Notes: a model not told the origin generated them from the letters alone. A DNA stretch of 64,000 nt from a virus (IMGVR_UViG_3300047312_000028:1-64000); one strand, 5' to 3'. Shown: positions 1 to 64,000, counted from the stretch's first letter. Program-made: numbers and translations.

Positions 1-630
1 GAGGCTTTCAACACTGAATTAGTGTGTGAGGACCGCTATGCGATTTTCACAGAGAATCATATTGAATCAGGTAGTATCAGACGATGGCATGATACGATAG
101 ACAACCTTCCACGTTGTCACCCTACCAAAGGCCCTTGGATAGCTGGTGGCTCAGTGCGCAGACTCTTGAATGAAGATAATCCATTCACCGCTGATATCGA
201 TTACTTTGTCACAGACAAACAGCAGCACCATCTATTATGTGCTCGATTTGAAACAATGGATGCGAACCTGGTCATTGATGGTAAGCATTTTACCCAATAT
301 GCTCTCCCTAGTCTCGATTTGACCTGTCAAGTGATTAAGACGCGCTATCGTAATACCATTTATGAGCATATGGATGAATTTGATTTCAACCTGTGTCAGA
401 CAGGTTTTGATGGTGAGAAGTTTTGGGTGTCAGTCAATGCCTGGAAGGATATGACCACTAAGACAGTCAACTGTACCGGTGCGTTTCATTATCCTCTTGG
501 CTCACTCACTCGCTTAGCCAAATATTTTGCACAAGGATACGAACCAGGTCCTAATACACTCAGACATATCCTGATTGCCTGCAACAACGGTAAGATCCCT
601 AACGAGAAGACTTATGGAGAAGACACATAA
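1..630 (+). CDS. Nucleotidyltransferase-like protein (CCA-enzyme head type), 5' end outside window
   Basis: The frame is open to base 1, so the gene probably starts upstream; the first in-window start is GTG at 22 (202 aa). From there it has GGSVRR at about residues 42-47 and the acidic pair DID at 58-60, the arrangement of the pol-beta nucleotidyltransferase fold as in CCA-adding and poly(A) polymerase head domains. Only a head-sized domain is present, so the substrate is unknown. In a tRNA-rich phage a tRNA 3'-end role is possible (inference). It overlaps the next gene by 1 nt. Confidence 0.6.
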   Translation, partial: EAFNTELVCEDRYAIFTENHIESGSIRRWHDTIDNLPRCHPTKGPWIAGGSVRRLLNEDNPFTADIDYFVTDKQQHHLLCARFETMDANLVIDGKHFTQYALPSLDLTCQVIKTRYRNTIYEHMDEFDFNLCQTGFDGEKFWVSVNAWKDMTTKTVNCTGAFHYPLGSLTRLAKYFAQGYEPGPNTLRHILIACNNGKIPNEKTYGEDT

Positions 631-947
631 TGTTTAATGAATGCTGGAAACTCTGGAAGCTTGGTCGCTATCGAATCATTCAGCGCATGAGTTATGGAAG
701 CCAACCCTATGTCGTGCAGTATTGGTGGTTCGGATGGGAGACCTTTACCGCACAAATAAAGGGAAGTAGTGATGTGTTGGATAAACTTAGTACGAGTACC
801 TATAATACCACGGCCATGTATGCCAGATACATCGATGCCCAAAATGCTCTTGCGACGTATCTGGCCTATAAAAATCCTCCATACATGCCTGATAAAGTCA
901 TTCATGAATATAAATTTGTTGAAGGGGCCTGGTTGAAACAACTCTAA
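630..947 (+). CDS. Unknown protein, paralogue 1 of a tandem trio
   Basis: 105 aa. It shares with the next two genes the pattern YRI-x(9)-YVVQYW-x(2)-GW near the N-terminus, rich in Tyr and Trp. ATG overlaps the upstream stop. No known family recognised; the three genes look like tandem duplicates. Confidence 0.7.
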   Translation: MFNECWKLWKLGRYRIIQRMSYGSQPYVVQYWWFGWETFTAQIKGSSDVLDKLSTSTYNTTAMYARYIDAQNALATYLAYKNPPYMPDKVIHEYKFVEGAWLKQL

Positions 948-956
948 AGGTGTAGC

Positions 957-1286
957 ATGTTCTATAACTGGTTCTTCACATGGCTCGATAAGTTCAATAC
1001 CTACCGAATTGTGCATCGTGCAGCATTGCGCGGTCGACCTTATGTCATACAGTACTGGTCGTTCGGATGGGATGATATGCGAAGTATCAATAACTTTGAT
1101 GCCGCTGTGGGCCGGCAGGGACCACCTGCTATCTATGCCACAATAGAAGAAGCCGAGCATGATTTGATGAAATACTTTAAGAGCATCGAGCCTCAAGCAC
1201 CAGAAGATACCGTGGTCAAAGTATTCAAGCGGCCTGTGCCTCAACATGTGATAGACACGGAAATGAGAAAACATGATCTACAATAG
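957..1286 (+). CDS. Unknown protein, paralogue 2 of a tandem trio
   Basis: 109 aa. N-terminal pattern YRIVHRA, YVIQYW and FGWDDM matches its neighbours. It overlaps the following paralogue by 14 nt in another frame. Function not recognised. Confidence 0.7.
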   Translation: MFYNWFFTWLDKFNTYRIVHRAALRGRPYVIQYWSFGWDDMRSINNFDAAVGRQGPPAIYATIEEAEHDLMKYFKSIEPQAPEDTVVKVFKRPVPQHVIDTEMRKHDLQ

Positions 1287-1689
1287 ATACCGAATTGTGC
1301 TTCGATACTTACAGGGTGGCCAGAGATATGTGATTCAATCTAAGGGCCTGTGGTGTTGGCGGGATATGAAGATCACCTCTCTTGGTAATCTTGTGAGGCA
1401 CTCAAAGGGATGGTCAACAGACCTTGCCGATTTTTCCAGCCTTGAGATTGCCGAGTCGAGTCTGTTCAAATACTTCAATTCCTTGAGGCCTGATGCTGTG
1501 TTGAAGACGTATGATGCCGAAAAGCATTTAGCAAATCGGCAGAGTAGATCGAGCACACATTGGAAAGATGACCCGACAATGAATCCACCAGGCGGCGTGG
1601 CCAACAAGTACCAGAATGAACATCCTAGGTACCGGTCGATGCCTGTTGAACAGACTCCAGAGAATCCCAGCAACACGATTGCCGAATAG
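1273..1689 (+). CDS. Unknown protein, paralogue 3 of a tandem trio
   Basis: 138 aa. The first 75 residues resemble the two upstream genes (YRIVLR, YVIQ, WRDM). The last 60 residues are extra, polar and Pro/Asn rich, probably disordered. Function not recognised. Confidence 0.65.
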   Translation: MIYNRYRIVLRYLQGGQRYVIQSKGLWCWRDMKITSLGNLVRHSKGWSTDLADFSSLEIAESSLFKYFNSLRPDAVLKTYDAEKHLANRQSRSSTHWKDDPTMNPPGGVANKYQNEHPRYRSMPVEQTPENPSNTIAE

Positions 1690-1857
1690 CGTAACTCTAC
1701 CAGAATGTAAGATGACTACCGATCTACTCATTCACACAAACTGGTATTACTTCCCAAGTATACCGATTCGATGTACTCAGCTATACAATCAGTATGAAAA
1801 TCAGATGACCCTCAGATTGCCGAAAAACCGCCATACCCTTGGTACACGGAGGACACT

Positions 1858-2085
1858 ATGCTTGATCCAGAAGAATCTAACGCACTGATGAGAAAACTGT
1901 TTGGATGCCTGGCGTATAGACTCGGTGGTGAAGTGACATTCACACAAGAAGAGATCAACACAATCAATACAGAAGTCGCCGGAGTGACGATCTTCTTGAC
2001 GCCTGAGAATAGTATCGTCTTGAGAGTGAGAGGGCCTGTACAGACCGCACAAGGGATTGAAGAGGGTAAGATCGTACCTATCTAA
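1858..2085 (+). CDS. Unknown small protein
   Basis: 75 aa, preceded by an AGGAGG-like site (ggagga) 4 nt before the ATG. No family recognised. It is the last gene before the 1 kb repeat-bearing non-coding region. The 168 nt before it hold no convincing gene. Confidence 0.65.
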   Translation: MLDPEESNALMRKLFGCLAYRLGGEVTFTQEEINTINTEVAGVTIFLTPENSIVLRVRGPVQTAQGIEEGKIVPI

Positions 2086-3090
2086 GACTCACTAGACCTG
2101 TACCGCACACAGCAGACCGGTACTGTTCCAGCGCCTGGATCCCCGCTTGATCCTTTTGTCTCCAGGCCCCTTGGACATTTTTGAACACCCGGCGTACGGT
2201 ACCGCACAGTGGTGTACAATAGTGTACATGTATCACAAATAATACAGTGTAGATTTGAACGCCTGTGTTCTCTTACGTACACTGTGACGTACAATGCTGA
2301 ACCCTGGCGCCTGGACGGTGTGTACCGGTATGCAAGACTTGTGCTGGTGTACCATTAGGTTCATGTGCCGGATGAGAGGAACTTTTTATATTTTGTAATT
2401 TCAGGTTTTTGGAGTATAAAAGCCATATAGGAGGAGAGGGTATTCGGAAAGTTAAGCATGGTACTTGCATGTGGTATTCCAGGCGCCTGGTAACTCTTTG
2501 ATTATGTTCGGTTATTGTGTGGTTGAGTGCCAGGCACCACGCGTGATATTGAGCGCGGAACTTGCATGGAATGCTACTCCGGCAATTCCAGGACCGCGGT
2601 CCCCTTATGCAAGACTCATGCGTGGTACATGATGGTACACTGTGGAGTCCACCAGGCTCCGTGTGGCACAGGTGGAATCATGGTGTGGTTGGCGTGTACC
2701 ACAGAGAGTTGAGTATGAATCTTGCATAGGAGGTACCTGCAGGTGCCTAGCGTTCCAGATTGGCTATACTGGAGGCCACAGGCCTATGCAAGATTGATGC
2801 TCAATAGTTTTTCCTTGTATGGGAGTGTACCCGGTTCGCGTCGGGCGAGGCTCGTCACCTCACCTCCCATGCAAGTTTTATACTCAGGCCGCGTATGATT
2901 CTTGCATAGCGGCATGCAAGGCCTGTGCTCAGTTCTTGTTGGTACGCACCGGACTCCACCAGGCGCCATGGCTCCAGGCGGACAGGTTGGCGTGTACCAT
3001 AGAATACCACGCATGAATCTTGCATAGGCTTGACTTCTCGCTGAGAACGTGTTAGACTGCTATCATAGTAGAGGAGGGCCTGTGGCCGAC
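2086..3090. repeat. Non-coding region with ten copies of a 15-bp repeat in both orientations
   Basis: No credible coding frame. The consensus is ATGCAAGATTCATGC. Plus-orientation copies start at 2330, 2607, 2786, 2869 and 2914; minus-orientation copies lie at 2456-2470, 2553-2567, 2713-2727, 2893-2907 and 3011-3025. The first seven bases ATGCAAG are the same in all ten. Plus and minus copies flank stretches of about 80-110 bp that partly resemble one another (2607-2727 and 2914-3025 share TCCACCAGG and GGTTGGCGTGTACCA). GTAC is also frequent. The perfect copy at 3011 ends 4 bp before a -35 box. An origin, a regulator array or a structured RNA are all possible. Confidence 0.75.
3030..3058 (+). 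promoter_or_regulatory. Sigma70-like promoter
   Basis: TTGACT (3030-3035), 17-nt spacer, TAGACT (3053-3058). It lies directly after the last 15-bp repeat and drives the small membrane-protein genes from 3091 on. Confidence 0.75.
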
Positions 3091-3171
3091 ATGTGGTTGC
3101 TTCTCATAGTGATAGGGTTCATCATACTGGCAGCGTATGGCTGGCGCTTCATATCGAAAGGTTTAGAATGA
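3091..3171 (+). CDS. Small membrane protein
   Basis: 26 aa, nearly all one transmembrane helix. GAGGAGG lies 12-13 nt before the ATG; an in-frame GTG at 3082 is an alternative start. TGA overlaps the next ATG. Confidence 0.55.
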   Translation: MWLLLIVIGFIILAAYGWRFISKGLE

Positions 3172-3317
3172 CTACGACGTTCTATGTGGTGGCCGCGTTT
3201 AATATGTTGTGCTTATATGCTGAACTCTTCTGGTTCAAGCGCAAGTACTTAATCCTGCTGTCTGCGACCACGACAGTTGGTCTGTTAATCTTCTGGTCCT
3301 TCAATCTCCATCCATAA
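3168..3317 (+). CDS. Small membrane protein
   Basis: 49 aa with two hydrophobic segments. ATG overlaps the upstream TGA (ATGA), indicating translational coupling. No family recognised. Confidence 0.6.
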   Translation: MTTTFYVVAAFNMLCLYAELFWFKRKYLILLSATTTVGLLIFWSFNLHP

Positions 3318-3323
3318 TTCTGC

Positions 3324-3352
3324 TTGACAACCTCCAACGAACATGCTACATT
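3324..3352 (+). promoter_or_regulatory. Sigma70-like promoter with ATG at the predicted transcript start
   Basis: TTGACA, 17-nt spacer, TACATT. The ATG at 3359 follows the -10 box after exactly 6 nt, so the transcript probably begins with AUG. Confidence 0.75.
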
Positions 3353-3358
3353 AACAAC

Positions 3359-3487
3359 ATGAATGACCCGGTCACTTCAGTCTATGTGCAACTCGTTCAA
3401 GGTACTGGAATCGCCTTCTTCATAGTGGGGCTAATACTGGCATGGTTGCTATGGGCCATCTATAAAGAGAACGGACCACGACACTAA
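3359..3487 (+). CDS. Small membrane protein, probably leaderless
   Basis: 42 aa with one central transmembrane helix. No Shine-Dalgarno site is possible, since the ATG coincides with the predicted transcription start. Confidence 0.6.
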   Translation: MNDPVTSVYVQLVQGTGIAFFIVGLILAWLLWAIYKENGPRH

Positions 3488-3615
3488 TGGACTATCTTAT
3501 CTGTGCAATCGCCATAGGCCTGGGGCTTGCGTTGTCATATGGCGCGTTCAAGTTCATTCAATTCCTCACACTCTCATTAGATGACTACACGGACGACGAT
3601 CAAGAGAAGAAATGA
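3487..3615 (+). CDS. Small membrane protein
   Basis: 42 aa. N-terminal hydrophobic helix followed by an acidic tail (DDYTDDDQ). ATG overlaps the previous stop (TAATG), and its TGA overlaps the next ATG. Confidence 0.6.
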   Translation: MDYLICAIAIGLGLALSYGAFKFIQFLTLSLDDYTDDDQEKK

Positions 3616-3806
3616 ACATTGGCGATGAAGTCGAACTCAGCATTGTTGGTATGGTGAACTCCAGGCATCGTGCGCGCCTGGAGAGTATTGATCCGTCTGG
3701 TCACGGTCGCTTCCGTATTATGGATGACGCAGAGTGGCCGCTGTTGAAGGCGGGGGATTACATTCTGCATTGGCAAGTGCCTGGTGGAGGTAGTGCTCAT
3801 GATTGA
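3612..3806 (+). CDS. Unknown small soluble protein
   Basis: 64 aa, beta-rich by composition, coupled to its neighbours by ATGA overlaps. No family recognised. Confidence 0.6.
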   Translation: MNIGDEVELSIVGMVNSRHRARLESIDPSGHGRFRIMDDAEWPLLKAGDYILHWQVPGGGSAHD

Positions 3807-3900
3807 ATTGACAACTATGGGCACCGGTATTGCGTTGATTCTCGTGGCCGCCGTCATACGACTGCATTGGTACCTCCAATCAAAGAAACATAAGAGATGA
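3799..3900 (+). CDS. Small membrane protein
   Basis: 33 aa: one transmembrane helix and a basic C-terminal tail (SKKHKR). Overlaps both neighbours by a few nt. Confidence 0.5.
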   Translation: MIELTTMGTGIALILVAAVIRLHWYLQSKKHKR

Positions 3901-4205
3901 CCGCCCCTTGCGATCAGCCGCGCAAACCAAGGACCGAAGAAGAGCTATTAGAGTTAGCGGCTCAAGCAGCCGTATTACATGACCGACCCAGAGAGGTGAT
4001 CGCCAGGCTGTACAAGACGTACCACAGACCTGATGCTGTCACATGTCAATTTAAGTGTGGTACGTGCCAGGCGATCACAGAGCGAGTCGTGGTCGTTGAT
4101 GTACATGGCGTCCCGCTTGTGTCTATTATACCATGTCCTGAATGCCGTGAAAAGTACCGATTAGATCGAAGCTTACCCTATGGCATTGCTGAGAGGATCA
4201 CATGA
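3897..4205 (+). CDS. Zinc-ribbon-like small protein
   Basis: 102 aa. Two paired-cysteine motifs, CGTC and CPEC, about 30 residues apart suggest a zinc ribbon. Function not recognised. Confidence 0.6.
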   Translation: MTAPCDQPRKPRTEEELLELAAQAAVLHDRPREVIARLYKTYHRPDAVTCQFKCGTCQAITERVVVVDVHGVPLVSIIPCPECREKYRLDRSLPYGIAERIT

Positions 4206-4285
4206 GTCTTGAACTGGTGATGGCCTGTATTGCAGGCGCCTTGGTGACGATCTTATTGTATGCCTGGTTGATGCCTGGCGATTAA
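4202..4285 (+). CDS. Small membrane protein
   Basis: 27 aa, a single hydrophobic helix. ATGA overlap with the upstream gene; the stop is followed by an AAGGAG site for the next gene. Confidence 0.5.
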   Translation: MSLELVMACIAGALVTILLYAWLMPGD

Positions 4286-4291
4286 GGAGAC

Positions 4292-4564
4292 ATGATGGTA
4301 CGAGTCTATGTCGGTGTGAAAGATATCAAACAAGGCAGAGCACTCGCTGCTATGTCCTGCCCAATTGCTCGTGCTGCAAGTCGCGCCATGGGTAGTTCAG
4401 TGAGCGTAGGATATAACTCACTCTTCACGGTTGGTATGTGGAACACACTGAAAGACAAATATGTGTTGCCTCAGAAAGCACGAACGTTTATTGAGCGATT
4501 CGACAAGGGGAAGAAAGTGAAACCGTTCAGCTTTAGAATATCACCAACGTCAATCATCCACTAA
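4292..4564 (+). CDS. CPIARA-family small phage protein, copy 1
   Basis: 90 aa. Member of a family with seven copies in this window, sharing xVxV-x-DIKxG, the motif CPIARA, a central beta region, and a C-terminal FIERFDKGKKVKPFSF block. Similar small proteins occur in many phages; the function is unknown. Preceded by AAGGAG. Confidence 0.75.
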   Translation: MMVRVYVGVKDIKQGRALAAMSCPIARAASRAMGSSVSVGYNSLFTVGMWNTLKDKYVLPQKARTFIERFDKGKKVKPFSFRISPTSIIH

Positions 4565-4573
4565 GGAGGATGT

Positions 4574-4843
4574 ATGTTGCGAATCTACGTGGGCCGGAGA
4601 GATATCAAGCACGGTACACCGAACAACTCAATGCACTGTCCTATCGCCTCTGCCGTCAGGCGCAAGACGCATAAGCATGTGTCGATAGGCGATCACGAGA
4701 TCCATATTACCAGTTGTAAAGGATCAATCTGCCGCTCAGAGACCTATGTATTACCGAAGAGCGCAAGAGAATTCATTCACAGCTTTGACAATGGCAGCAA
4801 GGTGAACATACGACCATTTAGCTTTCGAGCGAAGAAACTATGA
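4574..4843 (+). CDS. CPIARA-family small phage protein, copy 2
   Basis: 89 aa. The motif is CPIASA, and the C-terminal block is FIHSFDNGSKV followed by PFSF. Strong AAGGAGG ribosome site. Adjacent to copy 1, so a tandem duplication. Confidence 0.75.
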   Translation: MLRIYVGRRDIKHGTPNNSMHCPIASAVRRKTHKHVSIGDHEIHITSCKGSICRSETYVLPKSAREFIHSFDNGSKVNIRPFSFRAKKL

Positions 4844-5025
4844 ACGCCAAGGCCCTCGACGACCTGAGATCACAAGTCAACAACGAAGGCTTCCATTATG
4901 CCTTCATTCACTATTCAGACTTTGAAGACGTGAAGGACGCAGAGTTTCACACATTGCGCCTGGCATATATCAAAGCGACGAATGAACTTGCCGATTACCT
5001 CAACCTCCCAGAGTTTAGGAGATAA
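4840..5025 (+). CDS. Unknown small protein
   Basis: 61 aa, acidic, probably helical. ATGA overlap with copy 2 of the CPIARA family. No family recognised. Confidence 0.6.
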   Translation: MNAKALDDLRSQVNNEGFHYAFIHYSDFEDVKDAEFHTLRLAYIKATNELADYLNLPEFRR

Positions 5026-5026
5026 G

Positions 5027-5305
5027 ATGGCCACAGTCAAAGTGAGCGCCAGAGATATCAAGCTCGGTGGTGTATCCAATTCACTCAGTTGTCCTATTGC
5101 TCGTGCAGCGAAGAGGGCCTTCCGCAAACCTATAAGCGTTGGGTATAAGTCACTCTTCATCTTGAGTGGTTCGGGTTTGGAGTATGAACGTCATGAGTAC
5201 CCATTACCCAAGAAAGCACAGGCCTTCATTACAAAGTTTGATGATGGGAAGACAGTGCGACCATTCACATTCACGATGAAACGCGACAACACTTATAGGA
5301 GATAA
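5027..5305 (+). CDS. CPIARA-family small phage protein, copy 3
   Basis: 92 aa. Start chosen at ATG 5027, right after GGAGATAAG, because the family alignment begins there. Contains SARDIKLGG, CPIARA and FITKFDDGKTVRPFTF. Confidence 0.75.
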   Translation: MATVKVSARDIKLGGVSNSLSCPIARAAKRAFRKPISVGYKSLFILSGSGLEYERHEYPLPKKAQAFITKFDDGKTVRPFTFTMKRDNTYRR

Positions 5306-5306
5306 C

Positions 5307-5501
5307 ATGCGAAAGAAACGAGTGGGTATGTATGGCTACTTCGTGGACCAAGGCGACGGGACCATGGATCTGACAGAAACGAGTTGCAGTCGAACACACT
5401 TGTTGAAGATTAAGCGCCAGGCGATGGCCACCGGTGCTAAGCGAAGGACGATTTTCATTCATAAGCTGAAGCTCGATAGGAGCATTGGTCGTATCTCATG
5501 A
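5307..5501 (+). CDS. Unknown small basic protein
   Basis: 64 aa, rich in Lys and Arg. AGGAG upstream; overlaps the next gene by 4 nt. No family recognised. Confidence 0.6.
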   Translation: MRKKRVGMYGYFVDQGDGTMDLTETSCSRTHLLKIKRQAMATGAKRRTIFIHKLKLDRSIGRIS

Positions 5502-5779
5502 TTCAAGCGACGGTACAATTCATACAGAACGATTGGAGAAGTCATAAGCTGCGACTCGCCGCAGAGGCCTGCGGGATGGCGTTGAGTATTGCGGTAGGTA
5601 TTCTCTTAGCGATGACAACACCTTACCCCCCGATGGTGACCTGCTACATCGGTTGGAACATTGCGAGTTTCACACTGATGCTTGCTAGTGCATCACGTGG
5701 CTCCGTTGGTTTGACTGCACTTTACGGTTCCTTCCTTCTTATCGACTCAGTTGGACTGTATCGTTCCCTGGCGATATAA
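5498..5779 (+). CDS. Small multi-pass membrane protein
   Basis: 93 aa with about three hydrophobic segments (about residues 23-42, 48-63 and 70-90). Last gene before a 570-nt gap. No family recognised. Confidence 0.6.
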   Translation: MIQATVQFIQNDWRSHKLRLAAEACGMALSIAVGILLAMTTPYPPMVTCYIGWNIASFTLMLASASRGSVGLTALYGSFLLIDSVGLYRSLAI

Positions 5780-6031
5780 GTCCGCAAAAAATCGATTATT
5801 TCCTCCAAAAACCTGAAATAAACCGTAAAAAGCGCCCAACCCGTACACTTTGTCGTGTTTTGCATGAAGTGCCGGGATAACGGCATTTCGCCTGCTGAAC
5901 GCCAAGAGAGACTTGGCGAGCAATTCGGTATTTCTAAAGATGCTCAAGCACTGACATGATATCGTGGCACCGAAGCGCATACCGGTAGCGAAGTCTGAAA
6001 ACTCTCTTCTAAATTCTCCCAATTCCTTCAT
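5747..6031 (-). CDS. Possible minus-strand gene
   Basis: 94-codon frame opposing the upstream gene and overlapping its 3' end by 33 nt. The translation looks protein-like, but there is no clear ribosome site and no recognised family. It may be a chance frame in a non-coding stretch. Confidence 0.25.
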   Translation of the reverse strand: MKELGEFRREFSDFATGMRFGATISCQCLSIFRNTELLAKSLLAFSRRNAVIPALHAKHDKVYGLGAFYGLFQVFGGNNRFFADLYRQGTIQSN

Positions 6032-6112
6032 TTTCCCATGTACTCGAAAACATTAGGTTTTGGTGGCGTTTAAGTTAGGATGGATTCTTCAACATGTTAG
6101 CAATATGGCATC

Positions 6113-6120
6113 CATAAATA
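6113..6120 (+). promoter_or_regulatory. T4-late-like promoter box
   Basis: CATAAATA, one base from the T4 late consensus TATAAATA, lies 4 nt before an ATG at 6125. The same box precedes structural genes elsewhere in the window. Confidence 0.4.
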
Positions 6121-6124
6121 GTCG

Positions 6125-6247
6125 ATGTTTAAGAAGAAAAAGGTCCCACAAAAAGTTTACACTGCATTTACAGACGCCGGGATCACCCCGTTCTCAAAGC
6201 GACTTGCTGCAAACTCGAACACATCACACACCACAACTGTCTCATAA
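6125..6247 (+). CDS. Possible small basic protein
   Basis: 40 aa starting with a KKKK tract, Thr/Ser-rich at the end. It follows a CATAAATA box so closely that the message would be leaderless. No family recognised. Confidence 0.4.
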   Translation: MFKKKKVPQKVYTAFTDAGITPFSKRLAANSNTSHTTTVS

Positions 6248-6289
6248 ATCACACACTTTATTATAATCCTCTAATCTTACCGGTTTGGC

Positions 6290-6317
6290 TTGACTTCCAG
6301 GCCCTATGTGATAAACT
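6290..6317 (+). promoter_or_regulatory. Sigma70-like promoter with conserved upstream element
   Basis: TTGACT, 16-nt spacer, TAAACT. Upstream at 6265 is AATCCTCTAATCTTAC, which recurs before the promoters at 14803 and 20198. Confidence 0.65.
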
Positions 6318-6353
6318 TAGTATGTAAGATCGAATCACAAAGGGGGCACTATC

Positions 6354-6560
6354 ATGACAGTCGCCAAGCTCATAGAAGAGTTGCAGAAGTTACCACAGGA
6401 CGCAGACGTGCAGTTCTCTAGCAACGATGGATGCTCAGAATGCAATCCAGAGGGCGATTCAAACTATCATGATGTTGATGGCCCTCGATTGGTCAAGGCG
6501 GGAGAGTTGTGGTTGGGGTATGGCGGAAGGACGAACAAGACAGATATCGTCATGTTGTAG
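6354..6560 (+). CDS. Unknown small protein
   Basis: 68 aa beginning MTVAKLIEELQKLPQDADV, a pattern common in small phage proteins, with a CSEC pair. AAAGGGGG lies 8 nt upstream of the ATG. Confidence 0.7.
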   Translation: MTVAKLIEELQKLPQDADVQFSSNDGCSECNPEGDSNYHDVDGPRLVKAGELWLGYGGRTNKTDIVML

Positions 6561-6568
6561 GAGGGAAT

Positions 6569-6739
6569 ATGAACGCAGATCAACTACAGATACAGAAGAT
6601 TGAGAAGAAGTGGAAGAAGATCCAAAAAGAGATCAACGTCAACTATGGTTCGATTCTTCAGCGGAGCCCATTGTGTCTCTCTGAAGCGTTGGCAGATTTG
6701 ATGTACGTCATTAGCCTGAAGAAAGGAAAGAAGTCATGA
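6569..6739 (+). CDS. Unknown small helical protein
   Basis: 56 aa, Lys-rich, helical. Start at ATG 6569, 3 nt after GAGGG. Overlaps the next gene by 4 nt. Confidence 0.6.
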   Translation: MNADQLQIQKIEKKWKKIQKEINVNYGSILQRSPLCLSEALADLMYVISLKKGKKS

Positions 6740-6951
6740 CGAAAGCTGAGAAACGACGGTTGAAGAAGGGGCCTAAGATTGTCTTTCGACAGATCGTGAA
6801 CGATGCAGACGTAACCATGGGAATGCGCTACGACAGAGCGATGGCTGCCGGGGTGCCTGGTGATACCGGCGGGTTCATGTATGTCGATGGTCAAGCAGTT
6901 GATATCAGCACAGTGCGCGAATCGATCATCCCTACTAAGAGTGTGTCATAA
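6736..6951 (+). CDS. Unknown small protein
   Basis: 71 aa with a basic N-terminus (KAEKRRLKKGPK). No family recognised. Confidence 0.6.
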   Translation: MTKAEKRRLKKGPKIVFRQIVNDADVTMGMRYDRAMAAGVPGDTGGFMYVDGQAVDISTVRESIIPTKSVS

Positions 6952-6979
6952 ATCACACATATTTTTAATGTTGGAAGAC

Positions 6980-7008
6980 TTGACAAACCGGTAGACAGGA
7001 GATAGAAT
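6980..7008 (+). promoter_or_regulatory. Sigma70-like promoter with ATG at the predicted transcript start
   Basis: TTGACA, 17-nt spacer, TAGAAT. ATG at 7015 follows after 6 nt and is in frame with the gene below. The upstream sequence CACACATATTTTTAATGTT is shared with the promoter at 8219. Confidence 0.8.
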
Positions 7009-7050
7009 TAGATCATGAAAGATGTAGACAACAACAAAGGGGGTGCTCTC

Positions 7051-7323
7051 ATGAAGAACGAAACGGTTGAAGAGTTCATGGCTCGCGGTGGCAAAGTGAC
7101 GAAGTGCGCAGACAAGAATGCCCGTGGCGCTCAGAAGCCGCAGACGATCAAAGTGTGCAATACGTTCAGCCAGGGGCGTAAAGCGTTCTCGATTGGCACC
7201 GGATCAAAGGGGATCAGTCGTAACTTGATCGGCGCAACGCCTGAGAGCAAGATTGTCGAACAGATATCGTGGAAGCGTTCGTATTATGGTGGCAAGAAGT
7301 ACACACAATTCAAGAAGGCGTAA
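7051..7323 (+). CDS. Unknown basic protein
   Basis: 90 aa from ATG 7051, which has a good AAAGGGGG site. An in-frame ATG at 7015 at the predicted transcript start would add 12 residues. Gly/Lys-rich; no family recognised. Confidence 0.65.
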   Translation: MKNETVEEFMARGGKVTKCADKNARGAQKPQTIKVCNTFSQGRKAFSIGTGSKGISRNLIGATPESKIVEQISWKRSYYGGKKYTQFKKA

Positions 7324-7484
7324 TGATGAAGAAGCTCACACCAGACTTTCCAGAAAAGCAGTTCTTAGAGAACCTGTTATTGGATGAATATCGCCTGGCG
7401 TACAATCTGATGACACGAGAGCAGAAGACTCTGGTACGACTCGCATTCATGTATGGATGTGTACAACCAAAGGAGAAAGCATGA
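7323..7484 (+). CDS. Unknown small protein
   Basis: 53 aa, helical. ATG overlaps the upstream TAA; overlaps the next gene by 4 nt. Confidence 0.6.
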   Translation: MMKKLTPDFPEKQFLENLLLDEYRLAYNLMTREQKTLVRLAFMYGCVQPKEKA

Positions 7485-7972
7485 ACTACTTTGAACGCAC
7501 AATTACAATGATGAAACTCTACGGCCGTACACAGATAGCTTGGCCCTCGGCACAGAATGCCTCATGCTGGTTATCACATATCGAGAATGAACTGTCACCG
7601 GAGAACCTGACATGTGATGGTGAGTTGCCCCGAAGAGAAGTCTTGGCGAAGCAACGAGAGCTCCTGGCCGCGAAGAAGCATTGTCAGTTGCTCATAGGCG
7701 CTGTGGATATTGCCTATGCCGATCAGTTCTCTGTGAATCGTGGATACAATCTGGCGCTCAGAGTGGCACGTACTGCACAACGCAAAGAGAAGCTGAACGA
7801 TGCCGTCAACGCAGGCTTCGTGGTCGGGGCGCCTGTGCGACTCAGCAACGGTGTGCATGGTCAGATTGTCAAGATCAATCGTACTCGTGTCAAAGTCAGA
7901 TCGACGTTCGATAATCGTATGTGGAGCGTTCCCCCTTCGTGCATGACGTTAGCCTGGAAGGAAGGTGCCTAA
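7481..7972 (+). CDS. Unknown protein with KOW-like C-terminus
   Basis: 163 aa from ATG 7481 (GGAGAAAGC upstream). The first 110 residues look helical. The C-terminal APVRLSNGVHGQIVKINRT resembles a KOW/SH3-like beta segment, so nucleic-acid binding is possible. Confidence 0.6.
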   Translation: MNYFERTITMMKLYGRTQIAWPSAQNASCWLSHIENELSPENLTCDGELPRREVLAKQRELLAAKKHCQLLIGAVDIAYADQFSVNRGYNLALRVARTAQRKEKLNDAVNAGFVVGAPVRLSNGVHGQIVKINRTRVKVRSTFDNRMWSVPPSCMTLAWKEGA

Positions 7973-8190
7973 TGCAAGTCACAGGAATCAACGTGTCTGG
8001 CAATGGCGATTCGATCAGAGTATGGGACTTCAGTAAGAGCCACTGGGAGATCAATCGCACGAAGCAGAAGACGGCGAAGATGAACTTCCGTAAGCAGATC
8101 ACGAAGCTCAAAGAGCAGCACGCCTATCAAGAGAAATTGAATACAGACTATGAGAACTGGAGACGGTGTTTCGGGCCGCGTGTCAGGTAA
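7972..8190 (+). CDS. Unknown small basic protein
   Basis: 72 aa, Lys/Arg-rich with a coiled-coil-like middle. ATG overlaps the upstream stop (TAATG). Confidence 0.55.
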   Translation: MQVTGINVSGNGDSIRVWDFSKSHWEINRTKQKTAKMNFRKQITKLKEQHAYQEKLNTDYENWRRCFGPRVR

Positions 8191-8218
8191 ATGACACACA
8201 TTTTTAATGTTCAGGTGC

Positions 8219-8247
8219 TTGACAATACGGTACGAATGCGTTAGACT
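8219..8247 (+). promoter_or_regulatory. Sigma70-like promoter
   Basis: TTGACA, 17-nt spacer, TAGACT. Preceded by ACACATTTTTAATGTT, shared with the promoter at 6980. Drives the gene at 8284 and those following. Confidence 0.8.
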
Positions 8248-8283
8248 CAGAACATACAATGAACAATAAAAACGGAGGAAGTC

Positions 8284-8454
8284 ATGATCGACCTAGATGC
8301 AAAAGCGCAGATGATTACAGATCGAATCCGAGCGATTCAAGCAGAACAACAAGCCCTCAGTGCACCTGAAGAGATCGAAGCGGAAGACGAACAAGATTTG
8401 GTGGACGAGTTGCAGTTACAAGTCGGCGCCGAGGAATACTACATTGAAGGCTAG
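8284..8454 (+). CDS. Unknown small acidic protein
   Basis: 56 aa, Glu/Gln-rich, helical. CGGAGGAAGTC precedes the ATG. No family recognised. Confidence 0.6.
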   Translation: MIDLDAKAQMITDRIRAIQAEQQALSAPEEIEAEDEQDLVDELQLQVGAEEYYIEG

Positions 8455-8461
8455 CACACAC

Positions 8462-8572
8462 ATGATGTATGCCATTCTGATACCGATTCAAAACTTTGAG
8501 CGGTACAAGGCCTGGGGCAAGACAGCACTCATGTACGCGATGTACCTGGCGCTCTACTTGATTGTCACATAA
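8462..8572 (+). CDS. Small membrane protein
   Basis: 36 aa with a hydrophobic C-terminal helix. The stop is followed by AAAGGAG. Confidence 0.5.
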   Translation: MMYAILIPIQNFERYKAWGKTALMYAMYLALYLIVT

Positions 8573-8584
8573 TAAAGGAGCATC

Positions 8585-8737
8585 ATGCCGAAGTACCAGG
8601 TGACTAGAAACGTGACGCAGTTTTTTATCGTTGATGCGGTTGATGAAGAGCAGGCGCTGATAGACGCGAAGGGCACACGCGATGATAACTGGGCACAAGC
8701 GACTGACCCGAAGTATGAGTGGCCGGAGAAAGCGTAA
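8585..8737 (+). CDS. Small protein, family of the genes at 8844 and 36889
   Basis: 50 aa: MPKYQVTRNVTQFFIVDAVD followed by a W and a short charged tail. Same layout as two other genes in the window. Function unknown. Confidence 0.6.
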   Translation: MPKYQVTRNVTQFFIVDAVDEEQALIDAKGTRDDNWAQATDPKYEWPEKA

Positions 8738-8738
8738 C

Positions 8739-8834
8739 ATGAGATTACTTACATGGAAAGAAGGCAAGAACGAATATCTCTGTCTGATGTTTGGTATTGC
8801 AATCGGCGCGGTGTTGTGTCACTATCTACACTGA
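8739..8834 (+). CDS. Small membrane protein
   Basis: 31 aa: basic N-terminus then one hydrophobic segment. Lies between two paralogous genes. Confidence 0.45.
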   Translation: MRLLTWKEGKNEYLCLMFGIAIGAVLCHYLH

Positions 8835-8843
8835 GGAGCGATC

Positions 8844-9011
8844 ATGCCACGCTATCAGATCATCCGTAACACGATTGAGTTCATTCAAGTAGACGCTGAA
8901 GACAAAGATTCAGCAAAGCTGGCGGCAGGCAAATCACCTGACTCAGAGTGGCAGACAGTGACAGATCGACGTATGCACGAACCGGATCAGATACACGGTC
9001 CTAACTTCTAA
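8844..9011 (+). CDS. Small protein, paralogue of the gene at 8585
   Basis: 55 aa: MPRYQIIRNTIEFIQVDAED, then W and TDRR. GAGGAGCG ribosome site. Probably a duplication with a one-gene spacer. Confidence 0.6.
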   Translation: MPRYQIIRNTIEFIQVDAEDKDSAKLAAGKSPDSEWQTVTDRRMHEPDQIHGPNF

Positions 9012-9020
9012 AGGAGCACC

Positions 9021-9293
9021 ATGAATCTTTCACAATACAAAACACTCGGATCCAACGAATGGTCGATGTATAAGAACATACCGATTAGCTTGCTTCCTCA
9101 AGTCAAGAAGCAGTTGAAGATTATGAGCAAGCGATTGAATCTGGCACTCAAGTTTCGTTTTCGCTATCGGGGACCGCGTGATTGGTCGGTCGATGTGCGC
9201 CCGCGATCACAACGCCAGCAAGACTGTCTGAAGCGTAACGCGAATCGATTCAGCGTCTATATGTCGCTGCCGAACAAGCGAGTGGCCCGATGA
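9021..9293 (+). CDS. Unknown basic protein
   Basis: 90 aa, strongly basic, with a possible recognition-helix-like middle. AAAGGAGC upstream. Function not recognised. Confidence 0.6.
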   Translation: MNLSQYKTLGSNEWSMYKNIPISLLPQVKKQLKIMSKRLNLALKFRFRYRGPRDWSVDVRPRSQRQQDCLKRNANRFSVYMSLPNKRVAR

Positions 9294-9511
9294 TAGCATT
9301 CACGGACACTAGTAATTATCGGTTATATTGGCGCAACCGTGTCTTGAGTGCTATGGCGTTTCTCAAGTCGAATTGCTTGACCCCTGAAGCTCGGTTAAAT
9401 GAAGAGAAGTGGTTGAAGTACTATCAGGACCTTGAAGTCGAAGCAGCCTTGGAAGAGATCGGAGAGGGCTTGCCGATCACGAGTGACTATCGCATACGGA
9501 GACAACCATGA
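9290..9511 (+). CDS. Unknown small protein
   Basis: 73 aa, helical. ATGA overlaps on both sides. No family recognised. Confidence 0.6.
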   Translation: MIAFTDTSNYRLYWRNRVLSAMAFLKSNCLTPEARLNEEKWLKYYQDLEVEAALEEIGEGLPITSDYRIRRQP

Positions 9512-9711
9512 AAGAAGAATCTATCTATGGATTACTTGTGCGGTTTGGTAATCAGCCTATGGCGCTGCCTCAGTTGGCGAACAGTAGACAAGAAGCGATT
9601 GAACAGATGGAATCGTATAATAATATGAACAAATCGTTACCGAAGAATTATAGGTACCAAGTAACAGTCGTGAAAATGGTGGTCGATAAGAAAGCGGGCA
9701 GTGTATCATGA
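9508..9711 (+). CDS. Unknown small protein
   Basis: 67 aa, alpha/beta by pattern. Overlaps both neighbours by 4 nt. Confidence 0.6.
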   Translation: MKEESIYGLLVRFGNQPMALPQLANSRQEAIEQMESYNNMNKSLPKNYRYQVTVVKMVVDKKAGSVS

Positions 9712-9932
9712 ATCACCAAATTGTTGCCTGGCGCTGGGCCGATCATAAGTGGGACTTGATGGTGCAGAGAACACCTAAGAGTAAACCGCGTTCAGTCGCA
9801 ACCGCGTATATGAACGGTACGTGGTACACCTGGGATCATGATGGTGTCGGTGGAGAGAATGCAAAAGAAGAGACTGTGAAACAAGCAAAACTTGAAGCGG
9901 CAGGCTCCGCAATCAATCAGGGGTTCATATGA
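9708..9932 (+). CDS. Unknown small protein
   Basis: 74 aa with several Trp (AWRWADHKWD, YTWDHDG). Overlaps both neighbours by 4 nt. Confidence 0.6.
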   Translation: MNHQIVAWRWADHKWDLMVQRTPKSKPRSVATAYMNGTWYTWDHDGVGGENAKEETVKQAKLEAAGSAINQGFI

Positions 9933-10147
9933 AGAAGATGACGCGAGATCAGTTGGTAGCCGCAGTCGAACTGCTTGAAGATCAACTAAAGCAGAGTCAA
10001 ACCATCTTTGCACAAATCTTCAATTGGCCAGACAACCCAGACAATGCGATACTGGTACAGAATGTGTTTATGGTCAATAAGGTTGTACTCAGTGCGGTAG
10101 ATATCAAATTTCAATTTGATAGAGTGCAGAAAGGAAAGAAGCTATGA
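9929..10147 (+). CDS. Unknown small helical protein
   Basis: 72 aa, starts MKKMTRDQLVAAVELLEDQL; probably helical. Overlaps the CPIARA copy downstream. Confidence 0.6.
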   Translation: MKKMTRDQLVAAVELLEDQLKQSQTIFAQIFNWPDNPDNAILVQNVFMVNKVVLSAVDIKFQFDRVQKGKKL

Positions 10148-10419
10148 AGATCATTGTGACGGCGACCGATATCAAGAAAGGCCGTGCTTCGGCTACCAGA
10201 TTCAATATTGCATCGATTACGTGCCCGGTTGCTCGTGCAATCAAGCGAGTTGTGAAGGGAAAGAACTACGGGATTATCGTAGGACCCGATGCAGTCTCAG
10301 TCAGGAAAAACAAAGGATGGACCGTCTTGGATCTTCCCAAGAGAGCGACGCTGTTTATCAATGCGTTTGATACCCTTAAGCCTGTATCGCCATTTTCATT
10401 CAACTTGAAAGGATTGTAG
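10144..10419 (+). CDS. CPIARA-family small phage protein, copy 4
   Basis: 91 aa. Motifs TATDIKKG, CPVARAI and FINAFDTLKPVSPFSF. First of three consecutive copies. Confidence 0.75.
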   Translation: MKIIVTATDIKKGRASATRFNIASITCPVARAIKRVVKGKNYGIIVGPDAVSVRKNKGWTVLDLPKRATLFINAFDTLKPVSPFSFNLKGL

Positions 10420-10421
10420 TC

Positions 10422-10685
10422 ATGAAGAAGATTCAAGTGACCAAGAAAGACATTCGATCTGGAGATCCAGGCTTCTCAAGAAGCTGTCCTGTGGCTCTTG
10501 CAGTGATTCGTACATACCCAGATGCGGTCGCGGTACGTGTCTTCAAAGAGTTGGTGCGAATCGATACACGATACATGATTCATTCTGTCCTAAACCCTCG
10601 TTCGGTCCAGCGGTTTGTGAGGAGATTCGACAAAGGTAAGAAAGTCCAACCTTTCAACTTTTTGATGAAGGAAATACGCACATGA
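10422..10685 (+). CDS. CPIARA-family small phage protein, copy 5
   Basis: 87 aa. Motifs TKKDIRSG, CPVALAV and FVRRFDKGKKVQPFNF. Overlaps copy 6 by 4 nt. Confidence 0.75.
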   Translation: MKKIQVTKKDIRSGDPGFSRSCPVALAVIRTYPDAVAVRVFKELVRIDTRYMIHSVLNPRSVQRFVRRFDKGKKVQPFNFLMKEIRT

Positions 10686-10933
10686 AGATCACAGTCACGA
10701 AGGAAGATATTCAGAGGGGAATTAGAAGCTCCGCATGTTCATGCCCTATTGCTCGGGCCTGCAATAGGCAGACACGCCCTACGCGAGTGTTCGGTGTGAC
10801 CATGAGGGTGGATACGGTACTAGGAGGAAGTCAATCATTTGATCTGTCTCGACGCGCTCAACAATTCATTGCCCGATTCGACAGGAAAAAGAAAGTGAAA
10901 CCTTTCAGCTTCATAGTGAGAGGACTGGAGTAA
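10682..10933 (+). CDS. CPIARA-family small phage protein, copy 6
   Basis: 83 aa. Motifs TKEDIQRG, CPIARAC and FIARFDRKKKVKPFSF. Last of three tandem copies. Confidence 0.75.
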   Translation: MKITVTKEDIQRGIRSSACSCPIARACNRQTRPTRVFGVTMRVDTVLGGSQSFDLSRRAQQFIARFDRKKKVKPFSFIVRGLE

Positions 10934-10937
10934 TAAC

Positions 10938-11294
10938 ATGGCCATCCAGGAAATTCTTGTCAATCTATCAGAACTGGATAGTCGTATGTTACGAATCTAT
11001 CGGGGTCAAACGTTGACTGATGGATCGTTCCTTGAAGCGATCAAATCCTACAGTCGCATTACGGCATCCGAAGAAGCGTTACGGAAGAAGCAAGAGAGGA
11101 AGAGTTCGATCAGCCCGGCCCTCTTCATTGAAAAGTGGCGCTGGTTTGTTCGTGTGCTTGATAATGATGGTAGAACCATGCCCAAGGATGTGATTGACAA
11201 TCTTCAGGCGCAGTTCATTGAAGATGCTAAAGAAGTGTTTGGCTCAGATGAATTATATTTGAGGTATGACCAAGACAAGCTGAATCTATTATAA
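10938..11294 (+). CDS. Unknown protein
   Basis: 118 aa, mostly helical and charged. No family recognised. Stop followed by AAGGAG for the next gene. Confidence 0.6.
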   Translation: MAIQEILVNLSELDSRMLRIYRGQTLTDGSFLEAIKSYSRITASEEALRKKQERKSSISPALFIEKWRWFVRVLDNDGRTMPKDVIDNLQAQFIEDAKEVFGSDELYLRYDQDKLNLL

Positions 11295-11302
11295 GGAGTG
11301 TC

Positions 11303-11545
11303 ATGAGCCCCTACGACGAAGCGATGTTGGAAGAGTATAGGGCACGCCTAATAGAACGTGACAAGCAGATTGACGAACTGCAACGCACGTACCAGAAGAA
11401 CACGAACGAAGATCACCAGAAGATTCAAGAGTTGAGAGATCGAGTGACTGAATTGGAAGAATACTTAGAACGCGCAAGTGACAAGATTCAATCACTTGAG
11501 GATGACCTACTCAATGAACGAGAACTTCATTCGATGGAGACATAA
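11303..11545 (+). CDS. Small coiled-coil protein
   Basis: 80 aa; heptad-like pattern almost throughout (LIERDKQIDELQ, IQELRDRVTELEEYL). Function unknown. Confidence 0.6.
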   Translation: MSPYDEAMLEEYRARLIERDKQIDELQRTYQKNTNEDHQKIQELRDRVTELEEYLERASDKIQSLEDDLLNERELHSMET

Positions 11546-11584
11546 ACCTGTGTAATATCAACAACTTACCTCATATATTTGTAC

Positions 11585-11613
11585 TTGCTTTCTGGTAGAG
11601 TTCATGCTAGTAT
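11585..11613 (+). promoter_or_regulatory. Sigma70-like promoter
   Basis: TTGCTT, 17-nt spacer, TAGTAT in a 90-nt gap. Followed by GGTGAGGAG and the ATG at 11636. Confidence 0.6.
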
Positions 11614-11635
11614 CTTACTAGGTGAGGAGAAGACG

Positions 11636-11743
11636 ATGAAAGACAAAATTGAGGCGCTCTTATACCGAGATGTTACCGGGGGAACGATTGCGACAATTTC
11701 CGCTGCACTCGTGAGTCTTATTATCATAGGAGTGACATTATGA
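11636..11743 (+). CDS. Small membrane protein
   Basis: 35 aa with a C-terminal transmembrane helix. Overlaps the next gene (ATGA). Confidence 0.5.
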   Translation: MKDKIEALLYRDVTGGTIATISAALVSLIIIGVTL

Positions 11744-11877
11744 AGATCATCACGTCAAAGCAAACGGACGAGATTGTCAAAGGATCCTTGATCGGCCTGG
11801 CAATCGCTTCATCTATGGTTATCGCAGTTATTGTGATTGCGGCAGGTTGGTTTGTGTATATGGATCTTACGAGGTAG
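11740..11877 (+). CDS. Small membrane protein
   Basis: 45 aa; one long hydrophobic segment at about residues 17-41. ATGA overlap with the previous gene. Confidence 0.55.
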   Translation: MKIITSKQTDEIVKGSLIGLAIASSMVIAVIVIAAGWFVYMDLTR

Positions 11878-11881
11878 CGCG

Positions 11882-12103
11882 ATGACGACCTGGGTCCTAC
11901 TCTTTGTGTTGAACATAGCGCCTGGACAGGTAGAACTGTATAAGCTTGAAACGTTCTACACACAAGTTGCAGAGAAGGCCTGTGACACTCGACGCATTGA
12001 AGAGAAAGCTGATTATTTGAATCATGAGAAGTCAGATCACTACCGAGGGTATCCAGAAGATCGACGTTACCCGGCGGCTTTTATCTGCTTGAAGGTGAAC
12101 TGA
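11882..12103 (+). CDS. Small exported or membrane protein
   Basis: 73 aa. Hydrophobic N-terminus (TTWVLLFVLNIAPG) resembles a signal peptide. Start chosen at ATG 11882. No family recognised. Confidence 0.55.
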   Translation: MTTWVLLFVLNIAPGQVELYKLETFYTQVAEKACDTRRIEEKADYLNHEKSDHYRGYPEDRRYPAAFICLKVN

Positions 12104-12249
12104 TGCGTGGTAACATGTATAATCCACATCCCTTCATGATTGACAATGGTACGTTCTGGCGCTGTTGGCATGGGCTCACTGGCTATCGAGAAGATGGAGG
12201 GTTCATGTGTTGGCGCTGTTGGATCAGAAAGCTTGTGAGGTTTGACTGA
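12103..12249 (+). CDS. Unknown small Trp/Cys-rich protein
   Basis: 48 aa with two related segments FWRCWHG and MCWRCW, possibly a small metal site. ATG overlaps the upstream TGA. Confidence 0.5.
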   Translation: MRGNMYNPHPFMIDNGTFWRCWHGLTGYREDGGFMCWRCWIRKLVRFD

Positions 12250-12407
12250 TGTACTCACACATGATACGATATGTGATGTATCAGGGCACCAGGATTCTGC
12301 AACGTGGCTGGATGCGATGCGATCATAAGACACTCCGCGCTCTTGAGAATCATGAACATGCCAACGAAAGGAGCAGTCATGGCTTCAGTTCCACAAATTG
12401 GTCTTGA
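12249..12407 (+). CDS. Possible small protein overlapping the next gene
   Basis: 52 aa; ATG overlaps the upstream TGA. Its last 29 nt overlap the next gene's start in another frame. No family recognised. Confidence 0.4.
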   Translation: MYSHMIRYVMYQGTRILQRGWMRCDHKTLRALENHEHANERSSHGFSSTNWS

Positions 12408-12687
12408 AGAGGTAAAGGAGGTTGTGACTTTGATTCTTAAGAAAGGTCAAGAAGAGTTGCACAACAAGACACAGGAACAACTTGAAGAATATTGGTTCTT
12501 CAGCTATAACTTTGCAGCGTCAAAAGAATCGAACTTATATGAGTTCGGCAAGATGCTCGACTTGTACCGTCGTTCCTGCCGCGAATGGGAAGAGCAACGC
12601 AATGGATCCTGTTGTGTTGTTGAGCGAGTGCGCGACACGTATTTAATGCCGAAGATTAAACAATTCATAAAGGACTTAGAATCATGA
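12379..12687 (+). CDS. Unknown helical protein
   Basis: 102 aa from ATG 12379, chosen because AAAGGAGC lies just upstream. Helical, charged. No family recognised. Confidence 0.6.
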   Translation: MASVPQIGLEEVKEVVTLILKKGQEELHNKTQEQLEEYWFFSYNFAASKESNLYEFGKMLDLYRRSCREWEEQRNGSCCVVERVRDTYLMPKIKQFIKDLES

Positions 12688-12914
12688 AAAAGAAATTACA
12701 TCCAGACGAAAAAGCCAGGCGCCGAGAGTGGCGAGATATCGCTCATGCGCAACTCAGAGCACCGGTGGCCCATCACCTGTCTCGAACACAACGGAACGAG
12801 TTGAAGGCGGAAGAAGTCGCCAAGGCGCCTGTCCCATCTGCCCCGGCGTTCTATCGTTCGTTCATGGCCAGTATGTTTGCAATGGCTGTGTTGGAAGACA
12901 CCTCTAAAAAATAG
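12684..12914 (+). CDS. Unknown small basic protein
   Basis: 76 aa; basic N-terminal half, Ala/Pro-rich C-terminal half. ATGA overlap upstream. Confidence 0.55.
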   Translation: MKKKLHPDEKARRREWRDIAHAQLRAPVAHHLSRTQRNELKAEEVAKAPVPSAPAFYRSFMASMFAMAVLEDTSKK

Positions 12915-12925
12915 TGGAGGGAATG

Positions 12926-13255
12926 ATGACGAAGAGAGTCGAAAAAGTCCTAGGAAAAGTCAAATCGACAGTGCCGGTTGTGGTCGCGTACAGGATCAAG
13001 CACATTCCTACTGGCTTCTTCTTCATACCCAGTCGTTCAGTCAAAGTGACACAGGGCCCTGATTGGACGTATGTGAAATCAAATCTGTCAGTCAAGGGTA
13101 AAGCGTATATCAGACGACCTTCCCTTTTACATCTTGGCGACACGTATTATTCGCACCTTGTTTTGAAGTGGGTACAAGCATGGCCGAATAGAAAGATTGC
13201 CCACGATCAATTATTGCCTGTGATACTAGGTGAATGGGAGATTCAACCGATATGA
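12926..13255 (+). CDS. Unknown protein
   Basis: 109 aa. Start at the second ATG of ATGATG, 5 nt after GGAGG. Contains YRIKHIPTGFFF, typical of small phage proteins of unknown role. Confidence 0.6.
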   Translation: MTKRVEKVLGKVKSTVPVVVAYRIKHIPTGFFFIPSRSVKVTQGPDWTYVKSNLSVKGKAYIRRPSLLHLGDTYYSHLVLKWVQAWPNRKIAHDQLLPVILGEWEIQPI

Positions 13256-13473
13256 GTATGCGACTTCCATCTGATGTACATATGTGCATTATTAAGAATC
13301 TCCGCATGATTGCGAGAGGCAATCCAAATTTACGAGATCCTGAAGTGGAGAGGTTAGTCTTGCATGTCTGTAAAAAGGTGTATCATTTTGCAGTCCTTGA
13401 AATGCAACAACCTCTGAGTGTGTTGCTCGATCCACCGCCAGACGAAAAGGAGGACGACCATGGACCTCACTAG
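13252..13473 (+). CDS. Unknown small protein
   Basis: 73 aa; ATG overlaps the upstream TGA. Ends in an acidic, Pro-containing tail. No family recognised. Confidence 0.55.
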   Translation: MSMRLPSDVHMCIIKNLRMIARGNPNLRDPEVERLVLHVCKKVYHFAVLEMQQPLSVLLDPPPDEKEDDHGPH

Positions 13474-13636
13474 CGTCTTGTTGATTGTGAAGATGTTGAG
13501 CTTTCTGGTATTCGCACATGACTTGGTGGCACCCCCACCTCCCAGGCCTGTGATTGAGCAGCAAGTCCAGGTTCAAACAACTACGGTAGAAATCATATAC
13601 AAGGATGATATTATTCTACCAGAAGGCAAACGATGA
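13460..13636 (+). CDS. Small membrane protein with proline segment
   Basis: 58 aa: N-terminal hydrophobic helix, then APPPPRP and a polar tail. AAAAGGAGG lies within the previous gene. Could span the envelope with the next gene product (speculative). Confidence 0.55.
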   Translation: MDLTSVLLIVKMLSFLVFAHDLVAPPPPRPVIEQQVQVQTTTVEIIYKDDIILPEGKR

Positions 13637-14085
13637 CTCCTTTACTGCGATTTTGGATTTGTATGATCTTGTTTGTTGTTCTTGTGGTATTTGCCTGGAT
13701 GATTACTCCCGACAACGCGAAAGGCGAAGAGTTGCCGGCATCGATGGTACTTTTGAAAACTGATAAAATCTTGAAGATGCAAGTCTACCTAGATACGACA
13801 ATGACACGCCGTATCACACAGGATCATTCAGTAAGCGTTTTGGTGAATAACTTTGATCCCGGATCGATAGTCTTGAAAGATCCAGACATTCGATCAGTTG
13901 GCGTTCAAGTGCATATGGATTGCCGAGTGCCTGGTAAAACAGGATTCGGTGCTATCGTGAGTTTTTCTGATTACTTCCTCCGCGGTACGTTGATGGCAAA
14001 GAACAAAGGACCAGAGCAGATCGAATTTGTAGTTATCAATGACACGATTGGGCTGAAAGCGTGGACCCTGGCCTGTGGATTGTAA
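13633..14085 (+). CDS. Exported or membrane-anchored protein
   Basis: 150 aa; signal-anchor at about residues 6-24, then a beta-rich domain with two Cys. Probably periplasmic. Overlaps the previous gene by 4 nt. No family recognised. Confidence 0.6.
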   Translation: MTPLLRFWICMILFVVLVVFAWMITPDNAKGEELPASMVLLKTDKILKMQVYLDTTMTRRITQDHSVSVLVNNFDPGSIVLKDPDIRSVGVQVHMDCRVPGKTGFGAIVSFSDYFLRGTLMAKNKGPEQIEFVVINDTIGLKAWTLACGL

Positions 14086-14095
14086 AGGAGCGATT

Positions 14096-14272
14096 ATGAC
14101 AGATCAAGAGAAAGCGGCGGTATATGAGATTGGTGTCAGCGTTCAAGAGTCGTTTAGTATCCTTCGAGAGATGATCGATGTGGTCAAGATCCTGAACAGA
14201 AAAATTGAGTTATTAGAACAGAAGGTGAAGCTACTCGAAACACCAGCGGGCGATAAGGTGAAGACCCTATGA
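14096..14272 (+). CDS. Small coiled-coil protein
   Basis: 58 aa; C-terminal half is a coiled coil (LNRKIELLEQKVKLLE). AAAGGAGCG upstream of ATG 14096. Confidence 0.6.
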   Translation: MTDQEKAAVYEIGVSVQESFSILREMIDVVKILNRKIELLEQKVKLLETPAGDKVKTL

Positions 14273-14544
14273 GTCTCTTTTATTGTGCTTTATGTGAAGT
14301 GCCCCACCAGGAAGGCCTTGCGACTTGTCCTGTTGAGAATCGACGGGCCTGGAATCTAAAACCCTGTCCATTCTGTGGTGGCGAAGCTGAAGTGATTAGA
14401 GAAGGAACGACAAGACACAGTGCTCAAGTCGGATGTACTAATTGTGGTTGTCATGTTGAGAGCAATGAAATAGGTGCCGGGTATTTATGGAATATGCGTA
14501 TAGACATGAAAACTTCTGAAAAATCACAGGACCAGGAATCATGA
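14269..14544 (+). CDS. Lar-like zinc-ribbon protein
   Basis: 91 aa. LKPCPFCGGEAE, then VGCTNCGC and a downstream WN match the Lar restriction-alleviation family layout. Lar of the Rac prophage modulates EcoKI-type restriction; an anti-restriction role here is inferred from the motif only. An extra N-terminal CALC pair is present. Confidence 0.6.
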   Translation: MSLFYCALCEVPHQEGLATCPVENRRAWNLKPCPFCGGEAEVIREGTTRHSAQVGCTNCGCHVESNEIGAGYLWNMRIDMKTSEKSQDQES

Positions 14545-14777
14545 ACTACATTTGGACAAGTAACAAACCAACGATATTTGGATGGTACTTCTATCGTCTA
14601 ACTGAGAAAGACGATTTTGAATGTGTGAAAGTTTGTCAGTGGGGTCCTTACACTGTTGTTCATGGTATTGGAAGACATGCTGCAATCTCACATTGGCATG
14701 GCGAATGGGCAGGACCAATAACTGTTCAAGACTTGTGGGATTTGTCTAGAAAAAACATAGAGTTAGCCGAACATTAG
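14541..14777 (+). CDS. Unknown small protein
   Basis: 78 aa: Trp/His-rich, with GWYFYR and SHWHGEWAGP segments seen in small phage proteins that follow Lar-like genes. Function unknown. Confidence 0.55.
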   Translation: MNYIWTSNKPTIFGWYFYRLTEKDDFECVKVCQWGPYTVVHGIGRHAAISHWHGEWAGPITVQDLWDLSRKNIELAEH

Positions 14778-14802
14778 AATCCTCTAATGTACCGAATTGA
14801 TC

Positions 14803-14831
14803 TTGACAACTCTCCATGTCTCTGTTAGACT
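14803..14831 (+). promoter_or_regulatory. Sigma70-like promoter with upstream element and ATG at the start site
   Basis: TTGACA, 17-nt spacer, TAGACT. Upstream AATCCTCTAATGTACCG (14779). ATG lies 6 nt after the -10 box (14838) but opens only a three-codon frame. Confidence 0.75.
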
Positions 14832-14875
14832 TTGACCATGATGACTTAGTTTAACAATACCGAAAGGAGCCAATC

Positions 14876-14965
14876 ATGACTGCAACACGAAGAGTTATCG
14901 GCGCCCTTCTTGGGTTTGGGGTAGGAGTTATGCTGTCAGTCGTTGCCATCTACTTTACAAGCTAG
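14876..14965 (+). CDS. Small membrane protein
   Basis: 29 aa; one Gly-rich transmembrane helix. GAAAGGAGC upstream. Confidence 0.5.
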   Translation: MTATRRVIGALLGFGVGVMLSVVAIYFTS

Positions 14966-14973
14966 AGGACAAC

Positions 14974-15135
14974 ATGTTAAAGAGAATTCAACAGGCGCTG
15001 TTAGCGCGTAAGCGGCGTAGGACCGCAATCAGGATGATGGTGTTATCTGGCGTCTTGCGTTCTTCGTATCACACGATTCGATACGCGATGACGCCTAGGC
15101 AACTTAAAATACTCTTGAGAGAGGACGAAGAATAA
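14974..15135 (+). CDS. Small basic protein
   Basis: 53 aa with RKRRRT and other basic stretches; may bind nucleic acid. No family recognised. Confidence 0.5.
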   Translation: MLKRIQQALLARKRRRTAIRMMVLSGVLRSSYHTIRYAMTPRQLKILLREDEE

Positions 15136-15136
15136 C

Positions 15137-15217
15137 GTGGCATTGCTCTTGTTGATCCCAGTCATACTCTTAGGCCTACTGATGTGGGTGGCGATCAATC
15201 ACAGTAATAAGGAGTAG
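15137..15217 (+). CDS. Small membrane protein, GTG start
   Basis: 26 aa, a single hydrophobic helix. GTG lies 1 nt after the previous stop. Ends in AAGGAG for the next gene. Confidence 0.4.
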   Translation: MALLLLIPVILLGLLMWVAINHSNKE

Positions 15218-15219
15218 GT

Positions 15220-15471
15220 ATGTCTTGGGCATCACACAATCCAGAGAAGTATGATGAAATCGTGCGCAACGGACTGACTCGATTGTTCGACCGGTCGATG
15301 GGTGAGATGGGATTCGAGAAAGAAACACTCTTGACTGAAGATCAGTTGATGGCAGTGATTGAAACACTTGAAAACTGTTTCCCGGAAGCGTTTGTCGAAC
15401 TGAGAGACAAGGCGCATAGTGATATTTGCGATGCTGAAGCAAACTACTTCAGTAGAATGTATGGAGGATGA
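15220..15471 (+). CDS. Unknown small protein
   Basis: 83 aa, helical, acidic. Ribosome site AAGGAGTAGGT. No family recognised. Confidence 0.6.
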   Translation: MSWASHNPEKYDEIVRNGLTRLFDRSMGEMGFEKETLLTEDQLMAVIETLENCFPEAFVELRDKAHSDICDAEANYFSRMYGG

Positions 15472-15472
15472 C

Positions 15473-15775
15473 GTGAAAGCATTCATTTTTACTGAAGTGT
15501 CAGTGAAGATTCGCGTGACTCGTGGTGATATTAGGAAGGGCGATCCTGTCAATTGTCGCACCTGTCCCATTGCTCGTGCGTTGAATCGAATCACGAAGCA
15601 GACGTGGCTTGTGGGGCCTGAAACGGCCATGGTTGAAATCGGTACTCGTGGGATATATAAACGATTCCCTCTGACTGAAGAGATGACTAAGTTTGTCTTG
15701 GATTTTGATAGAGGGCGACCTGTCATTCCTACGACATTTCTGGTGCCCAAAAGCACAATCACGGGGAGCATCTAA
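15473..15775 (+). CDS. CPIARA-family small phage protein, copy 7
   Basis: 100 aa from GTG 15473, which sits 5 nt after GGAGG; ATG 15461 is an alternative. Motifs TRGDIRKGD, CPIARAL and FVLDFDRGRPV. It stands apart from the other two clusters. Confidence 0.7.
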   Translation: MKAFIFTEVSVKIRVTRGDIRKGDPVNCRTCPIARALNRITKQTWLVGPETAMVEIGTRGIYKRFPLTEEMTKFVLDFDRGRPVIPTTFLVPKSTITGSI

Positions 15776-16017
15776 TGAATCTTTATTTGATTACATGTTC
15801 TAGTTTTGGTAATCGTTACGATGAATATATCGGCGCGGTTGTTGTCGCAGAGACAGCAGAACAAGCACGATCTATACATCCCAGTGGAGATCAGAAAAGA
15901 TGGGATACAGACCGAGGGGATTGGGTGACCGATCCTGCTCACGTCAACGCTCAATTGATAGGGGTGACGCAATTCAAGAAGCCGCGAGTGTTGTTAGATT
16001 CTTATAACAGAGGATAA
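15775..16017 (+). CDS. Unknown small protein
   Basis: 80 aa: MNLYLITCSSFG, then AVVVAETAEQARSIHP and WVTDP. The pattern resembles small phage proteins often placed among such clusters. Role unknown. Confidence 0.6.
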   Translation: MNLYLITCSSFGNRYDEYIGAVVVAETAEQARSIHPSGDQKRWDTDRGDWVTDPAHVNAQLIGVTQFKKPRVLLDSYNRG

Positions 16018-16018
16018 C

Positions 16019-17128
16019 ATGGGACTGTTCTTCTTGCTCTTCATTCCTTTGTTTGTCGCATTGTGTTTCTATATAGGCTCCGCCCTCGTAGGAAACAAGC
16101 AATACTCAATCACATGGAAAGAGTTCTTGCTTCAGATGGCGATTGTTGTGGTCATTGTGCTTATCGGGTACTTTGTGTCACGCTATGAATCGACGCAAGA
16201 TACAGAAGTATGGAACGCGGTCGTGGTTGATAAGAAATCTGAACGAGTCTCATGTGAACATTCCTATCCATGTCGTTGTCGCCCCGTTTCATGCGGAAAG
16301 AACTGCACAACCACTCACTGTGATACATGCTACGAACACTCCTATGATGTGTCCTGGTATGTTGATACGACTGCCAAAGAGAGATTCGAGATTGACCGAG
16401 TGAATAGACAAGGTACCGAGGAGCCTCCTCGTTGGGCACAAGTGCGAATGGGAGCTCCCACGGCGCGCCTGCATACGTTCACAAATTATATCAAAGCCAA
16501 CCCAGACTCTCTTTTGAATCGACGCGGTGAAGTTTCACAGTATACAGTCCCCGCGTATCCTCTCAATCTCTATGATTATCATTATGTGGATCGATTCATT
16601 GCCGATGTGGGTGTTGGTTCGTTGAAAGAGTGGAATCGAGATGTGCAGGTCTTGAATAGTTCACTAGGTGTTGAGAAACAAGTCAATATCGTGGTCGTTG
16701 TAACTGAACATCCAGAATCATTCTCCCATGAACTTGAGAACACATGGCTCGGTGGGAAGAAGAATGATTTGATTGTGTTGATAGGATCGAAAGATCATGA
16801 GACAATTGATTGGGTCCGTGTACTCTCTTGGTCGCATTCTGAAGTACTCAAAGTCGAATTGCGTGATGATATTTTAGAACTTGGATCACTCACAAAGAGA
16901 GAGGAGATTGTTTCGTCGATCAAGACACATGTTCAATCTGGGTTTGTGCGTATGGAGATGGAAGATTACAAGTATCTGTTAGCTGGGCTTGAACCATCTG
17001 CTATAGCTATGTGGATCTTAACCTCGATTAGTTTGATTCTGTCAGTTGGGTTGTCGTGGCTATTCTATCGTGAAGATATCTTCGGAGAAGTAAGGTTTTC
17101 TCGCACATTTACTTATTTCACAAAATAA
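16019..17128 (+). CDS. Multi-pass membrane protein with Cys-rich loop
   Basis: 369 aa. Hydrophobic helices at about 3-23, 36-53 and 331-350 enclose a large middle domain that begins with a Cys/His cluster (CRCRPVSCGKNC, HCDTC), possibly metal-binding or disulphide-bonded. The gene precedes lemA by 10 nt, so the two may act together at the envelope. No family assigned. Confidence 0.6.
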   Translation: MGLFFLLFIPLFVALCFYIGSALVGNKQYSITWKEFLLQMAIVVVIVLIGYFVSRYESTQDTEVWNAVVVDKKSERVSCEHSYPCRCRPVSCGKNCTTTHCDTCYEHSYDVSWYVDTTAKERFEIDRVNRQGTEEPPRWAQVRMGAPTARLHTFTNYIKANPDSLLNRRGEVSQYTVPAYPLNLYDYHYVDRFIADVGVGSLKEWNRDVQVLNSSLGVEKQVNIVVVVTEHPESFSHELENTWLGGKKNDLIVLIGSKDHETIDWVRVLSWSHSEVLKVELRDDILELGSLTKREEIVSSIKTHVQSGFVRMEMEDYKYLLAGLEPSAIAMWILTSISLILSVGLSWLFYREDIFGEVRFSRTFTYFTK

Positions 17129-17138
17129 TGGAGGGGTT

Positions 17139-17696
17139 ATGTCAAAGGGATTGTTGATTGGGATTGGAGTGCTAGCGTTCGTCGGAATCATGGTGCTTGC
17201 GAGTGTTGGAATCTTAGTCGGCACGTACAACTCAGCCGTGCAGATGGAAGTTTCGATTACCGCGCAATACGATCAGAACAAGAACAACTATGCCAAGATG
17301 TTCAATTCTCTGAAAGAGTCTGTGCAGGTGCCTGACATGTATATTGACGGACTGAAGAAGGTCTATGACTCTGCCTTGCAAGGCCGCTACGGTAAAGACG
17401 GCGCGAAGGCGATGTTCACCTGGATTCAAGAACAGAACCCACAAGTAGATGCGAAGGTCTACACGAAGCTTCAGACGTTGATTGAAGCGAATCGAAACGA
17501 CTTTGAAGCGAACCAAAAGACGCTGATTGACAAGCGACAGATTTATCAAGTATACTTGCAGCAACAGCCACGTGGCTTTATCTTGAAAGCGATGGGATTC
17601 CCAGGCATCGATATGAACAAGTACAACGTGGTCACTTCAGACGAAACAGAAAACGCTTTCGAGACAAAGAAAGCGGGTCCAATTTCACTCAAGTAA
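17139..17696 (+). CDS. lemA: LemA-family protein
   Basis: 185 aa. N-terminal helix (about 4-28) with NSAVQMEVSITAQYDQ just after it, then long helices, as in bacterial LemA proteins, which have a membrane-anchored helical bundle and no settled function. Host envelope modification is a guess. GGAGGGG upstream. Confidence 0.7.
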   Translation: MSKGLLIGIGVLAFVGIMVLASVGILVGTYNSAVQMEVSITAQYDQNKNNYAKMFNSLKESVQVPDMYIDGLKKVYDSALQGRYGKDGAKAMFTWIQEQNPQVDAKVYTKLQTLIEANRNDFEANQKTLIDKRQIYQVYLQQQPRGFILKAMGFPGIDMNKYNVVTSDETENAFETKKAGPISLK

Positions 17697-17705
17697 AGGA
17701 GCATC

Positions 17706-17912
17706 ATGGCAAAGAAAGAAGATGTTGACACGATCATGCGGGCGTATCTCAAGACGCACATGACTGAAAAGCAGTTCGAGGATCTAGTCACTCAAACGAT
17801 CACGGATGCCGAGACCCGCGGCGCAACAAACGGAGGTGCAGGCAGGACGTATGACCAGGGATTCTCTGATGGGTATTCTGAAGCTCAGGCAGAATACGGG
17901 CCTCCACAATAG
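17706..17912 (+). CDS. Unknown small protein
   Basis: 68 aa; helical N-terminal part, Gly-rich C-terminal part (GATNGGAGRTYDQGFSDG). AAAGGAGC upstream. Confidence 0.6.
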   Translation: MAKKEDVDTIMRAYLKTHMTEKQFEDLVTQTITDAETRGATNGGAGRTYDQGFSDGYSEAQAEYGPPQ

Positions 17913-17919
17913 GGAGATT

Positions 17920-18204
17920 ATGATGAAGCCAAAAGAAAGAAAAGCTTTGATAGCAAGGCTGAATGCAATCCAGAATCTCTTAGGTGGATTTGGTGCTACC
18001 CCTGTAGCATTTGATCCAGGTGTCAGAGCGTTTGGAGACAATGGTCTGACTAACATACAAATTAACTTCGATGGAAGTACCTGGGAGTGGGTGCGGCCGC
18101 TTCTTGAAGAGTTGCGTGACTTTAGAAAAGATGCAGACCGGCAGATCAAGGAATATAAGAAAGAAAAGAAAAGGAGCCAGTGGGCGCCTCCACAGGATTT
18201 CTAA
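17920..18204 (+). CDS. Unknown small protein
   Basis: 94 aa from the ATGATG pair at 17920. Central FDPGVRAFGDN and helical, Lys-rich C-terminus. No family recognised. Confidence 0.55.
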   Translation: MMKPKERKALIARLNAIQNLLGGFGATPVAFDPGVRAFGDNGLTNIQINFDGSTWEWVRPLLEELRDFRKDADRQIKEYKKEKKRSQWAPPQDF

Positions 18205-18626
18205 TGGATCACAAAGAACTGAATCTTGAATCCTTGAAGTTGATGGGGATTCCTTTGCATGTCAAAGGTGATGAATGGCCTGAGTTGCCATTCTATGGTT
18301 CTCATGATGATGGCACAGTATTCGTTCGATGGAACGATGCTGATGTGGCATATGTGTTAAGCCGACCTGCTAAAGGCGACCTGAAGCGCGAGACGGTAGA
18401 GTATTGGGCGCCTTCAACGAAGATCGAACAAGCGATGCGACTGTGGACGAATTATCCTCCCAAGACTCAGTGGATAGAGATCGAAATAGGCGATGCTGGG
18501 TGGATTGTTCGATTGCTGTATCATATGATGGGGCACCAGTCAGTTGGATTCGTGGCAGATGACAACACAAAGAAACTTCCAGAAGCGATCACAGAAGCTT
18601 GGATCATAGCTATGAGGGCACAATGA
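18204..18626 (+). CDS. Unknown protein
   Basis: 140 aa; ATG overlaps the upstream stop (TAATG). Mixed alpha/beta. No family recognised. Confidence 0.6.
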   Translation: MDHKELNLESLKLMGIPLHVKGDEWPELPFYGSHDDGTVFVRWNDADVAYVLSRPAKGDLKRETVEYWAPSTKIEQAMRLWTNYPPKTQWIEIEIGDAGWIVRLLYHMMGHQSVGFVADDNTKKLPEAITEAWIIAMRAQ

Positions 18627-18856
18627 AATATGCGATTGTGGTGGATAACAACGGTCAAGAGTCGCCTCTGTTGTTCCCAGAGTGTATTAACCATAATACG
18701 GTATGCAACAGGAACGGCCCAGTCATTAGCGGTGGGTTTTGTGACTTGACAACCAAGGGTTGGATAGTGTATGGTAAGAGTATCACATTACACAAAGACT
18801 CCAGACCCGAAGATGCAGAGATCCTGAATCGAGTCTTCTTGGAGAAAGTTTCATGA
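18623..18856 (+). CDS. Unknown small protein
   Basis: 77 aa; beginning MKYAIVVDNNGQESPLLFPE, a pattern of small phage proteins. ATGA overlap upstream. Confidence 0.6.
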   Translation: MKYAIVVDNNGQESPLLFPECINHNTVCNRNGPVISGGFCDLTTKGWIVYGKSITLHKDSRPEDAEILNRVFLEKVS

Positions 18857-19047
18857 AGAGTATTCTTTCTTTCATCTTCGTCATGATGGCCCCATTCCTT
18901 CTGGGAGGAATACTACCAGTTGTCTTGGCGCATTTGGGTGTGCTCCATCCCGATGGAGAGATGGTCTTATTTTTTCTAGTATATTGTGTTATCTATCTTG
19001 GTGTGTGGGATGTTCTACTTGACGGTGGACGAAAACTTACATTTTAA
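18853..19047 (+). CDS. Small membrane protein
   Basis: 64 aa with two transmembrane helices. ATGA overlap with the previous gene. Confidence 0.6.
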   Translation: MKSILSFIFVMMAPFLLGGILPVVLAHLGVLHPDGEMVLFFLVYCVIYLGVWDVLLDGGRKLTF

Positions 19048-19060
19048 TTGAGGGAATATC

Positions 19061-19552
19061 ATGACTGCCATAGTTCTATTGACACTTCTTGTGTTTCTTG
19101 TGGGTGTGATACTGTTAGCTTGTTTGATTGGTTGGATTGAAGAGAGCGCGTGGACGGGGAAGAAGAAGACCTGGAGAAACTGGTTGTTCCCAGTCTATCA
19201 GAAGCTTGAGGAGACCCAGGAAGCTCTCACAGACAAGAAAAGATCATACACTACATTATATAATGAGATGTATGGAGTTATCGGCCTTGAAGCCACAGTG
19301 AAAGATTTGAAAACTGTCTTGGAATGGAATCGGGACAAGATGGCCGTGAGAAATATCGAATATGGCAAGATGCAGACTTCACTCGAAACTGCCAAGCGTG
19401 AAGTACTTAAGCATATGATGCTGGTGCATAACCAAGATGACCATATTGCTGAATTGAAGATGGCCCTACGCAATTCTGAGGATCGTAATATCGATCTGAT
19501 AGAAGCACTGAAAAGGAAACAACGTAAGAGCCGCGCGAGGAAGACAAAATGA
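19061..19552 (+). CDS. Membrane-anchored coiled-coil protein
   Basis: 163 aa. N-terminal hydrophobic helix (about 3-25), then about 100 residues of coiled coil and a basic C-terminus. The layout resembles spanin-type or scaffold proteins, but nothing specific supports either. Confidence 0.6.
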   Translation: MTAIVLLTLLVFLVGVILLACLIGWIEESAWTGKKKTWRNWLFPVYQKLEETQEALTDKKRSYTTLYNEMYGVIGLEATVKDLKTVLEWNRDKMAVRNIEYGKMQTSLETAKREVLKHMMLVHNQDDHIAELKMALRNSEDRNIDLIEALKRKQRKSRARKTK

Positions 19553-19737
19553 AGCTGAAAGATTGGATACAAGCAATCGAAGACGAACGTCCTTTTGTTG
19601 GCCTTAAGCCATACTCGCACAATATTATCAATCTTTCTCTTCAAGCGATTGCGAAGAACTACGGCCGACAGATAGCAAACAAAGTGATTGTAGAATGCGA
19701 TCTAGAACCACTGGGATGGAATCAGGAGTCATTGTGA
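19549..19737 (+). CDS. Unknown small protein
   Basis: 62 aa, helical. Overlaps both neighbours by 4 nt. No family recognised. Confidence 0.55.
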   Translation: MKLKDWIQAIEDERPFVGLKPYSHNIINLSLQAIAKNYGRQIANKVIVECDLEPLGWNQESL

Positions 19738-19889
19738 CAGAAAAGCATCACATGTGGTGTATCGATGCCGACAAGATCATTGAGGGATCGTGCCCGATGT
19801 GTCAACGCTTGCGATTGCAGTATCCTATCATGGGGCATCTTGATTATCCAGTGATGATCGAATCCCCTGAGAACAACCATGTCGAATAA
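19734..19889 (+). CDS. Small Cys-containing protein, GTG start
   Basis: 51 aa from GTG 19734 overlapping the upstream TGA. Contains CPMCQR, half of a zinc-ribbon-like site. Confidence 0.5.
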   Translation: MTEKHHMWCIDADKIIEGSCPMCQRLRLQYPIMGHLDYPVMIESPENNHVE

Positions 19890-19904
19890 TATAGAGGTGG
19901 TCTA

Positions 19905-20114
19905 ATGCGCTGGTCATTGAATCACTCATATACGGATCCCTTTCAGTGGCGCCCATGGTTTGCATGGAGGCCTGTGAGAATCCCAAATAGCGATCACCAT
20001 AAAAATGGAATCATTTCATTTTGGAAAACAAACTGGGTATGGTTAGAGTGGATTGAGATATATGGATCGGGAACGATCTACTGGTATCGAATACCTAAAA
20101 AGGAGCAGCCATGA
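19905..20114 (+). CDS. Unknown small aromatic-rich protein
   Basis: 69 aa with many Trp/Tyr (FQWRPWFAWRP, YWYRIP). No family recognised. Confidence 0.55.
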   Translation: MRWSLNHSYTDPFQWRPWFAWRPVRIPNSDHHKNGIISFWKTNWVWLEWIEIYGSGTIYWYRIPKKEQP

Positions 20115-20197
20115 AGTTTCTTGAGGGGTTGCGTAAGTAGTTGATATTGTTCATGTTTTTCTGCCACATTAAAATCCTCTAATCTTGCCAGTTTGTC

Positions 20198-20226
20198 TTG
20201 ACTTCCCGCTTTCCCCTTGTTATACT
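20198..20226 (+). promoter_or_regulatory. Sigma70-like promoter with upstream element and ATG at the start site
   Basis: TTGACT, 17-nt spacer, TATACT. AATCCTCTAATCTTGCC at 20173 matches the elements before 6290 and 14803. ATG 20233 lies 6 nt after the -10 box and is in frame with the gene downstream. Confidence 0.8.
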
Positions 20227-20262
20227 CATATCATGATGATTGAAACAAATAAGGGGGACAAC

Positions 20263-20568
20263 ATGAAAAATGCACAATATACAGAAGCACAGCTTGAAGC
20301 GTACAAACAGCACATAATCAATGACTACAAGAGTTGGTGTCGTGGATGCAACTTTGGCACGGACGGATTCTCTGTTGAGTTCATGCCTGGATCGAAATAC
20401 ATGCGAGTAGTCACTATGAATAGATCCAGTCGCTCTTCTCATTCGTTCATCGATGCAGCAGGCAAGATTTGGAAATCAGCTTCGTGGAAAGCCCCCGCTA
20501 AGAACTTCACAAGAGGCGACATAACTACAGGCGATTTCAGCAGAGTTTATTGGACGGGAGCTAACTAA
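20263..20568 (+). CDS. Unknown phage protein
   Basis: 101 aa from ATG 20263 (AAGGGGGA upstream). A start at 20233, at the predicted transcript end, would add 10 residues. Contains SWCRGCNFG. Function unknown. Confidence 0.65.
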   Translation: MKNAQYTEAQLEAYKQHIINDYKSWCRGCNFGTDGFSVEFMPGSKYMRVVTMNRSSRSSHSFIDAAGKIWKSASWKAPAKNFTRGDITTGDFSRVYWTGAN

Positions 20569-20569
20569 C

Positions 20570-20935
20570 ATGAAAAACCCTACTTGTGATTCATGCGGGT
20601 TACTCGAATACGCGCTTGTTGATGGGTACGGATTCGGAGATCGTGTGCTTGAAGGTGTCTATTTTGAAGTTCGAGTAGTCAAGGGGAAGATCAGTGTCAG
20701 CACATGCGAAGCCCACAAAGACTATATGGGCGGGCTGAACGAAAAGAAGTGGATGAAGGAAGCGAAGAGTTTTGTTAAGGAAACTGATGTGCTTGAGTGC
20801 CCGAAGTGTCATGAAGATATCGAAAATCCCTTTCTAGAAGAAGCTCAGACGGTCTCAGTTGGCAAGCCTTTTCGGATGCTTACGATTACAGATGTGATGG
20901 CTGAGTTAGGGCGCAACTCTAATGAAAGGCGGTAA
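20570..20935 (+). CDS. Zinc-ribbon-like protein
   Basis: 121 aa: CDSC near the N-terminus and CPKCHED at about residue 80. Function unknown. Confidence 0.55.
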   Translation: MKNPTCDSCGLLEYALVDGYGFGDRVLEGVYFEVRVVKGKISVSTCEAHKDYMGGLNEKKWMKEAKSFVKETDVLECPKCHEDIENPFLEEAQTVSVGKPFRMLTITDVMAELGRNSNERR

Positions 20936-20939
20936 GACG

Positions 20940-21614
20940 ATGTTGAGCGAAATCTTAGAGAAGCACTTACGAGAGATTCAAGCGGCGCAAAAGCCCGCAG
21001 TCACTCCCCCGGCCGTTGTGATTCCTGAACCATTCTTCTTCACTCCCCCGACCGGCACCCCTGTGGTTGCTCCGAGTCAGAAGCAGATCGACTACTACAA
21101 TTCGCTTGTGAAAGACAAGAATTTGACCGATCAACAAAGACAGTACTTGAGTACTTCTCTATTGACACTCACACGGCAGCAAGTCTCAAGCACGATTCAG
21201 TGGTTAGTGGGTCTCCCCTGGATGCCCCGACAGACGGCGCCTGTAGTTACACAACCAACAAGTGCGCCTACGACCCCTAAGACGGCGATGTACCCTACGA
21301 TCAATCAAGGGTACTATGCGGTGGTTGACCCAGCAGACAATACACTACGATTCTTTCAAGTGCGTAAGCCTAGCAAAGGGAAGTGGATGGGTTGGACGTT
21401 CTTGAACGCTGTGAGCGGCGGCAATAAACTTCCGATGCGCGACAGAGCAGAACGGGAACGAATCTTCTCTGAGATCGAAAAGAACCCCTTAGATGCGCTG
21501 AAGCGTTTCGGTCAAGAGATCGGGCAATGTGGTCATTGTCTCAGACAGTTGACAGACGCCGATTCGAGACAGTTCGGTATCGGGCCTGTCTGTAGAAAGG
21601 GAATGGGACTATAA
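20940..21614 (+). CDS. DUF6011-like C-terminal Zn-motif protein
   Basis: 224 aa from ATG 20940; an in-frame ATG at 20922 overlaps the previous gene. Pro/Thr-rich middle. The C-terminus has CGHCLRQLTD, then GIGPVCRKGMG, the Cys4 motif of DUF6011-type domains. Role unknown. Confidence 0.6.
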   Translation: MLSEILEKHLREIQAAQKPAVTPPAVVIPEPFFFTPPTGTPVVAPSQKQIDYYNSLVKDKNLTDQQRQYLSTSLLTLTRQQVSSTIQWLVGLPWMPRQTAPVVTQPTSAPTTPKTAMYPTINQGYYAVVDPADNTLRFFQVRKPSKGKWMGWTFLNAVSGGNKLPMRDRAERERIFSEIEKNPLDALKRFGQEIGQCGHCLRQLTDADSRQFGIGPVCRKGMGL

Positions 21615-21615
21615 C

Positions 21616-21978
21616 ATGCCAACAAAGAATGACATAGAATCAGACGTGCGAGTGCTCGGAGCGTCCTTTACGTTCTCGTTGCCAGACTGGATAAGCGATG
21701 ATAAATACTGTTTTTCAAAAGCGCACCACTATGACCAATATCATGCGTGGGCGGGCAGCTATTCACACACTACAGAACACAACATTGCTGAAACTGCGTT
21801 GTTCGAGTTAGATGAAGTCAAAGAAGTGTGTCTGCATCCAATGAGTGCGTGGTTGGTCATGGATATCGATGCAGAGAAGGGCGGGAACGCAGAGGCGTTG
21901 TTGAAGAGGTTTCGAGTCAAGCTGATGAAGGTGTTAGAGACTCTGAAGAAGTACGAAAAGCCGCAGGAGGAAGAGTAA
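21616..21978 (+). CDS. Unknown protein
   Basis: 120 aa, alpha/beta. Its stop overlaps the next ATG (TAATG). No family recognised. Confidence 0.6.
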   Translation: MPTKNDIESDVRVLGASFTFSLPDWISDDKYCFSKAHHYDQYHAWAGSYSHTTEHNIAETALFELDEVKEVCLHPMSAWLVMDIDAEKGGNAEALLKRFRVKLMKVLETLKKYEKPQEEE

Positions 21979-22241
21979 TGGAAGAGTACACAGAATTAGA
22001 TTTGAAAAACGCCAGGCATCTTCTCAGACGTTATGACTTTGTGCAGATCAATTCCAATGGGCCTCAAGAACTGTTCAGACATATCGACGGGCATGAGGTC
22101 AGGTTTGAGTTGTCAAATCGTTTCCCATTCGATGTTCGCTGGGATGGTGAAGGGTGGTGTCTTGAATTCAGTCTGAATGGATTGATCGTCGAATTGGAGC
22201 AGGGATTCGACAGAATAGAAGAGGCACAGTGTGGCGCGTAA
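21978..22241 (+). CDS. Unknown small protein
   Basis: 87 aa from ATG 21978. Acidic. Overlaps the next gene by 11 nt. Confidence 0.55.
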   Translation: MEEYTELDLKNARHLLRRYDFVQINSNGPQELFRHIDGHEVRFELSNRFPFDVRWDGEGWCLEFSLNGLIVELEQGFDRIEEAQCGA

Positions 22242-22416
22242 GAAGATCGTTCCACAGGGAGAATTCAAAGCGACAGTGAACGCCAACGGAACGTTCGATT
22301 TAACCATGCCAACGAACTTCAGAGAACTAATGGTAGAGAAAGAGAGACAAGATAAGATCGTCTTTAAGGAAGTCATGAAGATGCTCAAGGATACTGGCGA
22401 CCCACGATTTCAATAG
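22231..22416 (+). CDS. Unknown small protein, GTG start
   Basis: 61 aa; GTG chosen because it gives the MARKK start and there is no earlier ATG in this frame. Stop followed by AGGAGG. Confidence 0.5.
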   Translation: MARKKIVPQGEFKATVNANGTFDLTMPTNFRELMVEKERQDKIVFKEVMKMLKDTGDPRFQ

Positions 22417-22424
22417 GAGGAGAT

Positions 22425-22640
22425 ATGTTGCTCAAAGCGTTGATAGAGGCAGGATGCTGGTTAACTATGTGCGCCGTTGCGGCAGTTGTCTGTTATCGAA
22501 TATTTGTGGGTCTTCCTCCAGATGGCATGGTTGAAGAAGTCGCTAGAACGGGCATGATCGGAATAGGCGTTCTTACCGGTATAAGTTGGATCATTAACAT
22601 TCATGGATGGATGACAGAGCAGAGAAAAGATCGACAGTAG
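22425..22640 (+). CDS. Small membrane protein
   Basis: 71 aa; two transmembrane segments. Strong GGAGGAG upstream. Confidence 0.6.
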   Translation: MLLKALIEAGCWLTMCAVAAVVCYRIFVGLPPDGMVEEVARTGMIGIGVLTGISWIINIHGWMTEQRKDRQ

Positions 22641-22666
22641 TATTCATTCTAACAAAAGGATACACG

Positions 22667-23131
22667 ATGATACGAGAATTTGGAACGTTGTGTCTTGCTC
22701 CGGTGATTCTTGCAGGTGTGCTCACATACTCTGAAGCTCTTAATAACGTATCAAAGAAGACACAAGATACTACAGGTAAAGGTGAGATCATCGAAGTCAT
22801 GACCTGTGATAAGGGATTCGGTCTTGCTGGGAAAGCGTCAACGAATGGTCTGTATGGAATCGATCTTCAGTATGGATTAAAGTATCAGGCCACGGAGAAG
22901 TTGTCAGTGTCTTTCATCCCAAAGGCGGGACTTAGTTACACTGACCATAACGTGAGAGAACTTCCCGCAACCGCTCAATTCGGTATAGGTGCATTAGGTA
23001 TGGTGCGATATTCAGACTTTGTAGTAGCTGGCGAACTATGGCATCTTTCAAATGCCGGACTACATAATACAGCAGATCGTCGAAACATAGGCTTGAATAT
23101 GATTGCACTTATGGCAGGGTGGGTATTTTAG
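22667..23131 (+). CDS. Lipid A deacylase (PagL)-like outer membrane protein
   Basis: 154 aa from ATG 22667 with a signal-like N-terminus, then alternating beta strands. ELWHLSNAGLHN near the C-terminus matches the His-x-Ser-Asn motif of PagL lipid A 3-O-deacylases, whose catalytic His and Ser lie in such a segment. It could remodel host LPS, for example against superinfection (inference). Sequence similarity elsewhere is weak. Confidence 0.5.
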   Translation: MIREFGTLCLAPVILAGVLTYSEALNNVSKKTQDTTGKGEIIEVMTCDKGFGLAGKASTNGLYGIDLQYGLKYQATEKLSVSFIPKAGLSYTDHNVRELPATAQFGIGALGMVRYSDFVVAGELWHLSNAGLHNTADRRNIGLNMIALMAGWVF

Positions 23132-23160
23132 TTGACATTCGTGTTTGACTGTGTTATGAT
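23132..23160 (+). promoter_or_regulatory. Sigma70-like promoter, perfect consensus -35
   Basis: TTGACA, 17-nt spacer, TATGAT. No protein gene follows; it points into a structured RNA. Confidence 0.85.
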
Positions 23161-23166
23161 GAAATC

Positions 23167-23262
23167 ACAATGACAATAGGGTTGTCGTTTATTTGGATCA
23201 AGACGCTGTGGACGAGTCCAACAGAAAAGTTGAGCTTCCTTCTCAACCAACCCTGATTGTCT
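23167..23262 (+). ncRNA. Candidate structured small RNA
   Basis: Starts 6-7 nt after the promoter above. GACAATAGGGTTG (23172-23184) pairs with CAACCCTGATTGTC (23248-23261) in a 13-bp stem with one bulge. Inside are TTGGA/TCCAA and the hairpin GTTGAG-7 nt-CTCAAC. The result is a three-way junction of tRNA size without tRNA motifs. Confidence 0.5.
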
Positions 23263-23313
23263 CCTTTATTTTCGCAGTGATTGTGATTTTTTACGGTTCT
23301 AGGATAAAAGTTG

Positions 23314-23321
23314 TATAAATA
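23314..23321 (+). promoter_or_regulatory. T4-late-type promoter box
   Basis: TATAAATA, an exact T4 late consensus, upstream of the RNA island and 13 nt before a sigma70 -35 box. Confidence 0.5.
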
Positions 23322-23334
23322 CGAAAGAACGTGC

Positions 23335-23363
23335 TTGACTTATGTGCTCGATTGTGTTAGTCT
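23335..23363 (+). promoter_or_regulatory. Sigma70-like promoter of the RNA island
   Basis: TTGACT, 17-nt spacer, TAGTCT; the start near 23370 precedes a terminator-like hairpin and the first tRNA. A 39-codon frame at 23384 lacks a ribosome site and is not annotated. Confidence 0.7.
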
Positions 23364-23547
23364 CTTCAAATAAAGAAAGAAATTATGCGTTGCTCTCATA
23401 GTCTAGATACAAAATTGAATATCGCGGAATGCCCACAGCCTGTGGAATATACAGCCTGGCAGGCATCACTCGGGATTCAATTCGGCAATGCAACCATGAA
23501 GTAAACACCGTAACTACCATCTCCCCGGTAGTACGGGGAATCAGAGA

Positions 23548-23580
23548 AGCCGGGGAGAAATCCTCGGCTTTTTGTTTTTG
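23548..23580 (+). terminator. Rho-independent terminator (or attenuator)
   Basis: AGCCGGGG-agaaat-CCTCGGCT followed by TTTTTGTTTTTG. Lying between the promoter and the tRNAs, it may attenuate the tRNA operon. Confidence 0.7.
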
Positions 23581-23594
23581 TAAGGAAAGGTGAT

Positions 23595-23652
23595 GGAGAA
23601 TTCGTCTAGTCAACGACGCTGAGACTGACTAACTCAGATGTAAAGTTCTCCA
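23595..23652 (+). ncRNA. tRNA-like RNA without T-arm
   Basis: 58 nt. A 7-bp acceptor-like stem GGAGAAT/GTTCTCC, a D-arm-like hairpin GTC..GAC, and CTGAG-9 nt-CTCAG. No T-arm and no anticodon-sized loop, so not a normal tRNA. Confidence 0.4.
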
Positions 23653-23661
23653 GATTGTTTT

Positions 23662-23737
23662 GGGGCTTTAGCTCAATTAGGAGAGCGCCTGCATGGCATG
23701 CAGGAGGCAGTGAGGGCGGAACTCACAAGCTCCACCA
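23662..23737 (+). tRNA. tRNA-Ala(GGC)
   Basis: Acceptor GGGGCTT/AAGCTCC, anticodon loop ATGGCAT, CCA encoded. T-loop GGCGGAA (G55) with AG at D-loop 18-19. Confidence 0.9.
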
Positions 23738-23743
23738 GAAAAT

Positions 23744-23819
23744 GCGCTGGTAGTCTAACTAGCAAGGCACCCACCCGATGAGTGGGTCTATGTTGGTGCA
23801 AATCCAACCCGGCGCACCA
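23744..23819 (+). tRNA. tRNA, probably Ile(GAT)
   Basis: Acceptor GCGCTGG/CCGGCGC, stem CCCAC/GTGGG, loop CCGATGA, so position 33 is C, not U. T-loop TGCAAAT (G55) with AG at 18-19. Identity tentative. Confidence 0.7.
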
Positions 23820-23828
23820 GTTTTATAT

Positions 23829-23901
23829 GGGATGAGTGTACACGGTGGCACGACTGTCTCCAAAACAGCAAGAGCGGGTTCGACTCCTGCATCCCATGCC
23901 A
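23829..23901 (+). tRNA. tRNA-Trp(CCA)
   Basis: Acceptor GGGATGA/CATCCCA, loop CTCCAAA, T-loop TTCGACT, GG in the D-loop, encoded CCA after G73. Confidence 0.85.
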
Positions 23902-23922
23902 GTTACATGAAAGGGGAATATT

Positions 23923-24450
23923 ATGTCAGCGATGACATTGCTTTTGAACAACACATACGAACCCTTACAGGTTGTCGGTTGGCAGAGAGCGATCACGTTG
24001 CTGTGGCAGGGTAAGGTTGAGGTGCTTGAAGAGCACGATGAAGAAATTCACTCAATCTCATTCAGCATGAAGATCCCTTCGGTGTTGCGGATGCTTCTTC
24101 CAGTTAAGATCAAGCGCCGAGCACCTGTGAAGTTCACTCGATTGAATATCTTCACGAGAGACGGATTCAAGTGTCAGTATTGTGCGCAAGTGTTCGAGTC
24201 AGAAGAATTGACGTTTGACCACGTGGTTCCAGTGGCGCAGGGTGGTAAGAAGACGTGGGAAAACATTGCGACGGCTTGTGTTTCGTGCAACTCAAAGAAA
24301 GAGGGTCGCACACCAGAACAAGCAAAGATGAAGCTGTTGAAGAAGCCAAGGCAGCCAATCTGGGCGCAAGTAGTCACTGTCACTGTTGGTTTGCGTAAGA
24401 CGCCTGAAACATGGACAGATTATTTGTATTGGAACACTGAGTTGAAGTAG
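23923..24450 (+). CDS. HNH endonuclease
   Basis: 175 aa. Central domain with CQYC, then FDHVVPVAQGG (DH-type HNH motif), W..N and a CVSCN pair: a zinc-stabilised HNH nuclease of the bacterial McrA-like type. Inserted in the tRNA array. AAAGGGG upstream. It may be a free-standing mobile endonuclease or a packaging-type nuclease. Confidence 0.85.
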   Translation: MSAMTLLLNNTYEPLQVVGWQRAITLLWQGKVEVLEEHDEEIHSISFSMKIPSVLRMLLPVKIKRRAPVKFTRLNIFTRDGFKCQYCAQVFESEELTFDHVVPVAQGGKKTWENIATACVSCNSKKEGRTPEQAKMKLLKKPRQPIWAQVVTVTVGLRKTPETWTDYLYWNTELK

Positions 24451-24455
24451 AGTTT

Positions 24456-24530
24456 GCCCGCTAAGAATAGATAGCGATTTGGCTGTTTTGTAAGCAGCAG
24501 AGGTCGGCGCAAGTCCGACAGTGGGCTCCA
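24456..24530 (+). tRNA. tRNA-Thr(TGT)
   Basis: Acceptor GCCCGCT/AGTGGGC, loop TTTGTAA, T-loop CGCAAGT (G55), AG at 18-19, CCA encoded. Confidence 0.9.
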
Positions 24531-24540
24531 GTTTTTCCGA

Positions 24541-24640
24541 TTTGAAGTTATTCTAGATATACTTCAATAAGGGGACATGTTTGCGGGGTTAACATGTAAA
24601 ATAACCCCGACATTTTCTAGTTTCTATGGAGACTAGATCA
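24541..24640 (+). other. Hairpin-rich spacer with two mutually exclusive stems
   Basis: GAAGT/ACTTC (24544, 24561). ACATGTT/AACATGT (24575, 24591) competes with CGGGGTTA/TAACCCCG (24584, 24602). TCTAGT/ACTAGA (24616, 24632). Looks like a switchable spacer or degenerate RNA gene. Confidence 0.4.
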
Positions 24641-24643
24641 GAT

Positions 24644-24718
24644 GTGGTCGTAGCTTAAGCAGTAAAGCGCCTGTCTGTGGAACAGGTTAAGTGAGTGCAA
24701 GTCTCACCGATCACCCCA
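24644..24718 (+). tRNA. tRNA-His(GTG)
   Basis: Acceptor GTGGTCG/CGATCAC, C73, loop CTGTGGA, T-loop TGCAAGT (G55), AG at 18-19. The base before G1 is T, so the G-1 typical of bacterial tRNA-His is not encoded. Confidence 0.85.
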
Positions 24719-24723
24719 CGGCG

Positions 24724-24936
24724 CCGCCAGCCGGACCTCTAAGAGCAATCCGGTTCCTCACAAGGAATAAATGGCGGGATTGATGCAGTAGAGTTCCTGG
24801 GTGGGGCATGTTTTTGTTTTTTCGAGCGTGACCGAAAGGTCACACCAAGCCCCTTACTTGGTGGCCGAGAAAGTGAATCGGCGTCGGTCATGTATCGACG
24901 GGTTTACTTTAGAGTTCTGGGTGGGGGATTGATTTT
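24724..24936 (+). ncRNA. Two consecutive structured RNAs sharing a 3' motif
   Basis: First: CCGCCA/TGGCGG encloses AGCCGGA/TCCGGTT and TTCCT/AGGAA, then TAGAGTTCCTGGGTGGGG (24789) and a T-rich tract. Second: four consecutive hairpins (GTGACC-GAAA-GGTCAC, CACCAAG/CTTGGTG, GCCGA/TCGGC, GTCG/CGAC), then TAGAGTTCTGGGTGGGG (24910). No coding frame; no RNA family recognised. Confidence 0.5.
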
Positions 24937-25010
24937 GGGTCCTAGGTGTTGAAGGAGCACTCGCGGTTTGCATCCGCGCGGGGAGGGAGCATTACCCTCA
25001 GGATCCACCA
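24937..25010 (+). tRNA. tRNA-Ala(TGC)
   Basis: Acceptor GGGTCCT/AGGATCC, loop TTTGCAT, T-stem GAGGG/CCCTC with loop AGCATTA (G55), AG at 18-19. Confidence 0.85.
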
Positions 25011-25026
25011 GTTCAGTAGAGATGAA

Positions 25027-25101
25027 GGGCCTTTAGTATATTCAGGAATACACCGTCCTCGCACGACGGAGCGCCGAGAGCGAAGCTCGGAAGGTCCACC
25101 A
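25027..25101 (+). tRNA. tRNA-Ala(CGC)
   Basis: Acceptor GGGCCTT/AAGGTCC, loop CTCGCAC, T-loop AGCGAAG (G55), AG at 18-19. Confidence 0.85.
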
Positions 25102-25175
25102 CTTGCTCCCGCACAACCGCTATGGTGGTGTCTCTAGAGCCAGCTAGAGTTAGAGAGCGGGTCATTAAGAATTAT

Positions 25176-25250
25176 CTAGGTGTGGGTCAATGGAAGACCA
25201 CCCCGTTTGGGGCGGGGACCATGCAGGTTCGAGTCCTGTCACCTAGACCA
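25176..25250 (+). tRNA. tRNA-Pro(TGG)
   Basis: Acceptor CTAGGTG/CACCTAG, C1-G72 and A73 as in Pro tRNAs, loop TTTGGGG, T-loop TTCGAGT, GG in the D-loop. The 74 nt before it (25102-25175) hold hairpins but no gene. Confidence 0.9.
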
Positions 25251-25319
25251 GCAACTCGGCAACAACCTCGACGGAGGCGCCTTCACGGTTGGGTGAAGTT
25301 AGAGAGCCGGCTAAGAGCA

Positions 25320-25384
25320 GCGGAAGGTGTGAGTTCGATTCTCACATGACCGACGGGTCATTAGTTTAATGGCAGAACGTCCGC
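25320..25384 (+). tRNA. Circularly permuted tRNA candidate
   Basis: 3' half first: GCGGA (25320), variable loop AGGT, T-arm GTGAG-TTCGATT-CTCAC, acceptor strand ATGACC. A 4-nt linker GACG follows. Then the 5' half: GGTCAT (25356), TA, D-arm GTTT-AATGGCA-GAAC, G26 and TCCGC (25380). TCCGC pairs with GCGGA and GGTCAT with ATGACC, so all four arms form only if the gene is read as permuted at the anticodon loop. Anticodon not deducible. Confidence 0.65.
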
Positions 25385-25394
25385 GTCGAAATAC

Positions 25395-25469
25395 GCTCCC
25401 ATCGAATAGTGGCTAGTTCGCCTGCCTTTCAAGCAGGAAAAGAGAGATCGATACTCTCTGGGAGCACCA
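25395..25469 (+). tRNA. tRNA-Glu(TTC)
   Basis: Acceptor GCTCCCA/TGGGAGC, stem CCTGC/GCAGG, loop CTTTCAA, T-loop ATCGATA, GG in the D-loop. Confidence 0.9.
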
Positions 25470-25488
25470 GTTCACAGGAGACTTTATC

Positions 25489-25716
25489 ATGAAGAAAGCG
25501 AAAGATTATAATTACGAGAGCGACATTATCACCACTCCCGATCCGATTTATCGCATTGGGCAGGTAGTGAAGATTCAAGAGAATTGGTTCGATGTGTTTA
25601 GAGTGCAGTATGTTGTATGGAACACATTGAAGTCTTCGTGGTCATATGCGTTAGTAAGTTCACATGTAAATATAAGTGGTATTCTTGAGAACCACATTCG
25701 ACCAATAAACATGTAG
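25489..25716 (+). CDS. Unknown small protein
   Basis: 75 aa, beta-rich with a basic N-terminus (YRIGQVVKIQENWFDVFRVQ), SH3/KOW-like by pattern. The last base of its TAG is the first base of the following tRNA. Confidence 0.6.
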   Translation: MKKAKDYNYESDIITTPDPIYRIGQVVKIQENWFDVFRVQYVVWNTLKSSWSYALVSSHVNISGILENHIRPINM

Positions 25717-25793
25717 CCATTGTGAAGGGAATTGGCATACCTATTCGTTCGAGAAGCGAATGTTTGGGAGTTCGAGTCTCCCCAATGGCACCA
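25716..25793 (+). tRNA. tRNA-Leu(GAG)
   Basis: Acceptor GCCATTG/CAATGGC, A73, stem TTCGT/GCGAA, loop TCGAGAA, so C33. Variable loop only 5 nt (TGTTT), unusual for Leu. Same D-arm as the other three Leu genes. Confidence 0.8.
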
Positions 25794-25800
25794 GGAAGGA

Positions 25801-25876
25801 GTGTATATCGGCGACTGACATATCTGGCGCGAAAAGCTGTGATTATACACGGTCACAGAGTCAGTGCGGTATACAC
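25801..25876 (+). ncRNA. tRNA-sized rod-like RNA
   Basis: Nested stems GTGTATA/TATACAC, ACTGAC/GTCAGT and CTGTGA/TCACAG enclose a 10-nt loop. Sits in a tRNA slot but has no D/T-arm motifs or CCA. Confidence 0.4.
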
Positions 25877-25887
25877 AAGAAATTATC

Positions 25888-26220
25888 ATGATAGAACGTG
25901 GCGATAAATTATACGTTGTGACTCGGGAAGATTTGTCCCCTGGCTATCAGGCTGTACAAAGTATCCATGCAGCACAAGAATTCGCGTATCAGTTTCCTAC
26001 ACTCTTCAAAGAGTGGCATGAACGATCAAACTTTCTTGGATTGTTGTCTGTTAAGAACGAAAAAGAATTAAGAAGTTTAGCGATTAGAGCGGCAAATCGA
26101 AGGTTGGCAGTCGCTATGTTTTACGAACCTGATATTGATTGGAAGTTAACCGCGATTGCGATTGAAGCGGGAAGCAAATCAGCAACGTTGTGCAAGAGAA
26201 TTCGATTAGCATTAAGCTAA
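25888..26220 (+). CDS. Peptidyl-tRNA hydrolase 2-like protein
   Basis: 110 aa from ATG 25888. LYVVTREDLSPGYQAVQSIHAA resembles the Pth2 N-terminus (strand, R-x-DL-x-x-G-x-x-A-x-Q-x-x-HA), and the rest matches the family size of 115-120 aa. Pth2 frees tRNA from stalled peptidyl-tRNA. It lies inside the tRNA array, consistent with tRNA recycling. Assignment from pattern only. Confidence 0.6.
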   Translation: MIERGDKLYVVTREDLSPGYQAVQSIHAAQEFAYQFPTLFKEWHERSNFLGLLSVKNEKELRSLAIRAANRRLAVAMFYEPDIDWKLTAIAIEAGSKSATLCKRIRLALS

Positions 26221-26225
26221 GTTAT

Positions 26226-26303
26226 AGCAGGGTAGACTGGAGAGACCAGCATGGGCCTCATAAGCCTATCGACAGTAGGCGCACTACCTACTCCCCGCTA
26301 CCA
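26226..26303 (+). tRNA. tRNA-Met(CAT)
   Basis: Acceptor AGCAGGG/CCCCGCT with one mismatch, loop CTCATAA, T-loop CGCACTA (G55), D-loop AGAGA. Initiator or elongator not decided. Confidence 0.75.
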
Positions 26304-26308
26304 GTTAC

Positions 26309-26382
26309 GCCGGTACAGTCTGGGATACTCAGATGCTTTCATAAGGCATTCTGTGAGGGTTCGATTCCCTCTATCGGCACCA
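26309..26382 (+). tRNA. tRNA with CAT anticodon (Met or Ile2)
   Basis: Acceptor GCCGGTA/TATCGGC, stem ATGCT/GGCAT, loop TTCATAA, T-loop TTCGATT. Could be elongator Met or a lysidine-modified Ile tRNA. Confidence 0.85.
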
Positions 26383-26388
26383 GTGAAA

Positions 26389-26466
26389 GCCGTTGTGAAG
26401 GGAATTGGCATACCTACTACGCTTAGAACGTAGTGCTTAGGAGTTCGAGTCTCCTCAACGGCACCA
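26389..26466 (+). tRNA. tRNA-Leu(TAG)
   Basis: Acceptor GCCGTTG/CAACGGC, stem CTACG/CGTAG, loop CTTAGAA, 5-nt variable loop TGCTT, T-loop TTCGAGT. Confidence 0.85.
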
Positions 26467-26549
26467 GTTATCCGAGGCCCCTCAATTACTGAGACACCGA
26501 GGGGATAATGAAGGTGTGGAGTTAGTAACGCTTTCACTCGATGTTTTTT

Positions 26550-26639
26550 GCACCTGACCCTTGATAGGGAGAGCGGTTTTATAAGCCGGTCGCACTAGAT
26601 CAGTGCCTTGACTGGGTTTGATTCCCAGCAGGTGTACCA
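26550..26639 (+). tRNA. Type II tRNA, anticodon probably TAT (Ile?)
   Basis: Acceptor GCACCTG/CAGGTGT, loop TTTATAA flanked by a 4-bp stem, long variable arm GCACT/AGTGC. T-loop TTTGATT (U56) with GA in the D-loop. A long arm with this anticodon is odd; identity uncertain. The 83 nt before it contain TTATCC/GGATAA and CCTC/GAGG hairpins but no gene. Confidence 0.6.
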
Positions 26640-26724
26640 GTAGACTATATTATGCTGAAACAAAGAAATTCAAGAATGCAAGGAAATGTTGGTAAGAAAG
26701 GTTATGGAGAGTTTTTGATTTGAC

Positions 26725-26808
26725 GCATGTGTAGTCCCGTACGGCGCGGGGGCCGCCTGTAAAGCGGTTGCTAATACCCAGTAGGTTCGATTCCTACCAT
26801 ATGCACCA
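26725..26808 (+). tRNA. tRNA-Tyr(GTA)
   Basis: Acceptor GCATGTG/CATATGC, loop CTGTAAA, extended variable region, T-loop TTCGATT, GG in the D-loop. Confidence 0.9.
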
Positions 26809-26822
26809 GTTAAGGAGTTTTC

Positions 26823-26960
26823 ATGGGAAGAGTCTACAGGCGCAAACGAAGAAGTTGTCCGATGTGCAAGCCTAATAAGACTGGACAAGAACCCAGATGG
26901 ACTCCTCAAGAGTATCAGAAGATTAAGCAGATGGAAAAGGAAGCCAGAGAAGAGAAATAA
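26823..26960 (+). CDS. Small basic Zn-knuckle-like protein
   Basis: 45 aa: RKRRSCPMCKPNK then a helical Lys/Glu tail. AAGGAG upstream. Single CxxC pair; role unknown. Confidence 0.6.
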   Translation: MGRVYRRKRRSCPMCKPNKTGQEPRWTPQEYQKIKQMEKEAREEK

Positions 26961-26962
26961 TT

Positions 26963-27038
26963 GCGCCTGGAGTCTGTAAGATGGACGCTTGATTGTCAAT
27001 CAAGAATGAAGCGGGAGCATTACCCGTCGGGCGCGCCA
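26963..27038 (+). tRNA. tRNA-Asp(GTC)
   Basis: Acceptor GCGCCTG/CGGGCGC, G73, stem CTTGA/TCAAG, loop TTGTCAA, T-loop AGCATTA (G55), AG at 18-19. Confidence 0.9.
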
Positions 27039-27044
27039 GTATAT

Positions 27045-27121
27045 GTTGCGGTAACCAAGAGGCCTAAGGTGACTGCCTGCAAAGCAGTTCTTCGTGGGTT
27101 CGACTCCCACCCGCAACTCCA
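27045..27121 (+). tRNA. tRNA-Cys(GCA)
   Basis: Acceptor GTTGCGG/CCGCAAC, T73, stem ACTGC/GCAGT, loop CTGCAAA, T-loop TTCGACT. Confidence 0.9.
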
Positions 27122-27125
27122 GTTT

Positions 27126-27212
27126 GGAAGAGGACCAGTGCAGGGTAGCTGAACCGGTTGCTAACCGGATTGAGGGTAACACCTTGGGGTTCGAGTCCTC
27201 CCTCTTCCGCCA
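27126..27212 (+). tRNA. tRNA-Ser(GCT)
   Basis: Acceptor GGAAGAG/CTCTTCC, G73, loop TTGCTAA, long variable arm, T-loop TTCGAGT, GG in the D-loop. Confidence 0.9.
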
Positions 27213-27216
27213 GTTT

Positions 27217-27276
27217 GCTAGAGGTCAGTACGTGCAGGAGAAGCGGAAGCGGGACCAAAGGAACGCTACCTCTAGC
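27217..27276 (+). ncRNA. tRNA-like RNA without T-arm
   Basis: 60 nt closed by GCTAGAG/CTCTAGC, with an inner AGCG/CGCT. No CCA, anticodon or T-arm. It lies between two tRNA-Ser genes. Confidence 0.35.
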
Positions 27277-27284
27277 ATGAGTTT

Positions 27285-27371
27285 GGAGAGTGAACAGTGC
27301 AGGGTAACTGAACCGTCTCGAAAGCGGATTGAGGGTAACACTTTGGGGTTCGAGTCCTCCGCTCTCCGCCA
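27285..27371 (+). tRNA. tRNA-Ser(CGA)
   Basis: Acceptor GGAGAGT/GCTCTCC, loop CTCGAAA, long variable arm nearly identical to Ser(GCT), T-loop TTCGAGT. Confidence 0.9.
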
Positions 27372-27380
27372 GTAATATAT

Positions 27381-27488
27381 CGGAGGGTAGCTCAACTCTA
27401 GAGCACTAGCCATGGGGAAGATCATGCTTAAACACCATGCTCCCCTATGTGGTTGGTTATGGTGGTGAAAATCCATCCTCTCTGACCA
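27381..27488 (+). tRNA. tRNA-Pro(GGG) with 32-nt intron-like insert
   Basis: 108 nt. Acceptor CGGAGGG/CCTCTCTG region, A73, D-arm GCTC/GAGC, anticodon stem TAGCC (27407-27411) and GGTTG (27451-27455), T-arm with loop TGAAAAT. Between the stem halves lie 39 nt instead of 7: ATGGGGA then about 32 nt (27419-27450). GGGGA/TCCCC and CATG/CATG pair inside the insert, leaving bulges on opposite strands as in archaeal bulge-helix-bulge introns. Removing the insert gives loop ATGGGGA. Confidence 0.65.
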
Positions 27489-27497
27489 GAACGTTTT

Positions 27498-27573
27498 CGG
27501 AGGATCGTTCAATTCTAGGACACCACCCACATGTGGGGTGGAAATGTTGGTGCAAATCCAGCTTCTCTGACCA
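27498..27573 (+). tRNA. Pro-like tRNA with unclear anticodon
   Basis: 76 nt. Acceptor CGGAGGA/TTCTCTG and A73 resemble tRNA-Pro(GGG). Stem CACCC/GGGTG leaves loop ACATGTG (C33, formal anticodon ATG), within a perfect palindrome CCCACATGTGGG. T-loop TGCAAAT (G55). Functional identity unknown. Confidence 0.6.
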
Positions 27574-27577
27574 ATTT

Positions 27578-27667
27578 GGAGGTGTGACAGAGCCCGGCCT
27601 ATTGTGCCCCGTTGGAAACGGGTGCGATGTAACAGTCACAGAGGTTCAAATCCTCTCACCTCCGCCA
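27578..27667 (+). tRNA. tRNA-Ser(GGA)
   Basis: Acceptor GGAGGTG/CACCTCC, G73, loop TTGGAAA, long variable arm, T-loop TTCAAAT, GG in the D-loop. Confidence 0.9.
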
Positions 27668-27678
27668 GTAAGGAAGTA

Positions 27679-27768
27679 ATGAGTTTGAAACAAGTGCTCT
27701 TGTTTTTCGGAGCCGCAGTTCTCATGGGAATTGTACTTGCGATAACAGAGATTCTGAAAATGCAATAA
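27679..27768 (+). CDS. Small membrane protein
   Basis: 29 aa; one transmembrane helix. AAGGAAG upstream. Lies between two tRNA-Ser genes. Confidence 0.45.
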   Translation: MSLKQVLLFFGAAVLMGIVLAITEILKMQ

Positions 27769-27769
27769 T

Positions 27770-27857
27770 GGAGAGCGAATCGTAGAAGCCGCGAACCCGT
27801 TTTGAAAGCGGTGGGACGTGTCAAAGCGTTGGGGTGCAAGTCCTCCGCTCTCCGCCA
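27770..27857 (+). tRNA. tRNA-Ser(TGA)
   Basis: Acceptor GGAGAGC/GCTCTCC, loop TTTGAAA, long variable arm, T-loop TGCAAGT (G55) with AG in the D-loop, unlike the other three Ser tRNAs. Confidence 0.9.
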
Positions 27858-27859
27858 GC

Positions 27860-27965
27860 TTGTGCCGTATGCCGACGGGCATCGAACACTTTGGTTGAGC
27901 GTCAGGTTCTTGCTAGCAGGGAATCTGATAGACGCCAGAGGGAAGTGTTGCTACACACGGCACAA
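27860..27965 (+). ncRNA. Candidate multi-branched RNA
   Basis: Closed by a perfect 9-bp stem TTGTGCCGT/ACGGCACAA. Inside: TGCC-GACG-GGCA and AACACTT/AAGTGTT (27885, 27943) with GCGTC/GACGC nested. 106 nt, no recognised family. Confidence 0.5.
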
Positions 27966-27987
27966 TGTTTTCGCTAGAGGAGTTATT

Positions 27988-28443
27988 ATGGAGATCGTGA
28001 TTCTTTCGAGATCGTGGTTTGAGGATCGTCAACGGTTCCCTATTAAGGCAACCGATATGATTATCTCAGTAGTGACACCAGGATTCTCGTATCCGAGATT
28101 GTTCGATCCCCAATTGATTGGGGTGCCTAGGTTAACTCTTGAATTCTATGATGTAATGAGATTTGAAGAGTCCGGCGATCAGATTTTTGCTCCGATCAGT
28201 GAAGAACAAGCGACTAAGATTGTTGATTTTGTGCTTGACTATTTCACCAGGTCTGATAGAATGGTGATACATTGTGATGCAGGAGAGTCCAGGTCACCAG
28301 GCGTAGCGATTGGGTTAGCTCGGTATTTTGAGTTCTCAAGTGAGAATCGATTACGAGACCTGTATCCGAGATTCAACTTGACGGTAGCGAAGACGATTTG
28401 GAAAGATTGTCAGAAGCGCAGTATGAGTGAAATCACAATATAA
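27988..28443 (+). CDS. Dual-specificity/tyrosine phosphatase-like protein
   Basis: 151 aa from ATG 27988 (AGAGGAG upstream). MVIHCDAGESRSPGVAIGLA contains the C-x5-R phosphatase signature (HCDAGESRS). The substrate may be protein, lipid or RNA 5'-phosphate. The stop lies next to the tmRNA gene. Confidence 0.75.
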   Translation: MEIVILSRSWFEDRQRFPIKATDMIISVVTPGFSYPRLFDPQLIGVPRLTLEFYDVMRFEESGDQIFAPISEEQATKIVDFVLDYFTRSDRMVIHCDAGESRSPGVAIGLARYFEFSSENRLRDLYPRFNLTVAKTIWKDCQKRSMSEITI

Positions 28444-28444
28444 T

Positions 28445-28796
28445 GGGGGTGACCAGCATCGACAGAGAAAACTAGAGAAGATCAGTTCATGCCAGGGAAT
28501 AGGACCCTGTAAAAACTTATAAAACACGAAGCGTCGAACAACCTCAAAGGGAGTTTGCCCTAGCCGCATAAGTGCGACTCGTTGAACCGCCTAAGCTTGT
28601 ATAGCGGGGAAGCGTCATATCACAAGCTAGCTGGCTCGGTTGAGTGGGTGGTGATAGACCGAAGCGCGAAAACATAACCACTGACTTCTGGAAGGTGTTG
28701 TCGTTCCCTCTTCCAGTCGCAAGCTGAACGACTAGCATGGAATACTACTTCAACAGTATCTTTGGACCGGAGTTGCAATACTCCGCACCTCCACCA
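28445..28796 (+). ncRNA. ssrA: Transfer-messenger RNA (tmRNA)
   Basis: 352 nt. The ends form the tRNA-like domain: GGGGGTG pairs with CACCTCC, followed by ACCA. A reading frame ends GAG TTT GCC CTA GCC GCA TAA (28551-28571), encoding the typical EFALAA tag end; resume codon perhaps GAA at 28536, giving EQPQREFALAA. The D-loop reads CAGCATCGAC where bacterial tmRNAs have GG, and the T-loop contains TGC, matching the A18/G55 tRNA variant. Host SmpB would be needed. Confidence 0.9.
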
Positions 28797-28810
28797 GTGA
28801 AAGAGTTATG

Positions 28811-28883
28811 GCCCTGTAGTATAACAGAAATACGGCTGGCTTTGAACCAGCAGTCCAAGGGGCGGCACCTTGCGGGGCTACCA
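28811..28883 (+). tRNA. tRNA-Gln(TTG)
   Basis: Acceptor GGCCCTG/CGGGGCT, stem GCTGG/CCAGC, loop CTTTGAA, T-loop GGCGGCA (G55), AG at 18-19. Confidence 0.85.
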
Positions 28884-28894
28884 TTTAGGAGAGT

Positions 28895-29401
28895 ATGAGA
28901 GTTTTTGTGACAGCCGATACACATTTTAGTCATGCAGGCATCTGTAAGTTCTTGAATGACGATGGATCGAAGTTGAGACCCTGGGATGATCCCGCTGAGA
29001 TGGACGAAGAGATGGTAAAGCGTTGGAACGAGACCGTCCGCCCCATTGATAAAGTCTATCACCTGGGAGATGTAGTTATCAATCGTCGAGCATTGCCATT
29101 GCTGAATCGATTGAACGGGGACAAAGTTTTGATTCGTGGCAATCATGACATTTTCAAGTTGAATGATTATCTGAAGTATTTTCGAGACGTGCGCAGCTAT
29201 CATGTGTTTGATAGGTTGATTTTTTCACATATCCCTATCCATCCTGAGAGTAAGGGACGTTTCATTGGGAATGTGCATGGACATACGCACGTAAGAAGCC
29301 TGAAAGATCCATGGTATCAGTGCGTGTGTGTTGAGCAAACAGACTATCGACCGATTGCCGTAGAAGAGATTTTGAAGAGAGTTAAAGTTATTGGGGATTA
29401 G
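28895..29401 (+). CDS. Calcineurin-like metallophosphoesterase
   Basis: 168 aa. TADTHFSH, HLGDVV, RGNHD and GHTH are the metal-binding motifs of this family in order. Common in phages; substrate unknown. Its TAG is formed by positions 8-10 of the next tRNA. Confidence 0.85.
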   Translation: MRVFVTADTHFSHAGICKFLNDDGSKLRPWDDPAEMDEEMVKRWNETVRPIDKVYHLGDVVINRRALPLLNRLNGDKVLIRGNHDIFKLNDYLKYFRDVRSYHVFDRLIFSHIPIHPESKGRFIGNVHGHTHVRSLKDPWYQCVCVEQTDYRPIAVEEILKRVKVIGD

Positions 29402-29465
29402 CAAAACGGCCATGCAGCGGACTCTGAATCCGCCTAACAAGGTTCAACTCCTTGATCCCCAGCCA
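29392..29465 (+). tRNA. tRNA-Gln(CTG)
   Basis: Acceptor TGGGGAT/ATCCCCA, G73, stem GCGGA/TCCGC, loop CTCTGAA, T-loop TTCAACT, GG in the D-loop. Overlaps the upstream gene by 10 nt. Confidence 0.9.
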
Positions 29466-29488
29466 GTACATAAGTTGTAGGAGATTAT

Positions 29489-29566
29489 TCCGGTCGAGCC
29501 ATCAGGGTGAGGGCGCCCGCCTGTTAAGCGGGAACAAGTCACGTTCGATCCGTGAGACCGGAGCCA
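29489..29566 (+). tRNA. tRNA-Asn(GTT)
   Basis: Acceptor TCCGGTC/GACCGGA, stem CCCGC/GCGGG, loop CTGTTAA, T-loop TTCGATC, GG in the D-loop. Confidence 0.9.
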
Positions 29567-29570
29567 GTTT

Positions 29571-29644
29571 GCCCCAATAGCTCAATAGAAGAGCGGTCGG
29601 CTGAAGACCGACACACCGTGGTGCGATTCCACGTTGGGGCGCCA
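29571..29644 (+). tRNA. tRNA-Phe(GAA)
   Basis: Acceptor GCCCCAA/TTGGGGC, stem GTCGG/CCGAC, loop CTGAAGA, T-loop TGCGATT (G55), AG at 18-19. Confidence 0.9.
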
Positions 29645-29648
29645 GTAT

Positions 29649-29723
29649 GCGGTCGTGGCAGAATAGCTATGCACCTCGTTGCCAACGAGGACGAAGTGGG
29701 CGCAAGTCCCATCGACCGCTCCA
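29649..29723 (+). tRNA. tRNA-Gly(GCC)
   Basis: Acceptor GCGGTCG/CGACCGC, T73, stem CCTCG/CGAGG, loop TTGCCAA, T-loop CGCAAGT (G55), AG at 18-19. Confidence 0.9.
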
Positions 29724-29871
29724 GTGTCGTGTCGCAGATAGAAGTGAGTGGCCACCTTCTACAAACTCCGCCGCCAGTGCGGAGATTGCAGTTTAGCGGA
29801 GGTACCCCGCGGGAACACTAACTGAACGCACCAGGAGCCCTTGGCCGAGGATCCTGGCCTGTGAAATCCTG
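29724..29871 (+). other. Structured spacer in the tRNA array
   Basis: TAGAAG/CTTCTA, CTCCGC/GCGGAG and a CCCGCGGG palindrome lie within weak closing bases, followed by CCAGGA/TCCTGG. No tRNA or protein gene; possibly one or two structured RNAs. Confidence 0.35.
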
Positions 29872-29887
29872 TGACATGCTTAAATAT

Positions 29888-29963
29888 GCGGGTCTAGTGT
29901 TCAACAGCAGCACCACTGGCTTCCAACCAGTTAGTACGAGTGCAATTCTCGTGACCCGCTCCA
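29888..29963 (+). tRNA. tRNA-Gly(TCC)
   Basis: Acceptor GCGGGTC/GACCCGC, stem ACTGG/CCAGT, loop CTTCCAA, T-loop TGCAATT (G55), AG at 18-19. Confidence 0.9.
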
Positions 29964-29979
29964 GTAACTATGAGGTCAT

Positions 29980-30330
29980 ATGAATAGACGAACGTTCTTA
30001 AAAGTGTTACTTGGCACCGCGGCTGTTCTTGTGATTAACCCCGTCAAGGTGTTATCAGAGAATGCCCCGATAGCTCCGGTAGTCGATAAGATTCCAGCAG
30101 TAAAGATGCCAGTAGAGAATCCGGTAGTGTCAGTTGTATCGATGACAAGAATTGAGCCTAGGCTTATCGATATAGTCAAGACACATTATCCTGATATGAT
30201 AGCGCACCAGATTTGTAGTGTGCAACCAATGACGGCACCGACTGGTCAGATTTTTGCGCAATATGTACCTATGTACCGCGTCCGCGTACATCGTCTGCCG
30301 TGGTACAAGAGAGTGTTTAGAAATATTTAA
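29980..30330 (+). CDS. Predicted Tat-exported protein
   Basis: 116 aa. MNRRTFLKVLLGTAAVLVI is a twin-arginine signal (RRxFLK plus hydrophobic core). The mature part is Pro/Val-rich without known domain. A phage protein using the host Tat route is uncommon. The stop is directly followed by a tRNA. Confidence 0.6.
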   Translation: MNRRTFLKVLLGTAAVLVINPVKVLSENAPIAPVVDKIPAVKMPVENPVVSVVSMTRIEPRLIDIVKTHYPDMIAHQICSVQPMTAPTGQIFAQYVPMYRVRVHRLPWYKRVFRNI

Positions 30331-30405
30331 CAGGCTGTGGGTCAAAAGGTGACTACTCCCTTCGGAGGGGAGACCATGCTGGTGCGAGTCCAGCCAGCCT
30401 GACCA
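30331..30405 (+). tRNA. tRNA-Pro(CGG)
   Basis: Acceptor CAGGCTG/CAGCCTG, A73, stem CTCCC/GGGAG, loop TTCGGAG, T-loop TGCGAGT (G55), AG in the D-loop. Confidence 0.9.
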
Positions 30406-30409
30406 GTTC

Positions 30410-30484
30410 GCTCCTTAAGTGTAGATAGCGACACACGGCTTTCGTAAAGCTGAAAGATCGGCGCAAATCCGATAAGGAGCTCCA
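30410..30484 (+). tRNA. tRNA-Thr(CGT)
   Basis: Acceptor GCTCCTT/AAGGAGC, stem CGGCT/AGCTG, loop TTCGTAA, T-loop CGCAAAT (G55), AG at 18-19. Confidence 0.85.
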
Positions 30485-30489
30485 GTAAC

Positions 30490-30567
30490 GCCGTTGTGAA
30501 GGGAATTGGCATACCTGGGTCGCTTAAAACGATTCGCTTGTGGGTTCGACTCCCACCAACGGCACCA
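30490..30567 (+). tRNA. tRNA-Leu(TAA)
   Basis: Acceptor GCCGTTG/CAACGGC, loop CTTAAAA, 5-nt variable loop CGCTT, T-loop TTCGACT. Confidence 0.85.
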
Positions 30568-30580
30568 TTGAGGATATATT

Positions 30581-30760
30581 ATGAATGACCAAGAGAGAAT
30601 AGAGAAGTTAGAGACTGCACTCAAAGAATGTATTCATACGTTTGATTATCTTGTGTTTCATCGTACCGCTGATATGGATAAGTTCCTCGTGAATGATTTG
30701 GTTCCTGAACGAGGTATCAAAGAAACTGGATTGCAGGCGCGTAGAGCATTATTGAAATGA
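30581..30760 (+). CDS. Unknown small protein
   Basis: 59 aa, helical; its C-terminal ARRALLK resembles that of the gene at 36558. Overlaps the next gene by 4 nt. Confidence 0.55.
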   Translation: MNDQERIEKLETALKECIHTFDYLVFHRTADMDKFLVNDLVPERGIKETGLQARRALLK

Positions 30761-30948
30761 TTACAGAAGAAGAGTGGGACATTCAGTTTGACCGTGAATA
30801 TGATGAAATTGTATTCGAGTGCTCCGCTGCACCTTTATTGATTTCTCACGAGGCTGATAAGATAATTCTTAAGAGGCAGATCAAGGCAAGGGCGAATATG
30901 CCATTCCCTTGGCCCCATGAAGACGGAGATAGAATTCTTTCATTATGA
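30757..30948 (+). CDS. Unknown small acidic protein
   Basis: 63 aa, Glu/Asp-rich. ATGA overlaps on both sides. Nothing recognised. Confidence 0.55.
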   Translation: MITEEEWDIQFDREYDEIVFECSAAPLLISHEADKIILKRQIKARANMPFPWPHEDGDRILSL

Positions 30949-31196
30949 AAACAGTGAAGAACAAAGAGTATTCGTTTCAGCACACGAAAGCGCGACTGAA
31001 AGAACGTTACGGACTGGAGTTGCACCGGGACGAGTACAACACGATTTGCCAGAACACGAAAGCGATGCAGGGTGTCTTGGAATTGTGCGGTGAGAAGAAG
31101 CAGAAGGTCGTTAAGTGTTTTTTCAAAGGAAAGATTGTCACGTTTGTATACGGATTAGGTTGTGATTATGTCACAACAGCGTTACCGCCGAAGTGA
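30945..31196 (+). CDS. Unknown small protein
   Basis: 83 aa; FQHTKARLKERYGLELHRDEY resembles small phage or toxin-like domains with an HAxxRxxER-type start (uncertain). Its TGA is positions 8-10 of the next tRNA. Confidence 0.55.
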   Translation: MKTVKNKEYSFQHTKARLKERYGLELHRDEYNTICQNTKAMQGVLELCGEKKQKVVKCFFKGKIVTFVYGLGCDYVTTALPPK

Positions 31197-31264
31197 TTGC
31201 AATTGGCAGACATAGCTGATTCAAAACCAGCTTCTTGTGGGTTCGAGTCCCACCTTCGGCACCA
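31187..31264 (+). tRNA. tRNA-Leu(CAA)
   Basis: Acceptor GCCGAAG/CTTCGGC, loop TTCAAAA on a stem with one mismatch, 5-nt variable loop TTCTT, T-loop TTCGAGT. Overlaps the upstream gene by 10 nt. Confidence 0.8.
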
Positions 31265-31311
31265 GTGCGTAGATTAGAGTGGTTATTCCCCGCAAACCGG
31301 GAGCCTATATT

Positions 31312-31497
31312 ATGAGTGATCGGAATAACGTCGATCTAGCAATCATGTTGCTAGAGGAGAATAAGAAGATTCTGATTGAGTATTTGAGTCTAAAAGCCAC
31401 CGAACATGATTGGCACGGAGTGTCAGACGCGGCGAACGATATTCGAGTGATCGAAGCAAAGGTAGAAGTCTTCAAGAAGTTGCTTGAAAGAATGTGA
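31312..31497 (+). CDS. Unknown small helical protein
   Basis: 61 aa from ATG 31312, helical. Its stop overlaps the first bases of the RNase P RNA gene. The 47 nt before it resemble a truncated tRNA 5' part. Confidence 0.55.
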   Translation: MSDRNNVDLAIMLLEENKKILIEYLSLKATEHDWHGVSDAANDIRVIEAKVEVFKKLLERM

Positions 31498-31794
31498 GTC
31501 CGATAATTCGTTGCTGGTGACCTCCCTTGACCGGGAGTGATCCAGAGGAAAGTCGGCGCACCTAGAACAGGGTAGTGGCTAACGGCCACCCGGAGCAATC
31601 CGAGGATTAGAGACACAGTGACGAGGATCCCGAAAGGGTGAAGTGAAACGATCAATCTCTACCTGGTGCAACTCCAAATAAGCCGGTGTACTGTTCGTAC
31701 ACGACCCGGCGGGTAGGAGGCTTGAGCTTCATAGTAATATGAAGTCTAGAGAAATAACGAATCTAGACAGAACGCCGCTTATCGTTGGACTCAC
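31494..31794 (+). ncRNA. rnpB: RNase P RNA, type A
   Basis: About 301 nt. P1 is GTGAGTCC/GGACTCAC plus GATAA/TTATC. Conserved blocks occur in order: GAGGAAAGTC, GAGACACAGTGACGAG, AGGGTGAAGTGAAACG, GGGTAGGAGGCTTGAGC (E. coli: GGGTAGGCTGCTTGAGC) and ACAGAACGCCGCTTATCG (E. coli: ACAGAACCCGGCTTATCG). Smaller than E. coli M1 RNA (377 nt). No RnpA gene was seen in the window, so host protein is probably used to process the phage tRNAs. Confidence 0.93.
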
Positions 31795-31811
31795 TAAATA
31801 ATGGAGCAGTT

Positions 31812-32246
31812 ATGGCAATCACTGAGTTTCAAGGCGAGTATCGTTGGTTGAGTAACTTTGCACCATCTGTTGTAGATTATGAGTGGGTAAATTATCCAAC
31901 AGTTGAGAATGCGTACCAAGCAGCTAAGACGGCAAATCCCGAAGATAGAATACAGTTTGTGTCAGTGACTCCTGGACAAGCCAAGCGCCTTGGTAAGACG
32001 ATTCAGTTAAGATCAAATTGGGACGAATATAAGCATTGTGTGATGGGTGGGCTTCTTTACCAGAAGTTTTCAGAAGAACCTTTTAGGGGACTACTATTAG
32101 CAACTGGGGATCAAGAGTTGATTGAAGGAAATCATTGGGGAGACACCTATTGGGGAGTTTGTAAAGGTGTCGGTGAGAATTGGCTCGGCAAAACAATCAT
32201 GCAAGTTCGAGATAAATTAAAAGAAGAGTTATCGCTCCTTAAGTAG
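31812..32246 (+). CDS. NADAR (YbiA-like) domain protein
   Basis: 144 aa from ATG 31812 (GGAGC upstream). WLSNFAPS, Y-x-TVENAYQAAK and GNHWGDTYWGVC are hallmarks of NADAR/YbiA proteins, which act on riboflavin intermediates or ADP-ribosyl groups. A role against NAD- or ADP-ribose-based defence is inferred. Its TAG lies inside the next tRNA. Confidence 0.85.
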   Translation: MAITEFQGEYRWLSNFAPSVVDYEWVNYPTVENAYQAAKTANPEDRIQFVSVTPGQAKRLGKTIQLRSNWDEYKHCVMGGLLYQKFSEEPFRGLLLATGDQELIEGNHWGDTYWGVCKGVGENWLGKTIMQVRDKLKEELSLLK

Positions 32247-32310
32247 AGGTAGTTGACACGCCACTTTGGTAAAGTGGAAACGGTTGGTGCAAGTCCAACA
32301 AGGAGCTCCA
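32234..32310 (+). tRNA. tRNA-Thr(GGT)
   Basis: Acceptor GCTCCTT/AAGGAGC, stem CCACT/AGTGG, loop TTGGTAA, T-loop TGCAAGT (G55). Overlaps the NADAR gene by 13 nt. Confidence 0.9.
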
Positions 32311-32317
32311 GTAGAAC

Positions 32318-32392
32318 GCACGATGGGCAGGAAAGATATGCACCACTCCTACAAAGTGGACTAAGAAGGGGCAGTACCTTCATCGTGCACCA
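32318..32392 (+). tRNA. tRNA-Val(TAC)
   Basis: Acceptor GCACGAT/ATCGTGC, stem CCACT/AGTGG, loop CCTACAA (C33), T-loop GGCAGTA (G55), AG at 18-19. Confidence 0.8.
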
Positions 32393-32397
32393 TATGT

Positions 32398-32437
32398 ACA
32401 GCGGGTATGATAACGATACCGGTAAATAATTGCTGTG
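32398..32437 (+). other. Small hairpin element
   Basis: ACAGC/GCTGT closes a loop holding GGTAT-6 nt-ATACC. Too short for a tRNA; sits between two tRNA genes. Confidence 0.3.
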
Positions 32438-32448
32438 CAGAAATATAT

Positions 32449-32526
32449 GTCCTTGTGGGGAAGCCTGCAAATCCCGCCTCCCTGCGAAGGAGGAGATCGG
32501 TGGTTGAAATCCACCCAAGGACACCA
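32449..32526 (+). tRNA. tRNA-Arg(GCG)
   Basis: Acceptor GTCCTTG/CAAGGAC, stem CCTCC/GGAGG, loop CTGCGAA, T-loop TTGAAAT (G56) with GC in the D-loop, a compensated 19-56 pair. Confidence 0.85.
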
Positions 32527-32530
32527 GTAT

Positions 32531-32606
32531 GCAGTCGTGACTAGAGAGGCCATAGACCCGGCTCTTAACCGGGACCACGTGGGTTCGATTCCCACCGACT
32601 GCACCA
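32531..32606 (+). tRNA. tRNA-Lys(CTT)
   Basis: Acceptor GCAGTCG/CGACTGC, stem CCCGG/CCGGG, loop CTCTTAA, T-loop TTCGATT, GG in the D-loop. Confidence 0.9.
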
Positions 32607-32611
32607 GCGAC

Positions 32612-32686
32612 GGACCGCAAAATTTAGTAGATGATTACCTGGCTTTTAACCAGGGGAACCGGGTGCAATTCCTGGGCGGTCCACCA
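32612..32686 (+). tRNA. tRNA-Lys(TTT)
   Basis: Acceptor GGACCGC/GCGGTCC, stem CCTGG/CCAGG, loop CTTTTAA, T-loop TGCAATT (G55), AG at 18-19. Confidence 0.9.
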
Positions 32687-32690
32687 GTTC

Positions 32691-32764
32691 GCTCCCATAG
32701 ATTATCAGTAGATCGCTAGATTCTCAATCTAGAGAGCCGGGGGCAGCACCCGGTGGGAGCACCA
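32691..32764 (+). tRNA. tRNA-Glu(CTC)
   Basis: Acceptor GCTCCCA/TGGGAGC, stem CTAGA/TCTAG, loop TTCTCAA, T-loop GGCAGCA (G55), AG at 18-19. Confidence 0.9.
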
Positions 32765-32775
32765 TACGAGGGTAG

Positions 32776-32834
32776 TGTGTGAGTCGGATTATGCCGGGTG
32801 CGCACCCGTTGAGGTTCGACTCCTCTTTCATACA
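32776..32834 (+). ncRNA. tRNA-like RNA with T-arm but minimal anticodon arm
   Basis: TGTGTGAG pairs with TTTCATACA. A proper T-arm (GAGG-TTCGACT-CCTC) is present, but CGGGT-GCGC-ACCCG replaces the anticodon arm with a 4-nt loop. No CCA. Confidence 0.4.
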
Positions 32835-32852
32835 TTGCCTGACTAGAAATAT

Positions 32853-32928
32853 CTCTCTGTACGTCAACTGGAAGACTACCTCGCTTCTAACGAGGAGGAT
32901 GGGGGTTCAAATCCCTCCAGGGAGACCA
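32853..32928 (+). tRNA. tRNA-Arg(TCT)
   Basis: Acceptor CTCTCTG/CAGGGAG, A73, stem CCTCG/CGAGG, loop CTTCTAA, T-loop TTCAAAT, GG in the D-loop. Confidence 0.9.
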
Positions 32929-32933
32929 GTAAC

Positions 32934-33001
32934 GTGCCCTTCAAGTTCAAAGCTTGCGAATCCCGAAAGGGAAAGTGACTGAATAAGTCGAGGGCGCTCC
33001 A
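32934..33001 (+). ncRNA. Anticodon-less tRNA-like RNA with encoded CCA
   Basis: 68 nt. Acceptor GTGCCCT/AGGGCGC with T73 and CCA, D-arm-like AAG..CTT, and TCCC-GAAA-GGGA in place of the anticodon arm (a GNRA tetraloop). A shortened T-arm GACT-GAATA-AGTC. It cannot decode codons. Confidence 0.55.
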
Positions 33002-33021
33002 AATTCATTATGGAGATTTTT

Positions 33022-33327
33022 ATGTCGATGCGTAATGAAGTCTACTATTATAGTGGCACAGATTGCATGGGGAATCCCTATTCAACCTGGCAACAGTATA
33101 GAATTTGTTCCGATGGTAGAGGCGTCATAGGAGTCGGTGCCACCGCAGAACAGGCAGTTGCAGAAACCGACAAATTGGTTCAAGAGCGAGAGACGTACCT
33201 AGCCAAGTCAGATGTAGAGCGTTTGGCGATTCTTTTGGAGAATGAAAATTTGCTCCAAACGGACATGAACGAAACCGTGCATCTTATCGGAAAGATATTG
33301 TTAGAGAAATATGCCGTCGTAGTTTAA
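33022..33327 (+). CDS. Unknown protein
   Basis: 101 aa from ATG 33022 (GGAG upstream); an in-frame ATG at 33010 adds four residues. GTDCMGNPYSTWQQY and a helical C-terminus. Its TAA lies inside the next tRNA. Confidence 0.55.
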   Translation: MSMRNEVYYYSGTDCMGNPYSTWQQYRICSDGRGVIGVGATAEQAVAETDKLVQERETYLAKSDVERLAILLENENLLQTDMNETVHLIGKILLEKYAVVV

Positions 33328-33389
33328 CTGAACAAAACGACCCTCTCCTAAAGGGTAGACTGCGGGTTTGAGTCCCGCCGGTGGCACCA
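33313..33389 (+). tRNA. tRNA-Arg(CCT)
   Basis: Acceptor GCCGTCG/CGGTGGC, stem ACCCT/AGGGT, loop CTCCTAA, T-loop TTTGAGT (U56) with GA in the D-loop, a compensated 19-56 pair. Overlaps the upstream gene by 15 nt. Confidence 0.85.
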
Positions 33390-33399
33390 TGAGGATATT

Positions 33400-33765
33400 A
33401 TGATTTTCGTGTTCGGCTCGAATCTTGCAGGCAGACACGGGAAAGGTGCTGCACTCTTTGCTCGAAAAAACTATGGAGCAAAACTCGGTGTTGGTCGTGG
33501 GCGCACTGGTAACGCATATGCGATTCCTACTAAAGACGCTGATTTGAGACCCCTGGCTCTTTTGCAGATAGAACGAGAGGTCAATGATTTCCTCTCTTAT
33601 GCAATCGCGCACATGGATGAAAAATTCTTAGTGACTAAGATCGGATGTGGATTAGCTGGGTATACGAACGAACAGATTGCTCCCTTCTTTCACGATGCCC
33701 CTGTGAATTGTTTAATCGACGAAGAGTGGCAGAAGATTATAGGAGATTTTGATAACTCCCTGTGA
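33400..33765 (+). CDS. Macro-domain-like protein
   Basis: 121 aa. FVFGSNLAGRHGKGAALFA at the N-terminus, then AYAIPTKD and VTKIGCGLAGY, the layout of small phage macro-like (A1S_2505-type) proteins thought to bind ADP-ribose or related ligands. Neighbour of NADAR. Its TGA is formed by tRNA positions 8-10. Confidence 0.7.
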   Translation: MIFVFGSNLAGRHGKGAALFARKNYGAKLGVGRGRTGNAYAIPTKDADLRPLALLQIEREVNDFLSYAIAHMDEKFLVTKIGCGLAGYTNEQIAPFFHDAPVNCLIDEEWQKIIGDFDNSL

Positions 33766-33833
33766 TGACAATTGGAAGTCACCGTGGTTTCGACCCACGG
33801 AACATGCAGGTTCGAGTCCTGTCAGGGAGACCA
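33756..33833 (+). tRNA. tRNA-Arg(TCG)
   Basis: Acceptor CTCCCTG/CAGGGAG, stem CGTGG/CCACG, loop TTTCGAC, T-loop TTCGAGT, GG in the D-loop. Overlaps the upstream gene by 10 nt. Confidence 0.9.
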
Positions 33834-33846
33834 GTTAGAGGTGAAT

Positions 33847-34023
33847 ATGTTTTGGCATGGTTGTCGTGGGTGTGGATGGATGACAGAACCTAACGTGGCA
33901 GGTGTGATGACAAACCGCGATAGTCGCTGTCAATTCTGTAACTACTTTCCTGTTTCGGTTTTTGATGGAACAGCAGAAGAACACGAAGATATGAGAAAGA
34001 ACGGGCTAATAGAGGACCCTTAG
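33847..34023 (+). CDS. Small zinc-ribbon-like protein
   Basis: 58 aa from ATG 33847 (GAGGTG upstream): CRGCGW and CQFCNYF pairs suggest one zinc site. Its TAG is tRNA positions 8-10. Confidence 0.6.
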   Translation: MFWHGCRGCGWMTEPNVAGVMTNRDSRCQFCNYFPVSVFDGTAEEHEDMRKNGLIEDP

Positions 34024-34087
34024 TTCATTAGCAGAACACTGCTTTGACATGGCGGAGAGACAGGAGCGTAACCTGTAGGGTTCACCA
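34014..34087 (+). tRNA. tRNA-Val(GAC)
   Basis: Acceptor GGACCCT/AGGGTTC, loop TTGACAT, T-loop AGCGTAA (G55), AG at 18-19. Its D-arm closely resembles that of the permuted tRNA. Last tRNA of the island. Confidence 0.85.
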
Positions 34088-34091
34088 GCCA

Positions 34092-34099
34092 CATAAATA
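34092..34099 (+). promoter_or_regulatory. T4-late-like promoter box
   Basis: CATAAATA 26 nt before the oxidoreductase ATG, suggesting late expression of that gene. Confidence 0.55.
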
Positions 34100-34125
34100 C
34101 GTGATACACCCCACAAGGATACAAT

Positions 34126-35052
34126 ATGAGTCTTGAAAAAATTACGATATCTCCCGACCTCTACGACATTATGCCCCCTGAGTATCAGGAGCTTGTCAGG
34201 AATGCCACCTACGGAAAAGAAGATCGTGGTTGGAAAGATATAGGTAATAAGAAAGAGTTGATTGAAGCACATTCATTATGCGCCGGGTGCCCAGAGTCGA
34301 TGGCATTCAGATATATCCTCGCTAGTCTCCCCAATCCCGCTGATACAATCATGGTAGGTTCTACAGGTTGTACCAGTCTTGTATTCCCAATGGTCGCTCT
34401 CCACAACATTCACTCCCTCTTCGGCAACCAAAACGCAGTCGCCTCAGGACTCAAACGTGCTTTAACTGTTAGGTTCCCTGGACGTATAAAAGACGTTGTG
34501 GTGCTTGCAGGTGATGGAGCGACGGTTGACATTGGTTTGGACATGACACTGCAAGCCTGGTTTCGCCAGGAGAAGTTTACGACGATTTGTTTTGATAATG
34601 AATTGTATGCGAACACTGGTGGGCAGGAATCTGGGCTCATGCAAAAAGGATTCGTAGCGAAGATGGCACCAGTTGGAAAGTTGTTCGATAAGGTGAGACT
34701 GCCAGAGATCGCCAGAGAGTCAGGATGCCATTTTGTTGTGCAGTGTACAGTGAGTAAGCCATCACTCGTTGAACGTGTCGTGCGTCAAGCGGTACTTGTA
34801 GCCCGTGAGATCGGACCAACGTATCTTCAACTCTACACACCTTGCATTCTCGAAATAGGAAAGAATAGTATGGAAGGCCTTCAGGAAATGCGCGATGCAG
34901 AGAAGCCAACCGAGCGTTTCGCCATGAAGGAATATATTAGTGAAGCAGCAAAAGAATTGCTAGCCGAAGTGGCAGTGAAAGATAAAGAACGCAAAGCTAC
35001 AAGATTGGCAGCACAAAATTCCACAAGTGTAACAGTGCCGGCACAAATCTAA
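34126..35052 (+). CDS. 2-oxoacid:ferredoxin oxidoreductase, beta subunit (PorB/KorB type)
   Basis: 308 aa, full family length. SLCAGCPE (cysteine ligands), MVGSTGC, VLAGDGATVDIG and FDNELYANTGGQ form the thiamine-diphosphate/Mg2+ and Fe-S binding layout of pyruvate or 2-oxoglutarate:ferredoxin oxidoreductases. These enzymes interconvert 2-oxoacids, CoA and CO2 with ferredoxin and are key to the reductive TCA cycle. No alpha, gamma or delta subunit lies in the window, so it would have to join host subunits. It reads as a host-derived metabolic gene. Confidence 0.85.
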   Translation: MSLEKITISPDLYDIMPPEYQELVRNATYGKEDRGWKDIGNKKELIEAHSLCAGCPESMAFRYILASLPNPADTIMVGSTGCTSLVFPMVALHNIHSLFGNQNAVASGLKRALTVRFPGRIKDVVVLAGDGATVDIGLDMTLQAWFRQEKFTTICFDNELYANTGGQESGLMQKGFVAKMAPVGKLFDKVRLPEIARESGCHFVVQCTVSKPSLVERVVRQAVLVAREIGPTYLQLYTPCILEIGKNSMEGLQEMRDAEKPTERFAMKEYISEAAKELLAEVAVKDKERKATRLAAQNSTSVTVPAQI

Positions 35053-35663
35053 TTCGCTAGTTTCGTAATACTGAGTGCCACAGATCGTAATGCAGGTCCA
35101 CCAGCCAAAGTCGTTTCCGGTTGTAACCCAGTCGCACTTATCGCAGAATCTATTGCTTGAATCAATTCCACATAGTCATTCATGTCCAACCTCAACACAG
35201 CGTATAATAACATTGGGGTGTCCACATCCTGCAATGTTACAGAGACTCGTGTTGTTGTTCCGGTTACATCTACATTGTTTCTTCGTATCCAGCAATCCAC
35301 CACACGAACAACGGCCTTCCCGCTAGTTCTCAAATAATTTCCAGATGCCACAATTTGATACCAACCACTAGAGAGAACAGTGACCCGAGAATTGCCAACA
35401 CTATGATTGGCACCAATGAGTAGATCATTAGAATTGAATGTGACGTTATATGCAGAAGTGTTGCTGGGAATTTGTGCAAGATTACTGGAGATTTGTGCTG
35501 TTGAGAAGGTGAGTAGCGAGGCGCCATTCGCTATGATTGCTAAGGCGCCGTTCGCATGTCGATAATAAAGTAACTGGTCAACCGCGTTGAGTGCAAGTTC
35601 CCCGTTCGCTAGCGCGACTGGTGTATTGCCTGTATTCGAGGAGTGCTTGACTTTGACGATCAT
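35049..35663 (-). CDS. Tail-fibre/appendage-like structural protein
   Basis: 204 aa. N-terminal VKHSSNTGNTPVALANGELA, then LYYRHANGA, a repeated unit of T4-like fibre-type virion proteins; the rest is beta-rich. Same N-terminal module as the next gene. Overlaps the oxidoreductase tail by 4 nt, convergent. Confidence 0.6.
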   Translation of the reverse strand: MIVKVKHSSNTGNTPVALANGELALNAVDQLLYYRHANGALAIIANGASLLTFSTAQISSNLAQIPSNTSAYNVTFNSNDLLIGANHSVGNSRVTVLSSGWYQIVASGNYLRTSGKAVVRVVDCWIRRNNVDVTGTTTRVSVTLQDVDTPMLLYAVLRLDMNDYVELIQAIDSAISATGLQPETTLAGGPALRSVALSITKLAN

Positions 35664-35669
35664 AATGAA

Positions 35670-36224
35670 TTAGAATGTGCCACCATCGATATTAGTTACC
35701 GCGAATGTGATTGTATCATTCGCTTGGTCAGTCACGATGTTGATACTTTCTCCTGCAACCAAGGTTACGGTGTCTGTGTTGGAATCAGCCACCACGTTGT
35801 TTTGACCTGCGACACTGAACGTTGTGAATGCGTTTTGCTGAACCGCTGTCGATGCAATGACGATGGTATCATTTGGTGCATCGGTGGTGATAGTGATACC
35901 TGGGCCCGCTGAGAAAGTCAACGTATCATTATTAGAATCAGCCGTGATATCCGACTGACCTGCTACGTTGATTGTTGAGAATGACAGATTGGCTGCCGCG
36001 TTCGCTTTATCATATGCAGCATTTGCGGTATCGAATGCCCCGTTGGCACGAAGTCTCGCATAATCATCTACGCCAAGTTGGGCGCCGTTGGCAAGCTGAA
36101 TAATAGACCCGTTCGCATGTTTGTAATAGAGAATCTGGTCAGCAAAGTTAATCGCCAACTCACCATTCGCTAGTGAGACAGGAACGTTACCTGTATTGCC
36201 TGAATTTTTAATCTGAATCTGCAT
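35670..36224 (-). CDS. Tail-fibre/appendage-like structural protein
   Basis: 184 aa. IKNSGNTGNVPVSLANGELA and LYYKHANGS at the N-terminus, then two beta repeats (ADSNNDTLTFSAGPGI and ADSNTDTVTLVAGESI). Probably a fibre or decoration protein. Confidence 0.6.
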   Translation of the reverse strand: MQIQIKNSGNTGNVPVSLANGELAINFADQILYYKHANGSIIQLANGAQLGVDDYARLRANGAFDTANAAYDKANAAANLSFSTINVAGQSDITADSNNDTLTFSAGPGITITTDAPNDTIVIASTAVQQNAFTTFSVAGQNNVVADSNTDTVTLVAGESINIVTDQANDTITFAVTNIDGGTF

Positions 36225-36430
36225 TAGAATACTCCTCCGTCAATGACTGTGAATGACACGTTTGCTCCGGTAACTCCGACGCCCCCAGGCACAATACCAT
36301 TTGAGAGTCGTATGATTCCTTCGTAGGGATCGTAGAACATTTCACCAAGATTGCCGATATAGGAGTTGACGTTCGTCCCTCCCATTTTATCAACGAAGAA
36401 CTTGTATGTGATATTCGACGGGATGGGCAT
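36224..36430 (-). CDS. Small fibre-cluster protein
   Basis: 68 aa; ends VSFTVIDGGVF like its neighbour's NIDGGTF. First gene of the minus-strand cluster, with GGAG just before the ATG. Confidence 0.6.
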   Translation of the reverse strand: MPIPSNITYKFFVDKMGGTNVNSYIGNLGEMFYDPYEGIIRLSNGIVPGGVGVTGANVSFTVIDGGVF

Positions 36431-36454
36431 AACTAACTCCGCAGTAGATCCTTG

Positions 36455-36462
36455 TATTTATG
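36455..36462 (-). promoter_or_regulatory. T4-late-like promoter box (minus strand)
   Basis: CATAAATA read on the minus strand, 25 nt before the fibre-cluster start. Confidence 0.6.
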
Positions 36463-36522
36463 TGTTTTTTCAGTGACTTACGCATGACCAATAAAATCAA
36501 CAGGTTACCTGGAAAAGAGTTC

Positions 36523-36551
36523 TTGACAATCACTAAGAAGTTTGTTATAGT
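36523..36551 (+). promoter_or_regulatory. Sigma70-like promoter with ATG at the predicted transcript start
   Basis: TTGACA, 17-nt spacer, TATAGT; ATG 36558 follows after 6 nt. Confidence 0.8.
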
Positions 36552-36557
36552 CTGTTC

Positions 36558-36899
36558 ATGGAGTCGCGCTACGACAACGAAGCCTACCAGAAACAAGTGT
36601 CTTTGCAGATGCTTGCCACCCCTACGCTTGAGATTGCTTGCCGAGCTATCACAGACCTACGTCAAATACTTCTAGAGAAAAACCAACGCATTGCTGATTT
36701 AGAACGAGATGTGGACGCCGGCAATCGAGCGTTCACTGATGCAGCGTCATTGTGGCAGAACGCTACACATGATTATCATAAAGATGTGCGAGAGTTAGAA
36801 GAAAAGCTTAAGCAATTTGAAGCTGATTCGATTGAATTGAATATTGCGAAGCGGGCATTATTGAAAATCTTCGTACAAGGAGAGTCAAGTGGCAATTAA
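36558..36899 (+). CDS. Coiled-coil protein, probably leaderless
   Basis: 113 aa; long coiled coil from about residue 30 (LLEKNQRIADLERDVDAG). No ribosome site, as the ATG coincides with the predicted transcript start. Confidence 0.6.
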   Translation: MESRYDNEAYQKQVSLQMLATPTLEIACRAITDLRQILLEKNQRIADLERDVDAGNRAFTDAASLWQNATHDYHKDVRELEEKLKQFEADSIELNIAKRALLKIFVQGESSGN

Positions 36900-37062
36900 G
36901 AAATATCGAGTCCGAAGAGAGTTGACGCAGTTCATTGAGGTGCAAGCTGAAGATGATCGACAAGCATTGCATCTTGCGAAAGACACAATGGATAGCCTGT
37001 GGCACACTGATGATATAGATTGTTATATTGTGAGTGACCAAACCCCAATGGAGAAATTATGA
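36889..37062 (+). CDS. Small protein, third member of the 8585/8844 family, GTG start
   Basis: 57 aa: KKYRVRRELTQFIEVQAEDD aligns with the two early-region genes. AGGAG upstream; overlaps both neighbours. Confidence 0.55.
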   Translation: MAIKKYRVRRELTQFIEVQAEDDRQALHLAKDTMDSLWHTDDIDCYIVSDQTPMEKL

Positions 37063-38222
37063 ACGCATTCGCCGCGCCTAAAATATTCCCTACATTATAC
37101 GGAGTCTCTTCAACGGGTGTCACGAAAGTCTGGAAGATTTCCGTCGGGCAGCTTGCTCTTGAATCCGTAATCATCACAGAGCACGGTCAGCTTGATGGCA
37201 AGATGCAGACTTCATCTGAAGCGATTCGTGAGGGGAAGAACGTCGGCAAAGCGAACGAAACTAGTCAGTTCGAGCAAGCATGTTTGGAAGCTGAATCGAA
37301 GTGGAAGAAAAAGCACGACAAGAACTACACAGAGGTCATGCCGGCACCAGGTGCCAAGATCAAGTTGAAGCTTCTGCCGATGTTGGCGCAGAAGTACGCG
37401 AAGCGCAAACATAAGCTGGTCTGGCCAGCGTTTGAACAGCCAAAGCTCAACGGCGTGCGTTGTCTAGTACAGAGAATCGGCGACACGATCATTTACTGGT
37501 CACGCAAAGCGAAGGTGTACAAGAACTTCAATCTGTATATGGATCCTGAGTTCTTGAGTCTGATGAAAGACGGTGAAATTCTTGACGGCGAGATGTATAA
37601 TCATGGAGACCTCACGTTTCAACAGTTGTCTTCGTTGATTAAGGATGAAAGCACTCCCGATCTTGAAGCACTCAAGAAGTATGTTAAATTTCATTGCTAT
37701 GATCGACCAGACGAACGAGGATTTAAGGATCGATATTATCACGATCCAAAGTGGTTCGGCATCGTTGCGAAGCTTCAGTATATCGTTCGCGTTGAGACTG
37801 TTGTGGTCAACGATGAAGAAGATGTTCAGAAGTGGCATGATAAGTTTGTCGCAGAGGGGTATGAAGGATCAATCATTCGATCCGGTGGCGACGAAGCGTA
37901 CCGATTCCAGTACAAGGACAACCAGCTTCAGAAGAAGAAAGACTTTGATGACGATGAATTCCCTATCGTGGGATGTAAAGAGGGAACAGGTCCCGCTGAA
38001 GGTATGGCGATCTTCAAGTGCCAGAACGAGAGTAAGACGGGCGGCGCAAACAAAGATGGCACGTTCGATGTAGTCATTAAGTCTACACACGAAGAACGTA
38101 AACAGCAGTGGATCGATAGAAAGAAGTACATGGGTGAAGAGTTGACAGTGCAGTATCAGAATCTCAGCGATGAAGGTATTCCAATCTTCCCAGTGGGAAT
38201 AGCATTGAGAGACTATGAGTAA
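37059..38222 (+). CDS. ATP-dependent DNA ligase with N-terminal WGR-like region
   Basis: 387 aa. Adenylation motif KLNGVR at 129-134 (Lys129 nucleophile), motif III LDGEMY at about 175-180, EGSIIRS (motif IV) and LQKKKDF (motif V), then an OB domain. Residues 1-95 (KVWKISVG, TSSEAIREGKNVG) look WGR-like. Seals nicks in replication and repair. Confidence 0.85.
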   Translation: MNAFAAPKIFPTLYGVSSTGVTKVWKISVGQLALESVIITEHGQLDGKMQTSSEAIREGKNVGKANETSQFEQACLEAESKWKKKHDKNYTEVMPAPGAKIKLKLLPMLAQKYAKRKHKLVWPAFEQPKLNGVRCLVQRIGDTIIYWSRKAKVYKNFNLYMDPEFLSLMKDGEILDGEMYNHGDLTFQQLSSLIKDESTPDLEALKKYVKFHCYDRPDERGFKDRYYHDPKWFGIVAKLQYIVRVETVVVNDEEDVQKWHDKFVAEGYEGSIIRSGGDEAYRFQYKDNQLQKKKDFDDDEFPIVGCKEGTGPAEGMAIFKCQNESKTGGANKDGTFDVVIKSTHEERKQQWIDRKKYMGEELTVQYQNLSDEGIPIFPVGIALRDYE

Positions 38223-38289
38223 GAGAAACAAACAACCGAAAACTTCAGAGAGTTTACACAAGAGGAAGCCTAATGAGTTTGTTTTCTGA
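38215..38289 (+). CDS. Possible small basic protein
   Basis: 24 aa, Lys-rich, overlapping both neighbours. No independent support. Confidence 0.25.
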   Translation: MSKRNKQPKTSESLHKRKPNEFVF

Positions 38290-38461
38290 GTTCATGTTAT
38301 TCTGTCAGATATGCGCCAAAGAATTTGACGCAAGCAAAGATGGGTACGGCAAATCCAATACATGTTGTTCCAAAGACTGTTGGGAAGAACGTGAGTGGAG
38401 ATATATTTTGCATGTGATGGGAAAACCCTATCGGCCTCGTGAGGTTAAACATGTCAGTTAA
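38273..38461 (+). CDS. Small zinc-finger-like protein
   Basis: 62 aa: CQICAKEF, then CCSKDCWEEREWRY, a treble-clef-like Cys4 pattern. GAGGAAG upstream. Confidence 0.6.
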   Translation: MSLFSEFMLFCQICAKEFDASKDGYGKSNTCCSKDCWEEREWRYILHVMGKPYRPREVKHVS

Positions 38462-38921
38462 ATTTGGCACGGTCATTGTTGATCCAATTGAGCAGATTGA
38501 AGAGTTGAAAGATGAACTGCACGACGCGCGGCAGGACATTAAGCGGCTTGAACAAGAAAACAACAATCTTGAAAAAGAGATCAAGGATCTAGAGAAAGAT
38601 GCAGCCCTTCATACCGATGAAATCAATGCGATAGAAGAGGATCAAGTTCAACGAGAACAAGAGCATGCCCACGCTCTCACAATCTCATATAACGAGTTTA
38701 ACAGGATGCGCGATGACAGCAGGGAACTATCACGCGAATTAGAGGTCCTGCGGGACCGCTTTCAAGAGACCCATCATAATTATATTAAGGCACTTTCAAT
38801 CGCCGAAACGTTGAAAACCAATCGAGGGGCCGGATACTTCGATTCGCCCCAAGGCCGAGACTTGATTAACTGGGCCTGTTCAGAGTTACGAAACGAATCA
38901 AACAAAATAATGAGAGGGTAA
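38451..38921 (+). CDS. Coiled-coil protein
   Basis: 156 aa from ATG 38451; coiled coil at about residues 10-70 (LEQENNNLEKEIKDLEKD) and more helices after. ATG 38439 is an alternative start. Confidence 0.6.
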   Translation: MSVKFGTVIVDPIEQIEELKDELHDARQDIKRLEQENNNLEKEIKDLEKDAALHTDEINAIEEDQVQREQEHAHALTISYNEFNRMRDDSRELSRELEVLRDRFQETHHNYIKALSIAETLKTNRGAGYFDSPQGRDLINWACSELRNESNKIMRG

Positions 38922-38922
38922 C

Positions 38923-39105
38923 ATGATTGATGACATGGATCTACGACTTGATTGGGGAAGCACGAATCAATATTTGAAAGTGTATCATAAGAATACACTG
39001 GTCTATAATAGTGAGATCAGTTTCTTCTCACCTGTGCTTGAACCTAGACAGGTTAAGTGGATCACAGAACACTACGAACAAAAGAGAAAGAAGTACGTCT
39101 TTTAA
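38923..39105 (+). CDS. Unknown small protein
   Basis: 60 aa, beta-rich then helical basic C-terminus. Stop followed by AAGGAGCG for rtcB. Confidence 0.55.
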   Translation: MIDDMDLRLDWGSTNQYLKVYHKNTLVYNSEISFFSPVLEPRQVKWITEHYEQKRKKYVF

Positions 39106-39114
39106 GGAGCGATC

Positions 39115-40290
39115 ATGCCAATCAGGAACGTTTTAACAGGGAATAAGCAGCATGTGCCAGTCAAGGTGTGGACTGATAATATCGATTTGGTAACACAGGT
39201 TCAGTTACGCACGATGGCGGAGTTACCATTCGTGTATAAGCACATTTCTGCTATGCCCGATACACATTTGGGTAAAGGTTCGACTGTTGGTTCCGTCATT
39301 GCGACGATTGACGCGATCATCCCAGCAGCTATCGGCGTGGATATTGGCTGCGGCATGTGCGCCGTGAAGACTGATATTCGACATGAAGAGTTTGATGGTA
39401 AACTGAATCTACTCTATGATGAAATCTGTAAAGCGGTGCCTGTGGGCCACTTATCGCACAATCATGCGAACCTCGCAGGACTTGATAAGAATTTCTTCGA
39501 TTACAAGCCAGCGGCGGAAGTGGAAAAAGAAGATTGGGACGCTGCAAAGAGACAAATCGGTACACTTGGTGGAGGTAACCACTTCATTGAGGTGTGTCTT
39601 GACACGGAAGAGAATGTCTGGCTCATGCTGCATTCTGGTTCACGCCGAGTAGGTAAATTGTTAGCTGAAGAGCATATCAAGACAGCACAAGCCGTATGTC
39701 GCCAATATCACGTCGGATTACCAGATCCGTTCTTAGCGTATTTGGTCGCCGAGACCCCTCAATTCGCCGGGTACATGGCGGATCTTCATTGGGCGCAAGA
39801 TTACGCTATGAATAATCGACGTGTCATGATGGCCTTGGTAAAGCAAGCTGTAGCTGATGTGATTAAGCGCAAGTTTGCCACGTCCGACTTCGTGAACTGC
39901 CACCACAACTATGTGGAGATGGAGCATCATTTCAACAAGAACGTATGGGTGACTCGTAAGGGTGCGATTCGTGCTCGTAAGGGAGATATGGGTATCATTC
40001 CTGGTTCGATGGGTACCAGGTCGTACATCGTCCGTGGGTTGGGTTGTGAGCAGGCGTTTTGTTCCGCACCGCACGGAGCAGGCCGCCAGTGGTCACGCGG
40101 CAAAGCGAAAGAAATGATGACACAGGAGATGTTTGACGAACAGACGAAAGGAGTAGTGTGTCGTAAAGACTCCGGTGTATGGGATGAAGCCCCAGCCGCC
40201 TACAAGGATATCGATCAAGTGATGGACGATTCAGATGACCTGGTAGAAGTCGTAGCGCAACTACGTCAAATCGTATGTGTGAAAGGATAA
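39115..40290 (+). CDS. rtcB: RtcB RNA ligase
   Basis: 391 aa (E. coli 408). MPDTHLGKGSTVGSV, GVDIGCGM (Asp76, Cys79), GGGNHFIEV and HGAGRQWSR (the guanylylated His) match the Mn/GTP-dependent ligase that joins 2',3'-cyclic-phosphate and 5'-OH RNA ends. Known roles: tRNA splicing and healing of tRNA or rRNA cut by ribotoxins. One gene separates it from a GGQ release-factor-like gene, an association known from bacterial rtcB-prfH operons. Confidence 0.95.
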   Translation: MPIRNVLTGNKQHVPVKVWTDNIDLVTQVQLRTMAELPFVYKHISAMPDTHLGKGSTVGSVIATIDAIIPAAIGVDIGCGMCAVKTDIRHEEFDGKLNLLYDEICKAVPVGHLSHNHANLAGLDKNFFDYKPAAEVEKEDWDAAKRQIGTLGGGNHFIEVCLDTEENVWLMLHSGSRRVGKLLAEEHIKTAQAVCRQYHVGLPDPFLAYLVAETPQFAGYMADLHWAQDYAMNNRRVMMALVKQAVADVIKRKFATSDFVNCHHNYVEMEHHFNKNVWVTRKGAIRARKGDMGIIPGSMGTRSYIVRGLGCEQAFCSAPHGAGRQWSRGKAKEMMTQEMFDEQTKGVVCRKDSGVWDEAPAAYKDIDQVMDDSDDLVEVVAQLRQIVCVKG

Positions 40291-40292
40291 TC

Positions 40293-40580
40293 ATGGATAT
40301 CTATGAGCGATTTGAAAAATACAACAGTACAGAGTTTTTGAGGTTTGAGAGAGTGCAGAACAAGAGGTCAACCCGAGGAGACCTTCATGCGTTCTTGTTG
40401 CTGGATGAATTGTTTCCGGCGGTTGATAAGGATATCGTATCCGGCGCTGAAGATGGTGAAATTTTCTTATCAATCGATCTGGAAGAGTTTCACAACAGAG
40501 TCACGGATGATGAATTGATTGAACTGATTCGATGCGGCGTCATTGTCTCCGAATACGAATGCCTGGCGATGTTTGTATGA
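40293..40580 (+). CDS. Unknown protein between rtcB and the GGQ gene
   Basis: 95 aa from ATG 40293, acidic, helical. Overlaps the GGQ gene by 4 nt. Not recognised. Confidence 0.6.
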   Translation: MDIYERFEKYNSTEFLRFERVQNKRSTRGDLHAFLLLDELFPAVDKDIVSGAEDGEIFLSIDLEEFHNRVTDDELIELIRCGVIVSEYECLAMFV

Positions 40581-40936
40581 AACAAGAAAGAAAGCCTCTC
40601 TTTAGCATCACGATTAAGGACTGCGAGATTCAGACGTTTCGATCTGGTGGCAAGGGTGGCCAGAATCAGAACAAAGTTGAATCAGGCGTCCGTATCATTC
40701 ACCACCCCTCCGGGGCGCGTGGCGAGTCACGGGAAGAGCGTTCGCAGTTGATGAACAAACGCAATGCGTTCCGTCGCATGGGAGAGAGCAAGCAGTTCAA
40801 GTCATGGGCTCGTAACATGGCACTGAAGATGAGGGGCCAGAAGACGATAGAGGATCGTGTGAATGAGCAGATGGCAGCAGAGAATCTACGTATTGAAACC
40901 CAAGTCGATGGGAAATGGAAACCGGTGAAATCATGA
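40577..40936 (+). CDS. GGQ-domain release-factor-like protein (PrfH/ArfB type)
   Basis: 119 aa from ATG 40577. SGGKGGQNQNKVESGVRI carries the GGQ tripeptide (27-29) that triggers peptide release, but there is no codon-recognition domain. The C-terminus is basic. Size and layout suggest ribosome rescue as in ArfB, or the damaged-ribosome release proposed for PrfH. Its neighbourhood to rtcB favours the PrfH idea. Confidence 0.85.
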   Translation: MKQERKPLFSITIKDCEIQTFRSGGKGGQNQNKVESGVRIIHHPSGARGESREERSQLMNKRNAFRRMGESKQFKSWARNMALKMRGQKTIEDRVNEQMAAENLRIETQVDGKWKPVKS

Positions 40937-41454
40937 ACGTGTTCCTTGATCTAGAAGAAACAGTGATAGATGAATTCAAAGCCTTTCCCACTTTCTTGCC
41001 TGGGAACTGTGAAGATATTAGACGCTTCTTGACTCCCTTGAAGATGATTGGCGATCCTAGAGTGGGCATCTTCAGTTTCGCAATACATACGAAAGAAGAA
41101 GAAGATATATTCTGGAATTCGATATCTGAACAGTTGGACAAACTCTGTGATGTGAGAACATTTGAAGTCATTCGAGTGAGTGAGATGTTTCTGGCGTCCA
41201 AGTTGCTTAGAAAGATTCGATTCGAGGATGTGACTGACTTTATTCAAGTGATAGGGAAAGCAGGCGCGTTTCACGATTGGTGCCAATTGCATCATCCGGG
41301 AGAGTTTAGTTTTTTGATCGATGACGTGGTCCCTAACCAGACGCTTCATGACAACGACAACGGATCACTCATTCAGACACTCAATATCAAGTCATTGTTC
41401 AAACCTCATAATAATGTATTCAGTAATAGCACCCTCAACACTAAGGAGGTCTAA
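40933..41454 (+). CDS. HAD-like protein
   Basis: 173 aa from ATG 40933. FLDLEETVIDEF at the N-terminus and FLIDDVVPN near the C-terminus resemble HAD motifs I and IV, but motif I is DLE rather than DxD, so catalysis is uncertain. ATGA overlap with the GGQ gene. Confidence 0.5.
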   Translation: MNVFLDLEETVIDEFKAFPTFLPGNCEDIRRFLTPLKMIGDPRVGIFSFAIHTKEEEDIFWNSISEQLDKLCDVRTFEVIRVSEMFLASKLLRKIRFEDVTDFIQVIGKAGAFHDWCQLHHPGEFSFLIDDVVPNQTLHDNDNGSLIQTLNIKSLFKPHNNVFSNSTLNTKEV

Positions 41455-41648
41455 TGTCTAAGAACAAGAAAGAGAAAGTCACAAAGACCGTCTTGATTTC
41501 TCAAAAGAACTATGAGGGGTTTGAATCGTTGTCTGATTTGAGCCGCGATACGGAAGAAGCGGTCGACAGTGAATTCAACGACAAAGCGCAGTGTTTAGAT
41601 GGTGAATTTCAAGGCACGTTGACTGTTAGGATCACGTACACTAAATAG
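41454..41648 (+). CDS. Unknown small protein
   Basis: 64 aa; basic N-terminus (SKNKKEKVTK), acidic middle. AAGGAGG upstream. Confidence 0.55.
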   Translation: MSKNKKEKVTKTVLISQKNYEGFESLSDLSRDTEEAVDSEFNDKAQCLDGEFQGTLTVRITYTK

Positions 41649-41652
41649 ATTC

Positions 41653-41967
41653 ATGACTTGTAATTGTACGGGCGCTTGCAGACTAACTGGACGTTGTGTG
41701 AACTTGGCACCTGTGGTGCATGGCATCGGTCCAGGTGGTTGTGATATCACAGGAGAGTTGATTAACCATCCAGCGACTACCGCACCGTCCTGGTGCCTCG
41801 AACTTCCTAAGCGAATGGGTTGGATCTGTAGTAAGTGTCAGAGAAGCAATTCACCAGACTTGCCAACATGCTCGTGCTCAGATTACCAGTTTACTATTAT
41901 CCCACCAATGCTTGACGATGGAAGCCATGAGATCGTACCTCCCTACCGATTTACTCCCAACAAGTAG
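41653..41967 (+). CDS. Cys-rich zinc-ribbon-like protein
   Basis: 104 aa. N-terminal Cys cluster (CNCTGACRLTGRC) and WICSKCQRSNSP, a RanBP2/zinc-ribbon-like knuckle. Role unknown. Confidence 0.55.
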   Translation: MTCNCTGACRLTGRCVNLAPVVHGIGPGGCDITGELINHPATTAPSWCLELPKRMGWICSKCQRSNSPDLPTCSCSDYQFTIIPPMLDDGSHEIVPPYRFTPNK

Positions 41968-41970
41968 CTA

Positions 41971-41999
41971 TTGCTTTTCTAGAGCGAGTCTGTTATACT
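41971..41999 (+). promoter_or_regulatory. Sigma70-like promoter with ATG at the predicted transcript start
   Basis: TTGCTT, 17-nt spacer, TATACT; ATG 42006 follows after 6 nt. Confidence 0.75.
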
Positions 42000-42005
42000 A
42001 ACTCT

Positions 42006-42344
42006 ATGAAAGTACTCAATCTTCGCAACTACACAGACATTTACAAGACAGACCCCAACACGCCAATCATTCGCGTTGATAGGCTTTCGACGAACTATGG
42101 CAATCCAATTGTTGTCATAGAGGAGAAGGACCGCGATTGGGCCTGTGACTGTTTTGTGGAATATGCAATCTGGAGAATTCAAAGACAACCAGATTGGTTG
42201 CGTGAACTAAAGGGGAAACATCTGGCCTGTTGGTGCGCTCCACGACGTTGCCACGCAGATACATTATTGATTCTCGCAAATCTTCCGTTTGAAGAAGCAT
42301 TGAAGAAATTAAACGGAGTGTCGTATTTCACGGATACTAAATAA
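42006..42344 (+). CDS. DUF4326-type protein, probably leaderless
   Basis: 112 aa. DPNTPIIRVDR, then LKGKHLACWCAPRRCHADTL is the characteristic Cys/His segment of DUF4326 proteins, common in phages and linked by context to NAD/ADP-ribose proteins (inference). Confidence 0.7.
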   Translation: MKVLNLRNYTDIYKTDPNTPIIRVDRLSTNYGNPIVVIEEKDRDWACDCFVEYAIWRIQRQPDWLRELKGKHLACWCAPRRCHADTLLILANLPFEEALKKLNGVSYFTDTK

Positions 42345-42362
42345 CTATACAATGGGGGCATG

Positions 42363-43478
42363 ATGAAAGTGAAGAGAAATTTGAGCACAGATGCAAGAGT
42401 CAAACAGCTTATCTCCAAAGAAGAGCCGGCCTGGTCGGTGATGCAAGGAGAATTGGTATCGTCTGACATTGCCAATGCGCTTAGTTGGTATTCTCAGAAT
42501 AAAGACAAGTCTGATGCAGCAAAGTATTTGACTGACTATTGCAAAGAGAATAACTTAAAGGTGACAGAGAAGCAAATCGGCGCACAACCGGGAACCCTTG
42601 GATTTATTGCTCGAATGGTCTCCCGCGGAGCCGTGCTTCAGAAGAAAGAAGCAGGATGGTTTAAGCAGCATATTATTAGTATGAGGCAATATGAATCGAC
42701 GGAATCCGTGTTTGACCTTCCCAAGTCTAACCCCGCGCCTACGAAAAAGGTGCCTGTACAGGATCAACTCAAGATGCAGACAAGCAAGTGCATGGGCGAT
42801 CTTGAGGGCGCTATCGACGAATTCATCCTCTCCGACTTCAAGAAAACTCCAAACACCTTAGATGTAATGCGCAAGCACAACTTGCATGGACCTCATGGTC
42901 CAAATGTAGTCAACTTCTTCAAGAAGTATAGAGATGAATTCCGTCTAGCGATTGCAGGTACGGACCCAGCGTTGGAAGAAGGATACAGCAATTACACCAC
43001 GCCTCAAATGAAGAAGATGGAAGCTCTGTACGATCAAATCATTTCAGATGCGTTGACTGTGATGGGCGAATCGATGCAAGGTCGAGAACCCCGCAAGAAG
43101 AAAGTCAAGTCACCCGAAGCACAAGTGAAGTCTCTCAAGTATTGCGCAAAGGACGATGAACTGAACATTATCAGCATCCCTCCGACTCGTATGGTAGGCG
43201 CCGAAGGGGTTCTAGTCTATCATCGTAACAGTCGTATGCTATCATTCTACATTGCGGATGATGCGTCTGGATTGGGCGTCAAGGGTTGCATGTTCACCAA
43301 CTACTCCAAGACCAAGTCACGTACCAAGAAGCTCAGAAAGCCTGAAGAAGTACTTCCAAAGATCGTTAAAGAAGGCAAAGTCTACTTGAAAAATGTAATG
43401 GATAACCTGACAACAAAGGATGGAAAAGTCAACGGACGTATGGGTAAGGAAGTGCTACTCGTCCGCGTGATTGTCTAA
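42363..43478 (+). CDS. Unknown 371-residue protein
   Basis: Preceded by GGGGGC and an ATGATG start. The N-terminal 120 residues look like small helical domains (SDIANALSWYSQNK), the C-terminal part is beta-rich. It precedes rnh by 2 nt. Not recognised. Confidence 0.65.
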   Translation: MKVKRNLSTDARVKQLISKEEPAWSVMQGELVSSDIANALSWYSQNKDKSDAAKYLTDYCKENNLKVTEKQIGAQPGTLGFIARMVSRGAVLQKKEAGWFKQHIISMRQYESTESVFDLPKSNPAPTKKVPVQDQLKMQTSKCMGDLEGAIDEFILSDFKKTPNTLDVMRKHNLHGPHGPNVVNFFKKYRDEFRLAIAGTDPALEEGYSNYTTPQMKKMEALYDQIISDALTVMGESMQGREPRKKKVKSPEAQVKSLKYCAKDDELNIISIPPTRMVGAEGVLVYHRNSRMLSFYIADDASGLGVKGCMFTNYSKTKSRTKKLRKPEEVLPKIVKEGKVYLKNVMDNLTTKDGKVNGRMGKEVLLVRVIV

Positions 43479-43480
43479 TC

Positions 43481-44332
43481 ATGATACTTGTGGATTTTAA
43501 TCAAATCGCCTACGCCTGCATTCTTGACCATTTAGCATCGACAAAGCAAGCAGATGCCAGCGTACCGATGGTACGTGCAATGATGCTCAACACCCTTCGC
43601 GCTAACGTGAGGAAGTTCAAGTCTCGCTACGGCGAGGTCGTTATTGCGTATGACTCTAAGACCTACTGGCGCACAGAACAGTTCCCACATTACAAAGCCA
43701 AGCGCAAAAGCAACCGTGCTAAGTCGCAATTCAATTGGGCAGGTATCTTCACTTGTCTGGATACGCTCTGTGAAGAGTTCAAAGTGAATCTGATGTATAA
43801 GGTGCTGCAAGTCGATGGTGCCGAAGCTGATGATATTATCGGATATCTCTCACACGTCTATGGACCGTCAGAGAAGATCATGATTATCTCTGGTGACAAA
43901 GATTTCATCCAGTTGCAAGTGCATCCGAACGTCGAACAATATTCACCGCTCATTAAGAAGCAGATCGTCGATAAGTTTCCGAAGGTGACACTCAAACAGC
44001 AGATCATTCGTGGCGACACAGATGATGGAGTGCCGAACATTCTGTCCCCGGACGATGTATTTGTGAGTGGTGGACGCCAGAGTCCGATCATGGAAAAGAA
44101 GTTAATAGGCTGGATAAATACTCCAGTAGAAGAGTTCTGCAACTCTGGTGACATGTTGCGCAACTACAGACGAAATGAAAAGTTGATCGATCTGAAAGAG
44201 ATACCTGTACATATTAAGCAAGCCATTGGGCATGCGTATGATACTGCGGTGCATCCTAATCGTGGACACTTTCTGAACTATCTTGCAGCGGCAGGTTTGA
44301 AAGATTTAACTGAATCAGTTGGTGATTTTTAA
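43481..44332 (+). CDS. rnh: RNase H (T4 Rnh-type 5'-3' exonuclease)
   Basis: 283 aa (T4: 305). ILVDFNQIAY, YDSKTYWR-x-FPHYKAKRK, DGAEADDIIG and SGDKDFIQL are the acidic metal-site motifs of FEN/T4 RNase H nucleases that remove lagging-strand primers. Confidence 0.9.
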   Translation: MILVDFNQIAYACILDHLASTKQADASVPMVRAMMLNTLRANVRKFKSRYGEVVIAYDSKTYWRTEQFPHYKAKRKSNRAKSQFNWAGIFTCLDTLCEEFKVNLMYKVLQVDGAEADDIIGYLSHVYGPSEKIMIISGDKDFIQLQVHPNVEQYSPLIKKQIVDKFPKVTLKQQIIRGDTDDGVPNILSPDDVFVSGGRQSPIMEKKLIGWINTPVEEFCNSGDMLRNYRRNEKLIDLKEIPVHIKQAIGHAYDTAVHPNRGHFLNYLAAAGLKDLTESVGDF

Positions 44333-44347
44333 CATAGAGAGGGTATC

Positions 44348-44872
44348 ATGGGCAATAACAACAAATTGTATTCTGAAATTTTCGATGAATTCGGCACGGA
44401 GACTACACGAGACGGCCGCTTGGGTGTCTTGCGCAAGTATCAAAACAACAAGTGGTTCACGGAGTTCTTGAACTATGCGTTCAACCCAAAGATTCGATTC
44501 GACATTCTCAAGGTGCCTAATTACAAGCCTGCCGTCGAGCCTGCGGGATTGAATTTCACATACCTCAACAATGAAATGCGTCGATTATACATTTTCATTG
44601 CTGGGCACCCAAAGCGCACCGCGAAGCTTGATGCCCGCAAAGAAGAGCGTATCTTGAACGCTTTGCTCGGATCACTTCACAAAGATGAAGCCGTCTTGTT
44701 GGTCAAGTTGTTTCAAAAGAACTTGGGAGTGAAGTATCTCACGGCTCGCTTAGTGAAAGAAGCATTCCCCTTCATGCCTTTTGAAGTCGCGCCGACAGAA
44801 GCAGAGTTAGAAGCAGCAAGTGCACCAGCGACGAAGGCGTCCAAGAGCGCAGGGGCAACACTAAAACTATAA
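44348..44872 (+). CDS. Unknown protein conserved near phage replication genes
   Basis: 174 aa: LYSEIFDEFGTETTRDGRL start, helical, ending in a low-complexity Ala/Lys tail. I recall similar proteins (DUF6433-like) in T4-like cyanophages; not certain. Confidence 0.55.
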   Translation: MGNNNKLYSEIFDEFGTETTRDGRLGVLRKYQNNKWFTEFLNYAFNPKIRFDILKVPNYKPAVEPAGLNFTYLNNEMRRLYIFIAGHPKRTAKLDARKEERILNALLGSLHKDEAVLLVKLFQKNLGVKYLTARLVKEAFPFMPFEVAPTEAELEAASAPATKASKSAGATLKL

Positions 44873-44883
44873 TATGGTGTGAT

Positions 44884-45651
44884 GTGACATTCGCTGTTAT
44901 TACTCCAACAATCGGAACGCCAGAGTTAGCAAAGTGCATTCAGTCTCTACAGGGACAGGATTGTACGCATTATATTGTGGTCGATGGCCAAGACTATGAA
45001 GAGGACGTGGATCAAATCGTTAATAGTTGTTATGGAAGCAAACTTTGTGCGCCTGTGGGATATAATATTCGATTTATTCGATTGGATGAGAATGTTGGCG
45101 AAGGATGGTACGGGCATCGTGCATTCGCCGCCGCTTCTTTTCTAGTAAACGAAGATGTATTGTGTTATCTTGATGAAGATAACTGGGTAGAGCCAAACTA
45201 CATCGAGGCGTTTAAGGGTGTACTAAATACAGGTAAGCGATGGGCGTATACCTTGCGAAAGATTGTGAACCCTGATGGTGAGTATGTCTGTGACGATAAC
45301 TGTGAAAGTCTCGGTCAATGGCCTGTGACATTTGACACGAATCGATATCATATAGACACAGGATGTTTTGCGGTCCCTCGTGAAGTGGCAGTGAAGATCG
45401 GGCATCATTGGTATGGCCAGTGGGGAGCAGATCGACAGTTCTTCGCGGCATTGAAAGATGAAGAGCCAAGTTTCGGTTGTACTACTCAACATACGCTCAA
45501 TTATCGCCTGGGTGGAAGCACCAGTCTTGCTACCCGTGAAATGTTTTTGCAGGGCAATAAGATCACGACCGAAGTCTACGGGAGAGACTACCCTTGGCAT
45601 ACACAACGAGAAAGAAAATCAACAATAATAACGTACAAAACAAGCCCCTAG
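44884..45651 (+). CDS. Family 2-type glycosyltransferase
   Basis: 255 aa with GTG start. FAVITPTIGTPELAKCIQSL, YIVVDGQD and YLDEDNWVEPNY match a GT-A fold with a D-x-D-type metal site. Target (DNA, host glycan or virion) unknown. Its end lies close upstream of the ClpP gene. Confidence 0.7.
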   Translation: MTFAVITPTIGTPELAKCIQSLQGQDCTHYIVVDGQDYEEDVDQIVNSCYGSKLCAPVGYNIRFIRLDENVGEGWYGHRAFAAASFLVNEDVLCYLDEDNWVEPNYIEAFKGVLNTGKRWAYTLRKIVNPDGEYVCDDNCESLGQWPVTFDTNRYHIDTGCFAVPREVAVKIGHHWYGQWGADRQFFAALKDEEPSFGCTTQHTLNYRLGGSTSLATREMFLQGNKITTEVYGRDYPWHTQRERKSTIITYKTSP

Positions 45652-45668
45652 AACAAGAAGCTGTGATT

Positions 45669-46238
45669 ATGATGCAGGATTCACTCCCTGATATTGAACT
45701 AGTCAACGTCGGTCTATTGAATCACCATAAACATTTTCTTGTTGGTGAGATCAATTATGAAACCATCGCCAAAGCGATTCAGTGGATCATTTACGAACAC
45801 ACACAAACAGAGAAGATTCCTCATTTGACATTGTATATCAACTCAGGCGGTGGCGATTTGTACAATGCGTTCGCGCTTATTGATATCATGCACTCTTCAA
45901 AGATCCCGGTGTACACCGTAGGGATGGGAAACATCATGTCAGCAGCCGCACTTGTATTTGCTTGCGGTGCCAAAGGCCATCGATACGTGGCTAAGCACAC
46001 GGGTATCATGATGCACCAGTTCTACTCAGACATGGAAGGCAAAGAACACGAATTGGTGGCCGCGATGAAAGAATTAGAGTTTTGCCGAGAACGTGTCTCC
46101 GATCTGTTAATAAATTATTGTGGTCTCAGTGAAAAGATCGTGAAGGAACGATTGCTCCAACCTTCTGATGCCTGGCTGACCGCAGAAGATGCAATCAAGA
46201 TGAAGTTAGCCGATAAGGTATTTACTAACATCCTTTAA
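45669..46238 (+). CDS. ClpP-like serine protease
   Basis: 189 aa from ATG 45669; the frame is open further upstream but conserved sequence starts here. YINSGGGDLYNAFALID, GNIMSAAALV (Ser), MMHQF (His) and a downstream SDAWLTAEDA (Asp) form the ClpP triad and layout. In phages ClpP-type proteases may mature virion proteins or degrade host targets. Confidence 0.85.
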   Translation: MMQDSLPDIELVNVGLLNHHKHFLVGEINYETIAKAIQWIIYEHTQTEKIPHLTLYINSGGGDLYNAFALIDIMHSSKIPVYTVGMGNIMSAAALVFACGAKGHRYVAKHTGIMMHQFYSDMEGKEHELVAAMKELEFCRERVSDLLINYCGLSEKIVKERLLQPSDAWLTAEDAIKMKLADKVFTNIL

Positions 46239-46245
46239 GGAGGAT

Positions 46246-46419
46246 ATGACCGTCATGTTTATGTCTAGACACTTGGAAAAGCCAAGACTGAAGACGAAGT
46301 TTAGGAAGCAGGCAGAGGAAGAAGTCGTAGAGAAGCAGAAAAAGAAACTGAGTGAGAAAAAGAAGAAAACCAGTCGACCTGGGTTCGACATGTGGGAGGA
46401 TGAAGCCAATGGATGTTAA
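46246..46419 (+). CDS. Small basic helical protein
   Basis: 57 aa, Lys-rich helix (EKQKKKLSEKKKKTS). AAGGAGG 4 nt before the ATG. Overlaps the next gene. Confidence 0.55.
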   Translation: MTVMFMSRHLEKPRLKTKFRKQAEEEVVEKQKKKLSEKKKKTSRPGFDMWEDEANGC

Positions 46420-46603
46420 TGATCTAGTGAGACAGATTCAAGAAGCAGAAGAACGTCTACGCAATGCGCTCAACGCCCGCTATCGTTCAGAAGAGAACGT
46501 ACAGGTTGAGGAGCAACGCTTGAGTGCTCTACAGCGCCGTCTACATAAGTTTCAAGCAGTCTCAGAACAAAACACGGATCCTAGACAATTGCTGAACGGA
46601 TAA
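46409..46603 (+). CDS. Small coiled-coil protein
   Basis: 64 aa; helical with VRQIQEAEERLRNAL. GGGAGG lies 9 nt before the ATG. Confidence 0.55.
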   Translation: MDVNDLVRQIQEAEERLRNALNARYRSEENVQVEEQRLSALQRRLHKFQAVSEQNTDPRQLLNG

Positions 46604-46605
46604 TC

Positions 46606-46848
46606 ATGCCTACCATCGTCGATTGTCTCGGGCTCGAATGCCCGATGCCTATAATCAAGATTCGCCTGGCGCTCAATATCTTGAAGAAAGATGATATCCT
46701 GCATATCTATGCTGATGATCTTGTTTTTCAGAGCGAATTCCACAGGTTTTGTGTGTTAGCGAATCTTGAGCTATTGACTACCAAGATTCAGTTCGATTCC
46801 GAGACAGATGAACCGTATCGATTCTACGAAGTTAAGGTAATTGCCTAA
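46606..46848 (+). CDS. tusA: TusA/SirA-like sulfur carrier protein
   Basis: 80 aa, typical size. VDCLGLECPMPIIKIRLAL has the CPxP motif with the persulfide-carrying Cys12, then one beta-alpha-beta-beta unit. TusA passes sulfur to tRNA wobble-uridine thiolation or to sulfur metabolism. With a phage tRNA set, tRNA thiolation is the simplest guess. Confidence 0.8.
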   Translation: MPTIVDCLGLECPMPIIKIRLALNILKKDDILHIYADDLVFQSEFHRFCVLANLELLTTKIQFDSETDEPYRFYEVKVIA

Positions 46849-46883
46849 TATAATCAATGACTTACCCCTGCCTGAATAACGCT

Positions 46884-46911
46884 TGACTTTCGGTCTACAC
46901 CCTGTTACTAT
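46884..46911 (+). promoter_or_regulatory. Sigma70-like promoter with ATG at the predicted transcript start
   Basis: TTGACT, 16-nt spacer, TACTAT; ATG 46918 follows after 6 nt. Confidence 0.7.
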
Positions 46912-46917
46912 CAAGAC

Positions 46918-47427
46918 ATGACGAATCAAACACACATAGTTGAAAAAGCAAGAATCTTCGCACGGGCAGCACATGCGGGTGTCGGACAATTGCGCAAATA
47001 TACGAATGAACCATATATTGTTCATCCGATGGAAGTCGCGTCGCTTGTCGGCACAGTCACTCACACTGATGCAATGATAGCTGCGGCACTCTTACATGAC
47101 GTGATAGAAGACACGTATGTTACTCAAGGCGTTCTGAATGAAGAGTTTGGCCATGAGATAACAGAGTTAGTCATGTGGCTCACGAAAATCAGCAAGCCGC
47201 AAGACGGCGTTCGAGCAGTCAGAAAAGAAATGGACCGTAAGTTTTTGGCGAAAGCGCCGGCAGAAGCACAGACGATTAAGTTAGCTGATATCGTGTCTAA
47301 TACTTCATCGATTGTTCAACACGATCCTGTATTTGCAATAATCTATCTAAAAGAAATGGCATTGCTTCTTGATGTACTCACGAAAGGCGACAAGTCACTG
47401 TGGCAACGCGCATATAGGCAATTATGA
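46918..47427 (+). CDS. HD-domain alarmone hydrolase-like protein (SpoT/MESH1 type)
   Basis: 169 aa. ARAAHAGVGQLRKY, EPYIVHPMEVA, AALLHDVIEDT and a late D in KLADIVSN follow the order of the SpoT (p)ppGpp-hydrolase HD domain, with no synthetase domain. It could lower ppGpp during infection. Predicted leaderless message. Confidence 0.75.
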   Translation: MTNQTHIVEKARIFARAAHAGVGQLRKYTNEPYIVHPMEVASLVGTVTHTDAMIAAALLHDVIEDTYVTQGVLNEEFGHEITELVMWLTKISKPQDGVRAVRKEMDRKFLAKAPAEAQTIKLADIVSNTSSIVQHDPVFAIIYLKEMALLLDVLTKGDKSLWQRAYRQL

Positions 47428-47606
47428 GCACTAGACCTGGCTACATAACAAAGTGCACCGATTGCAGTCTTATACTCTCAATGGGGTCCAAGCGTTTGCA
47501 TTCAGCGAACTTTTCAAGTGATCCTAACGTGTCGCACAAGAAGCGCACCAAATACATTACATACGCGCATTGTGATCTGTGCATTGAAAAATATAACAAG
47601 GAGTAA
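47424..47606 (+). CDS. Small zinc-ribbon-like protein
   Basis: 60 aa: CTDCS and CDLCIEK pairs. ATGA overlap with the HD gene. Confidence 0.6.
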   Translation: MSTRPGYITKCTDCSLILSMGSKRLHSANFSSDPNVSHKKRTKYITYAHCDLCIEKYNKE

Positions 47607-47609
47607 ATT

Positions 47610-47861
47610 ATGTGGATATTATTTGTCATAATTCCTCCCGCCATCTTCGCTCTCGGTTGGTACTTGGGCGCACGAGAGGAACGAAAGTATGGTCGAGCCG
47701 CTGCACAACTACAGATGCAGAAAGAAATGGCTGAAGAGGCATTAGAAGAAGAAAACGATCAACAATTCAAACAGTGGATCGGACGCTACAAGGATCAAGC
47801 AATAGATCGATGGTTGAACAAAGAGATTCAGTCAATGAGACTCGAAAAGTATAACGTATAG
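47610..47861 (+). CDS. Membrane-anchored helical protein
   Basis: 83 aa; N-terminal transmembrane helix (about 2-20), then a charged helix. CAAGGAG upstream. Confidence 0.6.
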   Translation: MWILFVIIPPAIFALGWYLGAREERKYGRAAAQLQMQKEMAEEALEEENDQQFKQWIGRYKDQAIDRWLNKEIQSMRLEKYNV

Positions 47862-47868
47862 GAGCGGC

Positions 47869-48024
47869 ATGGCACCCAAAAAGACTCCAGTAGAAGTCGA
47901 AGAAGTAGAGTTGCTTGATGAAGGGGAAGACCTGGATCGACTCTACAAGATATTCGACGTGACAGACAACGACGATATCAATGGCATCGTCGATGGTTCA
48001 ATTGGCGAAGACTTCGAGGATTAA
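47869..48024 (+). CDS. Small acidic protein
   Basis: 51 aa, strongly acidic after a short basic start; could mimic DNA or bind basic proteins (speculative). AGGAGCGGC upstream. Confidence 0.55.
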   Translation: MAPKKTPVEVEEVELLDEGEDLDRLYKIFDVTDNDDINGIVDGSIGEDFED

Positions 48025-48053
48025 CTCGCAGTCAAATGTGAAGGGAGTTTATT

Positions 48054-48254
48054 ATGGGACAGCAAGGTACCCGTGCAGTCTTGGGTTCGTGGCTTTCGAC
48101 GGTCAAGCGAATGACGTATACAAAGTACTCACATCTGCCGACGGCGCAAAAGCTGGAGATCATGAAAGAGTACAATCAACGAGGAAAGAAGGAAGTACGT
48201 GTCCCTGGACAAAGCGATCCAACACAAGAAGGAACAACGCCAACCGTATCGTAA
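48054..48254 (+). CDS. Unknown small basic protein
   Basis: 66 aa; AAGGGAG upstream of ATG 48054. Overlaps the next gene in another frame. Confidence 0.5.
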   Translation: MGQQGTRAVLGSWLSTVKRMTYTKYSHLPTAQKLEIMKEYNQRGKKEVRVPGQSDPTQEGTTPTVS

Positions 48255-48387
48255 GTCGAAACGGTGGGACACAAGCTGTCGTAATCACGGTGGATGCCCA
48301 TGGTGTCAGAGTAATAGAAAACATCACGAACACAAAGCAGAATTATCTGCACAAGAAAGAGGTGCGACCGATGAGCCTGTTGAATAA
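48199..48387 (+). CDS. Small HNH/zinc-knuckle-like protein, GTG start
   Basis: 62 aa: HKKEQRQPYRKSKRWDTSC then GGCPWCQSNRKH. The CPWC knuckle and basic residues are seen in small phage Zn proteins. Overlaps both neighbours. Confidence 0.5.
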   Translation: MSLDKAIQHKKEQRQPYRKSKRWDTSCRNHGGCPWCQSNRKHHEHKAELSAQERGATDEPVE

Positions 48388-48580
48388 GGAGCTTCTGGCG
48401 CCGCGAGAAATCACTGCCAAAGAAGTGACTGATTTGGTAGATGAATTCGTGCAAGCAGGCGGGAAGATCAAAGTCTATCCATCGAGTTCTGCATTGAATT
48501 TTCGAGCAGATGCGGTGGGAGACACAGATGCGGAGAAAGCTACCAAATTGCGCAGACCTCGCAAGGCGCGTAAGAAGTAG
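48371..48580 (+). CDS. Unknown small protein
   Basis: 69 aa from ATG 48371. Helical, ending in RRPRKARKK. Followed by a strong promoter. Confidence 0.55.
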   Translation: MSLLNKELLAPREITAKEVTDLVDEFVQAGGKIKVYPSSSALNFRADAVGDTDAEKATKLRRPRKARKK

Positions 48581-48609
48581 TTGACATTCATACCCGATTG
48601 TGTTATACT
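48581..48609 (+). promoter_or_regulatory. Sigma70-like promoter
   Basis: TTGACA, 17-nt spacer, TATACT, close to perfect consensus. Drives the gene at 48645, which has its own GGGAGG site. Confidence 0.85.
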
Positions 48610-48644
48610 GTCGGCGTATGATCCTATAATATGGGAGGTTCTTT

Positions 48645-48959
48645 ATGGCTCGTGGATTGAGTAAGCAGCCAAGACAAGCTGAAAAGCTTCTCTTGATTTT
48701 GTTGGATGGGCACGAAGCAGGTCTTCAAGAGATTGAGACTACGCTTGGTGGGTTGATTGAAGTTTATCGACTCTCAACCTATCTGTGGAATCTCAAAAAG
48801 TGGGGCGCCGACATTCGTAAGGTGAAAGCTGGCCGTAAGGTCGTAGGCATTCAACTTTTGAATACAGACGCGATGGCAACATACGCGCAGACCCGCGGCC
48901 TTCTTGCCGCGCAACCAACGCAGTTGAAGCCTGAAGACTTGATGGTGGCGACCGCATAG
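48645..48959 (+). CDS. Unknown winged-helix-like protein
   Basis: 104 aa; basic N-terminus, then LLLILLDGHEAGLQEIE and LWNLKKWGADIRKVKAGRKVVGI, a pattern like a small winged helix with a beta-wing. Possibly a DNA-binding regulator. Confidence 0.55.
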   Translation: MARGLSKQPRQAEKLLLILLDGHEAGLQEIETTLGGLIEVYRLSTYLWNLKKWGADIRKVKAGRKVVGIQLLNTDAMATYAQTRGLLAAQPTQLKPEDLMVATA

Positions 48960-48962
48960 TTC

Positions 48963-49038
48963 TCGCACACAACCGCCTATAAGCGGACATGATCTGAGTA
49001 ACTATGGCGATCCCATAATGCTGAGTATCGTGTGCGGG
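48963..49038 (+). ncRNA. Candidate tRNA-sized structured RNA
   Basis: 76 nt closed by CTCGCACAC/GTGTGCGGG (9 bp with one wobble), with CCGC-6 nt-GCGG and ATGG-5 nt-CCAT inside. Directly after the previous stop codon. Confidence 0.45.
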
Positions 49039-49053
49039 TTCAGTTTCTTTGAG

Positions 49054-49176
49054 GGTGGAGTCTTGTGGGGGTGTCTATATATTATATAATATGGCACGTA
49101 GTAAAAATGTTTCAGTAGCAATGTCACTGTACCGTTCTTTTAGGTTTTTTCGACATTGCCCACAAGACTGTCCACC
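49054..49176 (+). repeat. Long imperfect inverted repeat
   Basis: GGTGGAGTCTTGTGGG (49054-49069) is inverted at 49159-49176 with a 2-nt bulge; the 89-nt spacer is AT-rich. It ends just before the ribosome site of the metallophosphoesterase. Could be a MITE-like remnant or a long RNA hairpin. Confidence 0.55.
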
Positions 49177-49191
49177 TTCAAGGAGAATATT

Positions 49192-49839
49192 TTGCGTATC
49201 GTAGCTCTCAGTGATACTCATGGCTTCCACAAAAATCTTACCGTGCCAGATGGCGAACTGTTGATTCATGCAGGTGACTTTGCGATGCGAGCCAAGAAGC
49301 CGCATGTCGTAGAGTTTGCTGAATGGTTCAAATCTCTCCCTCACCCATATAAGATCATTGTACCTGGCAATCATGACTGTTATCTTGATGGTCATAATTA
49401 TTGGGGACATGAACTGTTCGCGCCTGCGATCTACCTGGATCATGAATACTGTGAAGTCATGGGTCTGAAGATTTTCGGGTCGCCGTACTCTTCATCGATC
49501 TACGAACCTTCAATGTGGTCGTTTGATTACCCACGAGAAGGATTCCGTTCAAAAGAACTGTGGGATTCGATCACCGGTAAGCTTGACATTCTTATCACGC
49601 ACGGACCGCCATACGGCATCTTGGATCTTGTCGAGAACGCGCACGTAGGGGAAGATCCGCATGTCGGCGATTTGAACTTACTCTATGCCGTCGAACGAAG
49701 TGCACCCATGATTCATCTATTTGGTCATATCCATGAGTGCTATGGAACGACTGACAACGAACGCACGAAGTTTTACAACATATCGGTATGCAACTTACAA
49801 TACAAGCCAGTCAACCCTATCACGGTGATTGATCTATGA
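49192..49839 (+). CDS. Calcineurin-like metallophosphoesterase, TTG start
   Basis: 215 aa from TTG 49192, chosen because AAGGAG lies 7 nt upstream. RIVALSDTHGFH, HAGDF, PGNHDCYL, ITHGPP and LFGHIHE are the family's five metal motifs in order. Substrate unknown. Confidence 0.85.
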   Translation: MRIVALSDTHGFHKNLTVPDGELLIHAGDFAMRAKKPHVVEFAEWFKSLPHPYKIIVPGNHDCYLDGHNYWGHELFAPAIYLDHEYCEVMGLKIFGSPYSSSIYEPSMWSFDYPREGFRSKELWDSITGKLDILITHGPPYGILDLVENAHVGEDPHVGDLNLLYAVERSAPMIHLFGHIHECYGTTDNERTKFYNISVCNLQYKPVNPITVIDL

Positions 49840-50192
49840 GCTTGCTAGATGACGCGCTTGATCGTCAATTGAAGAAGTTGTTTCCGGAGCGATTCGCGCC
49901 TGTTCCGGCTCCCGTCAAGAAGAAGTCGGCGCCGATGAATCATGTCAATCGACAGATTCATCTTGAGTATCAGGAGGGAACTTCTGATAAAGTATATAAC
50001 GTGATTTTGATGGCGGTTGGAACTGATGCGCAGGGCCTATCCGTCTTCGCAGTAAATTTTGAGTATGGTCGAAGAGGGTACACTCTACAAAAAGGCACAA
50101 AGACAAATACTCCTCTTAACTTTGCTGATGCTCTATTTGTCTACAACAAACTTGTGAATGATAAGATGGCGAAGGGTTACGTAGAAAATTAA
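49836..50192 (+). CDS. WGR-domain protein
   Basis: 118 aa. After a basic, Pro-rich start, RQIHLEYQEGTSDKVYNVIL, VNFEYGRRG and a helical end match WGR domains, which bind nucleic acids in PARPs and some ligases. The phage ligase has a similar N-terminal region. Confidence 0.7.
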   Translation: MSLLDDALDRQLKKLFPERFAPVPAPVKKKSAPMNHVNRQIHLEYQEGTSDKVYNVILMAVGTDAQGLSVFAVNFEYGRRGYTLQKGTKTNTPLNFADALFVYNKLVNDKMAKGYVEN

Positions 50193-50201
50193 GGAGATAC
50201 T

Positions 50202-50348
50202 ATGCCACGATATACAGTTGAGAACACAGAAACGAAAGTTGTGAGTGATCTTCCTCTTATGTCATGGAACGACTTTCAAACGTTCCTCTCTGATAATCCC
50301 ACCTATGCGCAAGTCTTGACCGTCCCTGGTTTCGTGAAGGTGAAGTAA
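50202..50348 (+). CDS. Unknown small protein
   Basis: 48 aa: PRYTVENTETKVVSDLPLMSW, related in layout to the N-terminus of the next gene. AAGGAG upstream; TAATG overlap. Confidence 0.55.
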   Translation: MPRYTVENTETKVVSDLPLMSWNDFQTFLSDNPTYAQVLTVPGFVKVK

Positions 50349-50608
50349 TGCCAAATTATGACATTCTCCACAAACCAACGGGGGAAATCACAGAACGCTT
50401 CATGCTCATTGCAGAGATGGAGAAGTTCATTGCTGAGAACCCCGATTATGAAATCACATTCCTCAAGATGCAAGTCGGCGACCCGGTGATTCTCGGCGTT
50501 CAGCGTCCTCCGTCAGACTTCGTGAACCATATCATTGCGCCTATCGAGAAACACTACTTCGGCCATCGCCGTGAATCAAAATTCTCCGAAAAGAAACAAC
50601 AGGTATAA
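50348..50608 (+). CDS. Unknown small phage protein
   Basis: 86 aa: MPNYDILHKPTGEITERFM start, a common small phage protein pattern. Overlaps the nuclease gene by 1 nt. Confidence 0.6.
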   Translation: MPNYDILHKPTGEITERFMLIAEMEKFIAENPDYEITFLKMQVGDPVILGVQRPPSDFVNHIIAPIEKHYFGHRRESKFSEKKQQV

Positions 50609-51291
50609 TGGAATTCAAATATGAAAAGGTGCCAGGACTTGATTATCAACTTCCAGTAGTCACAACGTCTGATGGTCGTTATTATGAGACCCCAGGCGGC
50701 AGGCGGTATCCTTCTGCTAGCACAATCTCCGGTCTTATCAATCGCAAAGTCATAGAGAGGTGGCGTCAACGAGTTGGCACAGAAGTCGCCGACAAGAAGA
50801 CGAAACGGGGTGCCGACCGAGGTACCTACGTCCACTTGCTCTGTGAAAAGTATCTCCTTGGTACCATGACTCTGCAAGAGAAACTAGGTATGTTGCCATC
50901 CATGAAGGAGTTATTCCTTCAGCTTCGTGGAGCGTTTGATGCTCATATCAGCACCGTCTATTGTATCGAGCAGGCGTTATATTCAGATCGTCTACGAATC
51001 GCCGGGCGAACAGACGGCGTGGTCTTATGGGATGGAGAAATCGCTATCCTCGACGTAAAGACCGCTGGGTATGTTAAGCCTGAGTCATGGGTTCTCAACT
51101 ATTTTGTGCAGACAGCAGCTTATGCTGAGATGTACGAAGAACGCACAGGTATCAAAATCAACAAGTTAGTGTTAGCGACAGCGGTAGAAGATTCGGCTAT
51201 ACCATGTATCTACGTGAAGGAGAAGGGTGCTTATTTGCCGGCGCTCAACGATTGTATTGCAGAATTCTATGCTGAACAGGAGGCGAAATGA
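50608..51291 (+). CDS. PD-(D/E)XK nuclease (Cas4/RecB-like)
   Basis: 227 aa. GRTDGVVLWDGEIAILDVKT has the core D...D-x-K, followed by the QTAAYA motif of RecB/Cas4-like exonucleases. Likely in DNA processing or recombination. Confidence 0.75.
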   Translation: MEFKYEKVPGLDYQLPVVTTSDGRYYETPGGRRYPSASTISGLINRKVIERWRQRVGTEVADKKTKRGADRGTYVHLLCEKYLLGTMTLQEKLGMLPSMKELFLQLRGAFDAHISTVYCIEQALYSDRLRIAGRTDGVVLWDGEIAILDVKTAGYVKPESWVLNYFVQTAAYAEMYEERTGIKINKLVLATAVEDSAIPCIYVKEKGAYLPALNDCIAEFYAEQEAK

Positions 51292-51842
51292 AGATCACCC
51301 TTTTAACTTCAGTTCTGACATTTATCATTTTGCTGAGTTTCCCTTTGGGACAAGAAGATGCACAACTCGTGGATCTTTCACGGACTCAGTTTGTGGAACG
51401 TAACTTTCAAGTCGTAAAGAACCTGAAAGAAGAACGATGCCTGACCGAAGCGATTTATTACGAAGCCGGGAACCAGGGAGAGCTTGGTAAAGAAGCTGTG
51501 GCACTAGTCGTACTCAACCGAGTTGGTGCACCCAAGCGACCCAAGACGATCTGTGGTGTAGTCAGTCAAGCTCATGTTGTCCAAGATGTAAAAATCTGCC
51601 AGTTCTCATTTTGGTGTGAGACGAAGCGTAAGCCGGTCCCTGAGGTGTGGAAAGAATCTCAAAAAATTGCACAACGAGTCTTGCAAAATTATTGGAAACG
51701 TGATATACTTTCAAAATACGATAAGGCTGTGTATTTTCACGCTGATTATGTGAAACCTCAGTGGCGAAAACATAAAGTCTATCTTGGTAAGATCGACAAA
51801 CATTTATTTTATGGGGAGAAGGAAACATGTCAAACGCAGTAA
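51288..51842 (+). CDS. SleB-like cell wall hydrolase (Hydrolase_2)
   Basis: 184 aa. N-terminal hydrophobic segment (about 4-20), then CLTEAIYYEAGNQGELGK and VALVVLNRV, the catalytic Glu region of SleB/CwlJ-type hydrolases. Candidate endolysin with a signal-anchor. The gp5 homologue lacks lysozyme. Confidence 0.8.
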   Translation: MKITLLTSVLTFIILLSFPLGQEDAQLVDLSRTQFVERNFQVVKNLKEERCLTEAIYYEAGNQGELGKEAVALVVLNRVGAPKRPKTICGVVSQAHVVQDVKICQFSFWCETKRKPVPEVWKESQKIAQRVLQNYWKRDILSKYDKAVYFHADYVKPQWRKHKVYLGKIDKHLFYGEKETCQTQ

Positions 51843-52102
51843 AGGTTGTGAACGTGGAGAACTTGACGACCGAGCAACGTGCCCGTTTGGTGGCCGCATT
51901 GAAGGAAATGTCGAATTCATTTGCTCGTGCGCAAGGTGAGCGTGAGTTTATCCGTGAAGCCAGCAAGAAGATTGCTGATGACTTGAAGCTTCCCAAGAAG
52001 CTGGTCAGCAAGCTTGCCAGCGTCTACAACAAGCAGAACTTTGACGAAGAAGTTCTTGCACATGAACAGTTCGAGAAGTTGTACAAAGCCGTTGTGAAGT
52101 AA
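51827..52102 (+). CDS. Unknown helical protein
   Basis: 91 aa, helical and Lys-rich. Its start overlaps the hydrolase end by 16 nt. Lies upstream of the gp33-like gene in the late-control and replication cluster. Confidence 0.6.
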   Translation: MSNAVKVVNVENLTTEQRARLVAALKEMSNSFARAQGEREFIREASKKIADDLKLPKKLVSKLASVYNKQNFDEEVLAHEQFEKLYKAVVK

Positions 52103-52103
52103 C

Positions 52104-52337
52104 ATGCCAACAAAAGAAGAAGTCAATAACTTCAGCTTGATGCTTCGTGAATACTCACAACATAAGAAGCTGAGTCTGTGGGACGGTCTCGTGCATTATT
52201 GTAGTGAACATGGGATGGAATCTGAAGTTGCAGCTTCACTGTTGAACAAGGCGGTACTTGCCGATCTGACCGTAGAAATTCAAGACTTGAATTTGCTCAA
52301 GAAGCGAGGACGAAAGTCAGGACGACTGCCGATCTAG
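52104..52337 (+). CDS. 33: gp33-like late-transcription coactivator
   Basis: 77 aa (T4: 112). KEEVNNFSLMLREYSQHKKL, AASLLNKAV and a C-terminal RKSGRLPI resemble the gp33-type proteins of T4-like cyanophages, which bridge sigma, clamp and polymerase at late promoters. The CATAAATA boxes fit such a system. Confidence 0.65.
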   Translation: MPTKEEVNNFSLMLREYSQHKKLSLWDGLVHYCSEHGMESEVAASLLNKAVLADLTVEIQDLNLLKKRGRKSGRLPI

Positions 52338-52343
52338 GAGTTT

Positions 52344-52952
52344 ATGGATGGATTCGAGGCTTACCAAATATACAATGCGATAAAGCTACACTTCACCACG
52401 ACCAGCTACGACTTCTTCAAGTACAATGGGAAGACCAACGTTAGTTATACCCAGTTTGAGATCCGCAAGGACCGATTCTTCTATCTGAAGCTCGCCAAGC
52501 TGTATCCAGACAAAGACACGTTGATGTTTTTTATCGCCTCTAACTTCTTTCTCAGAAAGAAGGTGGCTTGGGTGCGCGATCTTCTTACCGATGAAGCACG
52601 TTGCATGTACATGGAGAACTTGAAGGTCAAGGAATCTCTCATGTATTTGTTCAAAGCTGACCTACAGGCCATGGGTGTTCAGAACGCTGAAGACTTGAAA
52701 GCGTTGATGAAAGTTGAAGACCAACAGTACCCAGCGATACTCAACTTAGCGATTCAAGGTGAAATCTACTGGGAGACGATCATCGTCTTGAATAGTTGCA
52801 TTGGATTCTTTCCAGTCTGGTCACAAAAGATAGCCGATACGATTTTATTTCCAGAATATAAATTGAAGTGTGTGCGTTACGCTCCGTTCCTCGGTATCGA
52901 AGTGAAAAAGTTTCAGGAAGTCCTGAAGACACAACTGACAAATGCTAAATAG
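52344..52952 (+). CDS. 59: gp59 helicase loader
   Basis: 202 aa (T4: 217). MDGFEAYQIYNAIKLHFTT and YDFFKYNGKT are the gp59 N-terminal signature, and the all-helical C-terminal part matches. It loads the replicative helicase onto gp32-covered DNA; it lies next to the gp32 gene. Confidence 0.9.
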   Translation: MDGFEAYQIYNAIKLHFTTTSYDFFKYNGKTNVSYTQFEIRKDRFFYLKLAKLYPDKDTLMFFIASNFFLRKKVAWVRDLLTDEARCMYMENLKVKESLMYLFKADLQAMGVQNAEDLKALMKVEDQQYPAILNLAIQGEIYWETIIVLNSCIGFFPVWSQKIADTILFPEYKLKCVRYAPFLGIEVKKFQEVLKTQLTNAK

Positions 52953-53014
52953 AAGCATATAATGAAAAGTTGTGGATAACACTATACAATCATCATACAT
53001 TCACAGGAGGTTCT

Positions 53015-53926
53015 ATGTCCAATCCTACCAGTTTCTCTGCCCTCAAACGGTCTCGTGGTTCTGTTGAGAACCTGACCAAAGCGATTCAGCAATCAAGCCA
53101 AAACAAAAGAGAAGACGAACGGTTCTGGGAACCAACAGTCGATAAGGCCGGTAACGGTCATGCGATCATTCGTTTTCTTCCAGCACATCCACAAGACGGT
53201 GAAGACGGTCTTCCTTGGGTGCGTACTTGGTCACACGGATTAAAAGGTCCGGGTGGTTGGTTGATTGAGTTGTGCCCAACGACATTGGAGCAGAAGTGCC
53301 CAGTGTGTGAAGCGAATGGTCTTCTTTGGAACTCCGGCATCGAAGCGAACAAGACTGTGGCGCGTGATAGAAAGCGCAAGCTCTCTTACACTGCAAACAT
53401 TCTTGTAGTCTCCGATCCTGAGAAGTCAGAGAACAATGGCAAAGTGAAGTTGTTCCGTTTCGGTAAGAAGATTTTCGATAAAATCTACGAGAAGATGCAC
53501 CCTGAGTTCCCAGATGAAGTGGCATTCAGCCCGTTCGATCTATGGGAAGGTGCAAACTTCAAACTCAAGATCCGTAAGGTGGAGAACTACCGCAACTACG
53601 ACAAGAGCGAGTTTGCGTCAAAGTCTCCAGTCGATGCAGACGAAGCCAAGATGGAAGCCATCTGGAAGTCTGAATTCTCACTCAAGGAGTTCTTGGATCC
53701 AAAGAACTTCAAGACCTATCAGCAGATCAAGGATCGATTGGGGAAGGTGTTGGGAACAAGTGTCTCAACAGTGACCGCTGAAACAGCAGGCGCCCAGGCA
53801 TTCAACGATGCCGATGCAGGTGTGAAGTCAATAGAAAGCGAAAAAGAAGAAGTTGGTCAACTTGGTACACCAGCGGGTGATCCTGATGACATGGATTTCT
53901 TCAGTAAGCTTGCAGAACAAGATTAA
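53015..53926 (+). CDS. 32: gp32 single-stranded DNA-binding protein
   Basis: 303 aa (T4: 301). FWEPTVDKAGNGHAIIRFLP core, a zinc site H...CPTTLEQKCPVCE, an OB fold, and an acidic C-terminal tail (DPDDMDFFSKLAEQD). Start at ATG 53015 after AGGAGG. Coats ssDNA in replication, repair and recombination. Confidence 0.95.
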   Translation: MSNPTSFSALKRSRGSVENLTKAIQQSSQNKREDERFWEPTVDKAGNGHAIIRFLPAHPQDGEDGLPWVRTWSHGLKGPGGWLIELCPTTLEQKCPVCEANGLLWNSGIEANKTVARDRKRKLSYTANILVVSDPEKSENNGKVKLFRFGKKIFDKIYEKMHPEFPDEVAFSPFDLWEGANFKLKIRKVENYRNYDKSEFASKSPVDADEAKMEAIWKSEFSLKEFLDPKNFKTYQQIKDRLGKVLGTSVSTVTAETAGAQAFNDADAGVKSIESEKEEVGQLGTPAGDPDDMDFFSKLAEQD

Positions 53927-53950
53927 GCTCAAGTCGATTGAGTAAGTCGG

Positions 53951-53987
53951 AACGCCTCGGAGTCTTCTTGATTCCGGGGCGTTTTTT
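53951..53987 (+). terminator. Rho-independent terminator after gp32
   Basis: AACGCCTCGGA pairs with TTCCGGGGCGTT over 11 bp, followed by TTTTTT. Separates the plus-strand replication genes from the convergent tail cluster. Nothing else seen up to 54107 except a CCCGA/TCGGG hairpin. Confidence 0.85.
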
Positions 53988-54107
53988 GGTTGTTTAACGG
54001 CGGTTTAGAGGGTTCCCGACTCATGACTCGGGTTTGAGCTAATTCGCCGGAGAAACCGGGAATCGCCTTAGGAACGGCAAGCTAGATGCGGGGTACAAAT
54101 CGGTATT

Positions 54108-56156
54108 CTAAGCTGGCGCGAATCGCTTATCAAGTGAACGCAGATAACTCGACTCTTCGCTACGTGTAGGGGCCATATCCTGATGGATAGTCGTGGAACT
54201 GACATTATTGTTTTTCACGTTGTTGATGACTGTGGCGTTAGTAGACGATCCTGAACTAGCAGGCGCCATAGCAAAGTTTCTCTGCATATCGTTAGCTTGT
54301 GTCAATGTTTGTCCAGTTTGTGGTGGGAGCATAGACAATTCGGTTCGTGGTCCCATCATTTGTGGTACCGACATTGGTGTGCCAGGCACCTGAACAGGAG
54401 CTCCTATCGCTCTTGGAGACATAGCATCGGCAAGATAGTTTGAAGCATCTTTTGTGAGAGCTTCAAGTCTCGGGCCGTTATTATCTTTAATTGGGCGTAG
54501 TGGATTTCCTTCAGAATCTTTATAAATCTTCCCGTAAGCTTCACTCACCATCTGACTTAGTGCGCCTGTCGCTGCCATGCGCGATGGACTTCCAGAAGGA
54601 GGCGCCTCACCTTTCAATCCCTGAATTGCCGAAGTAGTGAATTCTCCCTTGCGTAACGATTCTGCCGTTGATGCCATTGATTCTGGAGATGAATCGTTAC
54701 CATTGAGCCGATCGGCAAACTTCGGAGCGATCTGTTGAAGTATTGATGCCGACTCACCACTTGGCGCCACATCTTTCGCAAGCTTGCGTTGTGCGTGTCC
54801 ATTGCCAGCAGCCGCAGACTTTTTCAATTCTTCGCGTTGCTCTTCTGGTGTTGGCGCTGCCCCAAAGACGCCCTTAACACTATTCACGAAAGACGTGCCT
54901 GTATCTACCGCAGCATCATAGCCAGATGTAATTGTGTTGCCGACCCATTCTTTGATCGACTTCACAGTTTCAACGATGGTTTGATAGAGTTCCTGAACAG
55001 AATCGCCGAGCAACGAGAATGATAGTTTGAACTTGTCGAAGTTTTTATAGATCAAATAGGCTGCCGTAGCGAGGCCAACAAACGCGGCCAAGACAGGTGC
55101 AATCGCCGCCGCAATGGGCAAGAGTGCAGGCCCTAGGAATTTGGCAATGGTGCCTAGCCAACTACCTTCTTCTTTCTTCTCTGCCGGCTTGGCACCTTCT
55201 TGCATCGGTGATCGTTTATGGAATGCTCCTTTTTCTTCCGCAGTATTATCTTTCATCTGTTCAAGATTCGCGGCCTGGGCTTTCGCTAGTTCAATATTCT
55301 CACTTTGAAATGCCTCAATGCGCGTTAATGACAGCGCCATCTTCTCAAGTAACGTGATGCTCTTGGTATCGCTTAATGCTGATGGGGAACTTGATTCTTG
55401 TTGGTGAAATTGCGATGGGGAGCCAAACTGTTCTTGCTCTTGTTGTAGTCCACCACTGAGACCCGCAGCAGAACGAATAGACTTCTCAGAACGGCCCATG
55501 ATCTTACCAGCCAGCACCGTCGCAAGTTTTGATCCGCCTGTGAGTCGATTGATAATGTTGAGGGGATCGAATCGTCGCTTGAGCGCGTTGGTCGTCTTGG
55601 TGATCTTGAAGTTGGCAGCCGCACCGGCAGCACCAAAGAGACCTCCACCACTCGCAAGGTGTTCAGCCGCCACGTCGGTCGCGGTGATAGCTCTCTTCTG
55701 ACTGACTACAATTTGACTACGAATGTTCTTGAGTGCCGCAAGGATTTCTTTCTGAGTCTGCTTACCAAGCTCCACATGAGGACCTGTAACCCCACTTGCT
55801 CGTGCCGATGCCGAGCGGCCACTAACTTCATAGGTTCGACGTTCTTCTTTCTTCTTGGTCTCTTTATCGTCCTTCTGTTGTTGCTTCTCTGATTCGGCAA
55901 GCTTGTCAACAGAGTCGGTCATACCTTTAAGCTGACCGGATAACTCCTCTACTGTTTCTTCTAACTTATCTTTCGCTTTTGGTCGTGGGGTGCCTGGAGG
56001 GGATAACTTGTCAAGACTTTCGTGCATCTCCTTAAACTGACTTGACATTTGTTCAATGGCATCGGTCAGTTGATCGGTAGACTTGACCTTAGCTTTCTCA
56101 GCTTTTTCATCGGCCAATTTCTTGAGTCTATCTTGAAGACTGTCTTCTGTTGACAT
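54108..56156 (-). CDS. Large tail/baseplate-associated structural protein
   Basis: 682 aa. N-terminal 110 residues are charged coiled coil, with Gln/Ala-rich stretches and one strong hydrophobic segment (PALLPIAAAIAPVLAAFVG, middle). The C-terminus has an Asn-rich beta segment (ATVINNVKNNNV). The layout suits a tape-measure-like or injected virion protein; last gene of the baseplate operon. Confidence 0.55.
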   Translation of the reverse strand: MSTEDSLQDRLKKLADEKAEKAKVKSTDQLTDAIEQMSSQFKEMHESLDKLSPPGTPRPKAKDKLEETVEELSGQLKGMTDSVDKLAESEKQQQKDDKETKKKEERRTYEVSGRSASARASGVTGPHVELGKQTQKEILAALKNIRSQIVVSQKRAITATDVAAEHLASGGGLFGAAGAAANFKITKTTNALKRRFDPLNIINRLTGGSKLATVLAGKIMGRSEKSIRSAAGLSGGLQQEQEQFGSPSQFHQQESSSPSALSDTKSITLLEKMALSLTRIEAFQSENIELAKAQAANLEQMKDNTAEEKGAFHKRSPMQEGAKPAEKKEEGSWLGTIAKFLGPALLPIAAAIAPVLAAFVGLATAAYLIYKNFDKFKLSFSLLGDSVQELYQTIVETVKSIKEWVGNTITSGYDAAVDTGTSFVNSVKGVFGAAPTPEEQREELKKSAAAGNGHAQRKLAKDVAPSGESASILQQIAPKFADRLNGNDSSPESMASTAESLRKGEFTTSAIQGLKGEAPPSGSPSRMAATGALSQMVSEAYGKIYKDSEGNPLRPIKDNNGPRLEALTKDASNYLADAMSPRAIGAPVQVPGTPMSVPQMMGPRTELSMLPPQTGQTLTQANDMQRNFAMAPASSGSSTNATVINNVKNNNVSSTTIHQDMAPTRSEESSYLRSLDKRFAPA

Positions 56157-56338
56157 TACCTTTTCCTTCCAGCGTTCTGTAAGTTGAGTGCTTTAATACG
56201 GGCGTTCTCTTTCTCAATACGTTGTTGAACTAAGCTCAGGTACACGAGTCGCTCCCATGGCAATGTATCTTCAAGTTCTGTGAGGCTGAACTTGTGATCC
56301 TGAACCAAAGCGAACTGTACTGTGTAGAAGTTCACCAA
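56156..56338 (-). CDS. Small baseplate-cluster protein
   Basis: 60 aa; FALVQDHKFSLTELEDTLPWERLVYL. Size and position (between the large tail gene and gp26) are like small hub-assembly or chaperone-type genes of T4-like phages. Unproven. Confidence 0.5.
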   Translation of the reverse strand: MVNFYTVQFALVQDHKFSLTELEDTLPWERLVYLSLVQQRIEKENARIKALNLQNAGRKR

Positions 56339-56355
56339 ATTATCATGGCTCAGGA

Positions 56356-57105
56356 TTATACGAAAAAACTGTCTAATCCCTTGACGGTGATCTTCTCTTC
56401 ATACTGGCACTTCGGGCACTTGAACTGAAGGGCCAATTCAATCTTAGGCATCGTGTCAAAGAAATCGTCAATTTTTTCGACTTGCGCGTGGTTCAAGTCG
56501 TTGACAAATTCAATCACTTCTTCCGCAGGTACGTCCTTGGTGAGCACCACAGTATCGGTATCGTTGATCGATTCAATACAGTTCACCAAGAATAGAAATG
56601 CTTCATCCGCTGGTAGTTCTTTACGGGCGATGCTTCTGAATGATTTGAACGTAGGATACTTGAGCGTGACTCCTACAGTCTCATTCAGTTGAATATACTT
56701 GTTATGCCCGGCAGCAAACATGGGCTTGATATCAAGTAAGTTAATGGGATACTGAGAGACGTGGTTACAGATTGATGTATTGCCACTCTCGGCATCCTTA
56801 ACTTGCTGATTGCACTTGTAGCGAAGGTTAATCTGTTCACCAATGCTACGGGCCCTAAGCTGCAAGAACAAGAATTCCACATCGAACAATGAAAGCTTAT
56901 CGATATCGATATTAGAAATCTTCCCGACACAGTTTTCAAGAATCTGCTTGGCGGTATTGATGATATCGGTCGTATCATCTGACTGCATGGCGATCAAAAG
57001 AAGCTTCTCTTCTTTCACCAAGAATGGTCTGAACGAGACTTTCAATCCAGAAGGACAGACCACTTCGTACATAGGAACAGTGAGTTTCGGTAATGCCATA
57101 ATCAT
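56356..57105 (-). CDS. 26: gp26-like baseplate hub protein
   Basis: 249 aa (T4: 208). PMYEVVCPSGLKVSFRPFLVKEEKLLL is the family signature. C-terminal FKCPKCQYE adds a Cys pair. Structural or assembly part of the central hub. Confidence 0.8.
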   Translation of the reverse strand: MIMALPKLTVPMYEVVCPSGLKVSFRPFLVKEEKLLLIAMQSDDTTDIINTAKQILENCVGKISNIDIDKLSLFDVEFLFLQLRARSIGEQINLRYKCNQQVKDAESGNTSICNHVSQYPINLLDIKPMFAAGHNKYIQLNETVGVTLKYPTFKSFRSIARKELPADEAFLFLVNCIESINDTDTVVLTKDVPAEEVIEFVNDLNHAQVEKIDDFFDTMPKIELALQFKCPKCQYEEKITVKGLDSFFV

Positions 57106-57119
57106 TCACCTTTCTAAAA

Positions 57120-57755
57120 TTATGAGACTGCGCTTCCTTTTGCGGGTACTTTTGGAGAATTGAGTGTTGGTTTCTTTGTTGCTTCTGTTTGACCACTGAA
57201 CAGCACGTAGTATTCATACGCAAAGGTCACCGAGACACGATGCACGCCATCTTCAGACCAGGCGACAGGCATCTGATTCACGGCAGTTGGAAATGAATTA
57301 AAGAGTGACCACGTCGCTACGGCTTTCAAACTCGACGCTGGATCTTTTTCATCTAGGACCGTTACATCATATTGAGTCAGTGTACAGTCGTACCGATAAG
57401 TTTTTGGGTACGCTAAGGTATTGTTGATAGGATTGTAGATGCCACTTAACCACGTTTCAAAGAAATCACGAATAGTCAAGTCAGCCGTTTCTAAGAAGTT
57501 CAATGTGATTTCTTGATAAAGTGATTGATAGGGTGTCTTGTATGTCGGGCCATAGGTGCGTGATTCATTGGAGATGATTTGACGACCTGGTAGATCCGTG
57601 GCTTCACAGCGAAGACCCAACAGTTTATTGATGTTTGAGAACTTCTTACCGGCTTCCCCTTGGAATGCAACAGGAGCAGACAAACGAAAGTGTGAAGTCT
57701 TAGACACCCCATATCGTTTAATATATGCGAGAAATTCTGAATTCTGCCCTGGCAT
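57120..57755 (-). CDS. Tail-tube-fold protein (gp19/gp54-like)
   Basis: 211 aa. CEATDLPGRQ, YGPTYKTPY, DLTIRDFFETW and a late AYEYY are typical of T4 tail tube gp19 and the related tube initiator gp54. Its place in the baseplate cluster makes gp54 possible. Confidence 0.65.
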   Translation of the reverse strand: MPGQNSEFLAYIKRYGVSKTSHFRLSAPVAFQGEAGKKFSNINKLLGLRCEATDLPGRQIISNESRTYGPTYKTPYQSLYQEITLNFLETADLTIRDFFETWLSGIYNPINNTLAYPKTYRYDCTLTQYDVTVLDEKDPASSLKAVATWSLFNSFPTAVNQMPVAWSEDGVHRVSVTFAYEYYVLFSGQTEATKKPTLNSPKVPAKGSAVS

Positions 57756-58414
57756 TAGTACTTCTCCTTCGATTCTTTCCAGACCTGTTCTTTGGTGACT
57801 CGACCTTGCGCGGCAATTCGTTCTTTCTTCTTGCGATCTTGTCTATCTTGATCCTCGGTATCCACGGCATGACTTCTAAAATCTTGCATTGGTAATGCGG
57901 CAGCAATGTCCCATTCACATGGTTCGATTTCGACATATCGAGACATAACATGACTTCTGAGATAACGTTTGATGCACGGTGTCGCACGATACGCGAGACT
58001 GTACGCTTTCAAGATAGGATACGATAATCTCAATCGAGTGAGTTCATGATTCTTTGACTGCACCACAAAGTTTCGTAACTGGTTGAGGAGAATTAAACGA
58101 TCCTTCGGATAGATGTAGTGAAGATTGAGACCCAGGAATCCATCATTGTATGGTTCAATAGGAATTACGATAGGATACAAGTCCCAATACGGCAGCTTGG
58201 CTTTCGTCTTCGGATTATAGAAGTAGAAGTACATGCGACCGATCATGACTTTGTTGCGTTGCTGGTCACGATCTTTAAGGATCTGTGCGCGATCTGCCGC
58301 GTTGGGAGTAAGTTTACCGACCTTGTCAAGTAACCAGGCGCGACCAAATGCAGTCGTAGGATCGACTTTCTTCTCTTGCGCGATTCTGTTGATGCGTTCT
58401 AACATGGTAGCCAT
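57755..58414 (-). CDS. Conserved T4-like virion or baseplate-region protein
   Basis: 219 aa: MIGRMYFYFYNPKTKAKLPY, PIEPYNDGFLGLNLHY and IKRYLRSHVMSRYVEIEP are strongly patterned segments that I recall from T4-like cyanophages, with no certain function. A CATAAATA box lies 5 nt before the ATG. Confidence 0.65.
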   Translation of the reverse strand: MATMLERINRIAQEKKVDPTTAFGRAWLLDKVGKLTPNAADRAQILKDRDQQRNKVMIGRMYFYFYNPKTKAKLPYWDLYPIVIPIEPYNDGFLGLNLHYIYPKDRLILLNQLRNFVVQSKNHELTRLRLSYPILKAYSLAYRATPCIKRYLRSHVMSRYVEIEPCEWDIAAALPMQDFRSHAVDTEDQDRQDRKKKERIAAQGRVTKEQVWKESKEKY

Positions 58415-58419
58415 AGCAG

Positions 58420-58427
58420 TATTTATG
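58420..58427 (-). promoter_or_regulatory. T4-late-like promoter box (minus strand)
   Basis: CATAAATA on the minus strand ends 5 nt before the start codon at 58414, so transcripts would be leaderless or nearly so. Confidence 0.55.
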
Positions 58428-58431
58428 TCAC

Positions 58432-58872
58432 TTAGGCGAACGAGTTATCCTTTTCGGTAATGACTTGAAACTCCCATCCTTGGTCTTTACAAAACGCTTC
58501 AGCAGCTTTCCACTTCGCTTGGTTGACTGCGAATGTTGCTACTTCACTTAAAAACTTTCTGGTATTGCGATTTGATGTACGAAGTTGAGTCTGTGAATGG
58601 GGCTTAATCTCTATTAGGTGTGTCTTGACGACCCCCTGGCGATCTTTGACTTTTACGATGAAGTCTGGGAAGTAGCGATGGGTCTTTCCGTCTAGTGGTG
58701 AGAGATAGGGGATAGCGATTCCCTCTGAGTTCCAGAGAATGACAGACTCCGTGCGATCAAGCTTTATCATGACTTGGAGTTCCCATCCAGATCGATAGAC
58801 GATCTGCTTGAGGTCCCCGGCATACTTCTGTGGATTTTCTGGCTTGTAGAACCCCTGGTAGTATTTTTTCAT
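58432..58872 (-). CDS. 4: gp4-like head completion protein (nuclease fold)
   Basis: 146 aa (T4 gp4: 150). YYQGFYKPENPQKYAGD, RSGWEL, YFPDF-x-V and LIEIKPHSQ have the D...E-x-K core of the gp4/gp50/gp65 family. Needed for finishing filled heads in T4. Confidence 0.85.
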   Translation of the reverse strand: MKKYYQGFYKPENPQKYAGDLKQIVYRSGWELQVMIKLDRTESVILWNSEGIAIPYLSPLDGKTHRYFPDFIVKVKDRQGVVKTHLIEIKPHSQTQLRTSNRNTRKFLSEVATFAVNQAKWKAAEAFCKDQGWEFQVITEKDNSFA

Positions 58873-58887
58873 GGTTCAAGGATGACA

Positions 58888-58895
58888 CATAAATA
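58888..58895 (+). promoter_or_regulatory. T4-late-like promoter box
   Basis: CATAAATA 28 nt before the gp48 ATG, followed by GGAGGT. Confidence 0.65.
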
Positions 58896-58923
58896 AGCAA
58901 AGCGCAATCTACTGGAGGTATTT

Positions 58924-60018
58924 ATGGCGACTGGAGTAGGGCAGCAAGATGTAACCAACCCATTATACAATGCCGTTGAGTCGGTATTGACTAATGATAC
59001 GGTGGTCAATGCAAAGAACGCATTAAGGGATGCGGTCAATAGTATTGGGAACCCGGAGACACAAAAACAAGGTGATGCGCATAGAGCCGACCAAAAAAAC
59101 TATGACTATAGTTTTCTTCAGCTTCAATATCCAGAAGACCTTGCCAACGGATCGAGACACCCCTATTGGATGACGTTCTATGTCAATACTCAAGACTTGT
59201 CAGAGTTCAAACGACCACCATCGAATGGACCCGCTCCCCTTTCGACTGTAGAGATTAACGCAAGAGAAACGCGCAATCTGAATAAGAACTTTGGAAGCAC
59301 AAACTTAGGATTTGGGCGCAAGACACATAGAACTTCTATGGCGATCAGATTATACATGCCTGATACGTTAAGTTGGAGCTTCGGTAATGAATTCAGAGAC
59401 GCAAAGCTTTCAAGTATCCCTGGTTCGGGAATCGCACAGAGTTTAGCTACGGCACCAAAGTTTGCTGATTCATTGGTAAAGAATTACCAAAAGGGCGGAA
59501 TCTCTGGTATCTTAGCGAGTTTGGACAGCAAAGAAGGACGAGGAACAGGCGCACCATTGCTAGAAGCAATAGGAGACCTCACAGGCGTTGGAGGAGATTT
59601 AGCCGTTCAAGTGCTCGGTCTATCGATCAATCCTCAAGTCGATGTGCTCTATCAATCGCCAACATTGCGACAGTTCAACTTTGACTTCCTATTCGCACCA
59701 AGAAATCAAAAAGAAGCGTCCCAGGTTTCTGAGATAATCAAGCAGTTCAAGTTCCATGCGGCACCTGAAATCTACGGGCCTGATGGAGGAGTTGGATTGG
59801 GTCGTTACTTCGTGCCACCTTCTGAGTTTGATATTGAATTCTCAGTGACCACGATGGGTAAAATTTCTACATGCGTCTTACAGAACATCACCGTCGATTA
59901 TGCTCCTTCTGGTACTGCATTCTATGGTGCAGACGATCAGCCAGTCAACACTCGCTTGACCCTACAGTTCAAAGAACTTGAATTCATCACTAAAAACCTT
60001 GTGAGCAAGGGGTACTAA
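58924..60018 (+). CDS. 48: gp48 baseplate tail-tube cap
   Basis: 364 aa, the same length as T4 gp48. VDVLYQSPTLRQFNFDFLFA and PRNQKEASQVSEIIKQFKFH are the family core. Strong GGAGGT ribosome site. Joins baseplate to tail tube. Confidence 0.85.
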   Translation: MATGVGQQDVTNPLYNAVESVLTNDTVVNAKNALRDAVNSIGNPETQKQGDAHRADQKNYDYSFLQLQYPEDLANGSRHPYWMTFYVNTQDLSEFKRPPSNGPAPLSTVEINARETRNLNKNFGSTNLGFGRKTHRTSMAIRLYMPDTLSWSFGNEFRDAKLSSIPGSGIAQSLATAPKFADSLVKNYQKGGISGILASLDSKEGRGTGAPLLEAIGDLTGVGGDLAVQVLGLSINPQVDVLYQSPTLRQFNFDFLFAPRNQKEASQVSEIIKQFKFHAAPEIYGPDGGVGLGRYFVPPSEFDIEFSVTTMGKISTCVLQNITVDYAPSGTAFYGADDQPVNTRLTLQFKELEFITKNLVSKGY

Positions 60019-60639
60019 ATGCCAGCAGCTTATTTTGATAATTTTCCATACTTCGGTTATTCACTGAATCCGGATCCACAGCCTGGTGAATTGCAATACG
60101 TCACGGATATCTTCAGACGTACTGCGCCGATCAATACTCTGCTTAAGAACAAGCAACTCTTCTATACGTATCAAATCGTTGAAGGGGAGACGCCTGAGAT
60201 GATTGCAGATAGAGTATATGGTAGTGTTAAATATCATTGGGTCATTTCATTGATTAACAATATCACCGATCCTCTGATTGAGTGGCCAAAAGATTACGCC
60301 AATCTAGTAAGATTTATCGTGGATAAGTATGGATCAGTCGCCACAGCATCGTCTGGTATTCATCATTATACGATGACTCTTTCCAAAGTCGATTCGCTTG
60401 GTAACAGCAGTGAAGAGACCTTTATCATCGATCAAACTAAGTATGACTCTCTGACCTCTCCTACACCGGTTGTGGTGACATTCAGTAATGGCGCTACAGT
60501 GACAACGACCACTACCAGAGGAATCGTAGACAACTATACCTATGAAGTCACATCGAATGAAGAAAAGAGAAACATTGTGCTTTTGAAAGAAACATTCCTA
60601 CCACAGGCTGTAGCCGAACTTGAAAGTCTCTTAGTCTAA
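60019..60639 (+). CDS. 53: gp53 baseplate wedge
   Basis: 206 aa (T4: 196). YFDNFPYFGYSL start, LLKNKQLFYTYQIVEGETPE and ADRVYGSVKYHWVI (LysM-like), typical of gp53. Starts right after the gp48 stop. Confidence 0.85.
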   Translation: MPAAYFDNFPYFGYSLNPDPQPGELQYVTDIFRRTAPINTLLKNKQLFYTYQIVEGETPEMIADRVYGSVKYHWVISLINNITDPLIEWPKDYANLVRFIVDKYGSVATASSGIHHYTMTLSKVDSLGNSSEETFIIDQTKYDSLTSPTPVVVTFSNGATVTTTTTRGIVDNYTYEVTSNEEKRNIVLLKETFLPQAVAELESLLV

Positions 60640-61952
60640 TGCCAAAATCTGATGGTCTCCAATTTGCAGCACAGTTTCAACTTGATGACCTCTCTATCGT
60701 AAGTTTGAGTGGCCAAAAGGTAGACTTGCGTGAAATTATGCGAGAGTTGAATCTCTTTGAAGATTTGTTCACCAATACGATGACTGGAAACTTGTTTATC
60801 AGTGACACACAAGACTTGATTAACGTCCTTCCTATTCTGGGCACCGAATATCTATCAATCAGAGTCATTAAGCCTTCGACGCCATGGAAGATTGAAAAGG
60901 TGTTTCGAGTTTATAAGATTACAGATCGTCGAAAGAGTTCATCTAGCGCCGAAGATTATATCTTACATTTCTGTTCAGAAGAGTTGATCTTGAGTGAGTC
61001 GTTGAAAGTCTCCAACGTGTATAAGGGTATGCCTATCTCAGATATCGTGAAAGATATCACCAAGAATATTCTGAAGATCGATTCAGATAAGTTTCCATCG
61101 TCTTCGATTACTTCCACCGTAGGAAACTATGATGTAGTGATTCCTATGTGGACACCATTCAGAGCAATCAATTGGTTGTCGCGCCTAGCGAAGACAGGAA
61201 CAACTCCTGGATGTTCGTTCGTGTTCTACGAAGATAATAAAGGATACCATTTTGATTCGATTGAAACATTGGCGAAGAAAGAACCCCTGCAACATATCAA
61301 CTTCATGCCATTGAATATGGCGGGGCAAACGGGCGAAAAGAACGATACTTCAGACACAGAACAACGCTTGCAGTCTGCCGAAGACTACCAATTAGTCAAT
61401 GCACCAGACTTGATGAGGACGATTCCTTCTGGTATGTACGCGAGCAAGTTGATGGTGGTCGATCCTATTGGTCAACAAGTCAGACCGATTACGTTAAGTG
61501 GAACAGATTTCTTCAAGAAGACGAAGCACACCAATGACAATACGTTTATCCAAACAGCAAAAGATCGAACGAATCTGAATCAGACTGAACACAAAGACGC
61601 ATTCTATCGAGTTGCAGTCGATACCTTAAAAGTCGATAGCTGGATGCTTCAACGTAATGCGTACTTCTCTGGATTGCATGGATTCCAAACAAAGGTCGTG
61701 CTTCCAGGTAACATGAATTTACATGTTGGGTGTGTGGTGACATTGAATCTTCCTGCGGCATCGATAGGACGAAGACAAGAAAAACCTATGGACTTTCTAT
61801 TCTCTGGTAACTATTTGGTGACTGCGATTCGACACAAATTTGATCGTGACAAGTATGTTTGCATTCTTGAACTATCAAAAGACTCTCTCACAGATCCATT
61901 GCCAAATCCTCTTGAACATGGAACACGTATTAAACAATTGAGGAACGCCTAA
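60639..61952 (+). CDS. 27: gp27-like baseplate hub
   Basis: 437 aa (T4: 391). DLREIMRELNLFEDLFTNTMTG, ILGTEYLSI, WTPFRAINWLSRLA. Forms the hub cup holding the gp5 spike; the two genes overlap by 1 nt. Confidence 0.8.
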   Translation: MPKSDGLQFAAQFQLDDLSIVSLSGQKVDLREIMRELNLFEDLFTNTMTGNLFISDTQDLINVLPILGTEYLSIRVIKPSTPWKIEKVFRVYKITDRRKSSSSAEDYILHFCSEELILSESLKVSNVYKGMPISDIVKDITKNILKIDSDKFPSSSITSTVGNYDVVIPMWTPFRAINWLSRLAKTGTTPGCSFVFYEDNKGYHFDSIETLAKKEPLQHINFMPLNMAGQTGEKNDTSDTEQRLQSAEDYQLVNAPDLMRTIPSGMYASKLMVVDPIGQQVRPITLSGTDFFKKTKHTNDNTFIQTAKDRTNLNQTEHKDAFYRVAVDTLKVDSWMLQRNAYFSGLHGFQTKVVLPGNMNLHVGCVVTLNLPAASIGRRQEKPMDFLFSGNYLVTAIRHKFDRDKYVCILELSKDSLTDPLPNPLEHGTRIKQLRNA

Positions 61953-62908
61953 TGGAATCGATGCTTGGTACGGGCTTTGTATGGTGGATGGGCGTAGTCG
62001 AAAGTCGCCAAGACCCGAAGAAGGTTGGCCGCTGCCGAGTGCGTATTGTTGGTTCACATACAGAATTGAAATCGCAGATCCCAACGAACGATCTTCCTTG
62101 GGCGCAACCTCTGCTACCTGTGAACGACAGTTCAAGCTTACAGATCAAAGAGGGCGACTATGTAGTGGGATTCTATCTTGATGGTGAGAATGGTCAAACA
62201 CCCATTATCATGGGAATCTTGCCTGGTATCCCAGTCGCGCTTCCAGCAGCAAGCGAAGGGTTTGCCGATCCACGAACAGGTGCAGAGTTATCGAGTGCAC
62301 CAAAGAAGCCAGGAGCTTCAGCCGTACGATATCCTGCGAACTTGAACGAATCGACGTTAGCACGAGTTGCACGAAATGAAAAGATCAGTGAGACGGCGAT
62401 TCAAACAAAGAAAGATACAGCCGTCAAAGGTGTTGCAGTAGCAGGCGGCGGCACATGGGACGAAACTCTGACTCCCTACGCGACAGTCTATCCCTACAAT
62501 CGAGCGATGGAAACAGAGTCGGGCCACATTCTTGAGTTTGATGATACACCAGGCGCCGAACGCATTCATATCTATCATCGATCAGGTACGTTTACTGAAA
62601 CACATCCAGATGGTACGCAGGTCATACACATAAAGACGAATGCGATTGAAGTGGTGCTATCTGATAAGAAAATCTATGTCAAGGGAGAACTGGATATTAC
62701 TGCCGCGTCAAATATCAATATCAAAGCTGGTAAGAACGTGACAGTTGAAGCGGGCGGAGATATCGTATTGAATGCCACCGGAAAGCTTACGACGCAAGCA
62801 GGTGGATCACAATCACACACAGGAAGTAGTATATCAATGACTGGAATTCCATTGAACTGGAATGGACCTCCAGGCGAAATTCTTCAACCTCCAACACCGG
62901 TGACATAA
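61952..62908 (+). CDS. 5: gp5-like central spike without lysozyme domain
   Basis: 318 aa (T4: 575). N-terminal OB fold (GVVESRQDPKKVGRCRVRIVG, IMGILPG), then a C-terminal beta-helix repeat (INIKAGKNVTVEAGGDIVLN). The T4 lysozyme domain is absent. Confidence 0.85.
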   Translation: MESMLGTGFVWWMGVVESRQDPKKVGRCRVRIVGSHTELKSQIPTNDLPWAQPLLPVNDSSSLQIKEGDYVVGFYLDGENGQTPIIMGILPGIPVALPAASEGFADPRTGAELSSAPKKPGASAVRYPANLNESTLARVARNEKISETAIQTKKDTAVKGVAVAGGGTWDETLTPYATVYPYNRAMETESGHILEFDDTPGAERIHIYHRSGTFTETHPDGTQVIHIKTNAIEVVLSDKKIYVKGELDITAASNINIKAGKNVTVEAGGDIVLNATGKLTTQAGGSQSHTGSSISMTGIPLNWNGPPGEILQPPTPVT

Positions 62909-63216
62909 TGAGTGTAGCACTTCCCGTAGTTCGCATGGGTATCGATTTGTGTAGTGGGCACCCAGCCGGGCCAACCTACTTTCCACCACGACCAGCATTA
63001 ACGGGGTCCCCTGATGTATTTGTTGATGGTATCCCTGTTGTACGCGCCACAGATTTATGGGCACCTCATACCAATATTCTTAGTGTACATCCTGGCACTG
63101 GAGTCGGTGGATCCCAAACCGTGTTCGTCAATGGTCTCCCAGTCATGCGTATGACCGATCCAATCGATTGTGGATCAGTCGCGTTGATGGGATCAAGCAC
63201 AGTCTTTTGTGGATAA
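62908..63216 (+). CDS. PAAR-like spike tip protein
   Basis: 102 aa: MGIDLCSGHPAGP, VFVDGIPVVRATD and VFVNGLPVMRMTD, PAAR repeats that cap spike tips. Located directly after the spike gene. Confidence 0.85.
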   Translation: MSVALPVVRMGIDLCSGHPAGPTYFPPRPALTGSPDVFVDGIPVVRATDLWAPHTNILSVHPGTGVGGSQTVFVNGLPVMRMTDPIDCGSVALMGSSTVFCG

Positions 63217-63224
63217 GGAGTATT

Positions 63225-64000
63225 ATGGCATTCAATCTTGACTTCTCACATATCCCTTCATCATTAGCGATCCCTATTATTCCTTCATCACCTCAGGGAA
63301 TATCTGATGTTTCACGAACGCTGGTCGATAAGATTACGACGGATCCGGGTGGGTTGTTCTCGAACCCTATGATTAACTCTGTGAACGTTTTAGGTGATAG
63401 CACCACGCAGATCGAAACACGACTGAAGAGTATTTCAGATGGATCGTTGACGGATGCAAGTATCAGCCAGCTAGACGCGACTAATTTCCTTTCAACTGAC
63501 CCATTCCAAGACATACGAACGTCGATGGGTAACTTTATGATGCACACCGATCGACTCTCAGGGTTGCTCAAGAGTCAGGGTATCCAAGCGCCTGGTTTGC
63601 AGCAAATTCTCTCTATCGGTACGCAGATGCAAAACATGATGACGTTGCTTCAAGCGAGTAGCGGGTGTCTGGCAGTCTTGGGTGGATGCACAGGCCTGTT
63701 TTCACAAGACACGTTCTCGGGATTCACAGGTCAGATGAATGGTGTACTAACGAGAATGGAACGAGGAGCGGCCACGATTGCTGATATTGCACAAACATTA
63801 AGCGTAGTCGCCAATCTTGTGCGCGGTATCGCCGATAAAGACAGTCAATTTCTTCAGAATTGTGTGAATCAGCTTCAAGCCGCTTCAGTCGCATTAGTCA
63901 TGGAAGCCTTGAATTCTAACCCTTGCACTCAATTTGTCTTTCAGCAGATATCGAATAAGAACCCAGGCGGCCTGTTAAATGTGCTTTCAAAAGCACCCCA
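63225..64000 (+). CDS. Baseplate-region structural protein, 3' end outside window
   Basis: At least 258 codons from ATG 63225 (AAGGAG upstream), still open at the window end. Ser/Gln-rich, helical (VVANLVRGIADKDSQFLQNC). Position after gp5/PAAR suggests a virion protein; not recognised. Confidence 0.65.
   Translation, partial: MAFNLDFSHIPSSLAIPIIPSSPQGISDVSRTLVDKITTDPGGLFSNPMINSVNVLGDSTTQIETRLKSISDGSLTDASISQLDATNFLSTDPFQDIRTSMGNFMMHTDRLSGLLKSQGIQAPGLQQILSIGTQMQNMMTLLQASSGCLAVLGGCTGLFSQDTFSGFTGQMNGVLTRMERGAATIADIAQTLSVVANLVRGIADKDSQFLQNCVNQLQAASVALVMEALNSNPCTQFVFQQISNKNPGGLLNVLSKAP

Follow-up and report, generated by a model that had tools for sequence, protein, structure and literature searches.

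The tRNA array and its two elbow states

The window, a 64,000-nucleotide stretch of viral DNA (IMGVR_UViG_3300047312_000028:1-64000), carries between positions 23,662 and 34,087 an array of 42 tRNA genes together with a tmRNA gene (Table 1). Cloverleaf scans give these tRNAs the elongator fold, with a four-stem cloverleaf, U33 and 7-nt anticodon and T loops. Contacts between bases 18 and 55 and between bases 19 and 56 hold the tRNA elbow, and U55 is the TruB site. Half of the array (21/42) departs from the canonical G18 with U/Psi55 and has A18 with G55 instead; the other 21 have G18 with U55 and none is mixed (Fisher test, 4e-12), with the D-loop register assigned by hand for some of the 42. 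An earlier note on this DNA had reported G55 in half of 44 tRNAs, with AG in the D-loop of almost all G55 tRNAs and GG in that of the U55 tRNAs. Both statements agree with our census, the total of which comes close to 44 when three odd copies are added: at 27381 a tRNA-like copy bearing an insertion, at 32764 one that is truncated, and at about 25290-25395 one that is permuted or YrlA-like. A search of the record for a Ro/TROVE protein that could partner this YrlA-like RNA found none.

Table 1 Features of the array. Evidence: A, ARAGORN; C, cloverleaf+CCA scan; B, loop-blind scan; H, hand-placed; R, Rfam alignment; O, ortholog comparison.
Feature	Position	Strand	Bases 18/55	T-loop	Remarks	Evidence
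tRNA-Ala(GGC)	23662..23737	+	A18/G55	GGCGGAA	D-loop AATTAGGA	C, B
tRNA-Ile(GAT)	23744..23819	+	A18/G55	TGCAAAT		A, C
tRNA-Trp(CCA)	23827..23901	+	G18/U55			A, C
tRNA-Thr(TGT)	24456..24530	+	A18/G55	CGCAAGT		C, B
tRNA-His(GTG)	24644..24718	+	A18/G55	TGCAAGT		A, C
tRNA-Ala(TGC)	24937..25010	+	A18/G55	AGCATTA		C, B
tRNA-Ala(CGC)	25027..25101	+	A18/G55	AGCGAAG		A, C
tRNA-Pro(TGG)	25176..25250	+	G18/U55		L068 ortholog A18/G55, 96% identity outside loops	A, C
tRNA-Glu(TTC)	25395..25469	+	G18/U55		A54-A58	A, C
tRNA-Leu(GAG)	25716..25793	+	G18/U55			A, C
tRNA, CAT anticodon	26226..26303	+	G55	CGCACTA	D-loop register by hand	H
tRNA-Met(CAT)	26309..26382	+	G18/U55			A, H
tRNA-Leu(TAG)	26389..26466	+	G18/U55			A, C
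tRNA, TAT anticodon	26550..26639	+	U55		long variable arm; compensated A19-U56; L068 ortholog G19-C56; register by hand	C
tRNA-Tyr(GTA)	26725..26808	+	G18/U55			A, C
tRNA-Asp(GTC)	26963..27038	+	A18/G55	AGCATTA	L072 ortholog G18/U55	C
tRNA-Cys(GCA)	27045..27121	+	G18/U55			A, C
tRNA-Ser(GCT)	27126..27212	+	G18/U55			A, C
tRNA-Ser(CGA)	27285..27371	+	G18/U55			A, C
tRNA, anticodon uncertain	27498..27573	+	G55	TGCAAAT	D-loop CAATTCTAGGAC, AG hand-read	C, B
tRNA-Ser(GGA)	27578..27667	+	G18/U55			A, C
tRNA-Ser(TGA)	27770..27857	+	A18/G55	TGCAAGT		C, B
tmRNA	28445..28796	+		UUGCAAUA	D-loop CGACAG	R
tRNA-Gln(TTG)	28810..28883	+	A18/G55	GGCGGCA		C, R
tRNA-Gln(CTG)	29392..29465	+	G18/U55			A, C
tRNA-Asn(GTT)	29489..29566	+	G18/U55			A, C
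tRNA-Phe(GAA)	29571..29644	+	A18/G55	TGCGATT		A, C
tRNA-Gly(GCC)	29649..29723	+	A18/G55	CGCAAGT		A, C
tRNA-Gly(TCC)	29888..29963	+	A18/G55	TGCAATT		A, C
tRNA-Pro(CGG)	30331..30405	+	A18/G55	TGCGAGT		A, C
tRNA-Thr(CGT)	30410..30484	+	A18/G55	CGCAAAT		C, B
tRNA-Leu(TAA)	30490..30567	+	G18/U55			A, C
tRNA-Leu(CAA)	31187..31264	+	G18/U55			A, C
tRNA-Thr(GGT)	32234..32310	+	A18/G55	TGCAAGT		C, B, O
tRNA-Val(TAC)	32318..32392	+	A18/G55	GGCAGTA		C
tRNA-Arg(GCG)	32449..32526	+	U55		compensated C19-G56; L068 ortholog A19-U56	A, C
tRNA-Lys(CTT)	32531..32606	+	G18/U55			A, C
tRNA-Lys(TTT)	32612..32686	+	A18/G55	TGCAATT		C, B
tRNA-Glu(CTC)	32691..32764	+	A18/G55	GGCAGCA	L068 ortholog G18/U55	C
tRNA-Arg(TCT)	32853..32928	+	G18/U55			A, C
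tRNA-Arg(CCT)	33313..33389	+	U55		compensated A19-U56; L069 relative C19-G56	A, C
tRNA-Arg(TCG)	33756..33833	+	G18/U55			A, C
tRNA-Val(GAC)	34014..34087	+	A18/G55	AGCGTAA		A, C

Bases 19 and 56 were read as a Watson–Crick pair (G-C, A-U or C-G) in 42/42 tRNAs. Among the 21 with U55, 18 have G19-C56; the TAT tRNA and Arg-CCT have A19-U56 instead, and Arg-GCG has C19-G56, these three reading exactly as the earlier note had described them. The tmRNA, also said there to carry the AG/G55 variant, does so, with CGACAG in the D-loop against the consensus CGACgG. A further claim, of a Pro(GGG) tRNA with G55 and A56, is insecure, as the best candidate is the copy with the insertion; the Pro tRNA with G55 at 30331 has the anticodon CGG. 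Bases 54 and 58 also covary, a relationship absent from that note, with non-U-A pairs of G-G (4), A-U (3), C-A (3), A-A (2) and C-C (1). Position 8 is variable as well.

ARAGORN detected 28 tRNAs in the window, comprising 20/21 with U55 versus 8/21 with G55; tRNA finders rely on the G18-Psi55 contact, which has been described as universal or invariant. With G55 tRNAs mostly missed, ARAGORN may undercount viral tRNAs. A cloverleaf+CCA scan found 40 tRNAs, although it is not fully blind since it awards small bonuses for T8, T54, C56 and A58; two Met tRNAs (26226 and 26309) were placed by hand. A scan ignoring bases 8, 14, 15, 18-21, 48 and 54-60 found 37, or 36 when purine 37 was demanded, and blind labels alone gave 17 AG/G55, 14 GG/U55, 0 AG/U55 and 0 GG/G55.

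Misread D-loop registers or decayed tRNA genes could in principle produce such a pattern. The register is a choice in several G55 tRNAs because their D-loops contain AGG, and 13/21 G55 tRNAs escape ARAGORN. However, a register-free count of GG anywhere in the D-loop against base 55 retained the association in the window (P=0.0013), and an RF00005 alignment of one tRNA, Gln-TTG, assigned the A precisely to column 18 and the G to column 19, not outside them. The stems pair well, matches to decoys are few (51 vs 2841), scans using the D-arm alone agree in independent contigs, and chromosomal orthologs exist. We consider an artefact extremely improbable, and reject the pseudogene reading on the D-arm-only scans, decoy counts and Rfam alignment.

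Covariation and switching among viruses

We scanned IMG/VR for exact D-arms, leaving the T-arm unconstrained. D-arms with G18G19 were accompanied by U55 in 166/169 cases, C55 in 3/169 and G55 in 0, and those with A18G19 by G55 in 60/61; G18A19 D-arms had U56 in 43/62. Bystander tRNAs on viral contigs comprised 1844 GG/U55, 183 AG/G55, 11 AG/U55 and 8 GG/G55, with an A18G19 register open for the last class because 8/8 have AGG in the D-loop. An initial scan that demanded CCA had missed arrays lacking an encoded CCA.

Comparison with related phages found the same tRNA in opposite elbow states in close relatives: Pro-TGG, Glu-CTC and Asp-GTC each differ in state from their orthologs in L068 or L072 at 87-96% stem identity, and the switches go both ways. 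Together, the window, the viral scans and the orthologs support the view, raised in the earlier note, that changes at 18-55 and 19-56 are compensatory to a degree far above chance, and that they indicate an alternative elbow. In the sequences compared, bases 18 and 55 change together and have switched repeatedly among close relatives, in viral tRNAs as well as some chromosomal ones.

Judged by sequence, entire viral tRNA sets can be converted. In two viral contigs nearly the whole array has the A18/G55 form (34/35 tRNAs in G023 and 31/33 in G024). In G023, 17/33 alternative tRNAs have as their nearest match a canonical tRNA for the same amino acid, where chance gives 6%, and therefore many lineages switched separately. 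The A18/G55 form is strongly clustered by virus (2.5% vs 24% of bystanders). Its overall viral share, 8% over all bystanders and 2.5% in loci chosen by a canonical D-arm, is poorly fixed because some loci were fetched for holding an A18 tRNA. Cultured carriers include Streptomyces phage Jay2Jay (tRNA-His), Erythrobacter phage XM05 and Erythrobacter phage vB_EliS-L02 (tRNA-Val); no A18/G55 tRNA was found in the stretches scanned of isolates HyRo, Wakanda, S-CAM7 and pSt2308.

The main rival on cause is neutral compensatory switching, in which G18-U55 and A18-G55 would be of similar quality and weakly constrained phage tRNAs would drift between them via a short-lived mismatch, with no advantage. 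Consistent with this, close relatives switch in both directions, variation extends to 54-58, 19-56 and position 8, the two forms are mixed within one array without any rule, and single chromosomal tRNAs of cells have switched. Drift would, however, hardly produce the near-total conversion of G023 and G024 across separate tRNA lineages, or the strong clustering by virus, and we regard it as a substantial but doubtful explanation.

The same clustering and whole-array conversion, together with the removal of the TruB target by G55, would also suit escape or self-marking, with an altered elbow hiding phage tRNAs from a host tRNA-targeting defence, from host quality control or from an enzyme by which the phage destroys the host's tRNAs. 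The earlier note had suggested escape from host tRNA-targeting enzymes or TruB as a possible purpose, and this part of its interpretation was not borne out by our data. Against escape, U55 is kept by half of the window tRNAs, and in two strongly converted viruses the tmRNA retains TTCGA; the same form occurs in SAR11 chromosomal tRNAs, and no matching enzyme was identified. We consider escape unlikely.

Cellular carriers and TruB

The A18/G55 form is present in the chromosomal tRNA-Phe of many SAR11 bacteria, in the tRNA-His of some of these genomes, and on contigs of other cellular groups. The swap is thus not a phage-specific mark, and these matches rule out a phage-only reading. They also raise the possibility of host matching, in which the phages would infect hosts with A18-G55 in their own tRNAs, and would have acquired their tRNAs from these hosts or adapted them to the hosts. 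By gp32 the nearest isolate to the window phage is a Pelagibacter phage, but with only 51% identity, and isolate phages gave no near DNA match. In the one SAR11 genome sampled, Phe was the sole altered tRNA of those found, and orthologs among the phage tRNAs switch from one close relative to another; host matching thus appears very unlikely.

Among 60 SAR11-family genomes, 35 had by pattern a Phe tRNA with the A18 form at one locus (20 loci read) and 14 had TruB, with an overlap of 0. The TruB-containing genomes form one clade in a HisD tree, and we therefore rejected treating the pattern as many independent cases. A requirement for TruB loss is ruled out by other bacteria with an A18/G55 tRNA, in which TruB is mostly present (4/7 cellular genomes and 8/12 in a second set), and by one TruB-containing SAR11 genome with an A18/G55 tRNA-His. 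Loss of the TruB site itself is certain in G55 tRNAs, because G55 cannot be pseudouridylated; that the A18/G55 elbow is independent of TruB is plausible but unproven.

A proposed elbow and known folds

We propose that phage tRNAs use two interchangeable elbows and that the A18-G55 form is a composite GNRA fold, a reading that we consider probable. In the textbook elbow Psi55 is bonded by G18, which enters the T-loop. A18 would occupy the same T-loop gap in the alternative form and pair with G55; a UGNRA-type T-loop would thereby acquire a composite GNRA fold, built from G55-C56-R57 and the outside A18. The G19-C56 pair would persist, and the A18-G55 contact would replace G18-Psi55 without any pseudouridine. 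Base 57 is a purine in 210/210 alternative (A18) tRNAs, which counts for the model because GNRA requires it. U54-A58 is present in 107/210, the others having G-G, A-U, C-A and more; as about half lack U54-A58, the alternative T-loops are not the plain UGNRA motif.

For A18/G55 tRNAs, we infer how the elbow is shaped in three dimensions, that translation uses them fully and why the form is favoured. The likeliest reason, to which we give somewhat less than an even chance, is that this elbow needs no Psi55 and hence dispenses with the TruB step; this would be convenient for tRNAs that an infection produces in large amounts. The zero overlap of A18 and TruB among SAR11-family genomes speaks for this reason, whereas the single TruB clade, the TruB-containing carriers, and the U55 and TTCGA kept in half of the window tRNAs and in the two tmRNAs speak against it, the last two showing that no pressure acts uniformly. 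More speculatively, and in our view rather improbably, phages may convert nearly all of their tRNAs so that these fold without host pseudouridylation and also evade enzymes that read the normal elbow, with base 55 as a switchable identity mark separating phage from host tRNAs.

The A18-G55 elbow was not found in the literature searched, which left out most subscription papers, including selections of tRNA D/T-loop mutants. A supposedly invariant tRNA contact appears to have a working, reversible natural alternative without pseudouridine, which opens to test the true role of Psi55 and TruB, and the possibility that phages distinguish their own tRNAs from the host's by a mark.

The literature describes Psi55 as universally conserved (PMC4810234) and the G18-Psi55 contact as invariant (PMC6337575). 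Like the canonical elbow (G18-Psi55, G19-C56, T54-A58), the alternative has the cloverleaf, a putatively intercalating position 18, a closing position at 54-58 and, in most tRNAs, G19-C56, but 54-58 is often G-G or A-U and no TruB uridine is left at 55, because A18 and G55 replace G18 and Psi55. In the staphylococcal peptidoglycan tRNA-Gly, which serves cell-wall synthesis, GUGC replaces GTPsiC without the normal D-loop partner; G55 is common to both, whereas the phage tRNAs keep A18 G19 and serve many different amino acids. A departure from G18-Psi55 is likewise seen in mitochondrial and tRNA-Pyl-type tRNAs whose elbow is altered or missing (PMC4810234, PMC6337575), but there the D/T contact is lost or rearranged, whereas here covariation points to a replaced contact that is retained. 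A further likeness is to UGNRA lonepair triloops, in which a composite GNRA tetraloop commonly arises by recruitment of an A from outside, the type R1 lonepair triloop or T-loop with an outside A being named for the TPP riboswitch (PMC2258182). Where U54 and A58 are both present, U54-G55-C56-R57-A58 fits UGNRA, with A18 available as the outside A; the difference is that here the motif would lie in a tRNA elbow, with its middle N also paired with base 19, and is exchanged with a UUCRA+G form among orthologous tRNAs.

Two elbow forms in one tRNA array

Our final table of tRNAs in the window holds 42 entries, two of them Met tRNAs placed by hand, and divides evenly between two elbow forms. All 21 G55 tRNAs carry A18 G19 and all 21 U55 tRNAs carry G18 (Fisher 3.7e-12), with the D-loop register hand-set for AGG-containing loops and for the odd tRNAs 26226, 27498, 26550, 31187 and 25716. 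Blind labels alone gave AG/G55 17, GG/U55 14, AG/U55 0 and GG/G55 0, and alignment to RF00005 placed the AG of Gln-TTG on columns 18-19. As described in the earlier note, three U55 tRNAs have compensated 19-56 pairs (A19-U56 in two, C19-G56 in one, G19-C56 in the other 18), and the tmRNA carries a change similar to that of the A18/G55 tRNAs. Gene finding varied with the method: ARAGORN reported 28 tRNAs, a cloverleaf scan with small bonuses for T8, T54, C56 and A58 reported 40, and a scan of stems plus U33, blind to tertiary loop bases, reported 37 (36 if purine 37 was also required).

Position 8 is A or G instead of U in G55 tRNAs 24456, 24937, 26963, 30410 and 32612, so their 8-14 contact might, judging from sequence, be changed as well. 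Several Leu tRNAs of the window (30490, 31187) and of viral contigs L630 and L631 are read as having a short variable loop (4-6 nt versus the usual long arm).

The window (G+C 46%) covers 64 kb of a 176-kb record and encodes T4-type tail, baseplate and single-strand DNA-binding proteins, an RtcB-like ligase and a DNA ligase; among isolates, Pelagibacter phage HTVC008M and cyanophages have the most similar single-strand DNA-binding proteins (~50% identity). The 23.6-34.1 kb region combines the tRNA array with a tmRNA and an RNase P RNA; this RNase P RNA may have co-adapted with the changed elbow of the tRNAs. The tRNA-like element in the table is probably the Pro(GGG) tRNA of the earlier note, possibly as an intron-bearing or decayed copy. 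The permuted RNA matches YrlA weakly (27.2 bits, under the cut-off), and no Ro/TROVE protein was found in the virus record.

Features of the array region and of other phage loci
Feature	Position	Strand	Remarks
Permuted tRNA-like RNA	about 25290-25395	+	order T-arm, closed acceptor hairpin, D-arm
tRNA-like element	27381-27488	+	ACCA end; insertion in or near anticodon arm; T-loop by eye possibly TGAAAAT (G55, A56)
tmRNA	28445-28796	+	inside tRNA array region
Class A RNase P RNA	31495-31797	+	176.6 bits; inside tRNA array
RNase P RNA, nearest relative (L068)	8741-9070	-	191.1 bits
Ro-like RNA-binding protein gene (annotation), Streptomyces phage Jay2Jay (L108)	15531-17180		amid tRNA genes

Switching among viral tRNAs

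Same-anticodon tRNAs of the nearest relatives (L068, L069, L072), with identity counted outside loops, show that the window phage can hold either elbow state relative to its relatives. Pro-TGG (D-loop/T-loop) is AATGGAA/TTCGAGT in the window versus AAGAGTG/TGCGAAT in L068 (96% identical), whereas Glu-CTC is ATCAGTA/GGCAGCA versus ACTGGCTA/ATCGATA in L068 (92%) and Asp-GTC GTAAGAT/AGCATTA versus GTAGGAT/ATCGTTA in L072 (87%). The 19-56 pair also differs: C-G versus A-U in L068 for Arg-GCG, A-U versus C-G in L069 for Arg-CCT, and A-U versus G-C in L068 for the TAT tRNA.

With G55 tRNAs bearing AGG loops scored as A18 G19, A18/G55 occupies 34/35 tRNAs of viral contig G023 (no U55, one C55) and 31/33 of G024. 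Seventeen of 33 alternative tRNAs in G023 are closest to a canonical tRNA of their own amino acid, against an expected 6%, which suggests parallel switching in many lineages. TTCGA is retained in the G024 and G025 tmRNAs. By locus label, viral contigs L630 (34/35, no U55), L631 and L633 have tRNA sets nearly all or mostly in A18/G55.

We also scanned IMG/VR by exact D-arm, the T-arm having no influence on choice; the counts, in three of the four scans, are samples among the matches listed. TAGCTCAGNGGNAGAGC gave 169 unique good cloverleafs with base 55 U in 166, C in 3 and G in none, and C56 in 169/169; TAGCTCAGNAGNAGAGC (n=61) had G55 in 60 and U55 in one. Base 56 was U 43, C 16 and A 3 with TAGCTCAGNGANAGAGC (n=62), and C 4, G 2 and A 1 with TAGCTCAGNGCNAGAGC (n=7). 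A wider stem-only scan (5.97 Mb, 2841 unique tRNAs, 51 decoy matches on reversed sequence) classed viral bystanders as GG/U55 1844, AG/G55 183, AG/U55 11 and GG/G55 8, the last with AGG present in 8/8. Among bystanders, A18/G55 makes up 2.5% in loci chosen by a canonical D-arm and 24% in those chosen by an A18 D-arm, so its frequency varies with how loci were sampled.

Cellular tRNAs and TruB

Genome contigs with an A18 D-arm had G55 in 33/38 good cloverleafs and include SAR11, Chloroflexi, candidate-phylum bacteria, Micrarchaeota and Woesearchaeota archaea, and actinomycetes. tRNA-Phe was A18/G55 in 20/20 fetched SAR11 loci, as was a nearby tRNA-His in three; in one partial SAR11 genome Phe was the only such tRNA among those found. 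Across 60 SAR11-family genomes, 35 had an A18 D-arm and 14 had TruB, with overlap 0 (hypergeometric 2.6e-7), and the TruB-positive genomes form one clade on a HisD-like protein tree, so this exclusion amounts to about one contrast. Every tRNA-Phe read in TruB-positive SAR11 genomes was G18/U55; tRNA-His of TruB-positive G040 was AGTTAGTTA/TGCAACT versus AGTTGGTTA/TTCGAAT in relatives. Outside SAR11, most bacteria with an A18/G55 tRNA have TruB. No TruB was found in phage records G000, G001, G023 and G024. Pseudouridine independence is our first choice among possible reasons for A18/G55 use; its rivals are neutral switching between the forms and escape from recognition by means of the altered elbow. 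Seven streptomycete loci (L128, L136, L144, L146, L170, L210, L231) have an A18/G55 tRNA-Gly(TCC) with an apparently bulged T-stem, for example CAGTGTGCGATTCCTGT.

A possible geometry for the A18/G55 elbow

The standard elbow pairs 19 with 56 and intercalates residue 18 between 57 and 58 (PMC4810234). In UGNRA lonepair triloops, closed by a U-A pair, an outside A commonly binds and completes a composite GNRA tetraloop (PMC2258182). From the base pattern we infer that U54-G55-C56-R57-A58 and A18 would form a UGNRA-like composite GNRA fold. Base 57 is a purine in 210/210 alternative tRNAs; 54-58 is U-A in 107 (G-G 46, A-U 40, C-A 10, A-A 5), so the closing pair is variable too. In T-loops GGCRG.. 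and AGCRT.. of the window and related loci, positions 54 and 58 covary, and base 60 mostly becomes A where 54-58 is not U-A. We found no report of an A18-G55 elbow in the literature searched, most subscription journals lying outside it, and an earlier description is possible. Reviews call Psi55 universally conserved (PMC4810234) and G18-Psi55 invariant (PMC6337575).
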